Source: Macrocystis pyrifera
Taxonomy: Eukaryota > Sar > Phaeophyceae > Laminariales > Laminariaceae
DNA: 64,000 nucleotides
Assembly (NCBI GenBank): GCA_031763025.1
Contig: JASSKH010000001.1
Location: 20,189,142-20,253,141 of the forward strand
Direction of reading: 5' to 3'
Under the pieces are notes generated by a model, which made no database searches, was not told where the DNA came from, and saw only the letters and a list, made by a program, of their open reading frames with translations. How positions within the stretch are numbered: the first letter of the stretch is position 1; each line of letters begins with the position of its first letter. Positions 1-64,000 of this stretch are shown in pieces. The translations under genes and the position numbers were made by a program.

Positions 1-2
1 CG

Positions 3-68
3 TTCGTGGTGTTCCTGACTCACGCGACCGCCGGCTCCGCGGTCATCTACGATGCGAAGATGTGCTAG
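3..68 (+). CDS. C-terminal end of an unidentified gene (partial)
   Basis: The open frame enters from the left edge and ends at a TAG at 66-68 after 21 codons. The visible peptide is FVVFLTHATAGSAVIYDAKM plus a final C. Nearly every codon ends in G or C, like the proven exons of the two other genes here and unlike the A/T-richer sequence just downstream. That supports a real coding end rather than a chance frame. Too little is visible to name a family. The gene converges with the Mpv17-family gene whose stop lies at 2201. The lack of upstream sequence is the main limit. Confidence 0.5.
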   Translation, partial: FVVFLTHATAGSAVIYDAKMC

Positions 69-2200
69 CTGAAAAGCTCTACCCCGCACCCCCGCATGCT
101 TCGGTCACATCTTCCTCATCTCTGTAATGTGTGTGGTATGAATACGTACGTAACCTGGGTACATGCGCAGCTTTTCTCCTTTCTCCTACATATTAATAGC
201 GGACAGCAAGCACAGCAACAAAAACAACGAAAGACACCCTCTCGAATCAAGTTTCTTTTTTCCTCGTAATTCTCAGTGATGTGCTTAACCCGGCGTGAAC
301 CATGTAACCTACCGGTTATTACCGCAAATCAGGATTTGATGTAACCTACCGGTAAATAACCGCGCTGGCCGGGGACGAAAACGTTCCATCCCCGGGGTGG
401 TAAACAACGTATGATGTTGGAAATATTGTTGTTTGAAAGCAGCTTGCTGTATGTAGGCTCTTCTGATGCTGTACACTTTACCAGCATCTTCGTTTGCGCT
501 ACTGCTGGTGTGACAACCGTGACCAGCGCAAGAAGGGCTGCACGGCCCTCGAGGCCCTCGGGTTCAACAGAGAGTGCTGGCCCCAGAGACCCCCAAGAGG
601 AAGAGGAAGATGCTGAAGAAGCCATGTGTTGTGTCTGCTGTGTGTGTGGAGTCCTCGGTGTGTGTGTGATGTTGTGTGTGTTGTGAAGGGGGCTCGAGGG
701 GGGGTGGTCCCCCAGTGAGGGGCCCCCTGGAACTGAAAAAATAACCGGGAATTTCCATGTAACCTACCGCGGAAAGTTGTAACCGGTGATAACCGATGCC
801 GGGTAATGCGCATCACTGGCATAAACCGTAGTATAAATCGTTGCGATCTGCACGTAATAAAAAAACAAACAGAAAGGAATGGTTGGCTGATTGCTGCGGT
901 ATCAGGGGGTTGGCATCTGGGATCGACGACCGCTTACTGACCCAGCTGCGCCGGGGGAAGCGTGCGAGAAACTGCCGAGCGAGCGGTCGACGCTCTAGAT
1001 CGGGCAGACAACAGGTCCCTTACTTTGCAATCGAATCTACCAGCTACGGTCGGAGCGAGATCCGACTGCTGTGCAGAACGTATACACGCGGCTGCTGTAT
1101 GTTCGCCAGATGGGATCTGGATGATCTGCGCATACTTGTACATGTTGGCGAGGTGGGGTCTACTCTACACATGTACGACCCTGGTACGTGTTATTAATGA
1201 TATGTATACCAATATGTATAATATTCTAAATTCGGGGAGACGAATTGGATATATAAATATATTTAATTCGGGGAGACGAAATAGCATATAGCATGCTATA
1301 AATTATGAGCCTGTCAACTGCGTTACAAATTGTGAAGCAGCACCACACATACATGAGCACGGCATTAATAGCAGCATTGCATGGGATGATAGGCCGGGTC
1401 GAAATCTGAATTTTCGTCGGGACTAGATAACACCAACAACAAAAAATAACCGACAACAATCCGGATATCAATGTATGCGAACTCGCTCATACGACACCTA
1501 TTGACAGCCAGGAGGGGTCCGTCGAAACAACGTGACATCACAAACAAATCACCGACCACACACTAAAAAAAAAAAACGCTGAAGGCAAGCGCGAACTCGC
1601 TCATACCACCACCATCCAACCATGAAAAATGGGACCCTTGGGAACGGTACGCCAAGACTTTCGTTGACGCTGCGTTACAGTCCGTAAACCGCCTGCAAAT
1701 TTAGGCACAACTTGAGACATGCCTCGTCAACCCATAAGAAACAGTCGGTGAACTCGCTCATACGACAGTCCAACTAAAAAAAAAAAAAGCAGCTCACCGG
1801 AGAACAGCACGTCAATGACAATCTGCCTCTTATTGGCGCTGCACTAGTCTGTAAACTACGCCCAAAATTATAAAATTATGATCGTCTCAAAAATGTTACG
1901 GGTACGCAAACCCACTAGGCTATCATAAGCAAAAAGTGCTCGTACTGTACTACCACCATGTCTTGCTTACCAGATGTACAGGTGCTACTGCTGTGTTTAT
2001 GAAACTTTCTCTCGTGGCTTCAGTAATTGAATACAGATTGGTCTTGTCCTTTCGCTCCGGGGGAACGAGTCGTGGAGCTACTACTACTATTAATAAAAGC
2101 CGATTTTCCTAAATGAGAATAGCCTTTCGTCGTGAGGGCCGTAGTCGACCGCACAACGCATACAGTAGTAAATATTAAAAGGAAAAGAAACGACAAAGGA
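69..2200. other. Intergenic region between two convergent genes
   Basis: No gene is seen. The stretch contains three direct copies of a TGTAACCTACCGG-type word (about 302, 339 and 757), a GT-rich patch at 625-690, two direct copies of AATTCGGGGAGACGAA near 1230 and 1265, and a degenerate tandem array at 1476-1900 listed separately. Open frames here are short and have no coding-like codon bias. Confidence 0.6.
1476..1900. repeat. Degenerate tandem array, unit about 110-160 bp
   Basis: The word GCGAACTCGCTCATAC (one copy GTGAACTCGCTCATAC) starts near 1478, 1590 and 1750. The units also share an A-run (12-13 A) and a segment reading roughly GCTGCGTTACAGTCCGTAAAC / GCTGCACTAGTCTGTAAAC split over the copies. 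The units have diverged and carry no open frame of note. Confidence 0.6.
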
Positions 2201-3503
2201 TCACGGCGTCGCTCTCGCTCCCATGAAGCGCTGTTCGTTCCTGCCGCGGCTAGCGTGTCGCTTATTTGGGGCCGCTTCTCGGATCACCTCCCCACGTTTC
2301 GGTGCCCCCCCCCTGTTCACATCTCGACCATACTCGGCAACGGGAGCACCCTTATGGCTAAAGTAGCTCAAAACAGACGTCCATACGATATCGCACACGT
2401 TGACGGATAGTACCCGGAACTCGAGGGGCAGGTACCGGAAGGTGGCGTACTGAAGAGGGCAGAAAGCCAAGGAGACCATCCACGACCCTCGCACGGCTGG
2501 CCAGAATTCTCTGTTGCAAGGTCGCCGAGACATTTCAGGGGAAACGGGGTCGGGTGGACATGATGCGGGTTACTGCAGCAGTGTCAGCTTGCGACGGCAG
2601 AAACCACTAATAAATACCAGTAGTGTTTGCGACTAACCCTATGAATAGCTTCAGCAAAACGGTTGACAGCCCATAGCGTAAATTATAATCGAGGTAACAC
2701 ACCCCTTACAAAGAATTTGACAACCGATTTTCTCCAAAAGAATGGGGACAGACACAGGGAAATTCTTTTTGCGCTGACCCTATGTGATTATCATTTTATT
2801 TCTTTCTCTTCCTTTCTCCGATTGATAAGCCTTACTGCTTATTGAAGGAGTCGTGTGACGTGGGTGGATGACGAGCCTGCTTTGCTTGTTTCGTAATGTC
2901 TGACGCCGAGGGGCCGGGCATAGTTGACGAACGCTGGACGGAGGCGGCAGACAGGGTAGCAAGGTATCAGGCGGACTAGCAGGGAGACCCTGGCTGTGCT
3001 ATTCGTACCATAAACTGCTGCCGCTACCTGGAGGATGCTTTGTGCGTTGGTTTGCGTTGGTTTGCCTGTTATTTTCCCTTGGTTATTATTAAATAGTATT
3101 TCTCTGTTGACGACGACTAGTGGTGTTTTCTCTTTTTTCTCTTTTTTTTCAGCTCGTTCTTTTCAAGTGTCTGCCAGATCCCCTGCGGGGGGGGCACGAT
3201 GGTTTGTTTCTTACCAGGTATATATTTTTTTCTTGTTTCTTTTTCTCTTTCGAATTTGTCTTTGTTCTTGTTTTTGGTTTTCTTTGTTTCGTTTCGTTTC
3301 TCTAGGTCATGGAATGTTTATGTCGTGCCTGTCGTACGCAGTATGATGACAGGGCATTGCATTGCATACGTGGCAACGTACTATCTCTGTGGCGTAGCTT
3401 TGTGACCACAGAACTCGTATCTCTCTATTATAGGATTGAAGAATCGGCACGGACACTGGTTGTGCTGGATGTCGACGGGTAGAAAGAACGGTTTAATGTG
3501 AAA

Positions 3504-3556
<53 letters not shown>

Positions 3557-6500
3557 CCAAATGGTGGCTTTCGATATATGCCGTGCAGATCATTCTGTAG
3601 ATCTCTCCTGAAAGTATCCCTTGGCGTTTGCACTCTTATCATACAATGTACAACTGACAAGTACCCGTTGTCGAAAAAAACCCGTATAGTCTCAGTGACA
3701 TTCGTTCCGTTCGAGGGGGGGTGTGATGACTTGCGTGCTACCTGATACGTGTTACGCGGTACCAACGTATCATTACATCATGCCGATAAATTTCCCAGGC
3801 GGGTGGACTCAACGTTGGGCTTTCCGTCAAGCATATTTCGAACATGGTGTCGAAGCTATTCAATAGGCCAAGTCGTTAGCCTTTTCCTTTATATGGCAGC
3901 AGTAATGCACTACACATGCACCTAAATCTGACAGGTGTTCTGTCTCCACTTTGTAGTCTCTTGCCCTCACAACGGGAGTGCAGTCCTTAAGGCCTAAAGG
4001 ACTTACCAGCCCTCGCAGAAACAGCGAAAGCCAAGAAGACCGATGGTGTATTCGTACTACTGCTGTACATAGAGACTATAACCGTGGCATTTGGAAACGG
4101 TTAAGCGTCAGTTCGAACCTCACTAAGGTGTCGTTTTATTCCTTTTCAGGGGGTATGGCGCGCGTCTATCGAATTCGCATGGTGGTTGCTGTACGGCAAC
4201 GGAAAACACACGTACCTGGTACAGCAGCAGGCACTGGTATTAAATATCATATCTCGCGTGAGAAAACAACATGCATGCGGTGGTGGTCCCTCTATAGGGA
4301 CGATTCAAGTAGTGCCGATTGCCCGCTATGCTATATACCTGGTATGATATACCGGTAGTGCCTATGAAATCGCGTGGCACAGATGGGACTATAACCAGTG
4401 TGGATGGAGTGTATAGTAGTGCCGGTTGCCCGCTATAGGACCGGTATTGTTGGCTGGCACATACTATTACTATTAATAGCCCTATACATAAAGAGGGACC
4501 GTTACTGCGTAGTCGATCAACGTCTAGAGTGCTGAAGCTAGTGCGCGACCAAAGGCGTCCCGGGGAACAGTAAGCAGGGATCAGGGAGGAGCAGGCTAGA
4601 GAGGAACCTCGGGCTCCAAGAGTGAAAAATTCGTTGAACGTGAAGTCTGAAAATACGTAGAAACACGTTGAACTAAAAAACTGCCGCTCACGCCGTTTAT
4701 TGCATACCTGGCACCTTTTTTTTTTTTTTTTTATCCATCACTTTTACTTCCCAGCCCACTCGTACGAGGTGTTACCCTCGACGCTCTTCTGGACAAGCCG
4801 TGGTCACAGGTGTCGTCCCTTCTCCCCCCCGGTACGTGCCTTTATTTTTTGTCGCGCATAGGGTCCAGCATTCCCACTGCTCGTCGATTTTCATCGAATG
4901 TAGCCAACTCACGCTTTCGCGCTTTCCGCTTATCAATTTGTTATGCAAGAAAAAGTCCCTATGAGCATGCACTCGGTGGGACTTGAACCCACGAAATTGA
5001 TCTTGACAGGCACGCGGACCACCTACCAAGCCACCGGGGACGCCGGCACATACTGGTACATAACAACTGTACTACTGTAACACAGCGAGTTTTCGGGCAT
5101 CTGTAGTAGTATTACGGATTCCGACCGCCGACCACATTTTCGGCGGGCATTATTGACAGTACGGCCAAACTGCAAAATGCAAACGTCGGCAGAGAAAGCA
5201 TGTCCTCTACCACTCTGCCCGGAAATACAAGAAACAAGAAACTTTTTATCGTTAATATGAATAACCAGACGGTCCTCACATTTTCGTCCAGAGTGATATG
5301 CAAACCCTCAATACCAACACTGTTCACGGGTCGGGTCAAACCTCGCGGGTCAGGCCGGGTCGGGCAAGGGTGACCCGACCCGCCCCATGAGAGTTTGAGT
5401 CCTCCTGACCTGACCCCGACCCGATCCGACCCGTGATATGTCAAGAACTCGATGACCCGACCCGCGGGCGGGGTCCTGACTCTTGAAAAGTCGTGCAGGT
5501 CAATACTACCAGGCACCACACCAGCCGCGCCAACCCCTTCACAGTCAAAAGTGCACCAACGTAACCAGGTATTTGTTACCAGGTATTTGTTACTTCCTTT
5601 TGGAAACAATATATGAACACTAGAAATTAGACTGGGAATCAGCGCTGACTCAGTCGACGAGAGTCGACGCGGGAAGAAAATTCCGGACTAACTCGCGATA
5701 AGTACAAAGTCATGCACACTCGCGGTTGTGGGGGGGGGGGGGCATACTACTAATACTTACTGATACATCTGAGCTACGAATAAGAGGGAACTGGAGGAAG
5801 CAGTGAACTATCATCGATGGGATGAAAACAACCTAAATCGACTATAGAGGTACACCTGGTAACTGATAACTGGTAACTGGTAACTGGTAACCGAAAGGAG
5901 ACACGGCCAAGCCACAAGCCACCCACGCGACGACGAGAAACATCTCTAGAGTGGGAACGTAACATCGATTTATTAATGTATTGACAGCATCACCTTCGTA
6001 ACGCGGGGACGATGTCTTGCCTAAGAGATCGATTCTCCATGATGCCCGTCGTGCAAAAAAAGGAGGCCACAAACATCGGATCGAAGACAAACGTGTCAAC
6101 GACTAGATGGCACACCGCCGGAAGGAAGCCACCCGAGTTGGTCGGAATAACGTGCTCCAACAGCCCGTACAGGGTGTGCAGAGCGGGACCAGTAACGAAC
6201 ACGCTGTCGACCCCTACTGCTAGCAGTCGCCGGGTATCCTGAGGAATCACAGAGGCGGGAGAGGGACGTGAAGCTATTGAAGTATACACCGGTACCTATA
6301 ATAAGCACCCGGTTATAGCTGGGGGGGGGGGGCAGTGTTGGAACGGCCCGAAGCCATTATATAGTACCTGGTACACAATTTTGAATAGCGCCTGGTATAA
6401 TGGAGTTCGGCGGCGTTGAGTACCTGGTACACAATTTTGAATAGCGCCTGGTATAATGGAGTTCGGCGGCGTTGAGCTACTCGTTCGTGATACTTGTAGA

Positions 6501-7422
6501 TTACTTAACAATTGGTGTTCCGTTTTCGTTCCTTTCGGCTTCATCATGACTGAACCATCCCGTGGGCCTGCAGGTCACCCGTGGTCCAAACCTAGGGCGG
6601 CATAACCGATCGATGCTAGTGTTCTCCCGTCCTAAAATACAGTATACCAGTAAACAAAAAATGACGTGCGTGCCAAGACATGAAGGCGTGTCCAAGCGCT
6701 TGGGCTCCCGGATCCATGGTACAAACCCTCGCACGCGGCTTGCACAGATGGGTTTCGACGAAATTTTCAACCTCACAACTGAGGTGTCTTCTTCTATTTA
6801 CGTAAATACATACCAGGTGCAGACATAAACAAACAGACTACAGGAGTTGTGGCTTCACAATACGTTGCTACACGTGCGTGAGGTCAAATTCTTATAGAAT
6901 CAGCACTCAAACCTGTAAAAACGGTCCCCCTCTTTTCTTCTCTTGGAATTCGAAGCATTGCGCGGCCGTGTCCCCCCCCAGAGCCAATGCCCCCGACGTT
7001 AGCGCCTTCGTCAACATCGGCGCCCGCCTCAGCCAGACCGCATAGAAGCCCCACAGCGCCGACATCCACACCCACGGCCCGAAGGCCGAGCACTTCGGGG
7101 GTACGGCACCATATTCCGCAGGGTTAGGGTTAGCATCGTCCATGACATGCGCGTTCACGTCCACCGCCCCCTGTTCACCACCGCCCTCGCCCTCCTTTTC
7201 GTCTCCTCGAGGCACCCCACTATCGGTTCCATTGTTCCCCCCTCCGTTCCCGCCACCTTCTCCCCACCCCCCCAACCCCTGGAGGGGCGATGCATGTACT
7301 AAGTGTACTGCAGATCGATAAGCACCGGCTACCCTCGCAGACAGGGATGTGGCACCTGCTCCCCACTCTCCGCTCGTCGCACCACGACTCTCTGTGGATT
7401 CGCTCTTCCCCGCCGATCTCAT
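2201..7422 (-). CDS. Mpv17/PMP22-family integral membrane protein, three exons
   Basis: Exons in transcript order are 6913-7422, 5994-6238 and 2201-2510 (stop TGA at 2201-2203). Together they make 1,065 coding bases, 354 aa, with all junctions GT-AG and in frame. The family domain starts near residue 120. The first hallmark reads FYAVWLRRAPMLTKALTSG followed by a GGDTAAQ turn. Exon 2 gives GPALHTLYGLLEHV and HLVVDTFVFDP. Exon 3 gives EFWPAVRGSW and the closing block YLPLEFRVLSVNVCDIVW, where W-P, R-V and W match the family C-terminus. Members are small four-helix proteins of mitochondrial inner or peroxisomal membranes. Unusual points are a Gly/Ser/Glu-rich N-terminal extension of about 115 residues and a basic tail of about 45 residues. 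The start is the first in-frame ATG after a stop; an upstream exon cannot be excluded. Organelle and substrate are unknown. Confidence 0.92.
2830..3085 (+). mobile_element. LINE 3'-end fragment (copy 1)
   Basis: This is a 5'-truncated copy sharing its sequence with 15290-15545 (+), 15828-16010 (-) and the 3' part of 16360-17560 (-). It contains the end of the LINE ORF, reading ADRVARYQAD then TAG, followed by a shared 3' UTR that begins GGGAGACCCTGGCTGTGCTA. The copies are clearly diverged. It lies in intron 2 of the Mpv17-family gene, antisense to it. Confidence 0.7.
3417..3510. repeat. Dispersed repeat, second copy at 51222-51310
   Basis: The two segments share TCTCTCTA, then GAAGAATC / CAAGAATC followed by GGCACGGACACTGG / AGGACGGACACTGG, and then GAAAGAACGGTTT / AAAAGAACGGTTT, with similar spacing over about 90 bp in the same orientation. 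Each copy is followed by a CAA-rich stretch. It may be part of a SINE or LINE tail; family unknown. Confidence 0.6.
3505..3556 (+). repeat. (CAA)n microsatellite
   Basis: About 17 uninterrupted CAA units lie inside intron 2 of the Mpv17-family gene, directly after the dispersed repeat above. Confidence 0.95.
4716..5042 (-). mobile_element. tRNA-derived SINE with poly(A) tail
   Basis: On the minus strand the element begins with a tRNA-like head. Its A-box-like TGGCTTGGTAGG is at 5022-5033 and its B-box GGGTTCAAGTCCCACC at 4975-4990, the usual spacing of an internal RNA polymerase III promoter. A body of about 250 bp follows and ends in a 17-base A-run (T-run on the plus strand, 4716-4732). 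Short direct repeats CC(T)GGCAC flank it at 4707-4715 and 5043-5049, as expected for a target-site duplication. The T-stem pairs, but the acceptor and anticodon stems do not, so it is not a working tRNA. It lies in sense orientation in intron 2 of the Mpv17-family gene. A LINE is needed to move such elements, and LINE relics are present nearby. Confidence 0.75.
5327..5482. repeat. GGGTC/GACCC-rich low-complexity patch
   Basis: The words GGGTC, CGGGTC and their complement GACCC recur around 20 times in about 150 bp on both strands, so the patch can fold on itself. A 165-codon minus-strand frame crosses it but is driven by the repeat and is not credible as a protein. Confidence 0.75.
6364..6475. 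repeat. Perfect 56-bp tandem duplication
   Basis: Two identical 56-bp units abut at 6364-6419 and 6420-6475. Each starts GTACCTGGTACAC and contains a second CCTGGTA word. The absence of differences implies a recent event. It lies in intron 1 of the Mpv17-family gene. Confidence 0.95.
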
Positions 7423-7942
7423 CGTGGGTCCGCTTTTCGAATCCCTGCGCAAATAATTCCATGCAGACAATGCAATTCATAGTGGAAAAGCCGTACCGAA
7501 AAACGAATATAAGTGGGAGTTCGGCAATTAGGGGATGGTGACTGAGGAAACAGGACTACCGGTACCAGGTTACTAGTTTGCGATACGGACGCGTGCTGTG
7601 ATAAGTGTGTGCAGCAGTACCATGATAGGTGTGTGCAGCAGCAACATTTTTGGCTCAAGTATTTATGAGTCTTAACAGTCGCCTTAATCCAATATCGTAT
7701 AATAGGAACACTAAAAATGTTTTTACAACAACAGTACTCGTGTGATACACATATATACCTACTATTACTACTATTACTACTATTAGCACTATTTTCATTA
7801 GGCTTTGGGATTGATCATCGGGTTTCACTTTCATTACAGTACCTTTTCTCCAAATCAGTTTTTGAGTGAGGTACTATTAATTAGAGTACAAATAATACAA
7901 ATATTACAAATAGTACAACTAGTACTAAGAGTACTATTATCA

Positions 7943-8041
7943 CGGGGGACCATAGTAAATAGGATCAAATATTGTTAGTAAAAATAGGCAAATATATAGT
8001 TTTTTATGTACACCATAGGTCCTATTAACTATGGAGCCCCG
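7943..8041 (-). mobile_element. MITE, copy 1 of 3
   Basis: This is a short non-autonomous DNA transposon of about 99 bp. Its terminal inverted repeats are CGGGGGACCATAGTAAATAG and, at the other end, the complement of CGGGGCTCCATAGTTAATAG. It is in the opposite orientation to copies 2 and 3, with the shared core AACTATATA...GCCTATTTTTACTAACA...ATATTTG on the minus strand. There is no coding capacity. The likely target duplication is TA (one side now CA). Confidence 0.85.
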
Positions 8042-8406
8042 TAATAGTAGTACTACAGCAGCAATATAAGAGCTCGTCAAGTGAGTATGATGAGTTCAGA
8101 AAATGTTACTACTGTCTACTACACTATACTACAGGTGTTGTAGACTCTACCCCTGCCGTACCACACGTATTTTGTACCAGTCTAAGTATTACACTGCCGT
8201 AAAATGCCACAGCAGTCGCTGACGGCAACTGACATTCCTCGTCGGCACGATCCAACACTACGCCACAACGACAGCAGGAGCAGGAGCAAAGCTTAGCTGT
8301 TAGGCCCACGAATAATAAATAATCCAATCAGAACCTCTCACACAACTGAAGCGGAGTAAGGGACCGACAGCCCTAAAACTTACCCGGTACAACCAACAAC
8401 ATAACA

Positions 8407-8476
8407 GATAGCAGACAGCAGACAGCAGATAGCAGACAGCAGATAGCAGATAGCAGATAGCAGATAGCAGATAGCC
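8407..8476 (+). repeat. AGATAGC/AGACAGC heptamer minisatellite
   Basis: Ten or so 7-bp units alternate between AGATAGC and AGACAGC without spacers. Confidence 0.95.
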
Positions 8477-10309
8477 TTTAGCAGATATTTAGCTACCGAC
8501 GCCGCCACGTGAAATAGCTACCGTCGTATTTCTAGTTCAGCAGTACGTTACATTGTGCTGGTTGAGCTGTCTACAAGCCGTGCTAAAGACACGATGGGAA
8601 CGTCGTTCAAGTTTCGTCACTGAGGCCGATTATTATAGGATCGGAAAACACAAAACTAAACAAAACAAAACAGGTTTCCCTTCATTGTACAGAAGCCCGT
8701 GAGCAGTGCCATCGGTAGTGATGGGTCATTTCTGTGCGCCACAGACAAAAAGCGTGCTTCGCGCATGCAGCACCCACCGCCGCAGGAGCCCTCGCCTACG
8801 GATCACGCTAAAACATTCAAGGGTGTATGCTCCTTTGCTCTATTAATAGGCGTCCTCGATGCCAAAAGTTAGGGTCGTAGATGGCCTGTGTCTGGAGGTC
8901 TCGCTTGGGACGTGAGAGTCTGACCCGTTTCTTTATCAACTTTTTTCTGATTCGGAAATGCCCTCCACCTATCTCTAGCAAACAGTTGATACATGAATGG
9001 ATTAGGCTACCACCCTCCAAGAGGGAACCTCCAACCACACTGTTTAGTGGAGCACATTTACACACCCTTTATGCGCTTAGGGTTAGAGGATGTTGTGTGA
9101 GGCGAGCACTTGGTGGCGGCGGCTAGTGCTGTGTAAAAAAACGTGTACTTGTTGCTGCCTCGGGCTGGTTTTGGAACTGACAAAAATAAATCAGAGCCGT
9201 GTGTGGGTTTCACCACCGAAAAGAAATCCTCTTCAATATTTTTTATCCCCTTTAATCCTCTTTTGTTTTCTGATTTCTGATACCATAATAGTCGACCTGG
9301 GTCGATAAATGCATGGCGAGTCGGGGTGTGGGGCCTGGGGCAGGGATATGCCGACCTTCCATGTTACGATGCCTGGTATATAATGGTACAGCAGTAGTAT
9401 GTAAGAAACATGTCAGGTTTGTTTCGTATAGAATCCGTTGTTTGTGGAGGAGGTGTTGAATTCGGGAATCGTGGGTCACACGACCTTAGGGGGTGTAAGC
9501 GAAGGTGTATCTGAAACACGTGCGCAAGAATAGCCCGGGGGGCTAGTCTCAGCAGCAGTAGCAACGCATCAGAAGCAGAGCATCGCATAGGGTAGAGATG
9601 CCCCGCTCGGAGAGGGAAGGGCCCTTAGGTGTATGAGTACAAGTAAGTGGAAGCCTGTTTTTTCATCCTCCGGCGGATTGGTGTAAGTGGAAGGCGGGTT
9701 AGCTCGATAGGAAGAAAACACCGTGAAGAATGCAGAGTGACGCACTTATCGCAGTCGCTTAAGGTATGAGGTATAGTATACTGACGGCAGGGTTTCAGCG
9801 TTTTGGAGTGTTTCATCATTTCGGGACAAACAATATTTCCAGAGTTTTTGAGCCAAAACAAACTGCTGTGGTGCTTGCAAAGATTCAGCCTAGACGTAGG
9901 AGCTATATACTGTCTTGCTTGTACCAGGTATGACAGTTATGACGACGGTATTTTGAATATCGCCTCACCTTAGCCCGTGCCTGGTAGATTTGAACGGTGC
10001 TCGTCTCATCAGCGGCGTGGGCATTCCTACTACTGTATCTACCTTGGGCTTTCAAACTACAAGTAGTGGCCCTTGTGAGCGCTTACAACGTACCAGTACA
10101 CCGTTGCGTGACTCCGTGTGTTTCTACCTTGCCATTCAAGTCGAATATTATACGAACTAGCGGTATGGCCACGGCTCCGTCCGTTGCGCTAGCTCTGCGT
10201 TGTCTATACTACGGTAGTAGTAGTTTGTAAGTACATACCTGGTACCAGGTAGTATTATCGTACTATTAAAAAGCTGTGATGTGCTAATCTGAAATAACCA
10301 TCGCGCGTG

Positions 10310-10575
10310 TGGTATCGACTCGGGGGATATCCGTGTCTGCCCTCGGGTTGTTGGAGTTGTACAAAGTGTTGAAGATTTGCTGATCTGGGGATGGGGGATT
10401 ATCATCCCGGGTGCGGCGGGATATCGACCATGATCCCCAGTCAAACCTGAACTCAGCCAGTGGGGTTGGGGTTTCCACACCTTGCGGGGCGGTATCGACC
10501 CGGGAGATGTCCCTTGTCGTCCCCGGGTTGTTGGAGTTGTACATGTGTGAAACAATTTCTGGGTCAGGGATGGGA
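10310..10575. repeat. Direct repeat, offset 180 bp
   Basis: Segments at about 10310-10395 and 10490-10575 share GTATCGACYCGGG and GGGTTGTTGGAGTTGTAC with matching spacing. The offset is exactly 60 codons. On the minus strand both copies stay in one frame and read YNSNNP...DI(P/S)RVDT, so this could be a relic of a repeated protein. The surrounding frame is short, and no family is recognised. Confidence 0.65.
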
Positions 10576-10857
10576 CTAGTGTTGGATATTCTACCGCAAT
10601 TTTCGATATATCGTTCCATAAATACATATATATATGTATCGAACCGAAAAAAGTTCGGTATTTCGATAATGGTTTCGATAATTCGATATGATAAAACGAT
10701 AAAAGGACGGACGCTTCTCAGGGGGGTAGGGGACACGGCAAGAAACAGCACTATACTCTGGTAGACGAGTATGATATCAGGTCAAGCGTATAACACCATA
10801 ACATTTTACTTAGTTAAGATATTCAGCACCAGGTGTATGTACGTGGTATGTTTGCGA

Positions 10858-11360
10858 CACTATTAATAGCTAGTGTACCGAATAAGAAAAGGAGCACTAA
10901 GAAAGGGAGGCTGAGATTAACAGGAAAATACAAAATTCGGGAGTCGTTTTGCTGGAATTAGTGGATAACACGCCCCCCTTCTCAAGTAAGAAATTCAGCC
11001 TGGGCCAGGTTTCTTGTTTCTTATTTTGTCTCCTGCCTATACCGTACGTTGATTCTGGTAAACTACTCCAGGTGTTCGTTGTATCTACCGGCACATATAT
11101 GTGTGTTTTGTTGTATACACGTATAATGCGATAAACAGCTGAGCTATATACCTACTGTAGTATATACATACGTAGTATTAATAGTAGGAGTACAGCAGTA
11201 CAGGATGCCTATTGAGAAAACGAGCAATAAGAATGGCAGCCTGAGATTAACAAGAAAAAATGTAATTCGGGATTCGTCACTATATACTGAAATGAGTGTA
11301 TAACGCACCCGTTCTCATTGAAAAAATCCATCCTGGGCCAGCTTTCCTGACTCTTACGAG
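10858..11360. repeat. Diverged tandem duplication, offset about 316-330 bp
   Basis: Both halves contain TATTAATAG, then CTGAGATTAAC(A)AG(G/A)AAAA, AATTCGGGA(G/T)TCGT, ACRCMCCC and CCTGGGCCAG in the same order. Indels between the anchors make the offset drift from 316 to 330. No coding signal. Confidence 0.75.
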
Positions 11361-12305
11361 TATTAAGTGTTTGCACTTTGGATACCAATGAAATGTAACA
11401 GTATTACGATGAGTGGATACCGGTGACATCATATGTATGTGTAACGAGGTACACGATGTGGGATGGAGAGGGAATATGGCTAGAGAGGAAGCAGGACGGT
11501 GTGGGAAGACCGTCCTACTGTAGGTTCGACCTTAAGCAGTCTGTCCCTGGTATTGGCCAGCTGCACCGCACAACCTTCTGCCCGTTGCAGTCAATACCCG
11601 GCCACCTATTAGAACAGCGAACTGACTGTGGCATTAGACGCTTTTTTCAATAATTTGAGGGGAGAGAACTTGGCTTTTGTAGCAGCAGGTATCAGGTATC
11701 AGGGTGGTAGGTGCAGGGGGGTGGCAGAAAGTATAGGGGAGGTCGGAAAGGGCGGGTAGAAGTGATTGCAGTGGAGATATTCAGATGTTCATGTGGGGGT
11801 TTACGCTTGATTTTGGTCTAGTTTTGTCAAGTATTCAGGTCTGATTGGTCATTTCTGAAGTCATTGGATTATGGATTCCCTTCTATATGCAGTGGATGGT
11901 GTGATTGGAATAAGCACTATACGCTATCAGACCCTTAGGCAAACAAAATAAGAATAAATGTGTGATAAGGTACCTGATGCCACATACCAGGTACCAGTAT
12001 AAAACGGCAGTAGCATCGCGGCTGGACCAGTACGAGCGTGTTTTACTATGTTTCGTAGTGGTGTCTTACTCGCTACAGTATAGGCCCTGCGAAGGTATAG
12101 TGCAGAGATATAAGCTGCAAATAGACACAGGGATGGATGTCGATGCTGTATAGGGCACGCTGCTTGTATTACTGTAATAGTTCACGATCTTATTACTGCT
12201 GACAAACGTGGCATCCGTAAAAAAAACGCACACACAAGAGCTGTCTTCGATTCTCACCGCCGAGCTGTCTGTCTGTATGTTGTGAAGCACAAGGAAAGAA
12301 CGCTA

Positions 12306-12410
12306 TTACGGGGGTCCATAGTTAACAGGACCTACGGTACACACGAAAACCTATACATTTACCTATTATTAATAGCAATATTTGGTCCTACTTAATGTGG
12401 TCCCCCGTAA
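12306..12410 (+). mobile_element. MITE, copy 2 of 3
   Basis: The ends are TTACGGGGGTCCATAGTTAA and its inverted partner TTAAGTAGGACC...GGTCCCCCGTAA; the outermost 9-12 bases are perfectly inverted. The core has the CCTATT...CAATATTTGGTCC block seen in copy 3. TA is present on both sides, consistent with a TA target duplication. A TTATTAATAG word sits inside, where the other copies have TTTTTACYAACA. Confidence 0.85.
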
Positions 12411-12639
12411 TACTAACAGTGTTGATCTACCCGATCTCTTATTTATTTTTACCAAGATTGATGTGCATCTACGTATGTACAGAACGATTGGACACATGAC
12501 ATTGGAACAACCTTGTAAAAAATACGAAAACAGCACGCACCCCCGGGACACGACGCGAGAACGGCCATGGCTATCCCCGGCAGAGACGGGGGTAGCGGGC
12601 AAGGTGAGGCGCGAACAGGAAGCAGCGCACCGATTGGTA

Positions 12640-12850
12640 GACCTCATTACGAGCTAGCTCGTAAACGACTACAAAAACAGGTCTACAGTAGAAAACATAT
12701 TTACGATCTTCCACACCCGAACTCAAAAACTTGATATCTGTGCGAGCTGGGCCAGGCGAAAAATGGATAACCATCCGAACGTGTATCTCGTGAACCACCG
12801 CGAATTAGGACTTGAACTTTCGAGGCACTAAGTCCGACACAACACTGCAT
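12640..12850 (-). other. Possible second, degraded tRNA-derived SINE
   Basis: Read on the minus strand from about 12850, a TGGCGCATGCAG word (A-box-like) is followed by AAGTTCAAGTCCTAATTCGC (B-box-like). It lacks a clear poly(A) tail and flanking duplication. It may be a decayed relative of the SINE at 4716-5042 or a chance match. Confidence 0.3.
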
Positions 12851-14321
12851 GCGCCAATATATACCGTATAAAATATGACATGTTTATTATTCGACTCGAT
12901 CTTGACGAAATATCGACGAAAACTAGAAAAATACTAGCTTTTGAACACGAAATTCGTATTAAAATCGTCGATCCCGATTAAGGCGAAAATTGGTGAGGAC
13001 TCAGCTGAATGAAGACCCTACGAGAACACCGATATAAGTTTCATTGCCCAGTTCACCATCAAGAGATATTGCCAAAACACATTTTCCATACGAGTTCGTA
13101 CGTAAAACGAGTATATACGATAAATGTTGGTTTTTCTGCGACGCCCCGCTCAATTTTGCGAGTTTCGATCTGAAAACGTAACCTCGTATTTGCACATCCG
13201 CCAACAAACGGAAAGCGAGTCTTTTTCTTCAGACAAGTTACGGTCGCTGCTGTATTTTTCGGATATTTGTATCGGTCATATCATATATCTCTCGAACAAA
13301 AAAAAAAGAGCTTGCTTCCCATTTGTGGGTTGGTGCATGATCAACACACCGCGTAAAAAAGTCGCATCAAAATAGTACATAACAGGTACCAGGTACCTGG
13401 GTAGTATTGAGTGGGGCGTGGCCAATCTACCGCTTTGACAGCACCTTGGCTGGCCCAGCTCGTATGTAATGTGTGCGTGATGGAAACATCATAGGCATAA
13501 GCAAACATAAAACCTGGTAAATGGTATGATAACATGCCACCCGTCACCGTGTACGTCGCAGGGTGGCAGGACCCATGCAACTCGTGGACGCCGCAGAGCG
13601 GCAGGACCTGTGCAACTCGTGGTAGAGACGTTGTGAGGCTTGAGACGCGAATCATCCGGGGTCTCGTGTGGATCACGCAACAACAGCCAAAAGTGAAATG
13701 GGCGGGTGTGTTCTGCGGGCTTTGTGCGCCGCTTTTCGCCTCCATTATCGTTATCGTTATCGTTATCGACTTTTTGGGTTTTCGGTACAGTAGCAAAAAT
13801 TACCGTTACCGTTATCGTTGTCGAAGTTATTTCTGCGCTCGGTTTATCACAATACTTGTACAATTAGGTAAAAATGGAATATAGACGAGGCGTATTACGC
13901 AGCTTGCAAAGTTGAGTACCTGGTATCAACTATTTAATCAGTCGAACCCACAGCCGACGTATTTCAAAAATTATAAAATAAAAAAATATGCCAGGTACCA
14001 GGTATACAACAGCAGTACCGAAACGTTTCTGGTTCGATCTCCAACACTATTATTAATAATAGTCACCAATCACGGCGTCATGACTGTCAGCTGCCAGATG
14101 CTCGCACGTGGTTCAATCGACGGCCACGCGCTGACTACCAGCTACCTGGTAACAGGTACCTGGTAAATAATACTCATCGCTGAGCACGTGGCCGAACACG
14201 TGCAGGACGCTGCTGTCTGGTGGGTATGCACGGCAGCAGTTGGTTGGGGATTTCCTTTTCAGGTCCGACTCATGTTGCGTCTCTTCGCATCGGTGAAATC
14301 CAATCAGTTCATCATACTCGT

Positions 14322-14337
14322 AGACTATTAATAGTCT
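14322..14337. other. 16-bp palindrome around CTATTAATAG
   Basis: AGACTATTAATAGTCT is a perfect palindrome. It is one member of the CTATTAATAG set described in the findings (others at 4470, 8840, 10860, 37110 and 57103). Confidence 0.9.
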
Positions 14338-14552
14338 CTATACCAGGTGCGAACGTAGTGCTGGTCACAACTACTGCTGTAGTTGGCCTGATTACTGCTG
14401 CCACCGCGCCCGCGCCGTGTACTGCTACCGCTGCGTTGCAAGCTTGTCGGCCGAAACGACTGGTTCACTGGACCCGATGTATTCCAGGGTACTGGCGTAT
14501 GATGCGAGCAAAGGACTTGAAAAGTTAGATTTCGCCCTGTTGGCGGTTCCAT

Positions 14553-14830
14553 TTATTGACTGACCTGTTCAAAAACTGCTGTGCTCCCCAGAATTGCCTC
14601 GACCTCGCCGTGCTGGTAGTACCACACATTTCTGGTTGGCTGGACCATGACGGCAGGCATGCAGGCGGGCTGAAGGGGCTCCAAGAAGCGCTGGGCGCCA
14701 GCGTTGTGCTCAGCACTACGCTCGCCGTAGCTGCCGCTAGTACACGCATGACCAAAGATCGAGCGTGACACGTGTTCGCGGCTTTCGATAAAATATGTGT
14801 CCTGCGATCTGCTGATGACGAAGGCCAACC
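14553..14830 (-). CDS. Possible orphan exon of an unrecognised gene
   Basis: A minus-strand frame runs from a good 3' splice site (CTGACTGACAG) near 14842 to a TGA near 14553, about 95 codons. Its composition is protein-like: two HAC/CMPA segments, HNAGAQRFLEPLQPACMPAV and NVWYYQHGEVEAILG. Another minus frame upstream (14919 to about 15090) reads MRWLGQTSRNGIPCNQSHLD and has a similar look, but I found no splice join that links the two in frame. I do not recognise a family. It could be the 3' end of a small gene, a gene relic, or a chance frame; upstream it runs into a LINE copy. Confidence 0.25.
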
Positions 14831-15289
14831 AGCACTGTCAGTCAGTGTCCTAGCGCTTGCTAAACATGCAGACGTCTCTCTGGCACTCTTCTCGAAAGCT
14901 ATGGGTATGTAGCGTGTCTTAGTGGCTGTCAGCTGACAGCGCACCCTCCGGCATAGCAGTCCCCTTATCCTTCGCGAGACAGCGCAGCGTGCGGTCCGCG
15001 CCTGGCACGGTGGGTGTTCCATCGAGGTGGCTTTGGTTGCAGGGGATGCCGTTCCTGCTCGTCTGGCCCAACCAGCGCATGTGACGTACGCGCGGTCTCG
15101 CTGCTGATGACGATGATGATGTGACCTGTGAGCTGACAGTCGTTGTAGTGTGGTTGTTAGTTGTGGTAGTGGTCGCGGCGGTAGTTGAGGGGATGACGGT
15201 GTTGGCCAACGGTTGCACTGAGCTTGCATCGCGAGCTGAAATCAGCCGTGTAAAGTGCGCTTTTCCGGAATGGTAAAAACGCACTCTCT

Positions 15290-15545
15290 TTTTTTTTGTC
15301 GTGAAAGAGTTGCTTGCCGTGGGTTGATGACGAGCCTGCTTTGCCTGTTTGGCATTATCTGACGCATCCTCTCCGGGGGTGGTAGTTGACGGACGCAGCA
15401 CGGAGACGGCAGACAGGGTAGCAAGGTACCAGACCGACTAGTAGGGAGAACCTGGCTATGCTACTCGTATCACAAACTGCTGCGACTACCTGGAGGGTGC
15501 TTTGTGCTTCGGTTTGCATATTGTTTTCCCTTCGCTGCTACCCGT
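15290..15545 (+). mobile_element. LINE 3'-end fragment (copy 2)
   Basis: It is collinear with copy 1 at 2830-3085. The shared start is GATGACGAGCCTGCTTTGCC. The ORF end reads ADRVARYQTD and stop, and the 3' UTR includes CTACCTGGAGGGTGCTTTGT. The 5' side is truncated. Together with copy 3, in the opposite orientation about 280 bp away, it forms an inverted pair. Confidence 0.75.
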
Positions 15546-15827
15546 TGTTTTTCTCCTGGAAAAAAAACACGAAATTCCTGTAGAAGTGGTCAAGTTCGAA
15601 TTGGAGCATGACACGGCCAATCCATCGCCGGGGCGCTCTCGGCACTATAAATATGTGTCGTGCCCCCCAAAAGGAGACGTGGCACACAACACTAAAAACA
15701 AACAAAACAAACAAAACAAACAGAACCACCACACATAAACGGAGTACGATTACGAACCTAAGGAAACAACAGGCAAGCCGAAGCACAACGAAACTAAACA
15801 AATAATAGCACCCTGCAAGCAGCCGCA

Positions 15828-16010
15828 GCAGTTTGTGTTACGAGTAGCGTAGGCAGGTTCTACCTACTACAGTCGGTCTGGTACCTTGCTGTCTTGTCTA
15901 TCCTCTCCTTCCTGCTTGCGTCAATCGTGCCCCACCCGCGGAGAGGATGCATCAGGCAATACCAAAATAAACAAAACAGGCTCGTCATCTACGCACGAAC
16001 AAGGCTTCCT
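15828..16010 (-). mobile_element. LINE 3'-end fragment (copy 3, inverted)
   Basis: Read on the minus strand it matches copies 1 and 2: GATGACGAGCCTG, then AGCAAGGTACCAGACCGACT, then AACACAAACTGCTGCGGCTG. The copy is shorter and more diverged, and its ORF end is not intact. It is separated from copy 2 by an A-rich, AACAAA-repeated stretch (15700-15800). Confidence 0.7.
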
Positions 16011-16359
16011 TTCGTAAGGGTAGGAAGAAGACAGACATAATAATGAATAATAACAATCATAATAGAGAAACAGTGAAAAAAAAAAAACGAATAAAATAAA
16101 CACACATAGAGAAGTTCAGAAAGCTAAGGCAAGAAGCGACCCCAACAAAATGAAAGGAAACAGAAAGTAATACGAGGGGTTGTAGCATCGCTGTCGTGCC
16201 TCCCTGGGGGAGCTGGTACTGACAATACACTATTAATAAACGAAGGAATCTAAAGCAACACAGAAATAAAGAACCAACAAGGAGAACATCCATAAAACAG
16301 GTCACAAGAATAAGAACGATAGGGAAAAATAAAAGGAAAGCCCAAACTATTCAGCGTCG

Positions 16360-17560
16360 CATTCGAAGCAGCCGCAGAGGTTTGCGGTACGAGTGGCCTA
16401 GACAGGCTCTCCCTACTAGTCGACCTCGTACCTTGCTACCCTGCCGGCTGTCTCCTTCCTGGTTTCGTCGACCACGGTTTCCTTACGATTGTTACCCCCC
16501 CCCCCCCCCCCATTCCCATTCCCTAGAGCACCACCCACAACGAATGCATGGCGCTGTCTGCTCAGCTCCGCCTCGTCCTTTTGCCACTTGACCATGAACC
16601 GTTCGGCTGTGCTTCGAGGACCCTCCGGTACCACTTGCCCGCCTTCTTTGCTGCCACGGTTCACACCGCGGTCTCTACTCCAAACGCCAACGGGTTATGT
16701 ACCATCGACCCCTCGGTGGCTCGAAACACCTTGAAGTCTTCAACAAGGCATCTATGCCAAGTCTTCGGCTGCCCGCTCGGTCTCCGACCCCCCCCCACCG
16801 GTCATCACATCACAAGCATCATCCGCCTGGGTAATCGCCCCTTGTGTTGCCGCACCACGGTCCCCGCAAAGAAGAGCCTCCGTTTATGGATGGTCGCTTC
16901 GATGCTCTCGTATCGTGTCTTCTCGAGGGCCTTTGCGTGCGAGAGGGCGGTGTAGTCACCACGCTGTCGGCGCTGGAAGCCAATGACCCGCAGGAGGACT
17001 TGGGGGTGCATGATCGGAACCTGTCGAAGTATTTCGCACTGAGAGTCCACGTCACACATCCGTACAGCAGGTTCTCAATCACCTCGGCCTTTAACTTGCG
17101 GATTTTCAGATTCAAGCAGGGCCATCTTCATATGGTACAGGTCCGGGCCGAAGCGTTTGAGGCTTGCCCACATGAGACACATGCGTCGTTCAATTTCGAG
17201 TGAGAGGTCGACGTCTTTGTGGACCATGCCGCCGAGTTGTAACAACTGGGTCGCCTGTCTATACCTCTGGCCAGCTGCTTCGATCACGAATGGTGAAGCA
17301 GGGGACGGCTGGTCTCGTGTTTATAGAAGCATCGTCTCCGTCATCTTTTCCGAAAACGTAAGACCTGCTGCTTCGAAGACAGTCACGACAACTGCCATCA
17401 TTTTACCAAGTCCCTCCGCCGACTTCGAGACAATTCCTGCGTCATTGGCGTACAATATGCCCTACACTGCCCTTCCCACGCATGTCAATGACACTTCGTT
17501 TCCGACCACTACGTCCTCCTCGAGGTGGACCAAATCCCTCACTATGTCTTCGTCCTCGCT
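16360..17560 (-). mobile_element. LINE reverse-transcriptase fragment (non-LTR retrotransposon)
   Basis: On the minus strand, pieces of a LINE ORF2 follow in order. The RT catalytic block reads ILYANDAGIVSKSAEGLGKM (17400-17470), where the usual YADD has become YAND. Then come FVIEAAGQRYRQATQ and LEIERRMCLMWASLKRFGPD (17100-17290), AEVIENLLYGCVTWTL (about 17040-17100), QVLLRVIGFQRRQ and SIEATIHKRRLFFAG (16820-17000), and the C-terminal STAERFMVKWQKDEAELSR (16530-16600), ending GRVARYEVD and stop near 16416. The 3' UTR resembles copies 1-3. At least three frameshifts and an in-frame stop separate the pieces, so it is dead and 5'-truncated. A C-run of about 17 bases near 16496-16512 interrupts the C-terminal part. 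Plus-strand frames over it are shadows. Confidence 0.85.
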
Positions 17561-17757
17561 GAAGCGTACTAGAACAGAAGGTGGATCGCAGCAGCAAAGT
17601 ACGTACATGGCCATGATACAACCAAAAACGCACGTTAGTATTATTGATACTACTCGATACCAGGTATGTATGCGTCAAGGGGGTCAGCCCTTGCCTCGCA
17701 TTCAAGGATTTTAGGTGTCGTCAGTTAAAACTTGTGGTGAAACCGACGCGAGATATC

Positions 17758-18009
17758 CATGCTACGGCTGGGTTGAGAGCATGGCACCCACATCGCCCCC
17801 CAAAGTTTGAAGTGATACGATATATATACCGGAAGATACCACGTACCAAGGGTCATTCTTATCGGAGAGCTTTTTTCCCCCATCATGCTACGGCTGGGTT
17901 GAGAGCATGGCACCCACATCGCCCCCCAAAGTTTGAAGTGATGCGATATATTTACCGGAAGATACCACGTACTAAGGGTCATTCTTATCGGAGAGCTTTT
18001 TTTCCCCAT
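17758..18009. repeat. 126-bp tandem duplication, two copies
   Basis: Units at 17758-17883 and 17884-18009 both start CATGCTACGGCTGGGTTGAG and end in a T-run followed by CCCCAT. They differ at only a handful of bases, such as ATACGATATATATACC versus ATGCGATATATTTACC. The offset is 42 codons, so minus-strand frames read through both, but nothing marks them as protein. Confidence 0.95.
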
Positions 18010-19127
18010 AATTTCCATGTTTTTTTCGCGCATTTTTTTATCTTCCAGATTTTCCTGATTTTCGAAAAGAATGAATCTAAATAGGTATAGATGGAGACGA
18101 AATCGTAGGAGTAAAGCATTGTACGAATGGCATAAGCCTGTTCTGATCATGAAGGGGACATGCGCGTTTGGCCAAAAGATGCGTGTGTCACGTTCAAGCG
18201 ATGCGCTTATCGCTGTCGCAATAAAGGTTTTGGAACAGCGTTTATCAATAATAGTGAAATGGTTGCGATACCCTTGCATAAGTAGCTTGCATGGCGGTAC
18301 CCCTTTGCGCGGAACATAAAAAACTGCCTACCAGCGAAGTAAGTCTAAACGTACACACCGGTAGAAAAGAGGTACGGTCAAGGGTAAGGCTGGCTCTAAA
18401 GGGTTGCGCGCAAATGTATACAGCGAACACAAGTCACATTTTTGACGGGCTTTGTGTTATCCCCTGTCAAAAGTTCAATACCCTGCGCGCGCAGCTTCGC
18501 GCAAGAGCAACGTTACTCGTAGCCCCCATTGCAATTGGGATAGCAGCTGCAGTGGCAACGAATATTCCCGTTGGCACACCTTGCTTGCCATATTTGATAC
18601 CAGATACACCAGTAGTTCAGCAGGACCGCAACCGGCGACAAGCACAGAAGCACAACAAATATGGGGAGGAAGATAGTACATCCACAGAAAGTCGGTTTGA
18701 CTAGTGGGTCAATTTGTGCTGCGATTGATCGGTTAGACCTCTGGTGCTTCATTATGGTACTGCTATGGAACACTTGCACCAAACAAACAGGAATCACGTT
18801 TACGTGTGCATGACGCAGATATGAGCTCCAAGCCCACACCGCTCGCTCTCTCCACGGCAAGTACGTAAGCACACGGCACTGCCTCGCTGCTTGCATCAAA
18901 AGCATACGGTATTGTCAAACATAAATACTAATACGCACTCTCGCGAACCGTGCCGAAAAATCACGACAAGCCGCATGCACGGCGAGACTGCTTCCCCTAT
19001 ATACCGCGAATGCAACGGAAGCAGACTAAGCATCTAACGCTAGATTCCTCCCACGCCGTACACCTCAGTGTACCCTACGCCCGCTCCGTAAAAATGCAAG
19101 TCCAACCTACACCCATCAACAACAGCA
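18010..19127. other. Intergenic region downstream of the dynein gene
   Basis: This must include the dynein 3' UTR, since the stop is at 19128-19130 on the minus strand. I see no clear poly(A) signal. A 137-codon plus-strand frame (18291-18704) has a hydrophobic stretch but mixed codon use, so I do not call it. Confidence 0.5.
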
Positions 19128-22100
19128 CTACACGGGCGGGCCCCAAGCTAGAATCGCCACCCCTCTTTGGCGCCATACGGGGGGCAAAATCTCCTTAGGC
19201 GCTGGCAGCTCCACCGTCAAAATTAGCTCGCTGCGTCGGCCATGCAGATAGACCGGAACAGCCACCTTCGACGCCACCGACATTGGACCGTCCAAGTCAC
19301 CGGCCTCGTTTGCACCCTCTGGGCGACGAGTCCAACACAGCTGGCAAAGGGCCAAGGCTCTGCGGTGGTCCTTGGAATAGGCCAGGGTCTTCGTGGCCTC
19401 GCTCCAGCCGGCTCCTTCCAGCACCAGCCCGGTGATTGGGAATGCCATCGATGAGCCTGAAGTGGGCACGAGCATCCACCGGTAAAACAATAGCAGTGAG
19501 CGGGATAAAAAGCGGGTTCGCTCTCGGGTGAGGAAAGGGTTTGACGTCACCAAAAACGTGGCTCCTTGTTACCGTCGCACCAAAAGCAATGCCATACAGG
19601 TACCACCTTTTTATTGACCGAACATGAAGCTCCATTTTTTAAACCACAAAAAGCTCACACTACCGCTCGACGACTGCAATGCAACCCCCCCGAAACGGAA
19701 AAAAAAAACGTTGACCCCAAAAAAGACAAGCAGCCGGCCGGCAAACGAAGCATTGATCACTACTCGGTATCCGCAGTCACCTCCCTCGGTGCTGTTCTCT
19801 TCAGCAGGGCCCACGACAAGCGACAGCTTTAGCTCCTCCAGAGAGCAAGACAGCGCGCGGGCCACGTGCTGGCGACTGGCGGTCACAAACGCGTCTGGGC
19901 TAAACAGCCCCCCAAGCCAGTAAGGCGAAGCGTCGGGACCAGACTTGGCACCCGGCTTGGAGACACTTTCCAGGTGGCCAATTCGCTTGCCGAGGTCGTC
20001 CACCCAGCTGGCTGCGCCCATGGCAGCCTGCACGAGGCCGCTCTTCCAGGTTGCCGGCACAGCGTCCTTCATCAAGGCGCTCACAAGCGCGCGCACCTGA
20101 AGCCGTAACGGAGCCGTCACGAGGAAACAAAGCGTCACGTTTGCCGCTGATTTCTATACGTAACAATTGATGCCGTGTGTTATTGGCGCCCCAGCAAGGT
20201 AAAGGCGAGTCCTTGAACGCGCGACAGACCGGCAGAGAACACTAGAGGCATGTGGGAGAGGTGGTTACAACATTTTCCATGCTGAGAAAATAGACGAAAC
20301 TCAGCGACGACAGCATCACCGACTCGGGGCCAGCCCCCGCTGACTCCTTTATATGCACCGGTAAAGCTCGACGATCACTTACATACCCTCAATAACACAC
20401 CGGTAACGCGCCGGCCAGTAAGCATATTATACCTCGTTGGTGGCCTTGGCCTCCCCCCTGCACAGCTTGCCCACCGCCGTCAAGTCGCCGCGGACCTTAG
20501 ACAAGAGCGCCGATCCAGTCGACACCTCGCGGCGCAGGCATCGGTGCAAGGCATCGCCTTCCTCGGCATCGTCCTTTCCACAGGCTTCCTCCTTGCCGTA
20601 GTTGCCTCTTCCCACTATCTTCGGCAAACAATCCAACCAACTGGAAAAAAAGCGAATAAAGCATACCGAAGGGGGGGGGAGGGGGGGATACTGGTATGTT
20701 ACTTGCAGGTAGAGGTGAACCACCACTAATAAACCGGGTGTACCACTCTGGGCGGCGGGCGTTGGCGCATTGAATGAGGCCCGACAGGTCTCCAAGATAC
20801 AACAACACGAAGGGACAGGTACTAAGTAGCAACACGCGGCAACTACGTAGTTACAGCAAGTACGGTATGTCGAACTTTTGCTCACAACCTGAGTTTTTTT
20901 TATGGGCATCAATCACTACAAAAAATCGATCCTGGGCGGCGTTGTGTACCTACACGCTTACCAATAACGCCTGCTTCGAACTAAAGCTGATAGTGTGAAC
21001 ACGACAAAAACATAAGTCAAGAGTTGAAGGATCAAGCACGACATCCCCTGCTTTTAAGTGTCGGTGCTGTCAACGAATGACTTCAGCGACCGTCAAGTAC
21101 CGTCAAGTCTTGTGGCGCCACACTTGGCGCTTTAGTCTGATAAGTGCTCTCCTCGACTCTCCGTCTCACCCCTGCGTCCGATGGAGCAGCTGCTCAAGCC
21201 TGGCTTCCTGCCCTCCACTGCCCGCGTCATCTCCTGCTGCCAATGCGGCGGCAGCCGCTTCCGCCCAACTACCATCGTCCTGAATCAACTACCGTTATCA
21301 CAGGCAAAGGGTATGTGCGAGCGAAAACCGTGGCTTTAAAGATCAAATATCACAGTCTCGCGCAAGACATGGTAAGACTATCGGCTAGCTATTGGGGCTA
21401 GGAAAACGCCAGAGTATACGTAGGCGCATCCGAATTCGATATGTTAGCGACCATGTGAGTTGACCCTGCTGCAGCGCATCAGATTTTAAGGCATGGCATG
21501 ATATTCACATAATAAATATGCGGTTCACGCCCCCCGGTCACCTGCCAGGTAGACAGGAGCTGTTCACCCCTGCTGGCCAGCAGCGCCGCCTCCGCGTTGG
21601 GAGCGAGGCCCAGCCACGTGGGAGGGTTGCTCGCGGGCAGATTGTTGGCCCACCTCATGAACGCGTCGGGGCTTGTAGCGTCCGGTAGACACACCAATGC
21701 CGACGCTTGCGAGGCGCCAACTTCCTGAGAGCTAGAGGTAGTCAGGCGTCAACACCAGAGGAGGGGGGGTGAAGTCGGGGGGTGAAGCTATTTTAATATG
21801 CGCAGAAGTCCTGACGAACATCAGGTATCAGCCCACAAGACTACAGGGACAGACATTCGAACCCATGCGCTACTATCACGGGTATGGAACGCACCACTCG
21901 CCAGTCACGCCCCCCCGGAACTACGCACTCGTAAACATCACTATCAACGCTGTGCGCTACCAAGGCCGCTGTCCTCAAAGGCGAAAATTGAAACTGACAA
22001 ACACGCGTGTACATCGCACACCATGATTGCAAGGTTTGCACCAAAGGCATGCTGTGTTGCATGTGCGAGCCGTATGTTACCTGCACAAGGCAAAGTTCAG

Positions 22101-22226
22101 GTCGAACGACTTTGGCTGAAAGAGGGAAGAGACGAACCCCTCGAGCAACTGCTGGTCGAACACGCTGTCGACACGGCCACCGTACACGCTCTGGCCCAGC
22201 AGCGCACGCAGAGCTTCCCACGGGAC
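19128..22226 (-). CDS. Dynein exons: C-terminal domain and stop
   Basis: Exons are 22081-22226, 21542-21731, 21170-21279, 20433-20640, 19781-20096 and 19128-19456. They read [20 protein letters not shown], then [20 protein letters not shown], then an Ala-rich variable segment ([20 protein letters not shown]). Next come [20 protein letters not shown] and [20 protein letters not shown] with [12 protein letters not shown]. The last exon has [33 protein letters not shown] and ends AILAWGPPV. Two splice choices here rest on phase: the acceptor at 21731 and the donor at 19781. Confidence 0.94.
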
Positions 22227-25200
22227 CTACCAGACAGGCAAAAGCGGCGTAGGACAACCAAGGGCCAAGTACGAACATAATGTTTCGACAAAGCTCATGT
22301 CTTGAGGTTTTCAGCGTCAACGAGGGCACTTCAAACCAGCATCGGCATCTTGCCCACCATGAAAACGGCTCAATACACTGCGGTAGCCGCCGCTCGGACT
22401 CAACCATGCACTGCCAGCGACTATAGACCACATTGGACTGAAACGTCCCCACACTGGGATATTGAGTCAGCTGTGAAGTAAATAACTGAAGTATTGTAAC
22501 TCACCTTCTCCGGGCTGATGTGCTGCGCCCCGTGCGCCGTGTTCTCCACCCAACTGTCGATGGCCTGAAGTGCACACGCGGCGTCTGCCTCACTAAACTC
22601 GTACCTGCCATCAGACACGGTATCAAAAGGAAATCATATCGGAAGTGGTGTATACGGCGTCGCGCCAAGACTAGCTACCAAAGAAGCTGCCAAGCTGGGC
22701 ACGCTAGTAGGACAGGGGAAAAGATGTACATACGGGAGTAACGAGGCGTATCAGAATGCCTTCCCGCACAGGCCCAGCCGGTGATTGTAGCGTTGCGTAG
22801 CGACTGATAACAGACATGTGAATCAAAGGTATTACTTTACAGTCAAGTGCCTTGACGCAGCGAAAGAATGATCACTCTGACAAAGGAAACCATTCCAAGT
22901 ACAACCGAGTCAATGTCTAAAAAACCTGTATTGAACAGAACATCACCAACGGTTAGGGTTGACATTGGCAGCACTTTCCAACCTTCCACGCGGAATGAAC
23001 AAGCGGGATGTCGCGAATACGGTAGGAAAGGCTTACAGCAATAAAGGCTCACCTCTTGCTCCAGCCGAGGGGAACGTAACGCAGCCGCTCTTGCACCACG
23101 GCCTGCAGCCACGCCAGGAGGACATACAACCTGGAACAAGCAACCCATGAAAGCGATAAATGACCAACACAACGACCCGGAACAGCCGCTCACGGAACAT
23201 GTGCCATAATTCATATCTTTCGCAGGTGATGACAAATCCGATTCCAAGAACTACTTCATCGCAACGAGTGAAAATCCACCCGGTACAACTCTATGCCTCC
23301 ACCGCCATGTCCAAGGTTTCGAACGATACAAGGAAATGCCCACTTCATTCTGCAATTTTTCTATTCGAATGTGCTAGTTCAGCATTTTGGCAGTTACATG
23401 ACTATTCGGGATATCGGCTCATTCAGGTTACTTGGTGATTGCTTCTGTGAGTGCACGTGATACCCACGTGGTCACTCGTTCTGTCTCTACTCTGCGGGGG
23501 GAACAGTACTCAAGACCTGCTTCATCTTGGTGCTTCGCCTGGGACTATCCAACACTCCATAGCGTTGGTACCGACGTTCGCCCATGCGACACGAAGTGGA
23601 TGATCTACGGGCCAAGGTAATAGAGCAGGGTCTCGCTCTCGTGGGGCTGCAACGGGCGGCCGCAGACGCCGAGGCGCGTCGAAAGTCGAGTCACGCCGAG
23701 CTGCCTGAGATGATGGCACAGATTGGGTCCGGTAGAGAGCAACCGTTATTTACCGCAGTTCGAGCAGGGAGAGATGCTGCAGCGCCATCGTCGGAACCCT
23801 CCCACGTTGGCGATGGAAGCCGAGAGGGTAAACGCGTTCCCGCGGAACCTGGCCTCGGTGGGGGCCTTTTGGTGGAAGAGGGGAAAATGGGGATATTGCC
23901 CCACAGGTGAGCAGCCCTCTAACGTGCTGGGTGGTCTTCGTGGTCAAACGTTTTTCGGACAGCCTAAAATGGCAATCCCCGTGCTGAAAGCCAAAGGCGA
24001 CTTAGAGCTTTTTTGTGAGCAGATGAAAGTTTACACGAAGCTCCACGGATTCTAGACTGTTTCCGACAGCGACGAGTATGTCGAGATTGGAGTCGAGGAG
24101 AGCGACAAGATGTCCCTCATGGCGCAGGGAGTGACAGCCTCGGCGTATGAGAAATAGTTTGTGGTATCGGTGTTTTTGTCGCAGGCGTAGCAGTCAAACA
24201 CCGACAAAAGCAAGATTCCACCGGAATACATCTCCGAACAAGTGCTGGGAGGGTATTTTTACGATGTCAAGACGAACGCACAAAAAGAAACATGCATGCA
24301 GGAGCATTACTATTTGAAATTTTGAAAGCAAGACGATCCCGCAGAGAAGTTCCAGGAAGTAAAAGACTTGAAGGTGAAGTTGCTCAACGCTGGAATGACA
24401 GTGTCGCGGATCTCGAGTGCGTACTCGGCAGAGGGTAGGGCAGAGACGAAACAAGAGTACAATGTGTTATCATTCACATTCCAGCGTTGAGAGACTTCAC
24501 CCTCAAGTTTTATATCTCCTGAAACTTCTCTAGGGGGTCGTCCTGCTCCCAATTTTGAAATAGTACAGCTCCCACATGCATGTTCCCTTCTGTGCATTCG
24601 TCTTGGTATCGTACCAGTCCAAAATCTCCTCCCAACACTTCTTCGGAGGTGTGTTCCGGTGTAAACATGCTTTGTCAGCGTTTGACTGCAAAGCCTGTGG
24701 AAAAAACAGATGAACATTTGCAAGAATCTCCACGGATTCGACACTGTTTTCGACGGCGACGAGTATGTCGAGATTGGGGCCGAGGAGAACGACAAGAGGT
24801 CCCGCATGGCGCAGGGAGTGGCAGCGTCGGCGTATGAGAAACAGCTTGTGGCATCGGTGTTTTTGTCGCAGGCTTTGCACTCAAACGCTGACAAAGCAAG
24901 ATTCCACCGCAGTACATCTCCGAAGGTGCTGGGAGGAGATTTTGGACCGGTACGATACCACGACGAACGCACGGAAGGGAGCATGCATGTGAAAGCTCAA
25001 CAATTTCAAAATTGGGAAGCAGGACGACCCCGTACAGAAGTTCTATGAGATAGAAGACTTGAGGGTGAAGTTGCTCAACGCTGCAATGACAGTGGATGAT
25101 GACACTTTGTACTCCTGTTGCGTCTCTGCCTTACCCTCTGTCGATTACGCACTCGAAATCCGCGACCTCAGCCTAAACAGGACTACGATCGCAAATAACT

Positions 25201-28200
25201 CCCCAACCTGGTAGGGAACCAGAACGACATGCTTCTTCCAACTTCTGGCAAGGGGAACGTCAACAATCTTGCGCTCGTCAGCAATGGGGCGCGTGGGCAT
25301 GGTGGTAAAGGCGGACAAGGGGGTGGTCGGGGAAAGTCTGAAAAGAGCAAGGAGGACGTCAGAGCAGGAAAGAAGGATCCGGTAAAGTGTTGACGATGCA
25401 GAGCTATAGGCCACTACAGCGAGAACTGCACCACCAAACTCCGCGAAGGGTGCGGTGGAAGGGGGCACGACAGCAGCAAGTGCCCATCGCCGGCGGATAT
25501 GGAGGACGGATCGCAAGGTGGGGGCGGAGGCTGTGTTGGCGATGGTGGAGCATCAAGGAGAATATGCCGGAGAAACGACGGCGTTTCGAAAAGGCAAGCA
25601 AAAGTCCTGCGGTGTGGGTAAAACCGTAGGCGCCCCTGCCGTGTGTGGCAAGGGGGATTATACGTTGTGTGAAATTTAATGAGTGCACCCCACCACGGGA
25701 AGATTGTGATGGGCCTACGAATACCAGCTGTGTGGGGATGAGGGACATATCTTCACATTTTCGCGGAAAGTCGCACGGTGAGCCAGGCTGTGTGCACCCG
25801 GTCAAGTGACATGGTCGGGGAAAACCGCGTACGAGCTGCGTACACACGACTACGGTGTGGTAGTGGTCCAGAGAGCGGGCATGGGAGAATTGTGTGCTGC
25901 TGCAGCAGCACTAACAACGAGCGGGGGCATGCCTGCATGGGCAACACGTCGTGTGACACAGCAGTGGCGTGCACACGAAGACAGCGGCAGCAGCAGCGGA
26001 AGGTCGTGGATAGGGCAGGCGTGGTTGGATCGCCAACTGGATTCCGTTCTTGGTCCGGCCACACGCGGGGCGCGGGGGGGGAGAGCGTTTGCTCTTTTGT
26101 ACGTGATGGTAGGTTTTCGATCCACTACTATATGGTGAAGTTTGCTTCCTTTTACGACGAGGGAAATTTGTGAATTGATTCGTAGCACGTGCGAATTTGA
26201 AATGTGTTTTAAGGTTCATACTGGATGGTATGTACCTATGTATTGGATGGGTTATGCCTGGATAATATACGCCCCCCCCCCCCCCCCCCACCCGGTAGTT
26301 GAAAAGCCGTACTTTTGTTTATGGCTAAGACTGTTACTGCCACATACGACATCCACTCGCTTCGTTGCGCTCCTTAAAACGGAAAATTGTGTTTGCCGTC
26401 GGCAGGCCCAGAAGATTAACTGGAAAAATACCAAATCTCGTTTATTTTAATGGTTTGGAGGGAGTACGGGTCAAGGGTGTATTTATGTTGTGTGGCATTG
26501 GTGGATACTGATTTCATTGATCTCTGCAGGAATTTGCTCTTTTTCGTGACTGCTGTCGATTGGTAGCATAAAAAGTGAGGGTATGCATATTCATGATGAC
26601 GGGTTGTTCTACCGCCAATACTGTATTTCCGAACTTGGTGGGTGATGGAAATCTTGTTCGCGAGCAGGAAGATGAAATATTTTGTGGATTAACGAGAGCT
26701 AGTGAGCTGATTCAGAAACGCGGAGTGTTTTAGGTTCTGACCACAAAACGGATTTTTTTCGGGAACACTAAGCGCACGGCAAACCCTATCGTAAAGTACA
26801 TTTGTCATCTCGCTCACCGCTACGATCTGAGAATTTATAGCGAGAGTAGGGAGCACAAGGGAAACTTTGGTCCGGGCCAACGGTGTTCCTCGCGAGTTCC
26901 ACATTTATCGATCGCCTTAGATTTGTTCTTACGGCATCAAGCTGTTGCAATCTCCTATCATACGAGATCTGTAACAGTTTTATACGGGAATGAGAGGTTT
27001 TGGCCTGTATGGTAAAGGTTGCCTCCTAACATTGTGGTTGATTTGCGTCGTGTAGATTAATTTTGTTACATCATCTTGGATTGTCACTGCTGTTTTGCTG
27101 TAGAATCAGGGAGTTGTGTTCGAATGTGCTTGCTCAGCATTTCGGCAGATACATCACTATTCGGGATATCGGCCTATTATGGGTTACTTGGTGAATGCTT
27201 CTGTGAGTGCACGTGATACCCACGTGGTCACTCGCTCTGTCTCTACTCTGCCGGGGGAATAATACTGATGACCTGAATCATCATTGGGCTTCGTCTGGGA
27301 CTACCCAACAATTTCGGGGGAGCTATATTCCTGGTGTTATACGAGGGATCTGCAAGATGTAGACAAAGTTGATGTTTTCGCTTGGAGGGTCTGTAAGTCA
27401 CGGTTCTTGCGCACATAGTTGCCGGGGTGGGATGTGGAAGACAAGGTTCCCGCAAGGCTCCAGAGCACAATCTCAGAACGGAAAAATCCAGTAGATGATA
27501 AACTTATCATCTCATCTGATCTGCCTGACGTGTGGAAAAATACTAACTTTTCCAGCAACACGTGATCTCCCCTTATTAATAGTGCGTCGGGGTCACGTTT
27601 TTCTTTGTACGGGGGCGTGTCACCTGCTCCTCTCCACCGGGCGCTTGGAGATGCGCTCCTTCGGTATGCCCATGAGGAAACGGAGGACATTCGCTCTCAC
27701 GCCAGAAGGTGCCTCGACAACCAGCACATCGCTTGCGCGTAGCAGGTTAGGCGGGAGGCGCGGATGCACCTGTGCACGAAACATGGCAGCAAACACGTAC
27801 GTGCGAAAGAAACGAGCGCACTCTTGAAACACGCAACTGGGGGGGAAAATTCATGTAGCACCTACAAATGCGTCGTACGTATATTACGATACCAGGTACG
27901 CCTGCATGGCGCAAGCCGAAGACCTAGCAGTACAAGGTCGGCATCGCAAAACTCCACACTTGACGCACACATCAACACCCCTGCGCTTCAACTCGATCGC
28001 TACTACTTCAGGAAATATCTTGAGCATCGAATATTGAGCAAGGCGTAGTATCCGGGGCGCGTACCTCTGATGTGAGGAAGAGTCTGAACGACGGGTTCAA
28101 CGCCAGCCCCCTGAGCTTCTTCTCAAGTCCCGCAAGCCACTCCGGGCACAGGTGAGCATTCCTCAGCAACACCCACGACCTGTCGAACGGGGCGGAGTAA

Positions 28201-31200
28201 AATAATAAAAAAACATGTGTTGCGTATTGCAATTAGAAAAATCCGCCACAAAAGGTAGTAGCAACAGAGAGGACCCGCCCCACGAAGGAGAGCCGCCAAG
28301 CCCACAACGCGTACCGCTCTCGGTTAAGGTAAGTGTATCATTAAGGTACGCGAGAAACGCTACCCCCATACAAACCACGACATTTTCTCGTCGTACTCAA
28401 CTACTACTCCTAGGCCGCAGAGTTTCCGCCTTGACCCGTTGTCATCAACCATTAACTTAACCCCCACCACATGATGCAATACCAAGTAGTAGCTATAACT
28501 GGTCGAAGCCGCAATCAGTTACACCCGCTAACTATCTCGATAGCCTCAAGATATTCCAGTCCATCTGCTGCAAGCCTTCACCTGTGAGCTAGCCCAAAAA
28601 ATACCTTGGACCGCTAACAACTGCAAAAGCACATTGCTTCAAGGAGTTCCGTGTACCTTGGCATATACTACCCTACAATACGACTCCCACACTTATTATC
28701 GAGAACAACTGGGACCATCCAAACTAAAATCGATTGCATTGATAAGCTGTATAGCCCAGCAACGAAGGCACAGAAGCCAAATACAACCCTGAAAGAGGTC
28801 GACGCCTCACCCCTGTTTGGACGCTATGTTGATAGCCCTGTCCGCCATGTCGTACCCTTCCGACGAGCCCATGGACACAGAATGCATGGGCCGAGACATC
28901 GAACTCGCTAGCGCATCCACCTATGGATTCACAGGTGCGGCAGCAGAAGTGGGATGGCAGAGAACCGTGATGCCATAACAAGGCGGGGAAAACACACAAC
29001 ACATCTACGTACGGTGGCAGAGGAGCAGGCCACCAGTACTGCAGCGTCTACATTCTGAATTCAGAACATTATTGATGTGTGGGCAGGATATTTTGCTGTG
29101 CTGCGGTGCGCCCATCACTCGTAGCTGGACCGGTTCATCGCACGAAATCCCGTCGGGTCCGAGGTGGAACCCCCGACTTTGCCGCCGCCACATAATCTCT
29201 TAAACTAACGATTATGGCGATCTGACACGAGGAGCATCAACCCTTCTGGGATCAAGAAAACACAGCCAAACACTTTTAATTTATTTAATAATATTTTCAG
29301 TCTATTTTATTGGTAAAGGTAAAGCTAAAACTGACAACACTTGCACATAAAAACATTCGAGACGATCGACTTTACCAACGATCTGGAGTGGGCGCGCAGC
29401 AGCATGAGTACCATCACGCTGCGCTCGCTCGCATCGTCCAAGTTATTGGATTTTACTCGTGTACCTGGTAGTTCGGAAAGTAGACTAATCATCCCGAAAC
29501 GCAGCCTGCGCTGCTTGGTGTGGTCCATGCTGTACTAATCGTCAATGAAATCTCGTCTATTTCCCCCCCTCTCAATTCATAACCAGGTCCCAAGAGGGTT
29601 GACATGGCAAATGCACCGACTAAGCTTTCGCGGTATAGTGAGTACCTTCCAGCTAGCGTCATGGCCAGCCTCCGAACACAGAAGTACGGGCGCCTCCGGC
29701 CCCGCCCCCTCCTTCACAGACGCCTCCAAATCAAGCGCGTCATCCCAAGGCAAGCCACTCTGCATCCTGACATGCCCTCCCGCACCCCCGCCGTCCTCCG
29801 CAAACACCCTCTCAACCAACTCCGCAGCGGCTGCCATGGTGCGGTCGGGGCGGAAAGCGTGGACTACCGCGAGGGACAAAAACGCCTGCCTCTCCTTTGA
29901 GACGTCGTCGGTGGTCCAGCCAGTAAGCGGGAGGAATTTTTCGGCCTCATTTTCGTCAAGCACTTGGCACCATGGTTCGGGGTTGGTGGAGAGGTGGGAG
30001 GCGAGCGGTTCAAGCGACGGCAGAGAAAGCAGCGCACCGACGTCTCGCGCCTGCCTCTCCGAGAGCGTGCGTCCGGGGATATTCGGCACCGCGCCTGGCA
30101 TCAAATGCGCGCGGGGGGGGGCGTGGGGAGGTCGTGGCGTAAGGCCAATGAAAATCGTGTCTAGCGCGTCATGTTTGGCCGGGTGCTTCGTCGAAGCGCT
30201 TGGCACCAATTTCAAGCATAGCGGAGTCTTGCATCACGTCGGACCTCAAACCCGCCGCGTGTGACGAGTAGGTCCTGTCGACACACTGCTACGACCAACT
30301 GCACGTGCGTTTTTCGGGATGAGTAGTTCTTGCAGTACCAAAACAGGTACGGATTACCAGTATGCTGTACTCTGCCGAGCCCTCCCCTCCCAGATGATAG
30401 CTCTACCGTGGCTAAGCCCCGCTTCGAACGACTACCAGGATACCAATGGTCTGCGACCATGCGAGCCGCAGAGCCATGTCGCGGTACACCTGGGTCAACC
30501 TTTTTGAGACTTGAGAGAGAAACATGACAAAAATAAATCGACGATAGCAGCCTCACCCACACGAAGCCACGCGACCTGCTACCGTACAGTAGGCTACAAA
30601 AGCTGATACGGAGGTTTATACGGTGGTTTGATGGTTGTAATATCAGAGTCTAATGCATGGAGTTGTACTACAAGCACGAACTATCGTATGCTACAGGATC
30701 GAAGTAATGACAAGATCACGCTTCCCCATTTGTTTTACAGCTCATATGGTATATTCACGTCTAAAGGGTGGTATTGCACGCTCACAACATGATAACACTG
30801 CACTGCTCATTCCTTTTATCGCTATACTATAACCAATTCAAGAGGGTAAACAATCTCACCAGCACCAATGCGGGATACTGTCGCACCGGCACCCACTCCA
30901 GCGGCCCCAAGCAGCGTCTCCAGTTCTTCCAGGGTGGGCGACTTCTTGCTGTCATCTTCCACGTACAACTGCAGTACAGCAAAAATGAAAACGCCGGAAC
31001 CATGTTAATTCCGTTAGAACTTGGAATACGTACGGATTATTTTGGACAACACATTATTTGCATTTAGTGTGGAATAATTTTCGGCAGTAGTGTAAGAGTT
31101 AAGGGTAGCGGCTGAGCCATTCAAAGGGTAAGCGAGGAGGTTCGGGGAATCACTGTGGGCGAAGTCATGTGCGGATGTCAAGGGGCATTCATTGCGTGCG

Positions 31201-34200
31201 CATGGCGACATTGGTCAAGTTCTCCTGCTGTAGAGGTATTTTTCAAAGAACCACGCACGGGGGTCCCAAGCTGGGGTACTGTCCACTGTACCGGAAAAGG
31301 CTGCGTAGAGAGCCCACTGGTATCACATACTCAGGGCAACGCCACGGCAGGGATACTACGGTAGTTTTAGGGTCACTACCTTCTGACCGGTTAAGGTTTT
31401 GAAATGAGCAGTAACTACTGGTTCGAAAAACATTTTTACCGGCATATTTGTTTCAGGAGCATTAATAGCGCATGGACACGGCGGTCGGGTCGCGCGAACT
31501 AACGAAGAAGTCATGTTTCGGGTGAGATATTGAGCTCATTGCATTAGGAGCTGAATAAAAAAGCCATCACCCTCACTGTGGTGTTGCTCACACCCAGCAC
31601 ATACGTACAATGAAGCGTCCTGCTGGCGACGTTCTTCCTAACTCGCGCTGTATACGAGTCCTTTCTCGGTTCGAAAATGTGAAACAAACATCAAGGGCGT
31701 TCCTCGCAAAAGCTTCTGCTCGACATTACTTTTCCAAGGTACGTATCATATGCGTGGAAAAGAAAAACCCATACGAGGCGCAAAAAGTGAAAGGATGTCG
31801 AAATCGCGACTTGAGAACATGCACCCAAGCTCCCACGCTTGACGTTTTAAATACCTGCGCGAGTCTCAAAGCGAAGAGCAGGCGGTCTCGATTGAGCAAC
31901 CCCTTAGAGACCCTCTGACAGACCGCCCGGAACAGTCTGGACTTGAGGACGGCGAGCCTCGCCACAGAGTCCCCTTTGCCGCTGGCAGAACCGACCATCC
32001 CTTCAGCCCCTTCCTTCGAGTTTGACAAGACCTAGCAGGGGATCAGAGAATATCAGTGGTTGCACACGAAAAGTGTCATGATTCGAATAGGCGAACAGGT
32101 TAGAAAGACAGCAAGTCAGCAAGTCAGCAAGTCAGAGTTAGTCGCCAACGTAGCAATCACAAAATGGATAGTCATAACACGAGAAGGGCAGAGACTGCAG
32201 GCCAAAACTCAGACACCAACGCGAAAATTATTAATATGAATAGTCTCGTTACGAAAGGGTCAGAGGGACTGCAATTCAAACGTTGGACGCCAGGCGCAGC
32301 AATGCTTCATAGCGCTGCCGCTAGGTAGCCTTCGAAGCGGCTTGGCATTTGGAAGATTGAAGACAGATTGTAAAAACCCGGCAGATTTTCTCGATGGGGC
32401 CGCCGCAGTCGTTGGGCATGGGCTATTGTACTGTAGTTAAGCGATGGAAGTGGTGGAGGCAATGCCTCTTTCCCCGCGCTTGGCTTCGCGAAGCCATAGA
32501 CCGCGCAGGCACACGGCACACCAAAAACCGGCGGAAAACAAAGCCGGGTCAGTCGCAGCGCCCCTGCTGACAACCCAACTGACTCGCCATATAGGCAATA
32601 CCGTCAGGCCCCAAACGCATTCTATATTTCCAAAAGGAGTAGCACGTTTCCATATGTCAACCTCGAACCATACAAGGTTTCAAATAACGGTACACAATCC
32701 GTATAATAGTCATCCTTGAGTCTGCCACGTATCATCATACTTTCCACGGCATATTAATACCTGGGCGAGTATGTCCTGGAAGAACCTGAGCGAGAAGTGG
32801 TAGAGGAAGTGAACGTCCTTCAGGGTCTCCAACGCGAAGTACAGCTGGCTGCACGAGACGGCGAGGCCGTCGTACAGTCCGGAGACAGCTTCCACCTCCG
32901 AAATCACGTCGCGGGTGTGCTCCACCTGCGACCACAGACACCACACGAAAAACAAAGACAAGAGAGTGCAAGAAAGAGAGCGGGAGAAAAACAGATAAAT
33001 AGACCGGGAGAGAAATAGAAACAAAGAGATAAAAGTACAGCACGGGGGGGGGCAAGCCTTAGTATATTGGGCCATGATTGCCATGTCATCAAAATAGGTC
33101 TACACGGTATTTCTCTCGGCCAAAGCATCACATGGAGCGCGAACCAAAGCTGGTGGCCTTGATGGGCACCACCATGGGTTTCTATCAGCTTTATACGATA
33201 CTCGCTCTCGAACAAAGCATCACGCGCAGCACGGACCAAAGCTGTCAGAGCGCTGGGCCGTGATAGGAACTGTGTGCAACAACAGGATAACAACAACTTT
33301 ACCTGATATGTTCCCTCGGTCTAAGCATCGCATAGAGCACCAACCAAAGGACCACATCGGGCGGCACTACTGGTGCTGAGCAAGGATGACGGCCATGGTT
33401 ACAAAAATACCGCAACGACAAGGGCTTACTATACAGCAAGACAAAGCTAAAGCCATCACGTCGTAAGCTTAGCGTCGAGGCACGAATAAAAACCAATGTT
33501 AACTACAGTAAGTCCTACGCGGTGCGCTGCACCGGGATACATTCGGTACCTCTTTGGCCACGTCTCCCGCCTCGCCCTTAAGGTCTTCCAGAGCCTGCAC
33601 GACAGTATCATCGTCGAGGATGGTTCCCTGCACAGCACTAATGGTGTCCAGCAGTCGCTCCTCAAGCTGACGAAGCTGGGGTTCAGGAGAAAACGTTCGC
33701 AACAAAGACAGTAGAACGAGGAGGAGTTTAGTGTCTATACTTCAACTATAGGATTCTGTGTCGCAGACGCTAATCCCTCCTGGACACAGAGGGAGAACGA
33801 GACAACAAAATGACGATTACAGCAGCACCCGCCAGACGAAGTAACCCTGGCAGCTGGGTGAGGGGTAAGGGGATGACACAACTACAGTAGCATCGAAACT
33901 GAGCTATACGCCACGGAAACTGCACGGCACTACTCGCACTGGTGCCTGCTCACACTGATACTAGGTGAGAGTGTCCTTCTGATTTCGTTGGTCGCTACCA
34001 GCCATACCCTGGGTCCCAAAAGGGTGAACACGTACCAGGTACTTCGCCAAAGAACGCGTACCGAAGGATGAGGTGATGTGCTGCGGTGTACTGAACACGG
34101 ACCCGAACATTTGAGAAGAGCGCTTGAGCACCATAGCCTATTGCGTTTGATGTCGACTGCAAGAGTGGAGAGCCCCGTCAACATAGCATTCCTGGTAGCT

Positions 34201-37200
34201 CCGAACCTTTTTTTCACGAGTGACATCAATATACAATACTACCGGCGAAAACAGTTGAAGTGAAACCTACCGACTTTCTCGCGCCCGTGAATCACACCAC
34301 ACCAAGATACGCCGCCCTATGGACACATTGAGGAAGCAAGCAGGCAACAAATCAAGCCGCTTCCAATCACACTCCAACCAATCTATCCGGCAGACCTTGA
34401 CACTCTGTTCGCCCTGAAGCTGCAGCATCTGAGTCCTGCGCTGCTCGACATCGGGCCGTTCCGCCCTGAGGATGGATCCCAGCGCCTGCTCCCACGGCAT
34501 ACACACGTTTCACGTTTCGCGTTCAAAAACTGCTTGTTCTTGCCGCAAGCACACGCATTTTTCCCAGTTAACCCCCTTTTAGGATCACACTACCGTTTCT
34601 GGGACAAATTACTTGGAATTAGACTGAGTTATGTGTTACTACTGTACAGTACGGTAAAAGTTCAGAACATATCATAGCAGGGATATCGGTACCAGGCACG
34701 GTAGTTCATTGCACATGCAGCGAGATGGCGACTACCTGCACTGGCCAACAAGACCACCCAACGACAACATTACAACGAGTACGCGTCGTGACGCACGCGA
34801 AACTCCTTGCCCGTTACAGGTAGATCAACAAGCCGGGCTTCCGGCGCGACACCTCTTTGCACACAATGCAGCGGTCGTGAAACTACTATCTCTACAGCCC
34901 CACGAAACGCATTTTGTACTACTGTAAGTACCCTGCACGCTGTATTGGGCCGTTTGGAGCAAAAAATGGCTTACTCGAGACTGCATCTCCTCAGCGTTCT
35001 GTGGTGCAACGGAGTATGAGTGTATGGTAGTTGTGCCGGCACAGTGCTTTAATTGTACAACCTTATTTGGCGTTTGGAAACATATTTGACAAACCCAACC
35101 CCAAAGCTACTAACAACGATTCCGTACATAGGTGAGAGGAGAGGCATCCCATGCAAACGTGTGTTATGCCCGACAAACATCACGCATTGTAATTGTAGAT
35201 GCTTAACATCGGCCGCCCACGTCAAGTCAGTCACACTTTTACTGCGTAACTGCTCGGAGAGTTTATCTCACCGCTTGCCAGCAACAAAAGGGGAGTATCC
35301 CCGAACAGATACCGCCGATACAGCAAACAACCCCACTACAAACAGCCCTGTTAAGAAAACAAAAAAAGGTTTCCGCAACAGTGACGTCAAAAGTGGTTCG
35401 CGGAAGTTTCCCGCTGTCATCGAAACGCACCTGACTCTGCAGGCTCGCAGGCGTGACCGTAAAGTTAACAATCGTCACCCTGGAGCACAGGTCGGGGGTG
35501 AAGCGGGCGCCCGGGTTTCTAGTGACGAGCAGCAGCAAAAAGTCAGGGCTGTAATCGATGTCCTCCGACCCCAGGCGGATCAGGGTGCGGCCGCCAGTCC
35601 GCTGCAGCTCGCGGTTGAGGAGCGGGTTGAGCACCGGATCCACAGTCTCCACATCCTGGTCAATGGCGACGAATCCATGGAAGGGCCCATGGGGGAGGGG
35701 TGTACACGTCATTCATGTCGTGCATGACCATAGTCGTATCACCATAGGGAGGGGTGTACTCATGTAATTCATGTCATGCATGCCCCTAGCCGCATTACTG
35801 TAGACCCTCGGATCCCTACAATGCCTATACTGCCGGGACGGAAAACGTCGGGGATCAACCAGACAGACAGACATTGCTTGCACAAAGGACCCTACCACGG
35901 GGGGGATATAGGCAGCGAAGTTGGCGCCGTATCATCATTAATGTTTGGGTTATTTTGATATAGGTGTTGTTGTACGACCCCCGAGATGCCGGACCAGTCA
36001 TGAACGAAGGTAAAAGCAGGGGACATTGGCCGTACCGGGTACCTGGTATCTCACTAAAGGGTGCCGACACACCTCAATCTATACCGTATAGGTTGGGTGG
36101 TGTTGGGTTGGCTGGTTGGGTGGTGTTGGATTGAACCTTTGATGCAATAACGAAACGTTAGTGCAGAGAAAAATCCTTCGCTACCATCCGCGTGCGGCCC
36201 TTTTCTCGATAGCGGGGTAGAAGGCCACAACTACAAGGCACCGAGGGGTGGGGGAGCACCATCCTAGGGTATACCGGTATCGCACAGCATACCTACGATT
36301 CTAAAATTCTTGTTCGGCACACTGCTGTGCCATTCAATACCTGCACGAGCAACGGAGTCCCGAACCGGATGGCGCTGGCGAGAGTCTTCATGAACGATGA
36401 GTCGAGGAATGACGTCGTAGCGATTTTTCGCTCCTGTTCAGGTCACAGAGGAAGTAATGAAAAACAATAAAATGAGGGCAGTCCACAAAATGAGAGGACA
36501 GTCGAAACCAATGTGCAGTGAGCTGGTGAGTGGAAGCCCACACGCCTTCTGTGCGAGCTCGTACTTTGCTCAACACAACAGGAAGAGCGTCTGCCATTCA
36601 TAACCGAGGACCTTTTGTCAACACAGATGCGGCAAAGTTCGACGCAGAGCTGTACACGCCATGGGAAGTGGCAAAAAATAACAAAAAAAAAACGCAACCC
36701 CGTATTTACTCGTTTGCGTGAGCAATCAAAACTAAGGACTGCGAAACGGGCGACTGGGTCTCGCGTGTTTTGTACCACAAACAGCTCTGTTTCCGCGATT
36801 GCCGTTCTTCAAGTACGCCAGCAATGCAACCATAGTCTAAAGCAAAGTATCACCTTGTACTTGTTGAGGAGGAACCGAGTAGCTTGTCCAGCGGGATCCA
36901 CGACGAGCGGGAACCTGTGACTAAACCTCTCAAGCACCACCGCGTTCTCGAGGCATAGGTCGTCAGCAGGGAGCCCCATAACCTGTCCAGCAACGGCAGG
37001 CAAAGAAGCAAAGAAGCAATACCCATTCGCATTTCAGGTCGTGCACGGTCAAAAAAACAAAATAACACCACGGAAGGGGACTGTACCTCGGACGCAATTT
37101 TGCTCAATGCTATTAATAGTCGTTTGCGTACCCATTTTGGAAAACCAACAGAACCTGGCGGTAGGATAGCTTGCGTGCAAACATGTCCTTTTCCCATACA

Positions 37201-40200
37201 CTTAAACGATGAAGCCATTCCGTGGCAGTCGTGACCCTTTCACGTATCATCCCATCCACCATGACAATCACACTCGGAAAACATGCGTTTCACTTCCCAA
37301 AACACCCCTCGCCCGTTCGTGCGCCGAGGGTGGGTGACAAAGGCCCACAGCCAATTAATCTAATGCGTGCCAATGGAGTAGGGATCATGGTGTAACACAT
37401 ACCACAACGTGTTGTACATCACACAACCATCATCGCAGCGGCACAGCATACAACACCGCAGCAGCACCGACCGCAACACGCTCATCTCCATGCCGATAAA
37501 CCAACAGGAGGACCACGGCCACAACCACGAGCAGCAGGCAACGCCCCGACGCAACAAGAATCACAGCAACGATCCGCAACGATAACCAGATAACAATGTC
37601 TTAGAAACCCGAACTAACCTTCAATAAGTACAACGCCTATTTCAACGAAGAGGCTAGACACGAGGAGGGCGATGCCCCAAAGCCACCGAGTCCGCTATAA
37701 CAACCATGTCTCGCGACTCTCACGCCGTAGGGACGACAAAACATAAGACAAGAAAAGGCAACCTTAACCTTCCGTAGAAACAGAGGTGCGAGCACTTTAT
37801 CCGGAATGGGAATTTATCTTCGATGTATTTGCAATCACCTGCCACTCGAGCCTCTGCTTAGCCGTGCTGAGGTACTGCCTCAACGACAGCTCCTGGCGGA
37901 AAGGCACCCCAATATCCGACAGAATTGAGCGCCACTCCATCAAGAGCGTCTGCAAGAACCGGACGAGCGCAAGCATTCACGTGGGAATCTTGATGTAAGT
38001 CGGTTGTTGCGGGAGATAAGCAGCGATAGCATGCGTTAACAAAGCTCGGGTATCTCCTACCGGACCTCTCTCGTCTCGATGACGGTCCCAGGGCGCTCTC
38101 AATGGGAATCGAAATTAAACTGAGATCCTCCCGTAGGTCACTGTAACACCGGAATTTCCGAAATATAGCCTCAGCCCTCTCCCGTCAATGGCGAGGTAAT
38201 CAGCAGTTCCAAGAAACCAAGTGCACATAATGGGCCAGCGAAGCACCATTCTGTCTGGAAAAGTAAGAACCCTTTGGGTGTAAATATTAGTACCCAAACT
38301 GCCCTTACATTTCCAGACATTGGTATCAAAATCAGTGTCTCCTATACGCATGAAGACATACCTTTCGGGAGCGGTAGTCGAAGACCCCCACGTAAGTGAT
38401 GAAAGCCGCCGCAAGAAGACCGTCCCCGATGAGCGACTGCAGCTGCTTCGTGAAGTTCTCCGACGACTGGCTCCAGCGATCGCGCTCCTGTTCGAGGTTG
38501 CTCAGTAGAGCTTCAGCTCGGGTCACCTGCACGGAGCAAATCGAACAAACCAACAAATATCGTAAACAATGAACGGAGCAAAAAAACATTGCAATTACAG
38601 TACATGCCGTTCGGGTACCGTCCGGCGGGGTCATACCAAACACCGTCAGTTGTGCCAAAAGAGTACCGCTGGAAGCTGCAGCAACGTAAAGAGCTCCAAT
38701 CGCATTGATTAGCGTAAGTGAGAGCACTACGGCTTCATCAAATGGCGATTATATTTCAGTGGTGATCCATTGCCAGGCACACTAGCATGAGCTCTTCGAA
38801 ACGCAACACGAGGCACATGATTTCCTGTGAATCACATTTTTTTTTTTAATGAATTTGCTGAATACCGGTACAAAAGTTCAAGTTGCGCGGACCTCCAGGT
38901 GGCAGCAGCGGAATCCAACGCGCGCATCGACAACACTCACCGCGTGATATAGAATGTATTACCTTCTGTTTGACGGCTTCCATCTCGGACTTGACCGCCT
39001 CTATCTCCCGGATAGCCTCTGCGTATTCTTCCTTGTACCTGTCACGACACCAGAACACCCGTCGCCTCATGCCATGTCATGTGATCTCATGCCTTGTCAT
39101 GCGACGTAATGCCATATCACGTCATGACACGTGACGTCAATTGACGTAGTTTTGTCACGTCAAACGTCATGACACATCAAACAGTATAATGTCATGGCAT
39201 GACATGTCACGTCATAGCACGTCACGTCACGCCATGTCACCTCATGCAGTGCACTGTCATGTCATGTTTTACACGTCACATCACATCATGACGTCAACTA
39301 ACGCCATGTCCTCCCATGTCATGTCGCGTCACACAGTGTCATGTTATGTTACAACATGCCATGTTATGCCATACCATGCAATGCCATGTCACATGCCACG
39401 TCACATCAAGACACACAGTACTGATTACCCATACGCTGACACGACGAGAGTGGATACATGACAGCAACGGAGCCAACGGGCAGCGTTTCCACCTGACGTC
39501 GAGGCAAGTTCAACACCTAATCCATGGCTCGCATCCTACGTTGGGTGCCGGGTTCAGAGGCAGGCAAACGATTCACTGCCTGTTCCCATTAACAAAATAA
39601 TGGCATCGCCTACCCGACGAAACAACAAGCAGCACACATACACGTCGTGAACCGAAAACAAATGTATCGCACCAAACAAACTCCAGGAACCAACCTGCAT
39701 TCTGAAACCAAACAAGGTGGAAACCATTGCGACACCGTGGTAGCTGCGCCAAACGGCTTCGAAAGCCGACGAGTGTGCTTCATGTGGAAATGCCGCGACG
39801 GTTATCATGCCATGTAGGCGAAACGCAAGGACATAAACATAGGTTTCGACCTAGCTATCAGCCGAACAAGACGTACCTGGTACGAAACTTACCCTTACAT
39901 AATTCATACCAGGGTAGTCAATAAAAGTGTCCTACACCATTTCCAACTCTAATGTCTCCAAAAAATGGTCGCAGTTCTTAAGGGGTTGACCTGGCGATGC
40001 TCCTTTGAAGTTCGTCTATCTGCGCCTCAAGCGTCCTCTTCTGCTGTGTGGCCTTGTCGCTCTCGAGCTGCAGGGCGGCGATCTCGTCCTTGAGGGGCTG
40101 CACCATGATGGCGATGCGGCTGAAGTTGATCTGAGAGTTCACCCACTGCAAGTCCATGCAGGTGTTTACACGAACGGAGAGCGAACGAATGTTCGATCGC

Positions 40201-43200
40201 GTGTGAGTTTTCCACTTTTTTGACGCGATCCAACCGGACACAACACCAGTCGCAACAAAACAGTCCAAAACGTCTGTGGAACCTAACCAGTAGTGAACGT
40301 GTTTTTTCTTCATTGGGAAACGCTATAAATTTACCTACCTGGTATGATACACTACCGTACCCCTAGAATGCAGAAAAACGCGCATGCGTACTATCAGGCA
40401 GCATGTCCGTCCGAAACCAGACAGCGGGCATTAGCATCATGGCATCATACTACTACACACAAGAGTAAACGCGACGAAGCGAGAGGCATGAGTGTGTCCA
40501 ACTCTTATGCACGAGTCCAAAGAGTTGCTGCGGCACTCTTCCGGGTGGCGGCAGCGTTCTGGAAGATAGCCGTTGGCGAGCACAGCACCGAAAGCGCCCG
40601 CCCCGTGCAAGCGCAACAACATGCTCGAGTAACGGTACCCGAGCATCATCACTGGCGTTCAAGACCGCTGTTGGTCTCGAAGCAACAACCAACCTTATCT
40701 GCCGCGTCGAGGAAACCCTTGACCTCGATAAGAAATCAAGACTACCCGACACTCGGTGACACATCGTTGATCGATGAACTATCCTCGACCTCACCAAGGA
40801 CTCAAAACGATCCGAAAACGAAGCCTCGGTTAAATCCTTTGCAACAGCAGTTGTGTTTTGCGGACAAATCACTCGGAAGCAGTGTGGGATAACTTTCGCA
40901 GAGGTGAAAGGGTTTCAACAAGGCCGAGCGACAATGTTGCCATGCCGTACCCCCAACGGTCGGCGCACCTGATACAGGGGACCGCAAGCCTTAGAGGCCC
41001 TAGTGACGGCGTCGGCGGTGAGGTCGCCAGCATTCTTGAACACGTCCTCCACGGTCTTGATTACTACGTTCGTCAAGGAGTCCGTATCGAAGTTTACCAC
41101 CGTCGCGATAAAGTCTGCCTTGCTGATCACCTGTTAGGGCATCCAGGTGTGTAACGATAACGATAGGGCGTGGGTCGTCATCGGTGTGGTAAATGGTAAA
41201 CGATACGAGCACATACGTCGCGCAAAACCGAAACAGTGCAAGGAGCGCCGTGTTTCGGCCAACAGCTAGGGTGATGACATACGTTGGCGGCGAAATACGT
41301 GCTTGTGATGGGAACATCAGACCCAGACATACTCCATCCAACCGTAGAACGCCGCGGGCCATCCCAACCACAACTACTGTACAGTAGTCAAGAACCGCAC
41401 CAAGGGCAAAAGGCTTCGCCGCATCTCTAGGTCAGGTCGTAAGGAATGCATGCCGTATCCCACGGGGATGGAACGAGAAAGCGCACCTCAACAAGCTTAA
41501 GAAGCTGAACAAGCTGAAGGGGACGGGGGGATGACCGTGTGAAGCAACCCACCTCCACCATAAACAAGGAGGAGTGTGAATGACGGCAACAAGGAGAAAC
41601 ACCCGGTCTACCGCGTGGCAACTCCGCAAGTACCACATTAACTAGCGTACATTGCTGGAAACTCAAAGGATGAAACAGCTTGCTCACCCGGCGCACTTCC
41701 CCCCAAGTAGGTTCGGGGTGTCCCAGCATGGTGACCACCGCTGTCAGTACCGTCTGAACCGCCGGCGGAGGTCTGGGACGGAAACAATGACAAACAACAC
41801 ACATTTTCGACATCGCGGATAGGTCAACGGCAGCGTACAACACAAGCATTGGCGGCGGAGATGATGTCAGGGCTGAACCCGCAATCAACGCCACGAACGA
41901 ACCCTCATCGGAAGGTCTCAACAAAGCAGAGATCTCCACAACTTCGCAGGGTGTTGGGCGTGCCACGCTGACAGTCTTGCAGTAGCATGAAACTCAACGC
42001 GCACATGCAGAAGGCAAAGTATGAGCTACTCTACTGCTGAACAAAATGCACAAACGAGTGACGGTTCCTACACGCGGGAGAGCGCATGATACTCGCAAAG
42101 GGATGAGAAACACCATGTCCCAGCGCCATTTTATCTAACGGTATACGAAGTATCTCGTATTACGCAGGTGAAGACAACTTCCGACGAGGATCGCAGTCCA
42201 AGACCTCCCATTTAACATGTTCAAGCGAAAGAAGAATCACGAAGGATCATCTTCGACCGGACGTGCGTCTTATAAGTGTCATTTCTAACAAACCATATAT
42301 ACTTCGAAGTATACGTAGGCCGGACATTGACAAGAGAATCCACGAAAAGTCGCATGCGCCGACAACAGAAGCTCTGCTCCTGCTGCAACACTACTTACCG
42401 CGTGAGTGTGCGGATCTCGTCCAGCTGTGGCTTCTTGATGCTGCGCACACTGCTCTGGGCAGATAACAGCGCCGGCTCTGCCTCGGAAAGCTCAGTCTCC
42501 GCCTTTGGTAGTGTAAAAATACAAAATCTCTCGTCAACAAGCGTAGCCACTTCCACAAAGACCATGTGATGAACGTAACTGCTGTGCTTGCATTCAATTC
42601 GCAAGCGGCATTGTACAAATTGTACTCGGCACGTCGAGTGGGGGTTTGGCACAAAGCGAAGATGAAAGGCCTGGATGGATTTGACAGAGTGGCTTCGCGC
42701 AAACTGCAATTGGCACATACGAGCGATCGTTGGTACTAGGGCCCAACACGGCAGCAACTGGTTTGTTTCGACTTTGTTACGATATAATTTTAGAGAGTTA
42801 CGATGTCTAGACTCTAGGTACCCCGCGCATTACGTGTCTCGCAAAACGCGTCATTTCACGAGTGCAGGACACTTGCGCAGTGAGACACAGGGATTTTTCG
42901 CTTGGACAAGCATGTGTTCTACACTTGCTTCCCGATAACGGCGTCTGGGTTCTTATTGAGCGCTCGCTTTCTTACTACGGATACGTGTCTGGTACTACTG
43001 GCACTGAAAAATGATGGAACACCTGGTGTCTTCTCTGGGCGATGCGGTTGTTCTGCTTCTCCAAGTCCGTGCTCAAAGTCTCGGCGTCGCCCTTGCGTCT
43101 CTCCGCCTCGTTTTGTCCAGACACCATCTGCTGCAGCTTAGCGTTTGCCAACTCGTCCTTCTCCCTGCAGCAGCATCCCGGTGAGCCAGAAAACAACAAA

Positions 43201-46200
43201 AACATCTATCGTGTCACCGCATACTGTTTTATCAACAGCCTAGCGAAGCTTTGCTTCATCACAGATGCTGGTGAAAAACGACCTAGCGTAGCTTTAAGAT
43301 GAATTCTACAAGAAAAAAATGAACACAATGTCCTGAAACCCCTATATGTGTACGACATCACCATCTGTGGTGACAAAGCACTGCAGTCCAAAAACCAAGC
43401 ACGTGCATGCACTTCCTCCGCCGTTCGAAAATTGGACAAGGTACTGCACCGTCACATGGTACAAGTCTTCGACATACCAGTTCCCCCCTATTGCTTTTCG
43501 TACGAATCACACATTGCTTCAAATTTCACAATGTAGAAGTCAACGAATGAAAACGTTAAAAAAAAACATGTTGATCGAATTTATCGTAATAAGATGCCGC
43601 CGGTGCCGAATTCCACTCTTGTGAGCAACAATGTACGATAACAGCCGCAACATACGATGCAACCGCCAACATATTCGCATCTGCCGACTTAACAGGTAGT
43701 TGCCAACTACGTCGATTTTCCGGGAGCACCGCACCTTAGGCGCCTCTCCTTCTCTGCCAGCCCCTTCTGCATGTCCTCCACGCCTGCTTGCGTCTCCCTC
43801 AGCTTGTCTAGTCCCAGGTTGATGTGCAGCTGTGCGGCAGCGTCGAATAGTTCCAAGACAGACCAAGCGAACAAAACGTGATCATCGCGCCTTTGGTGCA
43901 CAAGATAAACCACCTACTGTACGCTTTATGCACCAGTAGGAAACACATGGAAGCAGCGTCAAGCTCGAGGTATTAATCAGGGGGCTCTTCGACACCCTCC
44001 AATAGAGGATGCTTCGTGGTCCTTGTCGGAATTACCCACCACACAGCCCGGCCAGAAATATCACTGATCTGATAGCGAGTGTGATAATGTCTGATCCTAC
44101 GAGTTTTCATTTTTTTTTCCCCATCCTCACCTGTTGGTCCTCCAACTCCGACCGCTTTTCGTTGACGAGAGCCACAAATGCGCGAATGAGCCCCAGGAAG
44201 TCTCGGGGGGGGACACGTAGTGCCGTACGGCGGAAGAGTGGGAAAGGGGGGGGGTGCGCCGTCGCCTCCTTCACGCACCTAACAAACACACCAATGGTTG
44301 GTTCCGTGGTTGCGGTAAAAAAAGGGCAAACCTGCTCAGCGCTTGGCAATGGGTATTCGACATCCTGTACGCACTACATACTACCGGAATCTTGATACCG
44401 AATGACACCATGTCGGGAAATACAGGGTGCGTTTGGTGTTGTGGTGAATATCCAAGCGCATTCTACATTGCCGAACCGAGTGGTACTATTAGCTGACTAG
44501 CTCAGTAACATCCAACATCCGAAATACTTCGTACCTAATACACGCATGCGGAGAAGGTAGCTTGGCACTAGGCGCTCAACATGCCCGTCAATATGTACCC
44601 GGCGCATATTTGGAGGAGGATATGGGTCTAACCTGCTCAGTGAGCAGCAATGGACACTAACGCATTACCCCCCTGATACACCTTCATGGGTAAAAGAAGG
44701 ACCAACTCACTTCGGTACTTGGCACTGGGTATTGAACACACTGACTAACCCACGGACCAACCTACTCGACGGACAACACTTTCGAATCAAATCGTCTATT
44801 TTTAAATCGCATAGCAATAATGCACAGCTAGGCCGTTTTGGCACGTTCGGCGCCCGGTTCGACACTTGACGCTCGGTTTGTGAGCGCCGCATGCTCGGGT
44901 TTGTCGGACAAGCCCCTCCCCCCCCGTGCGCGCACTTCCTGGTGGGTGAAAGCCCGACGTGCTCCGTCCCGGCACTGAAGGAACGTCAGGGTCTATGGTC
45001 ATATGAATACAACCATGCATGACTACACCCCCCCCGCGCGCTTGGTGCAAGCAATGTCTGCTTGGTCGGGTAGAAATCCGACGTGCTCCGCCCCCGCCTT
45101 GTGAGGATGGAATGGTCTACGGTCACTATGGTCATACGGCTGCGGCCATGCATGACATGAGTACACCGCCCCTCCCCCGGTACGTGCGCCTCCTTCTCGA
45201 GTGCACTCCCTCCTCGACGTAAAGGGTGAGCATGAGCATGAGCATGAGGATGGCTTACCCGTGCACACCAACGAGGGCGGCGACCAGGGCGTGCCTGGGC
45301 ATTATTCCGTTCTCCTCGAGCAGACCTTCCAATGCCTCCATGAGGGGATGGCCTTCGTCGATGTCCCACTCCGACGTGCCAGTGTCCACGTGAGACGTAA
45401 ACTCGAAGCCCACCTTCCGGTGCACGTGGGGGAAGACACCAAAACATAAGTCAAAGCGGCGCGACAAAACTGCCGCCGACATCAAAGCTCTACGTATTTA
45501 TCGGGCTGTGAGTTAGCTTACTGGCGCACCTACATATATCTTGCTATCGAGTTGATTAATGAGTAAGTGATCAGTTGATGCCTATTATTAATTATTAATA
45601 GTTATTTGATGGGTGGCGAAGAAAACCAAGCAAACGAATCGATAGTTTATCCAAAAAACACACCCTTTCGAGCCACAAACTGTACCGCACAGTCAGATAG
45701 AAATACGGACTAGACGCACAACACCGCCAACGGACTGTAGCACCTTGTCAACAACTAACCAATCGGCGACCGACAGTCAGCCAACTTACAGCCCTATCTC
45801 CAACAGTTGAGGCAAGATAAAAAGGTTTTCCAACCAATTCGTATTTTTTGCGCAAAAACATCCGGCTGGCTTACTGTAGACCGTAGGTACCTATCTGCCA
45901 GCCTTGGCCAGTCGAACAATCCATCAGCCACGGCAGTACATCGGGTACCTGCCTGGCGCATTCGCAAATCTGTGCGACGTTCTACAACAAAAGCCGTCAG
46001 TGGAGTTTGAAGTGGTCCCTGGTGGGACACGCCTCCGCTTATATTGGAAACCCTCATAAAAGGGGTGACAGTGATCATTTAACGCCTTTCCAGATTTTTG
46101 TTGCCGTTCGCGAGTGAAATTCAAATATTTGACCAATTTAAGTCTAACCTACGACGTTCGTCTGTTTGTGTGTTTGTCATAGCACGCATCCTTGGTCAAA

Positions 46201-49200
46201 ACAAAACGTCATGGCACAAAACAATTATATAATTTACAGTCATCTAGGAATAGTCACCTGTGCGAGAGCCTTGGTGGGCCACGTGCCGAACCAATCGACC
46301 ACGCATCGGTTGAACAGGGCGGGGGAAGTGGCGCAGCGCCCTTCGAAGCCGTCGCTTGCAGGATTCATCGTGAACACCACGTGAAGGCCGCGTTGAACCT
46401 GTCCGTGGGGGGAACGGAGGGGGGGGGGGGGGGGGGGTCGAAATGACGTACGTCGAAGTACATGTATATCGATGTATATTATACAACTCTGGACGGAAAT
46501 GTAAGTACCGCTGGCGTATGAATATCAATACCTAGCGGTCATTACATTTCCGTCTATACAGCATGGTATGACGAGACTGAGAACAAGTTAAATTTATAAA
46601 TATCGAACTTTGGGAACAAAATGGATCAAGACAGGAAGACACGACTACTGGTGGGCCAAAGAACAAACGCATAGGCGACAACCACGATATCGATGAAGCC
46701 CGCGGAAAAAAATATCGATGCGTGTCTGTCACTATGCAATTCGACATCGTGATGCGATATTTATAGCGAGAACAACAGCATCAATGCTTCACATAAAAAG
46801 TACCAAGGATTCTATAAGAGAACCGCGATACCGCCGAGAATCATCAAGGCCAGAGAGTCGGCAAGATAGTCGAATCTGCATATGTTGACGTATTCACATA
46901 CTGTATGGCGGTATGACAAAGGGGACAACACTTGGGGTGCCCCGAGGCGCCTCCCAGCGACGGTATACGTATACTTCGTACAGTGAGTACCCCGTGACAA
47001 CCCTTAGTAAGCGCTCTTATCGACGAGTTGCTCTTATCTGTAGAGGGTAATACAAACTTTACAGCGTCGGCGAGACACAACGATTTGATCGCTCTCAAGT
47101 CCCGAGCTACCTTATCTACAGTAGGCCTCCCTTCAAACCGGGGTACCCACTGTACTGCACACTATACCAGGTAGACTCATAACACAAGCACCTTCGTAGT
47201 GAACCTTCGGAACAGCTCGTCCTCGGAGTCCACCAGAACCCCATCCCTTTGGGCAGCCTCGCGGCAACCAGCCATAAGGGCCGTAAGTTCCTTCCCTTCG
47301 TACAGCCCAGGGACCTCTCCCGACGCCAGCAGCGCGTTCATTCTGGCAGCAACAGAGGCAGTCAGTGCGACATACCGCCGGAAAACAAGGGGGGGAGGGG
47401 AACGTACTCAGTTGTTGCCTGTCGTAGCCAAGTGGCGATTGACGTCGACTCTCCTTTCGAGATGGAGCACCGTTCCTACTCTTGAGAGAGGACAATAGGG
47501 CCCTTCTTACGTGTTTTCCATGCATTACATAAAAAAGTTTGGTTTGCGTTATCCCCTTTTTTGTTTCACCTTTAGTGGCTATCATCTATCTCCTACGTTA
47601 GCGATCGTTTTCTCGCTATTATCTCATGTAGTAATCGGGTCGGGGTGTACTCGATCTCATGCATGGCCGTAGTCGTATGACCATAGACCCTCGCATCCCT
47701 ACAATGCCGGGACGGAGCACGTTGGGTTGTCACCGACCAGGCAGACCTTACTTGCACCAAGCACGAGGGGGATAGAGAAACACGGATAAAAAAGGGCGCA
47801 TAGCATTGCGATGATAGCTCTTCGGTGCTGCGTTGAAGAGAGAGGAGGGCGGGGGTGGAAATGTGTTCGACTATTCGGCGTTTCGCTTCGGCAATCAGGG
47901 AACGGGAACAGTAGGACCCCGAATAGGATAAGACATGTCCGGGGACACGTACAGTAGGGGCCTCAGATACCAGATTGTTTTCGATACTGCGGTGATCGGT
48001 ACTGGTCTACAGAGATTTGGGGTTCATGTGTGACGAGGCACTATTGGTATGAGGTGTTCCTTGAGTGTTTGGTCGGCATGGGTGCGGCTTGCCCTCCGAG
48101 GTTGGTCGGAGATACTATACACAACAAGTCAATGTCCGGAAACGTGTACTTCGTATAGGGTACAATACAGCAGTGGGGACCCCAGAGAGAACGCGTAGGG
48201 TAGGGACTTCAGCTATCCAACTGGGGGAAACGCGTATTACAAGCAGAAGGCGTGTGAGCACGAGGGGGAAGGCAAGAAAAGTCACCACAACAAAAGCCGC
48301 CGCCCACCTACTATTCATGTCCGACACAACAACGTTGGAATCCGTGGCAAGGCACTAGAGTAGAAGTGTAGATGGGTGTAGATGGTTGTAGATGACGATG
48401 CATGCCACGATACGGGTGCACCTCATTTTTTTCCGAGGCTACCCCTTTCAGGAACCCTACAGCTCACCCAAAACTGACCTCGAGAAAAAAGAAAAAACGG
48501 CAATTCGATGGACAAAACATATCGAAATATACTCGTATTGAAAAAAATAAAAACATATTCCAGCAAATATTACTACAATACACATTTTACAGAGCCGAAA
48601 ATACAGGAGTCGTAAACTCGTCGACCTTCAGCGTATGCAGCTTTTGCATGAGCACGCAAAGACTGGCCAGCATGCCGATATGTAGTACTACCACTACCTT
48701 TACAGGGCGTATCCACGGTATGCCGTCTACAACCAATTAGTGGGTTACACGTTAGCGTGGTCAACAGTAGAATCAAAAGGACAAAAAAATGGCAAGAACG
48801 ATAGTGATGACAGACTAACCGAAAATAACAATACACAGGGAAACCGGAAACAAATCCCCAGGATACAAAGTAAAACCAACCGAACGGGGCCAGTCCTACA
48901 GAATACCAGATATTTACCTTTCCAGGAATGCGGGTGACAAAACGTTGCTCTCGTCGAAAATGAAGCACACTTGCTCGCCCTGAACGCCGACCCGCCACAT
49001 CACGGTCCGAAGGTCTTGATCGAAGTGCTCCAAGGTGTACCGGTTGCTCGCCTTCACCTGTGTCCCCGTGTTTTAATGTAATGTTTGTACGTTACATAGC
49101 ATTCGGCGACAATACGAAATTATCACGGATTGCTGACGCTTACGCTGGCTAGCGCCATAAATAATACCAGGTATTTGGTACCAGGTATTCAGCCTCATCG

Positions 49201-52200
49201 TTCGTCATAGTTGTTGTTGGGCGCAAATCTAGCCTGGCGACAAATCTACAGTAAAAATTAGAGCCGGCAACGTGAACTCAACGAAAAAGGGGCCGTGGTC
49301 GCTATCAGTGCATAGGTCACGCTTAAGCTGGTCAGTACCATAAAAATTGCCTCGTACATACTGCTGTAGGTGTGCACCTTCACCGTTGGTGACAATTGCT
49401 GTAGGGCTATTGGGCCGATACATCCTGGTTGATGAAAACTACTCTAGGCGGAGATACAGGGACCTTTTGGTGAGTAACATGATGAAGCGGCCGGCCGTTA
49501 CATTGCTGCCCAGAGTGGTGCACAGCAATTTCTAGAGCCGGCAACGTGACCAAAACAAAAAGAAGCCGCGTCGACTAATGCTTCGTCAAACCGGCCGAAA
49601 GAGGAGCATACTGCTGTTTATGCCCCGTGCAGCGAAAGCCTTAATACCAAGTACCATAGATGCTTACTGAAACTGGAAGTTGTTGTCGTGTTACCTATCA
49701 CAGTCGTTCATAGGAGGACGTCCCGAAAAAACAAGCAGGTCGAGGCAATGCTATCCAACAACGTGAAGGACTGGGGAGCTCCTGGGCGGCAGCAAACCAT
49801 ACCACAGAAAAACTTATGCGACTGTCAACATCGCACCACCTATTGTACGGCCAAGCATGCAGTAGTGCCGCTGTGCGACCAACCTCAGGTTTAGTTGTAC
49901 GGTCGACATGTGATAGCTTGCCTGGAAAATTCCGAGACCGTTCATCCAGCTGACGAAACGGCTGAGCACAGTCTTCCCTGCTCCCGCCTCTCCAACGAGC
50001 AAGAGGTGTCCCATTGGCTGACGCAGCACGCGATCGATGCGCAGGGCGTGCTCCAGAACTCCATCGAACCTTCAGCGAGGCAGAATATAACCACGCAAGG
50101 ATACGACAGCGCATTCCATCAGAACACATTTCTCGGGTCAACAGAACCAGCGGAACAGACACAAAGTACGCAAAGTACAGGAACGGTAGCGCTCAGACAA
50201 CGTTATCCCCGAAATTCGGTGCCTGATTGAGCACATCAGGCAGTTATCTGCAAATATACGAGGTGTGAGACTCTCGAACGGTGTTTGAGCAGAACCAGGA
50301 ATGCGCTTAAGGCAAGGCGGACCCCAGGGCTTCAGGCGCCAACCCCTAAGGCCAAGATCGCGCGTACGAAACGCGATCGTGAAGCCCACAACCTCGCAGT
50401 TTTCCACAAAAAAAAATCCTCGACCGCCGCAGTGTGCAACAGCGCGGTATCACGGTGCATGTCCGACGGTCCACCACGTATAGGCTTGACCCTTGGCCCT
50501 TCCAAAAGCACGAAACGGAGAGCTTCGACAAAGAAAATGAAATATGCTTTACTCAGAACCCTGCATCCCTAAACCTACAGTAAACCTAACCCTAACCCCG
50601 ACCGCCTGGGAAAATTCTCCGAGCGAAGATGGTTGTATTGAGGAATTAGTGTGGACTAAAAAAAAATTACGGCCACCCGACGAACGTATTTAGTGTCACA
50701 CTTACACGCCTTGAAAGGACCAACTCACAGGACAAGCGGCACATCAAGCTCCTCCTCGTAGAATACGCGCAGTCGGGCCAGGAGAAAATGCCGCAGCTCG
50801 TCTTTGTTGACACTGGTGTAGTCCTGTCGGGAGCAGTGGATCAAAACGTTGCTGTCTGTACGCTGAGCACTTCGTCTACGCAATCGTGTGAACTCGCAAC
50901 ATATTGCGCACGACGGGCTTCTCTTCGAAATGACAGAATTAACAATTAACAGAATGCACGACACTTGGCTGTGAAGGTGACAGTAAGCCAACAACTGGGA
51001 ACTTTTGCGAATGCACGTAGGCGATTGATATACCACCACGGTGGCATACCGAACATGCCTGCTGATCATGTGATACGTACATCTAAAAATTGCACCAACA
51101 CGTCGGCGCTTGGGGAGCGTCATAGCCAACATGACAGAAGCCCCAACATACATCCAAAAAATAAACTACAATTGCGATTCAGGTTGCGTTTCTCTGTCTC
51201 TTAAGTCTGTGACCACATAAGTTGAATCTCTCTAGGATGCAAGAATCAGGACGGACACTGGGTGCACTACTTACGTTGGGTGAAAAGAACGGTTTCACGT
51301 GAAGACAGCAACAATATTATACCTTGGACAGCCATGAGCTGAAGAGAAGAGGTCTCGACAGAGCCGACTCCACTCCGGGGAAGTGCTTCCTTGCAACCTC
51401 GTCCACCTAGGCGAATAACAGAGCCAAGTCAAGGGAGTATTATACGACAATAGTCAGCAACTACATTTGGTGCAACGAGGGCAACTCCGTTCTTAGCTTG
51501 ATTTGATTCGCTTCGATTTACTTCTTTTCGTGTCGTTTCGTTTTGTTCTCTTGGTATGCGGTCCCTTCGGGTTCAGGTAGCAACTTGGATCATCGGGTGC
51601 ATATCCGGTATACACGCACGCTGATTGCACTTTTTTCATGGTTGGGGTGTACGATGCTCTTCAGTTAAGATATAGGCGCACTGCATTGTATACGTAGTAG
51701 TATTTTTTATTTGATGTATTCTCCCACTCTAGAGTATCGGAGCATGTTCTGTGGCTACGGACTAGATTTTTGGCGATAAGCTGATGTGACAACGAAAACA
51801 CCATCGCTTCAAACGCGTTTGGGTCGGACAAGCCTTGCGCCAAGTACAACTCCAGCCCAGCCGAACTTACTGCGGTTTCGACGGCGCAAAACAGGTATAA
51901 TACACACTGCTAACGCTCTTTTGTACAACTAACAGCAGACCCGACACAAAAAAGGTCAACGGCATGTCGCACGAATATACCTGCCCGGTGCGCTGACAGT
52001 CCCAGCTCTTCTAGTGACGGTGCACTTCGGTATACACTGGCCACGAGAGGCCGTATACAATATCGAGAGACAAACCGGGCGAAGGGCCCGTGTCCATCTT
52101 AGAACCCTAAGAGGAGTTAATCACTGTTGCTCCTTGAACGGCCAGACAAGCCCGTGAAAAGTAAATACATCACCTTGCATTGGCACCAGTCCTGCTCTTC

Positions 52201-55200
52201 CTGCGTCACCAGCCTGTCGTGGAACAGCCTCAGCGCTTCGTTCGCCCATAGCCGCACCAGCTCCTCCAGGGTCATTGCATCTAGCGGACTCATAGCTTCG
52301 TAAAGGGCGCGCACCCACCGTGAAAGCTCCCTGGGCGAGTAGATGTACTGCGGACGCTGATCCGCGGTAAACTTGGCCTGTGTCCCACGTCGAAAATACA
52401 AGTCGGTCGGATGTAGAGGAGACAAGGAGGCCACGCATGCGTAATCCCTTTAGTATTTCTCCCACGTTTCGGGAACACACTATTAATACTTTAATACTTG
52501 GAATTAGAGTTGGGTGCTTACATTTTCGTGAAGTAATGTCAGTCTTAAGCCTTAAAGATTATGTGTGCCGAAACCTCCGCTCGGCTCCACCACCGAGATC
52601 AGCGTGATTGACACGCTCGTGTCCATGGTACGATGGCCCTGAATATCGAGGGAGCATTGTGGCATTATGGCATAAAGTGACGCCATAACCGGTAGGGAAC
52701 TATCGCGCACCAGGGGAGTCATTTTCTTGCAAACACGAGGCTTGCTCTCGTGCTCTTGTGTGGACCTGATAGCGGGGTCTGCCGAACGGTATGTAGACTT
52801 CATTTCACAAAGTAGCCAGGCGAAAGTCGCAGAACGTACCTGGTTGAGATGGTAGAACTCGATCATGGCGTTAGTGAGGCCTTCCAGGTGGCCCCTAAGC
52901 GGCGGGTGCAGCTTGAGCAGCGCAGAATTGAAAGTCCCGTAGATTTGCTGAAGGCTCTCTCGGGCGGGGGAGTCGACAAAGAGTAGAGGAGCATGCCGCA
53001 AGAAACGGGGGGGCAAAACCTGTCGACCTGTGCACGGCATGCAACGACGATGCGGCAAAGACGGCACACTGTGATCAACGCGGCGGTCAATGATAAATAT
53101 TTCAAGCAGGTGGGCAAGACGAGGTCACGCTATAGGTTTTACCCGCAAAAAAAAAAAACAAAGCAAAGGCCAAGAGTTTCCGAAAGTCGAGAGTCGGTGT
53201 ACGATTCGAACGGCCTTGGCGCAGTCCTACTGGCTGGCTGGTTCACACGAAACGCAAACAAAAATACGGCACGCCACGGCGGTAATCTGCGGGGTAAGAC
53301 AGTAATCCGTGTTTCCCGTATAAAGGAGATGCGCAGGGTTCCTTGGAAAAACTACGTATGTATCTGGAACTGTCTACCTGGAACCTGGCATACAACATTG
53401 TACATCTTGCAATGTTGTAATTGATACACAAATACCAGCGGGAAATGATCACTTCACCATCTGGGGCCCACGGACGACGTGCGAATGGTGTCGTCTGATG
53501 ACAAGCGGAATCTTAAATGTGAGCACCTGCGTCCGTCGGGGGGTTGCAAGCCCCGACAAATTGCACCCTGCTGAGCTTGACCCAGCTGCGGTCGCTTGTC
53601 CGCCAGAAGCCGCCTTGCTCCGTCAGCTGACGCAGGAACGACACCACCCGCTGAGTGCCATACTTGTCCTGAACAAGAGAATCGCACCGTTCGAGTGTCA
53701 GCAGTAGCCTTTGTCTACAGCAGTACGCAGGCACACAGGACGGCTACAGACATACCATACTTGGTCCTGAACAAGATCATTGCACTGAAAGAGTGTCAGC
53801 TGTAGCCTTTGTCTGCAGCAGCAGACAGGAACATAGGACGGCTTTAGGCAGGAAGGCCGGACAGGTTGCGGGAATGTATAACGAACGAGTAGTAAAAGCG
53901 GCACTCTTCGCTCAGTCATACTCGTTGTGAAACACTGCCCTGTCGCCCCGATACGAGCGTAGCATCAGCACCGTCGATCAGCTCCACAGGACTTCTGTAT
54001 ACATCAGGCAAGATCAATCACGCATGGAGCACAAGACCAAACGCCTCGCGCGCATGCCTGCTCGAACAACGAACAAAATTAAGAGAGGCAACGCACGCAC
54101 CTCAACTTGTAGAAAGTGCTACGAGTATGACACCATATGACACCAACTATCCGTTTAGGCTCTGGGTTTCTTGTTGTGCCTTGCAAAGTCCCCGGCACCC
54201 AACGAGCTCTCCCTTTTCAACGGACTCGAACACTTCTATCGGTGCAAAAATGACTTCACTCCAATTCCCAAGAACTTCGGCCCCGAAACGTGGGTGCAGT
54301 TTCGTAACGGGTTGATGAGAAAAAGCAGCATGCATGGTGGAATTTTTGGTTGCACGTGTATACATACCAGGTACCTGCTACAAAAAATTCGACGGGGTAT
54401 AGTCAAAATATACTGTCAGGTACCAGATATAGGGTTAAGTGTGTTATGGGGTTATAAATGGCCTATAGGCAGAAATAATTGCATTTTCTGTGTAGGAGAC
54501 GACACCGCAAGCTTTTATCTAGGGTAATAGGCCGGGAAGCACGTATGCTTGAGGCGTTGACTTTGGAAAGACACCTGAGCCGGCAGGTTGATTTCATCGC
54601 AGAACACCACCAGCCACTTGTCCACGCCCAGGGAAGCCATCGGCTGCAGGACTACTCCCCGAGGCGTGCGAACATACTCGCAGTGCTGCTGGAAAGCCTG
54701 TAGAAACAAAAGTGGAGTATCAGCAAATGGAACACGGTGTTGAGAGTGTGCTCGCTCGCACCACAGCGGTACGAGGTAGTAGAGGGATGCAGAAGGATGC
54801 AGAGGCACACAGAAGAATAGGGTGGTCTTCCTCGCTATCAGCTGCCATGAGAGGCACGCGTGTAAAGTTTACGACGTCCAGATGGGCCATTTCGTAACAA
54901 TACTGCGGGCTAAAGCCCCCGTGTTGCACATTTTTGTGAACGAAACTACTGTAGGTCGGAAGCTGACACGATGGATGACGATAGCGCGATGAGGGAAAGT
55001 AAACTGGCATGCTCGTTTGGCCATTAACGATCTAACAAACGCCCTCGAAGAGTGCCATGCTGAGCCACAGAGCTTTAGCACAAATGTGATGCCAAGGGGG
55101 AGGGGGTAGTCCTGACCGAGCATGTCGCAATGATACCACCTGTTAACAGCGTACAAGAAGACAAGACCCGACAAGATGCTGATCTTGATGGTCAACATGC

Positions 55201-58200
55201 GCATGCCCACCAAACTCGACCGCAGCCATACGAAGCCACCGAATGATGTACAGTACTGTAGAATCACCTGCAAGATGAGGTTGGGGTCGGTCGAGCTCGA
55301 GAAGTTCAGGCTGACCAGGACGAGGTTCGGCATGGCTTGCAGCGTTGATGTGAGCGTCATCGTCTTCCCTGATCCGGGAGGTCCACACAGGATCAGGGGC
55401 TTGTGGGAAGCCAGCCATGCCTTCAGCACTTCCACATGTCTTGGGCGCACAAGCCGAAACGCATCGGAAGAACCAAAAAGAGATCACACGGTCAGCGCAA
55501 CGGCAGAAAGTGGCACCCTCTACTGTAGCATACAACAGACATCCGTACAGGGCGCAATACCATCCTCGTAGCATTTCCGAGGAACTAAAGAACAAAAGAC
55601 TGTTGTACGCACTGCACTTCCGAGGAACTAAAGAACAAAAGACTGTTGTATGCACTGCACTATCACGACAGATGTACCCCACTACCCCACTACGTGACGA
55701 CAAAGCCGTACGTACTGCTCAGCCTACGTATCATAGCACGCAGACCCCACAGGCGGGTCCCATCGCTTCTCACAAGGCACGCGGGCCGCTCTTCTCACAC
55801 AACTCATGACAAAACCATCCCGTCGCTTCTTGATTGCCAACACTGTCAGAGTTTGACCCTCTCGTGACGTCTGCCCCTCACCTCACGGTGTCGGTCGTGG
55901 TGATTACCACGTCCGAGCTCACGATGCGGTGAGGCTCCAGCTGAGTCCTCGGCACAGAATCCGACCAAGGAACCCACTCGCCTTCACCCACAACAACCTG
56001 CAACAATACGCAGCGAAGCGAAGCAGCAAGACGGCATCATGGCGAAAATGCACAGGGTGACATTGCACAACGTCGACGCCGAAAATCCGATCCCGCAGGC
56101 CAACGCCGGAGAACGATCACGTTCATCGTGGTTCTGTACGAAATCGCAGTTGGAAGTTCAAGCACCAACCAACAGCAAAAGCCGTGCTTCCGTCCGTGCG
56201 TGTCGGCTCTCACTCGTGAAATTAACCCACCCACCCTGACGAGGGAGGGGATCGGCTTCTCCATAAAAACACGACGACCGTACCTCATAAACACCACAAG
56301 CCAACACAGTGGCCTAAACCAACAATATCTACCCACCTGAAGAGAGGTAAGGTCGGCGCCGTCGAGGGTCGGCGCTAGTCCGGAGCCACGCATCATCACC
56401 CCCCCGAGCTCCGCCCTGCCCTTGGCGTCCATGCTTCCTCCCAGGCCCCACATGAGCGAGTGCAGCAGCCACCGAATGGCAAACCGGTTCAGGGTATCCT
56501 GAGCCGCGCATCATAAACGGGGCAAGGAACAAACAGTTAGAGGTAGTTGGCGTCCATGCTGCCTCCCAGGCTCCACAAGAGCAAATGCAGCAGCCACCGA
56601 ATGGCAAACCGATTCAGGGTCTCCTGAGCCGCGTACCATACACACTGCAAGAAACAATTAGAGATACGTTGCAGCGCGATACAATACAGTGCAATCCCCC
56701 CCTCGGTGGACAAGAGATTATTAATACGAGAGTTCGGTGGGGTGGATAACACAACAGACAAATGTGATGAAACGATCAACACCTTTTAGCTGCTGCTGAA
56801 AATGAGCTAATAATGAAATGTTCTAAAGCCATCTACATCAGTCTCTCCACTGGTTACAGGAGCTGGGCAGAGAAGTGGCTCTCCCGGTGCCTCTCGAGTG
56901 ATGTGACAGCCACCATGGCATCAAATTGACCTGTTCTTGCGTATAACGCACGTCAACCTCGTAGAAAAGACTGCGGGCCTACCGTATGCTGACCGCAAGC
57001 CAACCAGGGATAAAACACAGCGAGTCTAGGAAAAACGCAAATCTACCACCGACCGAAGCAACGCTGCCTGCAACTCTACGAAAAACGCATATAAGGCTGC
57101 GACTATTAATAGGCTAAGCTATTGGCATCAAACATTCTGCTGGAGGGGAGGGGGGGAGATTCAGACCATCTCACCGGAGGGAGCGGGAAGTCAGGATGTC
57201 CCTCGTTGTACTCCAAGACCAGTGCTACTCCCCTTTCCAGCAGCGAGCACACGCTCTCCACCAGCCTCTCCCTTGTGCTCGACATCACTTGCGGTCTGGA
57301 CAGGGCCAGCGAAAGGGCCACCGGGAACAGCCGCTCGTCGTCGTAGTTCTCGCTCCCAGCAACGAGCGGGCCTACCGCGTGGAAGTGCGGCTCGAGCTCT
57401 TGCGCGAAGTCCAGCTGCGCGGTTTCAATTCACGGCGAGGGTCCGGCTTTGAGATAAAATCGCGGCTAGGATTACTTAGTAGGGTTACTACAGTAGTTAG
57501 GGTTACTTGCGGTTTGTTATTGGTAGGCTGGGACGCGTACTGCCGTAGGGGGTCTATAGGGCCGAACATTTTCGTGGCTTTTTTTTTTTCTCATTTGAGG
57601 AGCTAGACAACGCACTCAATAAAAAAAAATGTAAGCTAAGCCTGTTACACAATCCGACGGTCTGGTTAATAACCTCGAAACAAATACTGTGAAAATTTAC
57701 ACATCGGAATGGCCCCCCGCCAGTGGCGAATAGTTGCACACCTTGGACAGATCATCAACAGATAGATCCATCATCTATATATCTACAGTAGACTATGTAG
57801 TTCCTCACCTGCCGATGTGAGAGGCTGTCCAGGACCTGCATAGTAAATATCCAACCCAGGAAATATGCGCTGGATCATGCGGACTATACGGGTCCCACGC
57901 GATAACATGAGCTAAAATATGTAAGATTGGGAATGCGTGTACCTTCAAATATCTAGATCATGACTTGGGAATGATCTGTAGAGTAACTTGCCGAGGTGTT
58001 AATAGGTGCCCACAAAAGTGTCAGAGCACCCCAACACCCGCCATAGCCGTAGGCTGTAGTAAAAGGCGCGTGCAGGACGAGATAGCGCAGAACAGCGCGG
58101 GGGTAGTAGACAGGAGGAACGCGAGACAAGCGGGTGAGCCGCACGATCGATCCTCCAGACAGCGTTTGTCTTTTCGATGGATCGCTGGTGAGGCTCACCA

Positions 58201-61200
58201 TCGAAACGATCAGTGGTGAAAATGAAAGCGACTTTCCGCCTTCTCTAGGTAGGCGTACCCTCATGCGCCGCGGGGTGAATTACGTTCAACAGACACATAC
58301 CTATAGAAAAATGAGATTGCCACTCCTAAAAAAAGACATCAGCAGGTGCATCACCCTTCATAATGCGGAAAAACTAGCCCAACCCTAAATCGGTACTCCC
58401 GTGGGGGAGACCTGGCGTCATCTATGATCACCTGAGCTGTCGAAGGCGCTAGTCCCTGACCCCCACCAGCCGCTTCTCCGCCGGGCACACCGACGCCGGC
58501 AGACGGCGATCCCTCCAGCAGCGTGACGGGGTCCGAACGCAGCCGCATGATCTATCATGCAGTACCGTTGCAAGGGCACATACGTTTCGCAAAAGCAGCG
58601 TGGTAAACAACGTGCAAGCCGTGCGGCGCAATCCCTGGCTTCACAGCGCCACATCGCCAACATAGAGTTTAAGGGCGGAATTTGTTTTCAGCCTACGAAG
58701 CAAGCCAATGCGCGGCATCAAAAGACCCTCGAATTCGGAAGGAAAAAAAAAACAAGTGGGCTGGTGGGACTCGTGCCGCGAGCCTCTCGCTTGAACCTTG
58801 TTGTACAATGTTCATGCGTAAAGGCAAACTTGGTCGTAGGTAGCAACACCGATGTAACGTTCACGACAGTACACCAACTCGACACTCCCGGGCGCGACTG
58901 ATCCAGCACGGAAAACTGCGGGAAGGAGTTCACGATGTAAGCACGCCAACACAACACTTCCACCGCCACACGCATGCGCCTTAATTCGTGAAAAAAATCA
59001 AAACACCCGAAGCGTACAAAAACGGCAAGGCAAGAGGAGGCTGCTCCTCCATCCGCGATTCCACCGTTTGTAAAACCGGGTTGGCATTCGTGAAGAAACA
59101 GGGTGAAGGAAAACCCATCTGCGTATAATAGACAAGGAATCAAAAGTTGCGGCAAGGGGAGCCGCACCTTGTGACGGAGCAGCATGTCGTTGGTGACTGT
59201 CCCGGGGTTGCCTGAGGTGCCGGAGCCGACCCGACCTTCTTCTGACGCGGAGAACCATACCATGCCGCACCGGGACACCGTGGCCAGCGTCGCGTACTGG
59301 AGACTGTCAACCTGGCCAACAAAGTACCGGCATCGCAAACAGGTGGAAGGCAAGCATGCAGCAAAAGTTCAAAGAACGTCGAACGCGACCACAACGTCTC
59401 GGTCGTCACAAACGTCAGGCGACACACTATCGCGCCAGAGCTTCGGCTTTTGGACCCGCACGCCGCCAGCAACTCCCACCGATGTCACGCAGGCGGGTGG
59501 GGCCCACCATCTCAACAGCTCCAAAACCGTGCAGCTTCCATCGGCACGTGCTCCATGTGTCACCAATCACATTGATCGAACCCTCATCTGAGGGCTGCAT
59601 AACTAGATCTGGGCCCAGCTTCTCGACGAAATGGTTGAAACATATTTTACAATAGAAAACCTTTAACCCTAACAACCCCCAACCCCGACCGCCTTGGAAA
59701 TTTCTTCGAAACAGCGGTGAAACGAGGAACGAGGAACGAGGAGTTTCAGTGCGGATGGACCATCCACCTTTTTTTTCGAAGCTGGACCCTAGTCAGTCGT
59801 GCTGTTGTCCATACTACTGCCTCACCTCGAGCATGATGCGGACGTTCTCCGGGACCTCGAGTCTCTCCCCGCTGGGGAGGGTGAGGATTTTGTTGTCGTC
59901 CAGGACGCTGTTAAGGTTCTCGGCCCACTCTGGATCAACGTCTCCGTCGAAGACGATCCAGTGCCTGCGGGCCTTCTCCCCGCGCTTATTTGTCAGTACC
60001 TGGGGCGAAAAAAAAAAAGCTTTTAAGCAGGGGTGCGAGTCTCCGAGAACAAAATCCCCAAAAACAAAATCTCCGAAACTACTACACCCCTATTCCGGAG
60101 ACCTGGACAGGGGGGGTCATGCGGAAAACAAGTTTGCAGAACCCCCACCCGGCTGGTTTGGTTTTCAAGTTGGCCTTTCTAGGATTGTGGTGTGTCGGGT
60201 TTTTTCTGTTTTAGTCACGTACCCGTCGTATCATGTGTTGGCGCATCAACGCGGCAACTTTGGGGCAGGGCACGCCGCGCCGGGTAGATTGACACATGAA
60301 AACTAAGAGGACGACAAAAACGCCGGGATACCCGGTCCAACCCCATTCCTTCCGGTTTAGTACTAACCCTTCACTGCGTACTATTCATGGTATAAGATAC
60401 ATACAATACCCTACTATAATTCCAGGAGGCTTGCACGCCTCGGACACATAATCGATCCCCACCTTATAACCTACTGTGGGTATTTCAAGGTAAATAGATA
60501 TTAACATATAGATATATTCCTGATCCTTATTATCTGTATCTATGATCTGTATGGTCTAGCTCATGTTGCCGGCTGGGAACCGTATGGCATGCACAAGCTA
60601 GGGCAGGTTTCCTGGGTTGGAACTGTACTATCTTACTCAACATCTCATTAGGGCAGTTTAGGATCTATCTGTAGAATATCTAAATATATACTGTAGGTAG
60701 ATGGATATATATGGTAGATGGTACCGGTAGATAGGTAGATAGATATATAGATAGATGGATGGATGGATAGATATACAGATAGATAGATAGGTACATAGAT
60801 GGTAGATAGATAGATAAAGGGTAGACAGATAGGTAGATAAATAGATACGGGGGACCATAGTAAATAGGACCTACGCTACAGACAAAAAAAAAACTATATA
60901 CTTTCCTATTTTTTACCAACAATATTTGGTTCTATTTACTACCTGGTATGGTCCCCCCTAATAGATACCTGGCACATGGATAGGTAGATGGATCGTGATC
61001 TGTCCGACGTGTGCAAGTGTCTCAAAGAACATGGGCGTAGGTATGTGCCGAATTTCGTCCTGTCGTATTGAAAACCGAGCAAATAAGCGTGCTGAAAATT
61101 GAACAATACAGCCTTATTGGCGCACGCACCTCCCGGAGAACCTTGGTGAAGATGCCGTCGGTCCACTCAAGAGTGGTCGGGTCCAAGCTGCCGTAGAGGG

Positions 61201-64000
61201 CCTCCTTGCCTGGTGCCATGAATGATCATTACGTCATTGGGCATCGTTCTATTAGAACGCACGAAAGTAGGGTCGTCAAACCACTCCAGCACAAAATGCT
61301 GCAAAGCACAGAACGCTTAAGCGGAACACTGAACAAGCACGTAACTGGCGTTAGAAGGATATTTTAGGTCCCGATCGGTTACTACATGAACGATTATGGG
61401 GGGAAACGCGTGGAATGCAGATCAGACCCCCCTTCAGACCTCCACACACGTTTTTGGGGGAAAATACTTGGAAATAGTGTGGTCATTTTTTGCAGTACAA
61501 AAACGGAGAAGGGCGGTGAACACGTACAATAGTGCACATTGTGCTTCCAGTCCCGCCATAATTCAGAAGGCCGACAGCGTCAAACGTAACCGACGTATGT
61601 ACCTATGGCCTTAGGGTCAATGACGTGCGCCTCCCCCTTAACGCCGTCCACCATCTCCAGAGCTGACAGCAAGCATCGCCATGCGCTTGTCTTCCCGCTC
61701 CCCGAAGGCCCGACCATCATCACGCCATGTCGGAGCTCCAACACCTGAGCGGCGACGCCCAAACGGGAACGCATGTACCCAGGCGTGTAACAGAGAGCGG
61801 CATACAGAACCGTATATGAGATTATTTCTAATAGTCAAGAGGTTACATCAACTACACCGTTGCTGAGTACCGTACTCTTCACACAGCAGTCTTCGTGATG
61901 GCAAGCTACCCAATCACAAAACCAAGGAAAACCTGCCGCTATACTCGATACCGCCTCAGATGTGTGTCACAGAATATTTTGCAGGCCAAACCCATATAGG
62001 CAGAAAATGCACGAAAACGACGAGGACGGATCAAACTTTCGTCCCACGAGACAGACGTTTTTGGCGAGTGTTCAAGTTGCCCTGGGCGCATGCTCGTACT
62101 AACCCCTGTAAACGTGCTGAACCAGATGAAACAAAAGTAGAAATTTGCTTCACCTGCTTGAGCTGCAGCACTTTCTGCACCCAGGCCTCTCCCATGACGA
62201 AGCGCCTGGCAGTGCACACAACACACAGTTTCTGACGGAGCTCCTCCTCCCTCATCGTCGACACCTATTCCCAGAGATCGCAGCAGCATCACACCCATCG
62301 TTGTTTTGGTTGTTGTTGCTTTTGTATTTGTTTTCGTTGATGTTGTTAATATCATTATAATTGTGCTAGAACGCATTGGATCGTTACGTCTACCCTATGT
62401 AGTCCAGAACACCCAGTTTCGGTACATACCTACTGAGTCTTCTTCTGAGAGAGACAAATCTCGTGGACGCAAGCTATATACGTACACGGAGACAGCAAGC
62501 ACAACGTGCAGATGAAAATGACGTAGACATAACCACATAAAAGAACGAACAACAACGACAACAATAACAACAACAACAAACCAGACGCAGGTTTAATCGC
62601 GCTTTAGTAGACGACGGGCTGTCGGCAAAACGGTACACGACGCTAACAACGAATTTAGTAAAGTTATCCATGTCACCCGACAAAGAGAGCATGGACACAG
62701 GCGGTCTGGCACATACCATCCGCAGAACATACACAAACGCAAAGGGTATTCCATGATGTAGAACGAAAGTAGAACGGCGATCCTCGCAACATCCTCGATA
62801 GCCATAGCCCGACAATTTCAAAACTGCAAGTGCGTAACATATTGCTTTGCACGCAAACGTAAATTCCACCAGAGCAAAAATACCAACTCACGAACGGTGC
62901 GAATCCCGGCAGGCTTGTCTGTTTCCATGTTCTACAAGTCTGCCAGCACCGCCCTGTGCTGTAACCACTTGGCATAGCCACTCACGCGATCATGCAAACA
63001 CGGTCTGTCGATGGAGATACATTCTTCTAACACGCTTAGAATATGCAAGGTATGAGCCAACACGCCTCATCCTCTCTTACAACAAACCACGGAATATTCT
63101 CGGAAGGTTCCCTGTATCTAATGATCCTCTCCTGTATCAAGTAGTAACCCTGCTCTAACGTTCGCACCAGCCAGAAATGACGCGGGCGGCCTTCTTCAGA
63201 GTGTGAACAGGCAGTAGTGCAAGTAGTAGTATGGTGTCATCCTGCTAAGGGCGTGTCGTACAACTCCTGCGTTGCGCATATCACTCAATGTAAAAAAAAA
63301 AACTTATAGTTCGATGTAGAGAGTACGTTCGGAAATTAAAAGTTCACCATCTCCAAACTCAATAGCCCACCGTACATGGTGCGGCCTAATCAGCCCAATC
63401 AGCCCAGTGTGGTCGATGTTGTGAACCATCACTTTTTTCTTCATTTTTCCTCTGAAACCCCAACAGGGTCAAAAATGAGCTACAGCATGTACGGTACCTG
63501 GCATCCCGGGAAAACTCCGTTCAGCAGGCTCGCGAACAGGGCGTAGTCCTGAGATACCAGCTTGGGCACGACGGTGTTGCACGCCGACCTGCAACAGTTG
63601 TTTGCGGCACGTCAAGGGGTAAAAAAAACATCCCTTCGAGACACGATGAAATAAACACTCGCACGAGACTGAGGGATGTCTTATCTGTATCCATTTGTTC
63701 TTGTTTAAAGCCAGCACACTTGGGACAGATAATCGATTCCCGCTCAACGATGTAGACCTTTCAAGGCAGATACATTCCTGATCTGTATGATCTAGCCCAT
63801 GTTGCCGGGTGTGGGGCGTATAACCTGCATGATCTACGTAGGACATGTTTCCTGGGTTGGACATGTGCTACAAACATCCTGCACAACGTATAATAAGCGG
63901 CAGGCTAGGGTCTCCATGATATATTTGTACATGATCTGGCCGACGTGTTCACACACATGGTCTACGATATCAACAAACTCTGCCGTGGCCGTTTGAACTC
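19128..64000 (-). CDS. DYNC1H1-like: Cytoplasmic dynein 1 heavy chain, C-terminal part (53 exons; 5' part off window)
   Basis: This is the motor subunit of cytoplasmic dynein 1, which hydrolyses ATP to walk toward microtubule minus ends with cargo. The 53 exons placed here total 7,804 bases, about 2,600 aa. Family members have about 4,600 aa, so roughly the C-terminal 55% is visible. All junctions keep one frame: 51 introns are GT-AG and one is GC-AG. Three P-loops are intact: GPSGSGKT (AAA2), GPPGSGKT (AAA3) and GEAGAGKT (AAA4). The stalk, microtubule-binding domain, AAA5, AAA6 and C-terminal domain follow in family order. Residues such as [24 protein letters not shown] and [15 protein letters not shown] match dynein 1 rather than the IFT or axonemal types. 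The stop is the TAG at 19128-19130. The tail, linker and AAA1 catalytic site lie beyond base 64000. Exons are listed by domain in the next eight entries. Confidence 0.97.
22505..32031 (-). CDS. Dynein exons: AAA6 module
   Basis: Exons are 31855-32031, 30860-30968, 29646-30094, 28811-28920, 28065-28179, 27624-27769, 23053-23130 and 22505-22604. The 449-base exon is the largest in the window; it carries [20 protein letters not shown] and [17 protein letters not shown]. The next two read [18 protein letters not shown] and [20 protein letters not shown] with FRLFLTSE. Then come [40 protein letters not shown] and [21 protein letters not shown] 4.5-kb intron between 27624 and 23130 is occupied by an LTR element. 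A 239-codon plus-strand frame over 29545-30264 is the antisense shadow of the large exon. Confidence 0.95.
23362..23554 (+). repeat. Left LTR of the copia-type element
   Basis: This copy pairs with 27117-27310; the best-kept block is GTGAGTGCACGTGATACCCA. It lies just upstream of dynein exon 23053-23130 on the minus strand. Confidence 0.85.
27117..27310 (+). repeat. Right LTR of the copia-type element
   Basis: Same orientation and length as the left LTR. It is followed by ATTTC, the probable target duplication. Confidence 0.85.
32761..37949 (-). CDS. Dynein exons: AAA5 and strut (buttress) coiled coil
   Basis: Exons are 37839-37949, 36854-36982, 36341-36433, 35431-35655, 34396-34485, 33550-33675 and 32761-32925. 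AAA5 hallmarks are [54 protein letters not shown] and [18 protein letters not shown]5 has no working ATP site in the family. The strut follows with [40 protein letters not shown] and [20 protein letters not shown]. The last exon gives [20 protein letters not shown]. The donor after 34396-34485 (GTCTGC) is weak but keeps the frame. Confidence 0.95.
35692..35895 (+). repeat. Dispersed repeat family R2, copy 1
   Basis: It contains GGGGTGTACTCATG, TTCATGTCATGCATG, GTAGACCCTCGGATCCCTAC, AATGC, CCGGGACGG and GACATTGCTTGCAC in the order seen at 47638-47772, and reversed at 44895-45205. Its first part is itself doubled (35694 and 35747). The family is intronic, non-coding and of unknown type. Confidence 0.75.
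38362..43829 (-). CDS. Dynein exons: stalk coiled coil and microtubule-binding domain
   Basis: Exons are 43735-43829, 43023-43164, 42399-42502 (coiled-coil 1), 41688-41772 and 40969-41130 (microtubule-binding domain), then 39991-40145, 38963-39038 and 38362-38526 (coiled-coil 2). Coiled-coil 1 shows long runs of charged heptads such as [20 protein letters not shown] and ends [13 protein letters not shown]. The binding domain has [17 protein letters not shown] and [15 protein letters not shown], then [10 protein letters not shown]. Coiled-coil 2 restarts at [18 protein letters not shown] and runs to [32 protein letters not shown] begins AAA5. The order and lengths match dynein 1. The low end of the 39991-40145 exon may be off by one base. 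Confidence 0.94.
39066..39420 (+). repeat. CATGTCA/CACGTCA satellite-like tract
   Basis: About 350 bp consist almost wholly of five-base steps such as CATGT, CACGT, CATGC and GTCAT, with several TGACGTCA-like palindromes. It lies in the dynein intron between exons 39991-40145 and 38963-39038 and begins about 28 bases upstream of the latter's acceptor. Plus-strand frames through it (Met/Ser/His-rich) come from the repeat. Confidence 0.9.
44131..50069 (-). CDS. Dynein exons: AAA4 module
   Basis: Exons are 49922-50069, 48918-49057, 47192-47342, 46258-46398, 45259-45413 and 44131-44278. Walker A is [20 protein letters not shown], followed by [10 protein letters not shown] at a GC splice donor. 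Walker B is [11 protein letters not shown]. Sensor and arginine-finger regions are [13 protein letters not shown] and [19 protein letters not shown]. The last exon ends [11 protein letters not shown], the entry into stalk coiled-coil 1. The middle of the last exon (about 10 residues, Pro/Phe-rich) is less conserved than its ends. Exon 46258-46398 has a poly-C run as its upstream polypyrimidine tract. Confidence 0.94.
44895..45205 (-). repeat. Dispersed repeat family R2, two tandem copies (inverted)
   Basis: Two units of about 150 bp lie head to tail on the minus strand. Each runs from a G-run plus TGTA(C/G)TCATG through CATGCATGG, TATGACCATAG, ACGGAGCACGTCGG or GCGGAGCACGTCGG to the next G-run; the unit ending near 45025 has GCTTGCACCAAGCGCGCGGG. 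They match 35692-35895 and 47638-47772. Confidence 0.8.
47638..47772 (+). repeat. Dispersed repeat family R2, single copy
   Basis: This is the clearest unit: GGGGTGTACTCGATCTCATG, CATGGCCGTAGTCGTATGAC, CATAGACCCTCGCATCCCTA, CAATGCCGGGACGGAGCACG, and CTTGCACCAAGCACGAGGGG near its end. Confidence 0.8.
50729..55439 (-). CDS. Dynein exons: AAA3 module
   Basis: Exons are 55268-55439, 54575-54697, 53527-53668, 52840-53027, 52174-52377, 51323-51406 and 50729-50823. Walker A is [20 protein letters not shown]. Walker B is [12 protein letters not shown] with the catalytic glutamate present. Sensor I lies in [13 protein letters not shown], and the arginine-finger region in [13 protein letters not shown]. 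The large subdomain follows with [20 protein letters not shown] and [14 protein letters not shown]. The last two exons give [20 protein letters not shown] and [16 protein letters not shown]3 is the main regulatory ATPase site of dynein 1, and nothing here suggests its loss. The 3' splice boundary of 53527-53668 has been duplicated upstream. Confidence 0.95.
51222..51310. repeat. Dispersed repeat, second copy of 3417-3510
   Basis: See the entry at 3417. This copy lies in the dynein intron between exons 51323-51406 and 50729-50823 and reaches almost to the donor of the former. Confidence 0.6.
53658..53842 (-). repeat. 97-bp tandem duplication across a dynein 3' splice site
   Basis: Units start CCATACTTG(G)TCCTGAACAA at 53658 and 53755 and run to AGGACGGCT. 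The lower unit contains the real acceptor (TTGTTCAG) and the first bases of exon 53527-53668. The upper unit repeats both, with one extra base in the exon part. Its acceptor still reads as a possible splice site. Confidence 0.85.
55882..57835 (-). CDS. Dynein exons: AAA2-AAA3 connecting region
   Basis: Exons are 57809-57835 (27-base microexon, VLDSLSHRQ), 57175-57414, 56337-56498 and 55882-55997. The long exon reads [15 protein letters not shown] and later [20 protein letters not shown], matching the helical stretch before AAA3. The next has [16 protein letters not shown] and KGRAELGG. The last has [13 protein letters not shown] and ends in a split arginine codon. The microexon has clean CAG/GT borders and keeps frame with and without it (9 codons), so it could be a cassette exon. 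Exon 56337-56498 has a partial tandem copy of its 5' part upstream (see 56422-56670). Confidence 0.88.
56422..56670 (-). repeat. 125-bp tandem duplication of a dynein exon start
   Basis: The unit 56422-56546 holds the first part of exon 56337-56498, its acceptor GCGGCTCAG and some intron. The unit from 56547 repeats it and encodes [20 protein letters not shown] with the same acceptor. The copy lacks the rest of the exon and a donor, so it is probably not a full alternative exon. Confidence 0.88.
58432..63588 (-). CDS. Dynein exons: end of AAA1 and AAA2 module
   Basis: Exons are 63498-63588, 62154-62264, 61603-61744, 61130-61209, 59826-59999, 59168-59311 and 58432-58551. The first gives [20 protein letters not shown], the conserved stretch before AAA2. 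The third carries the Walker [13 protein letters not shown] and ends at DPKAIG. The fourth reads [20 protein letters not shown]. The fifth gives [13 protein letters not shown] and [19 protein letters not shown], the AAA2 Walker B and sensor region. The sixth gives [16 protein letters not shown]. The last is less conserved and Gly-rich, as this loop is in other dyneins. AAA2 binds ATP but is usually non-hydrolytic. Direct joining of the first two exons keeps the frame; a possible extra exon near 62892-62939 was not accepted. Confidence 0.93.
60430..60660 (+). repeat. Dispersed repeat R3, copy 1
   Basis: It shares ATAATCGATYCCC, TTTCAAGG, ATTCCTGAT, TGTATGRTCTAGCYCATGTT, GCCGG and GTTTCCTGGGTTGGA with 63719-63890 in the same orientation. 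Intronic, no coding signal. Confidence 0.8.
60660..60845 (-). repeat. (GATA)n-type array
   Basis: Imperfect GATA/GATG units fill the stretch, immediately before the third MITE copy. Confidence 0.9.
60846..60960 (+). mobile_element. MITE, copy 3 of 3
   Basis: The ends are ACGGGGGACCATAGTAAATA and the inverted TATTTACTACCTGGTATGGT before CCCCCCTA; the right end carries a small CTGG-containing insertion. The core AAACTATATACTTTCCTATT...CAACAATATTTGGTTC matches copies 1 and 2. TA flanks both ends. It lies in the dynein intron between exons 61130-61209 and 59826-59999. Confidence 0.85.
63719..63890 (+). repeat. Dispersed repeat R3, copy 2
   Basis: It matches 60430-60660 with a shorter left half. 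It lies between the window edge and dynein exon 63498-63588. Confidence 0.8.

Follow-up and report, generated by a model that had tools for sequence, protein, structure and literature searches.

A palindrome of the giant kelp Macrocystis pyrifera as the probable excision scar of an abundant MITE that inserts at TA

Features of the locus

The window, meaning the whole stretch of 64,000 nucleotides analysed here, spans positions 20189142-20253141 of scaffold C189 and contains six exact copies of the 10-bp palindrome CTATTAATAG. All six lie at the positions that an earlier note on this DNA had given. Twenty of the longer open frames, a selection, were tested against Pfam. Three have dynein heavy-chain matches, and the palindromes all fall outside these three frames. 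The copy at 37110 is perhaps intronic, as judged from the dynein matches on either side of it (19614-20912 and 54872-55483). The window also carries copies of a MITE, described below as the donor, and of a dispersed repeat family that serves as a test site.

2860..3116, plus strand: copy of the test repeat family, CTAG empty (paralogue alignment)
4470..4479: exact CTATTAATAG, probable footprint by its genome-wide class
7942..8045: resident donor MITE, 89% to the query copy
8840..8849: exact CTATTAATAG, probable footprint by its genome-wide class
10860..10869: exact CTATTAATAG, probable footprint by its genome-wide class
12305..12410: resident donor MITE, 83% to the query copy, TA on both sides, holding the near copy at 12366
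14047..14062: putative nested footprint CTATTATTAATAATAG (C189:20203188-20203203)
14325..14334: exact CTATTAATAG, probable footprint by its genome-wide class
15319..15532, plus strand: more diverged copy of the test repeat family, CTAG empty (paralogue alignment)
19614-20153: dynein heavy-chain match (Pfam)
20430-20912: dynein heavy-chain match, below Pfam's cut-off
37110..37119: exact CTATTAATAG, probable footprint, between dynein heavy-chain matches
54872-55483, minus strand: dynein heavy-chain match (Pfam)
57103..57112: exact CTATTAATAG, probable footprint by its genome-wide class
60846..60963: partial donor MITE, interrupted by a TACCTGGTA insertion at 60940

One scan gave the partial MITE as 60846-60930, and another analysis extended it to 60963. 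In the sampled sequence no paralogue of any of the six window palindromes was found; their reading as scars is taken over from the class as a whole, as seen across the genome. The near copies listed in the earlier note are present, some of them 1 to 4 bases from where it had placed them. The one at 12366 does not belong to the class: it lies inside a MITE copy, arose by point changes and has paralogues of equal length.

Abundance of the palindrome

Dinucleotide shuffles of the window give a mean expectation of 0.02 for the six exact copies, and 1.07 for the 15 matches found at one mismatch. In the genome (537,376,219 bases, 223 contigs) CTATTAATAG occurs 21,353 times, against 415 for the reversed word, a control of the same base composition. 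A third-order Markov model of 275 kb predicts 0.4 occurrences where 30 are counted; both strands enter this count, which corresponds to 15 sites, and the set takes in four loci (L001-L004) fetched for holding the palindrome. The over-representation claimed earlier therefore stands: with 21,353 copies in the genome against 415 of the reversed word, the outcome that the earlier note had named as refuting it, a genome-wide count at or below a third-order Markov expectation, did not occur. Five copies were found in 20 pieces of 10 kb spaced evenly over the same scaffold (about 1 per 40 kb). With 1 per 11 kb, against 1 per 25 kb in the genome, the window is rich in the palindrome, yet not unique.

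The donor MITE

The donor MITE is about 106 bp long and nearly palindromic, with ends 5'-TTACGGGGG(T/A)CCATAGT. Thirty copies were found in 264 kb (the window plus random pieces), unevenly distributed, with 10 in one piece (L021), and five more in loci fetched for other reasons. Most of these (29 of 35) come close to the full length, with roughly 105 bp in a nearly palindromic arrangement. The genome holds 66,604 exact ends, against 212 for the reversed controls in all; if all of these ends belong to this MITE, there are at least about 33,000 elements. The element is a MITE by its short and uniform length, its inverted repeats and its high copy number, and to judge from that length it is non-coding. 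The viral contigs scanned hold no exact match to the end pattern.

The target duplication was fixed as TA by comparing two loci: in L028 the MITE interrupts a larger repeat that L029 carries in uninterrupted form. A TA duplication, as in Tc1/mariner elements, is seen both in this pair and in the test repeat described below, where four copies with the MITE were set against 18 without it. A second Tc1/mariner trait, a few terminal bases left between two TAs after excision, is seen in full at one site. The element works like Tc1/mariner; its membership of that superfamily is unproven, because a transposase with these ends was not found. PIF/Harbinger elements make a 3-bp TWA target duplication. 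An assignment to them was rejected: TTA on the left and TAA on the right mirror each other instead of forming a direct repeat, and the empty site keeps a single TA.

One site in three states

The dispersed repeat reads GGCGGACTATTAATAGCAGGGAG in locus L011, and GGCGGACTAGCAGGGAG or nearly so in the window and L024. A search for the family gave 2,185 candidates, of which 40 were scored and 20 of those 40 fetched, both match lengths being included. With L011, the pair of copies in the window and one copy from L024 added, 24 copies were aligned. The six extra bases that make CTATTAATAG are present in 6 of these 24 and absent from 18; as the copies were chosen, this is not a frequency. Among the 18, CTAG stands in 15 and a point change of CTAG in three (L042, L045 and L046). 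Three of the scarred copies are single, each with an empty nearest neighbour. The other three are near-identical duplicates on one scaffold, and their next neighbours are empty. This distribution suggests that the scar lies in four lineages among the 24 copies, with low tree support and a number of origins that conversion between copies could inflate.

The left junction predicted for an occupied site was matched exactly by four loci, and in all four a MITE lies in the CTAG of the test repeat. The occupied site reads CTA-TTACGGGGG...CCCCCGTAA-TAG, and the MITE sequences differ among the loci. One CTAG of one repeat family is thus seen empty, scarred and MITE-occupied. The full three-state proof concerns this single site, whose scarred form is carried by 44 places in the genome (at most two mismatches). 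As read from the alignment, CTATTAATAG has the character of a CTAG into which 6 bp have been inserted. Among the explanations offered in the earlier note, that of a footprint left by a TA-directed transposon is the one these empty, occupied and scarred copies support.

Paralogues exist in the sample for 5 of 51 TATTAATA sites of any flank. Two of the five are exact 10-mers (L011:8162 and L013:7187), and both have an empty-like relative. A third is the near copy at 12366, which does not fit; a fourth (L013:9876) lies within a simple repeat, and at the fifth (L013:8777) the relative is 17 bp shorter, which the footprint reading does not explain. In an unbiased indel list, TTAA was inserted at only two places, one of which (L007:7350) is not between two TAs.

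Target preference and nested scars

The bases flanking scars and elements were compared. After TA, the next three places are G, T and A in 52%, 47% and 46% of footprint flanks (94 flanks) and in 59%, 56% and 59% of MITE ends (27 ends); for all TA the values are 21%, 28% and 29%. G directly follows TA in 49 of the 94 flanks and 16 of the 27 ends, against 21% in the background. With the two flanks of each scar counted separately and related copies kept in, footprint and MITE do not differ at this first base (P=0.66), and each differs from the background (P=2e-11 for the footprint, 1e-5 for the MITE). The fourth base disagrees, being G in 36% of footprints and T in 44% of MITE ends. C precedes TA at 39,817 of the 66,604 exact MITE ends (60%, whole genome). 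Element and scar thus agree in their target, TA, and in favouring G as the next base. IS630 reportedly prefers TA within CTAG.

The centre of the footprint holds a new TA (CTAT-TA-ATAG), and a second insertion and excision there would give CTATTATTAATAATAG. This predicted scar within a scar occurs 297 times in the genome, against one copy of its reversed control; one lies in the window and is the near copy listed in the earlier note at 14047.

Proposed mechanism of excision

We consider CTATTAATAG to be the excision footprint of this abundant, TA-inserting MITE of about 106 bp, read as TA+TT+AA+TA, with a probability of roughly nine in ten. (i) The MITE inserts at TA, preferring C-TA-G (consensus TAC-TA-GTA), and duplicates the TA. 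(ii) A putative Tc1/mariner-type transposase would cut it out again and leave two bases of each end, TT and AA, in place. (iii) Joining would yield CTA-TT-AA-TAG, a net insertion of 6 bp. Either 2-nt 3' overhangs would be filled and joined, or 3-nt TTA overhangs would pair via their self-complementary TA; both routes would lead to TTAA. All copies of CTATTAATAG presumably share this origin.

The junction products bear on the last step (264 kb, both strands). TTAA between two TAs is found 94 times against 8.5 expected. The 3+2 product TATTAAATA is found seven times (2.0 expected) and the 3+3 product TATTATAATA not at all (0.6 expected). TATATA, the 1+1 product, reaches 378 against 164, an excess that may come from simple AT repeats. 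Leaving aside words with an expectation below one, the remaining end-length products reach at most about double their expected counts. The near lack of other products leans towards pairing of 3-nt TTA overhangs, but the TTAA product is itself compatible with cleavage 2 nt as well as 3 nt inside the 5' ends and does not decide between the two modes.

Alternative explanations

An extreme internal deletion of a resident MITE by abortive gap repair, with 2 bp of each end left, would formally give the same letters. Such deletions should vary, whereas the product is uniform and other end lengths are in no comparable excess, which makes this origin very improbable.

A protein-binding site or structural element was another option raised in the earlier note; kept by selection, it would be comparable to the highly iterated palindromes of cyanobacteria. 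A perfect palindrome in high copy number with differing flanks is what it would look like. CTATTAATAG nevertheless arises as a 6-bp insertion, apparently repeatedly, where the MITE sits elsewhere; the flank preference of the MITE is present at it; and the nested form CTATTATTAATAATAG is unpredicted by selection. We regard this option as extremely unlikely, and also as superfluous; it does not account for six inserted base pairs that share their choice of target with one mobile element.

The 10-mer could conversely be ancestral, the CTAG copies having lost 6 bp between two TAs, which might promote such a deletion. The empty copies, however, make up 18 of the 24 and include the most diverged, with the scarred copies scattered among them, and the MITE occupies the same site separately, which requires an empty CTAG. 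A history of this kind is scarcely credible.

The central TTAA and two weak genome matches to the piggyBac-type domain PF13843 speak for an element directed to TTAA (the piggyBac, Kolobok and Sola3 types), with the palindrome as its footprint or favoured target. This targeting, also proposed earlier, has next to no probability, since at the one site tested the empty form is CTAG without TTAA and the duplication is TA, not TTAA.

Search for the transposase

The autonomous partner of the excised MITE should be a long element bounded by TTACGGGGGWCCATAGT, with a TA duplication and a DDE/D gene. PF03184 (DDE_1) has 39 matches in the genome. Nine such loci were fetched, and none of the eight scanned is bounded by MITE ends; the ninth (L027) is a near-identical copy of another (L026), and the stretches measured 3.5 to 6 kb, so that a long element could be missed. 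At one DDE_1 locus (L061) an ordinary MITE adjoins. A six-frame search gave no match to PF13358 or PF01359, the latter being without a match in the controls too. PF13359 (Harbinger-like) has 145 matches among 150 candidates scored; these loci served only for the comparison of empty and occupied MITE sites (two copies). A direct search of the sample for elements ending in TTAA gave no convincing inverted-repeat pair.

A second insertion class and wider implications

When small insertions between repeat copies were listed without bias, AACC ranked first, with 14 places; it is a variant inside the MITE. Six places each are recorded for an A run, for a 12-base word confined to one position of a single repeat family, and for ACCAGGT, the only specific word of the three found in six different contexts. 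ACCAGGT corresponds to TA-CC(A/T)GG-TA in place of TA. TACC(A/T)GGTA occupies 76 sites in 275 kb, against 2.2 expected, and forms six tandem pairs (12 on both strands). In contrast to the footprint and the MITE, this class prefers C or T after TA. A donor element for TACC(A/T)GGTA was not found. If it is a second such scar, its remnant of five nearly self-complementary bases may reflect a staggered cut that differs from the two- or three-base cuts of the Tc1/mariner elements compared below. A mismatch-repair origin of TACAGCAGTA was considered and rejected; the mixed products TACAGCTGTA and TACTGCAGTA number 0 and 0.

A broader reading is offered tentatively, at a little below even odds. The genome would have undergone heavy cut-and-paste turnover by several families, each leaving its own uniform TA scar, TACC(A/T)GGTA being the second such scar, and the number of footprints, with 21,353 exact scars in a single class, would rival that of the resident elements, of which there are at least about 33,000. 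If this is true, the scars are a genome-wide fossil record of excision. The rate at which MITEs depart, unlike that at which they arrive, is hard to observe. Because this scar is long and uniform it can be counted, and one site is seen in all three states, so that excision rates, site reuse (nested scars) and repair outcomes could be measured within one genome and across kelp populations. The case also advises caution: a strongly over-represented palindrome is not necessarily a regulatory signal.

Comparison with known systems

Among the literature titles listed (titles and abstract starts), none concerns this palindrome, or such a footprint, from brown algae. The letters of the palindrome occur in 13 papers, 10 of them among the matches listed. 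Comparable elements are the Tc1/mariner-type MITEs of Ectocarpus, also a brown alga, in which short non-coding elements far outnumber autonomous copies. TcMar-N1_Ec32, with the autonomous TcMar-2_Ec32, measures 217 bp, against about 106 bp for the kelp MITE (PMC12477816). The main text of that paper reports no footprints for Ectocarpus, the words footprint and excision being absent from it.

Submariner MITEs of Pandoravirus salinus resemble the kelp element in being nearly palindromic, TA-flanked and recognized via a paralogous empty site; they are 243 bp long and present in 30 copies, in a virus genome, whereas the kelp MITE is about 106 bp (PMC4495683). ISY100, of the IS630-Tc1-mariner group, exemplifies the 2+2 cut (PMC2170065); it is bacterial, and the enzyme of the kelp element is only putative. 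Sleeping Beauty and Mos1 use a TA target and leave three-nucleotide overhangs, whereas the kelp footprint is compatible with ends of two nucleotides, or of three if these are joined via TA (PMC7827188).

The kelp element also resembles the Stowaway MITEs of grasses, which are short and palindromic, leave end-base footprints between two TAs and have been lost and gained repeatedly at a site. Five different putative Stowaway footprints are described from one intron, whereas the kelp has one near-uniform footprint in thousands of copies (PMC1925063). The signal first seen in the window is real and strong and the process behind it is an already known one; the scale and uniformity of the scar are the unusual part of the finding.

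A second insertion word

The word TACC(A/T)GGTA is about 34-fold in excess, with 76 copies observed against 2.2 expected in 275 kb. It occurs as 7-bp insertions at TA in the window and in pieces fetched from the kelp assembly (L-numbers). The insertion is flanked in the form R-TA...TA-Y. The word looks like the footprint of a TA element other than the MITE.

TACC(A/T)GGTA insertions
window 13917
window 60940
L005:7098
L007:3570
L011:8783
L021:7943

A further word and local density

The word TACAGCAGTA / TACTGCTGTA is found at 33 sites in 275 kb, about 27-fold above expectation; no empty paralogue of these sites (a related repeat copy lacking the word) was seen in the sample.

TACAGCAGTA / TACTGCTGTA, example sites
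window 53716
L014:3969

Footprint-like words of three classes number 22 within the 10 kb of L013 (C189:8500001-8510000), and 0 to 9 per piece in the other 19 random pieces. At the TTATTAATAA site L013:8777, the relative at L016:9542 is 17 bp shorter, a length difference that a simple footprint does not explain.

Dynein matches and base runs

Two regions of the window match dynein heavy-chain domains, and perhaps belong to one gene spanning more than 35 kb.

Dynein heavy-chain domain matches
window 19614-20912 (20430-20912 below Pfam's cut-off)
window 54872-55483, minus strand

Long C/G runs are in great excess in the window and in random pieces; C8 was observed 1094 times against 134 expected (200 kb, both strands counted).

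Transposase loci

In the whole assembly, 150 candidates for PF13359 (Harbinger-type) were scored and 145 of them matched, and several matches hold open frames of about 300 codons. L056 and L059, DDE_1 (pogo-like) transposase loci on two scaffolds, are 99.6% identical across 5.3 kb, which possibly reflects a recently duplicated or active element. L026 and L027 were grouped with them as DDE_1 (pogo-like) loci. Tandem units of about 160 bp with TACTGCTGTACATATATA are present in L056 and L059, and also in L026 and L027. These loci are a possible lead for the TACTGCTGTA word.
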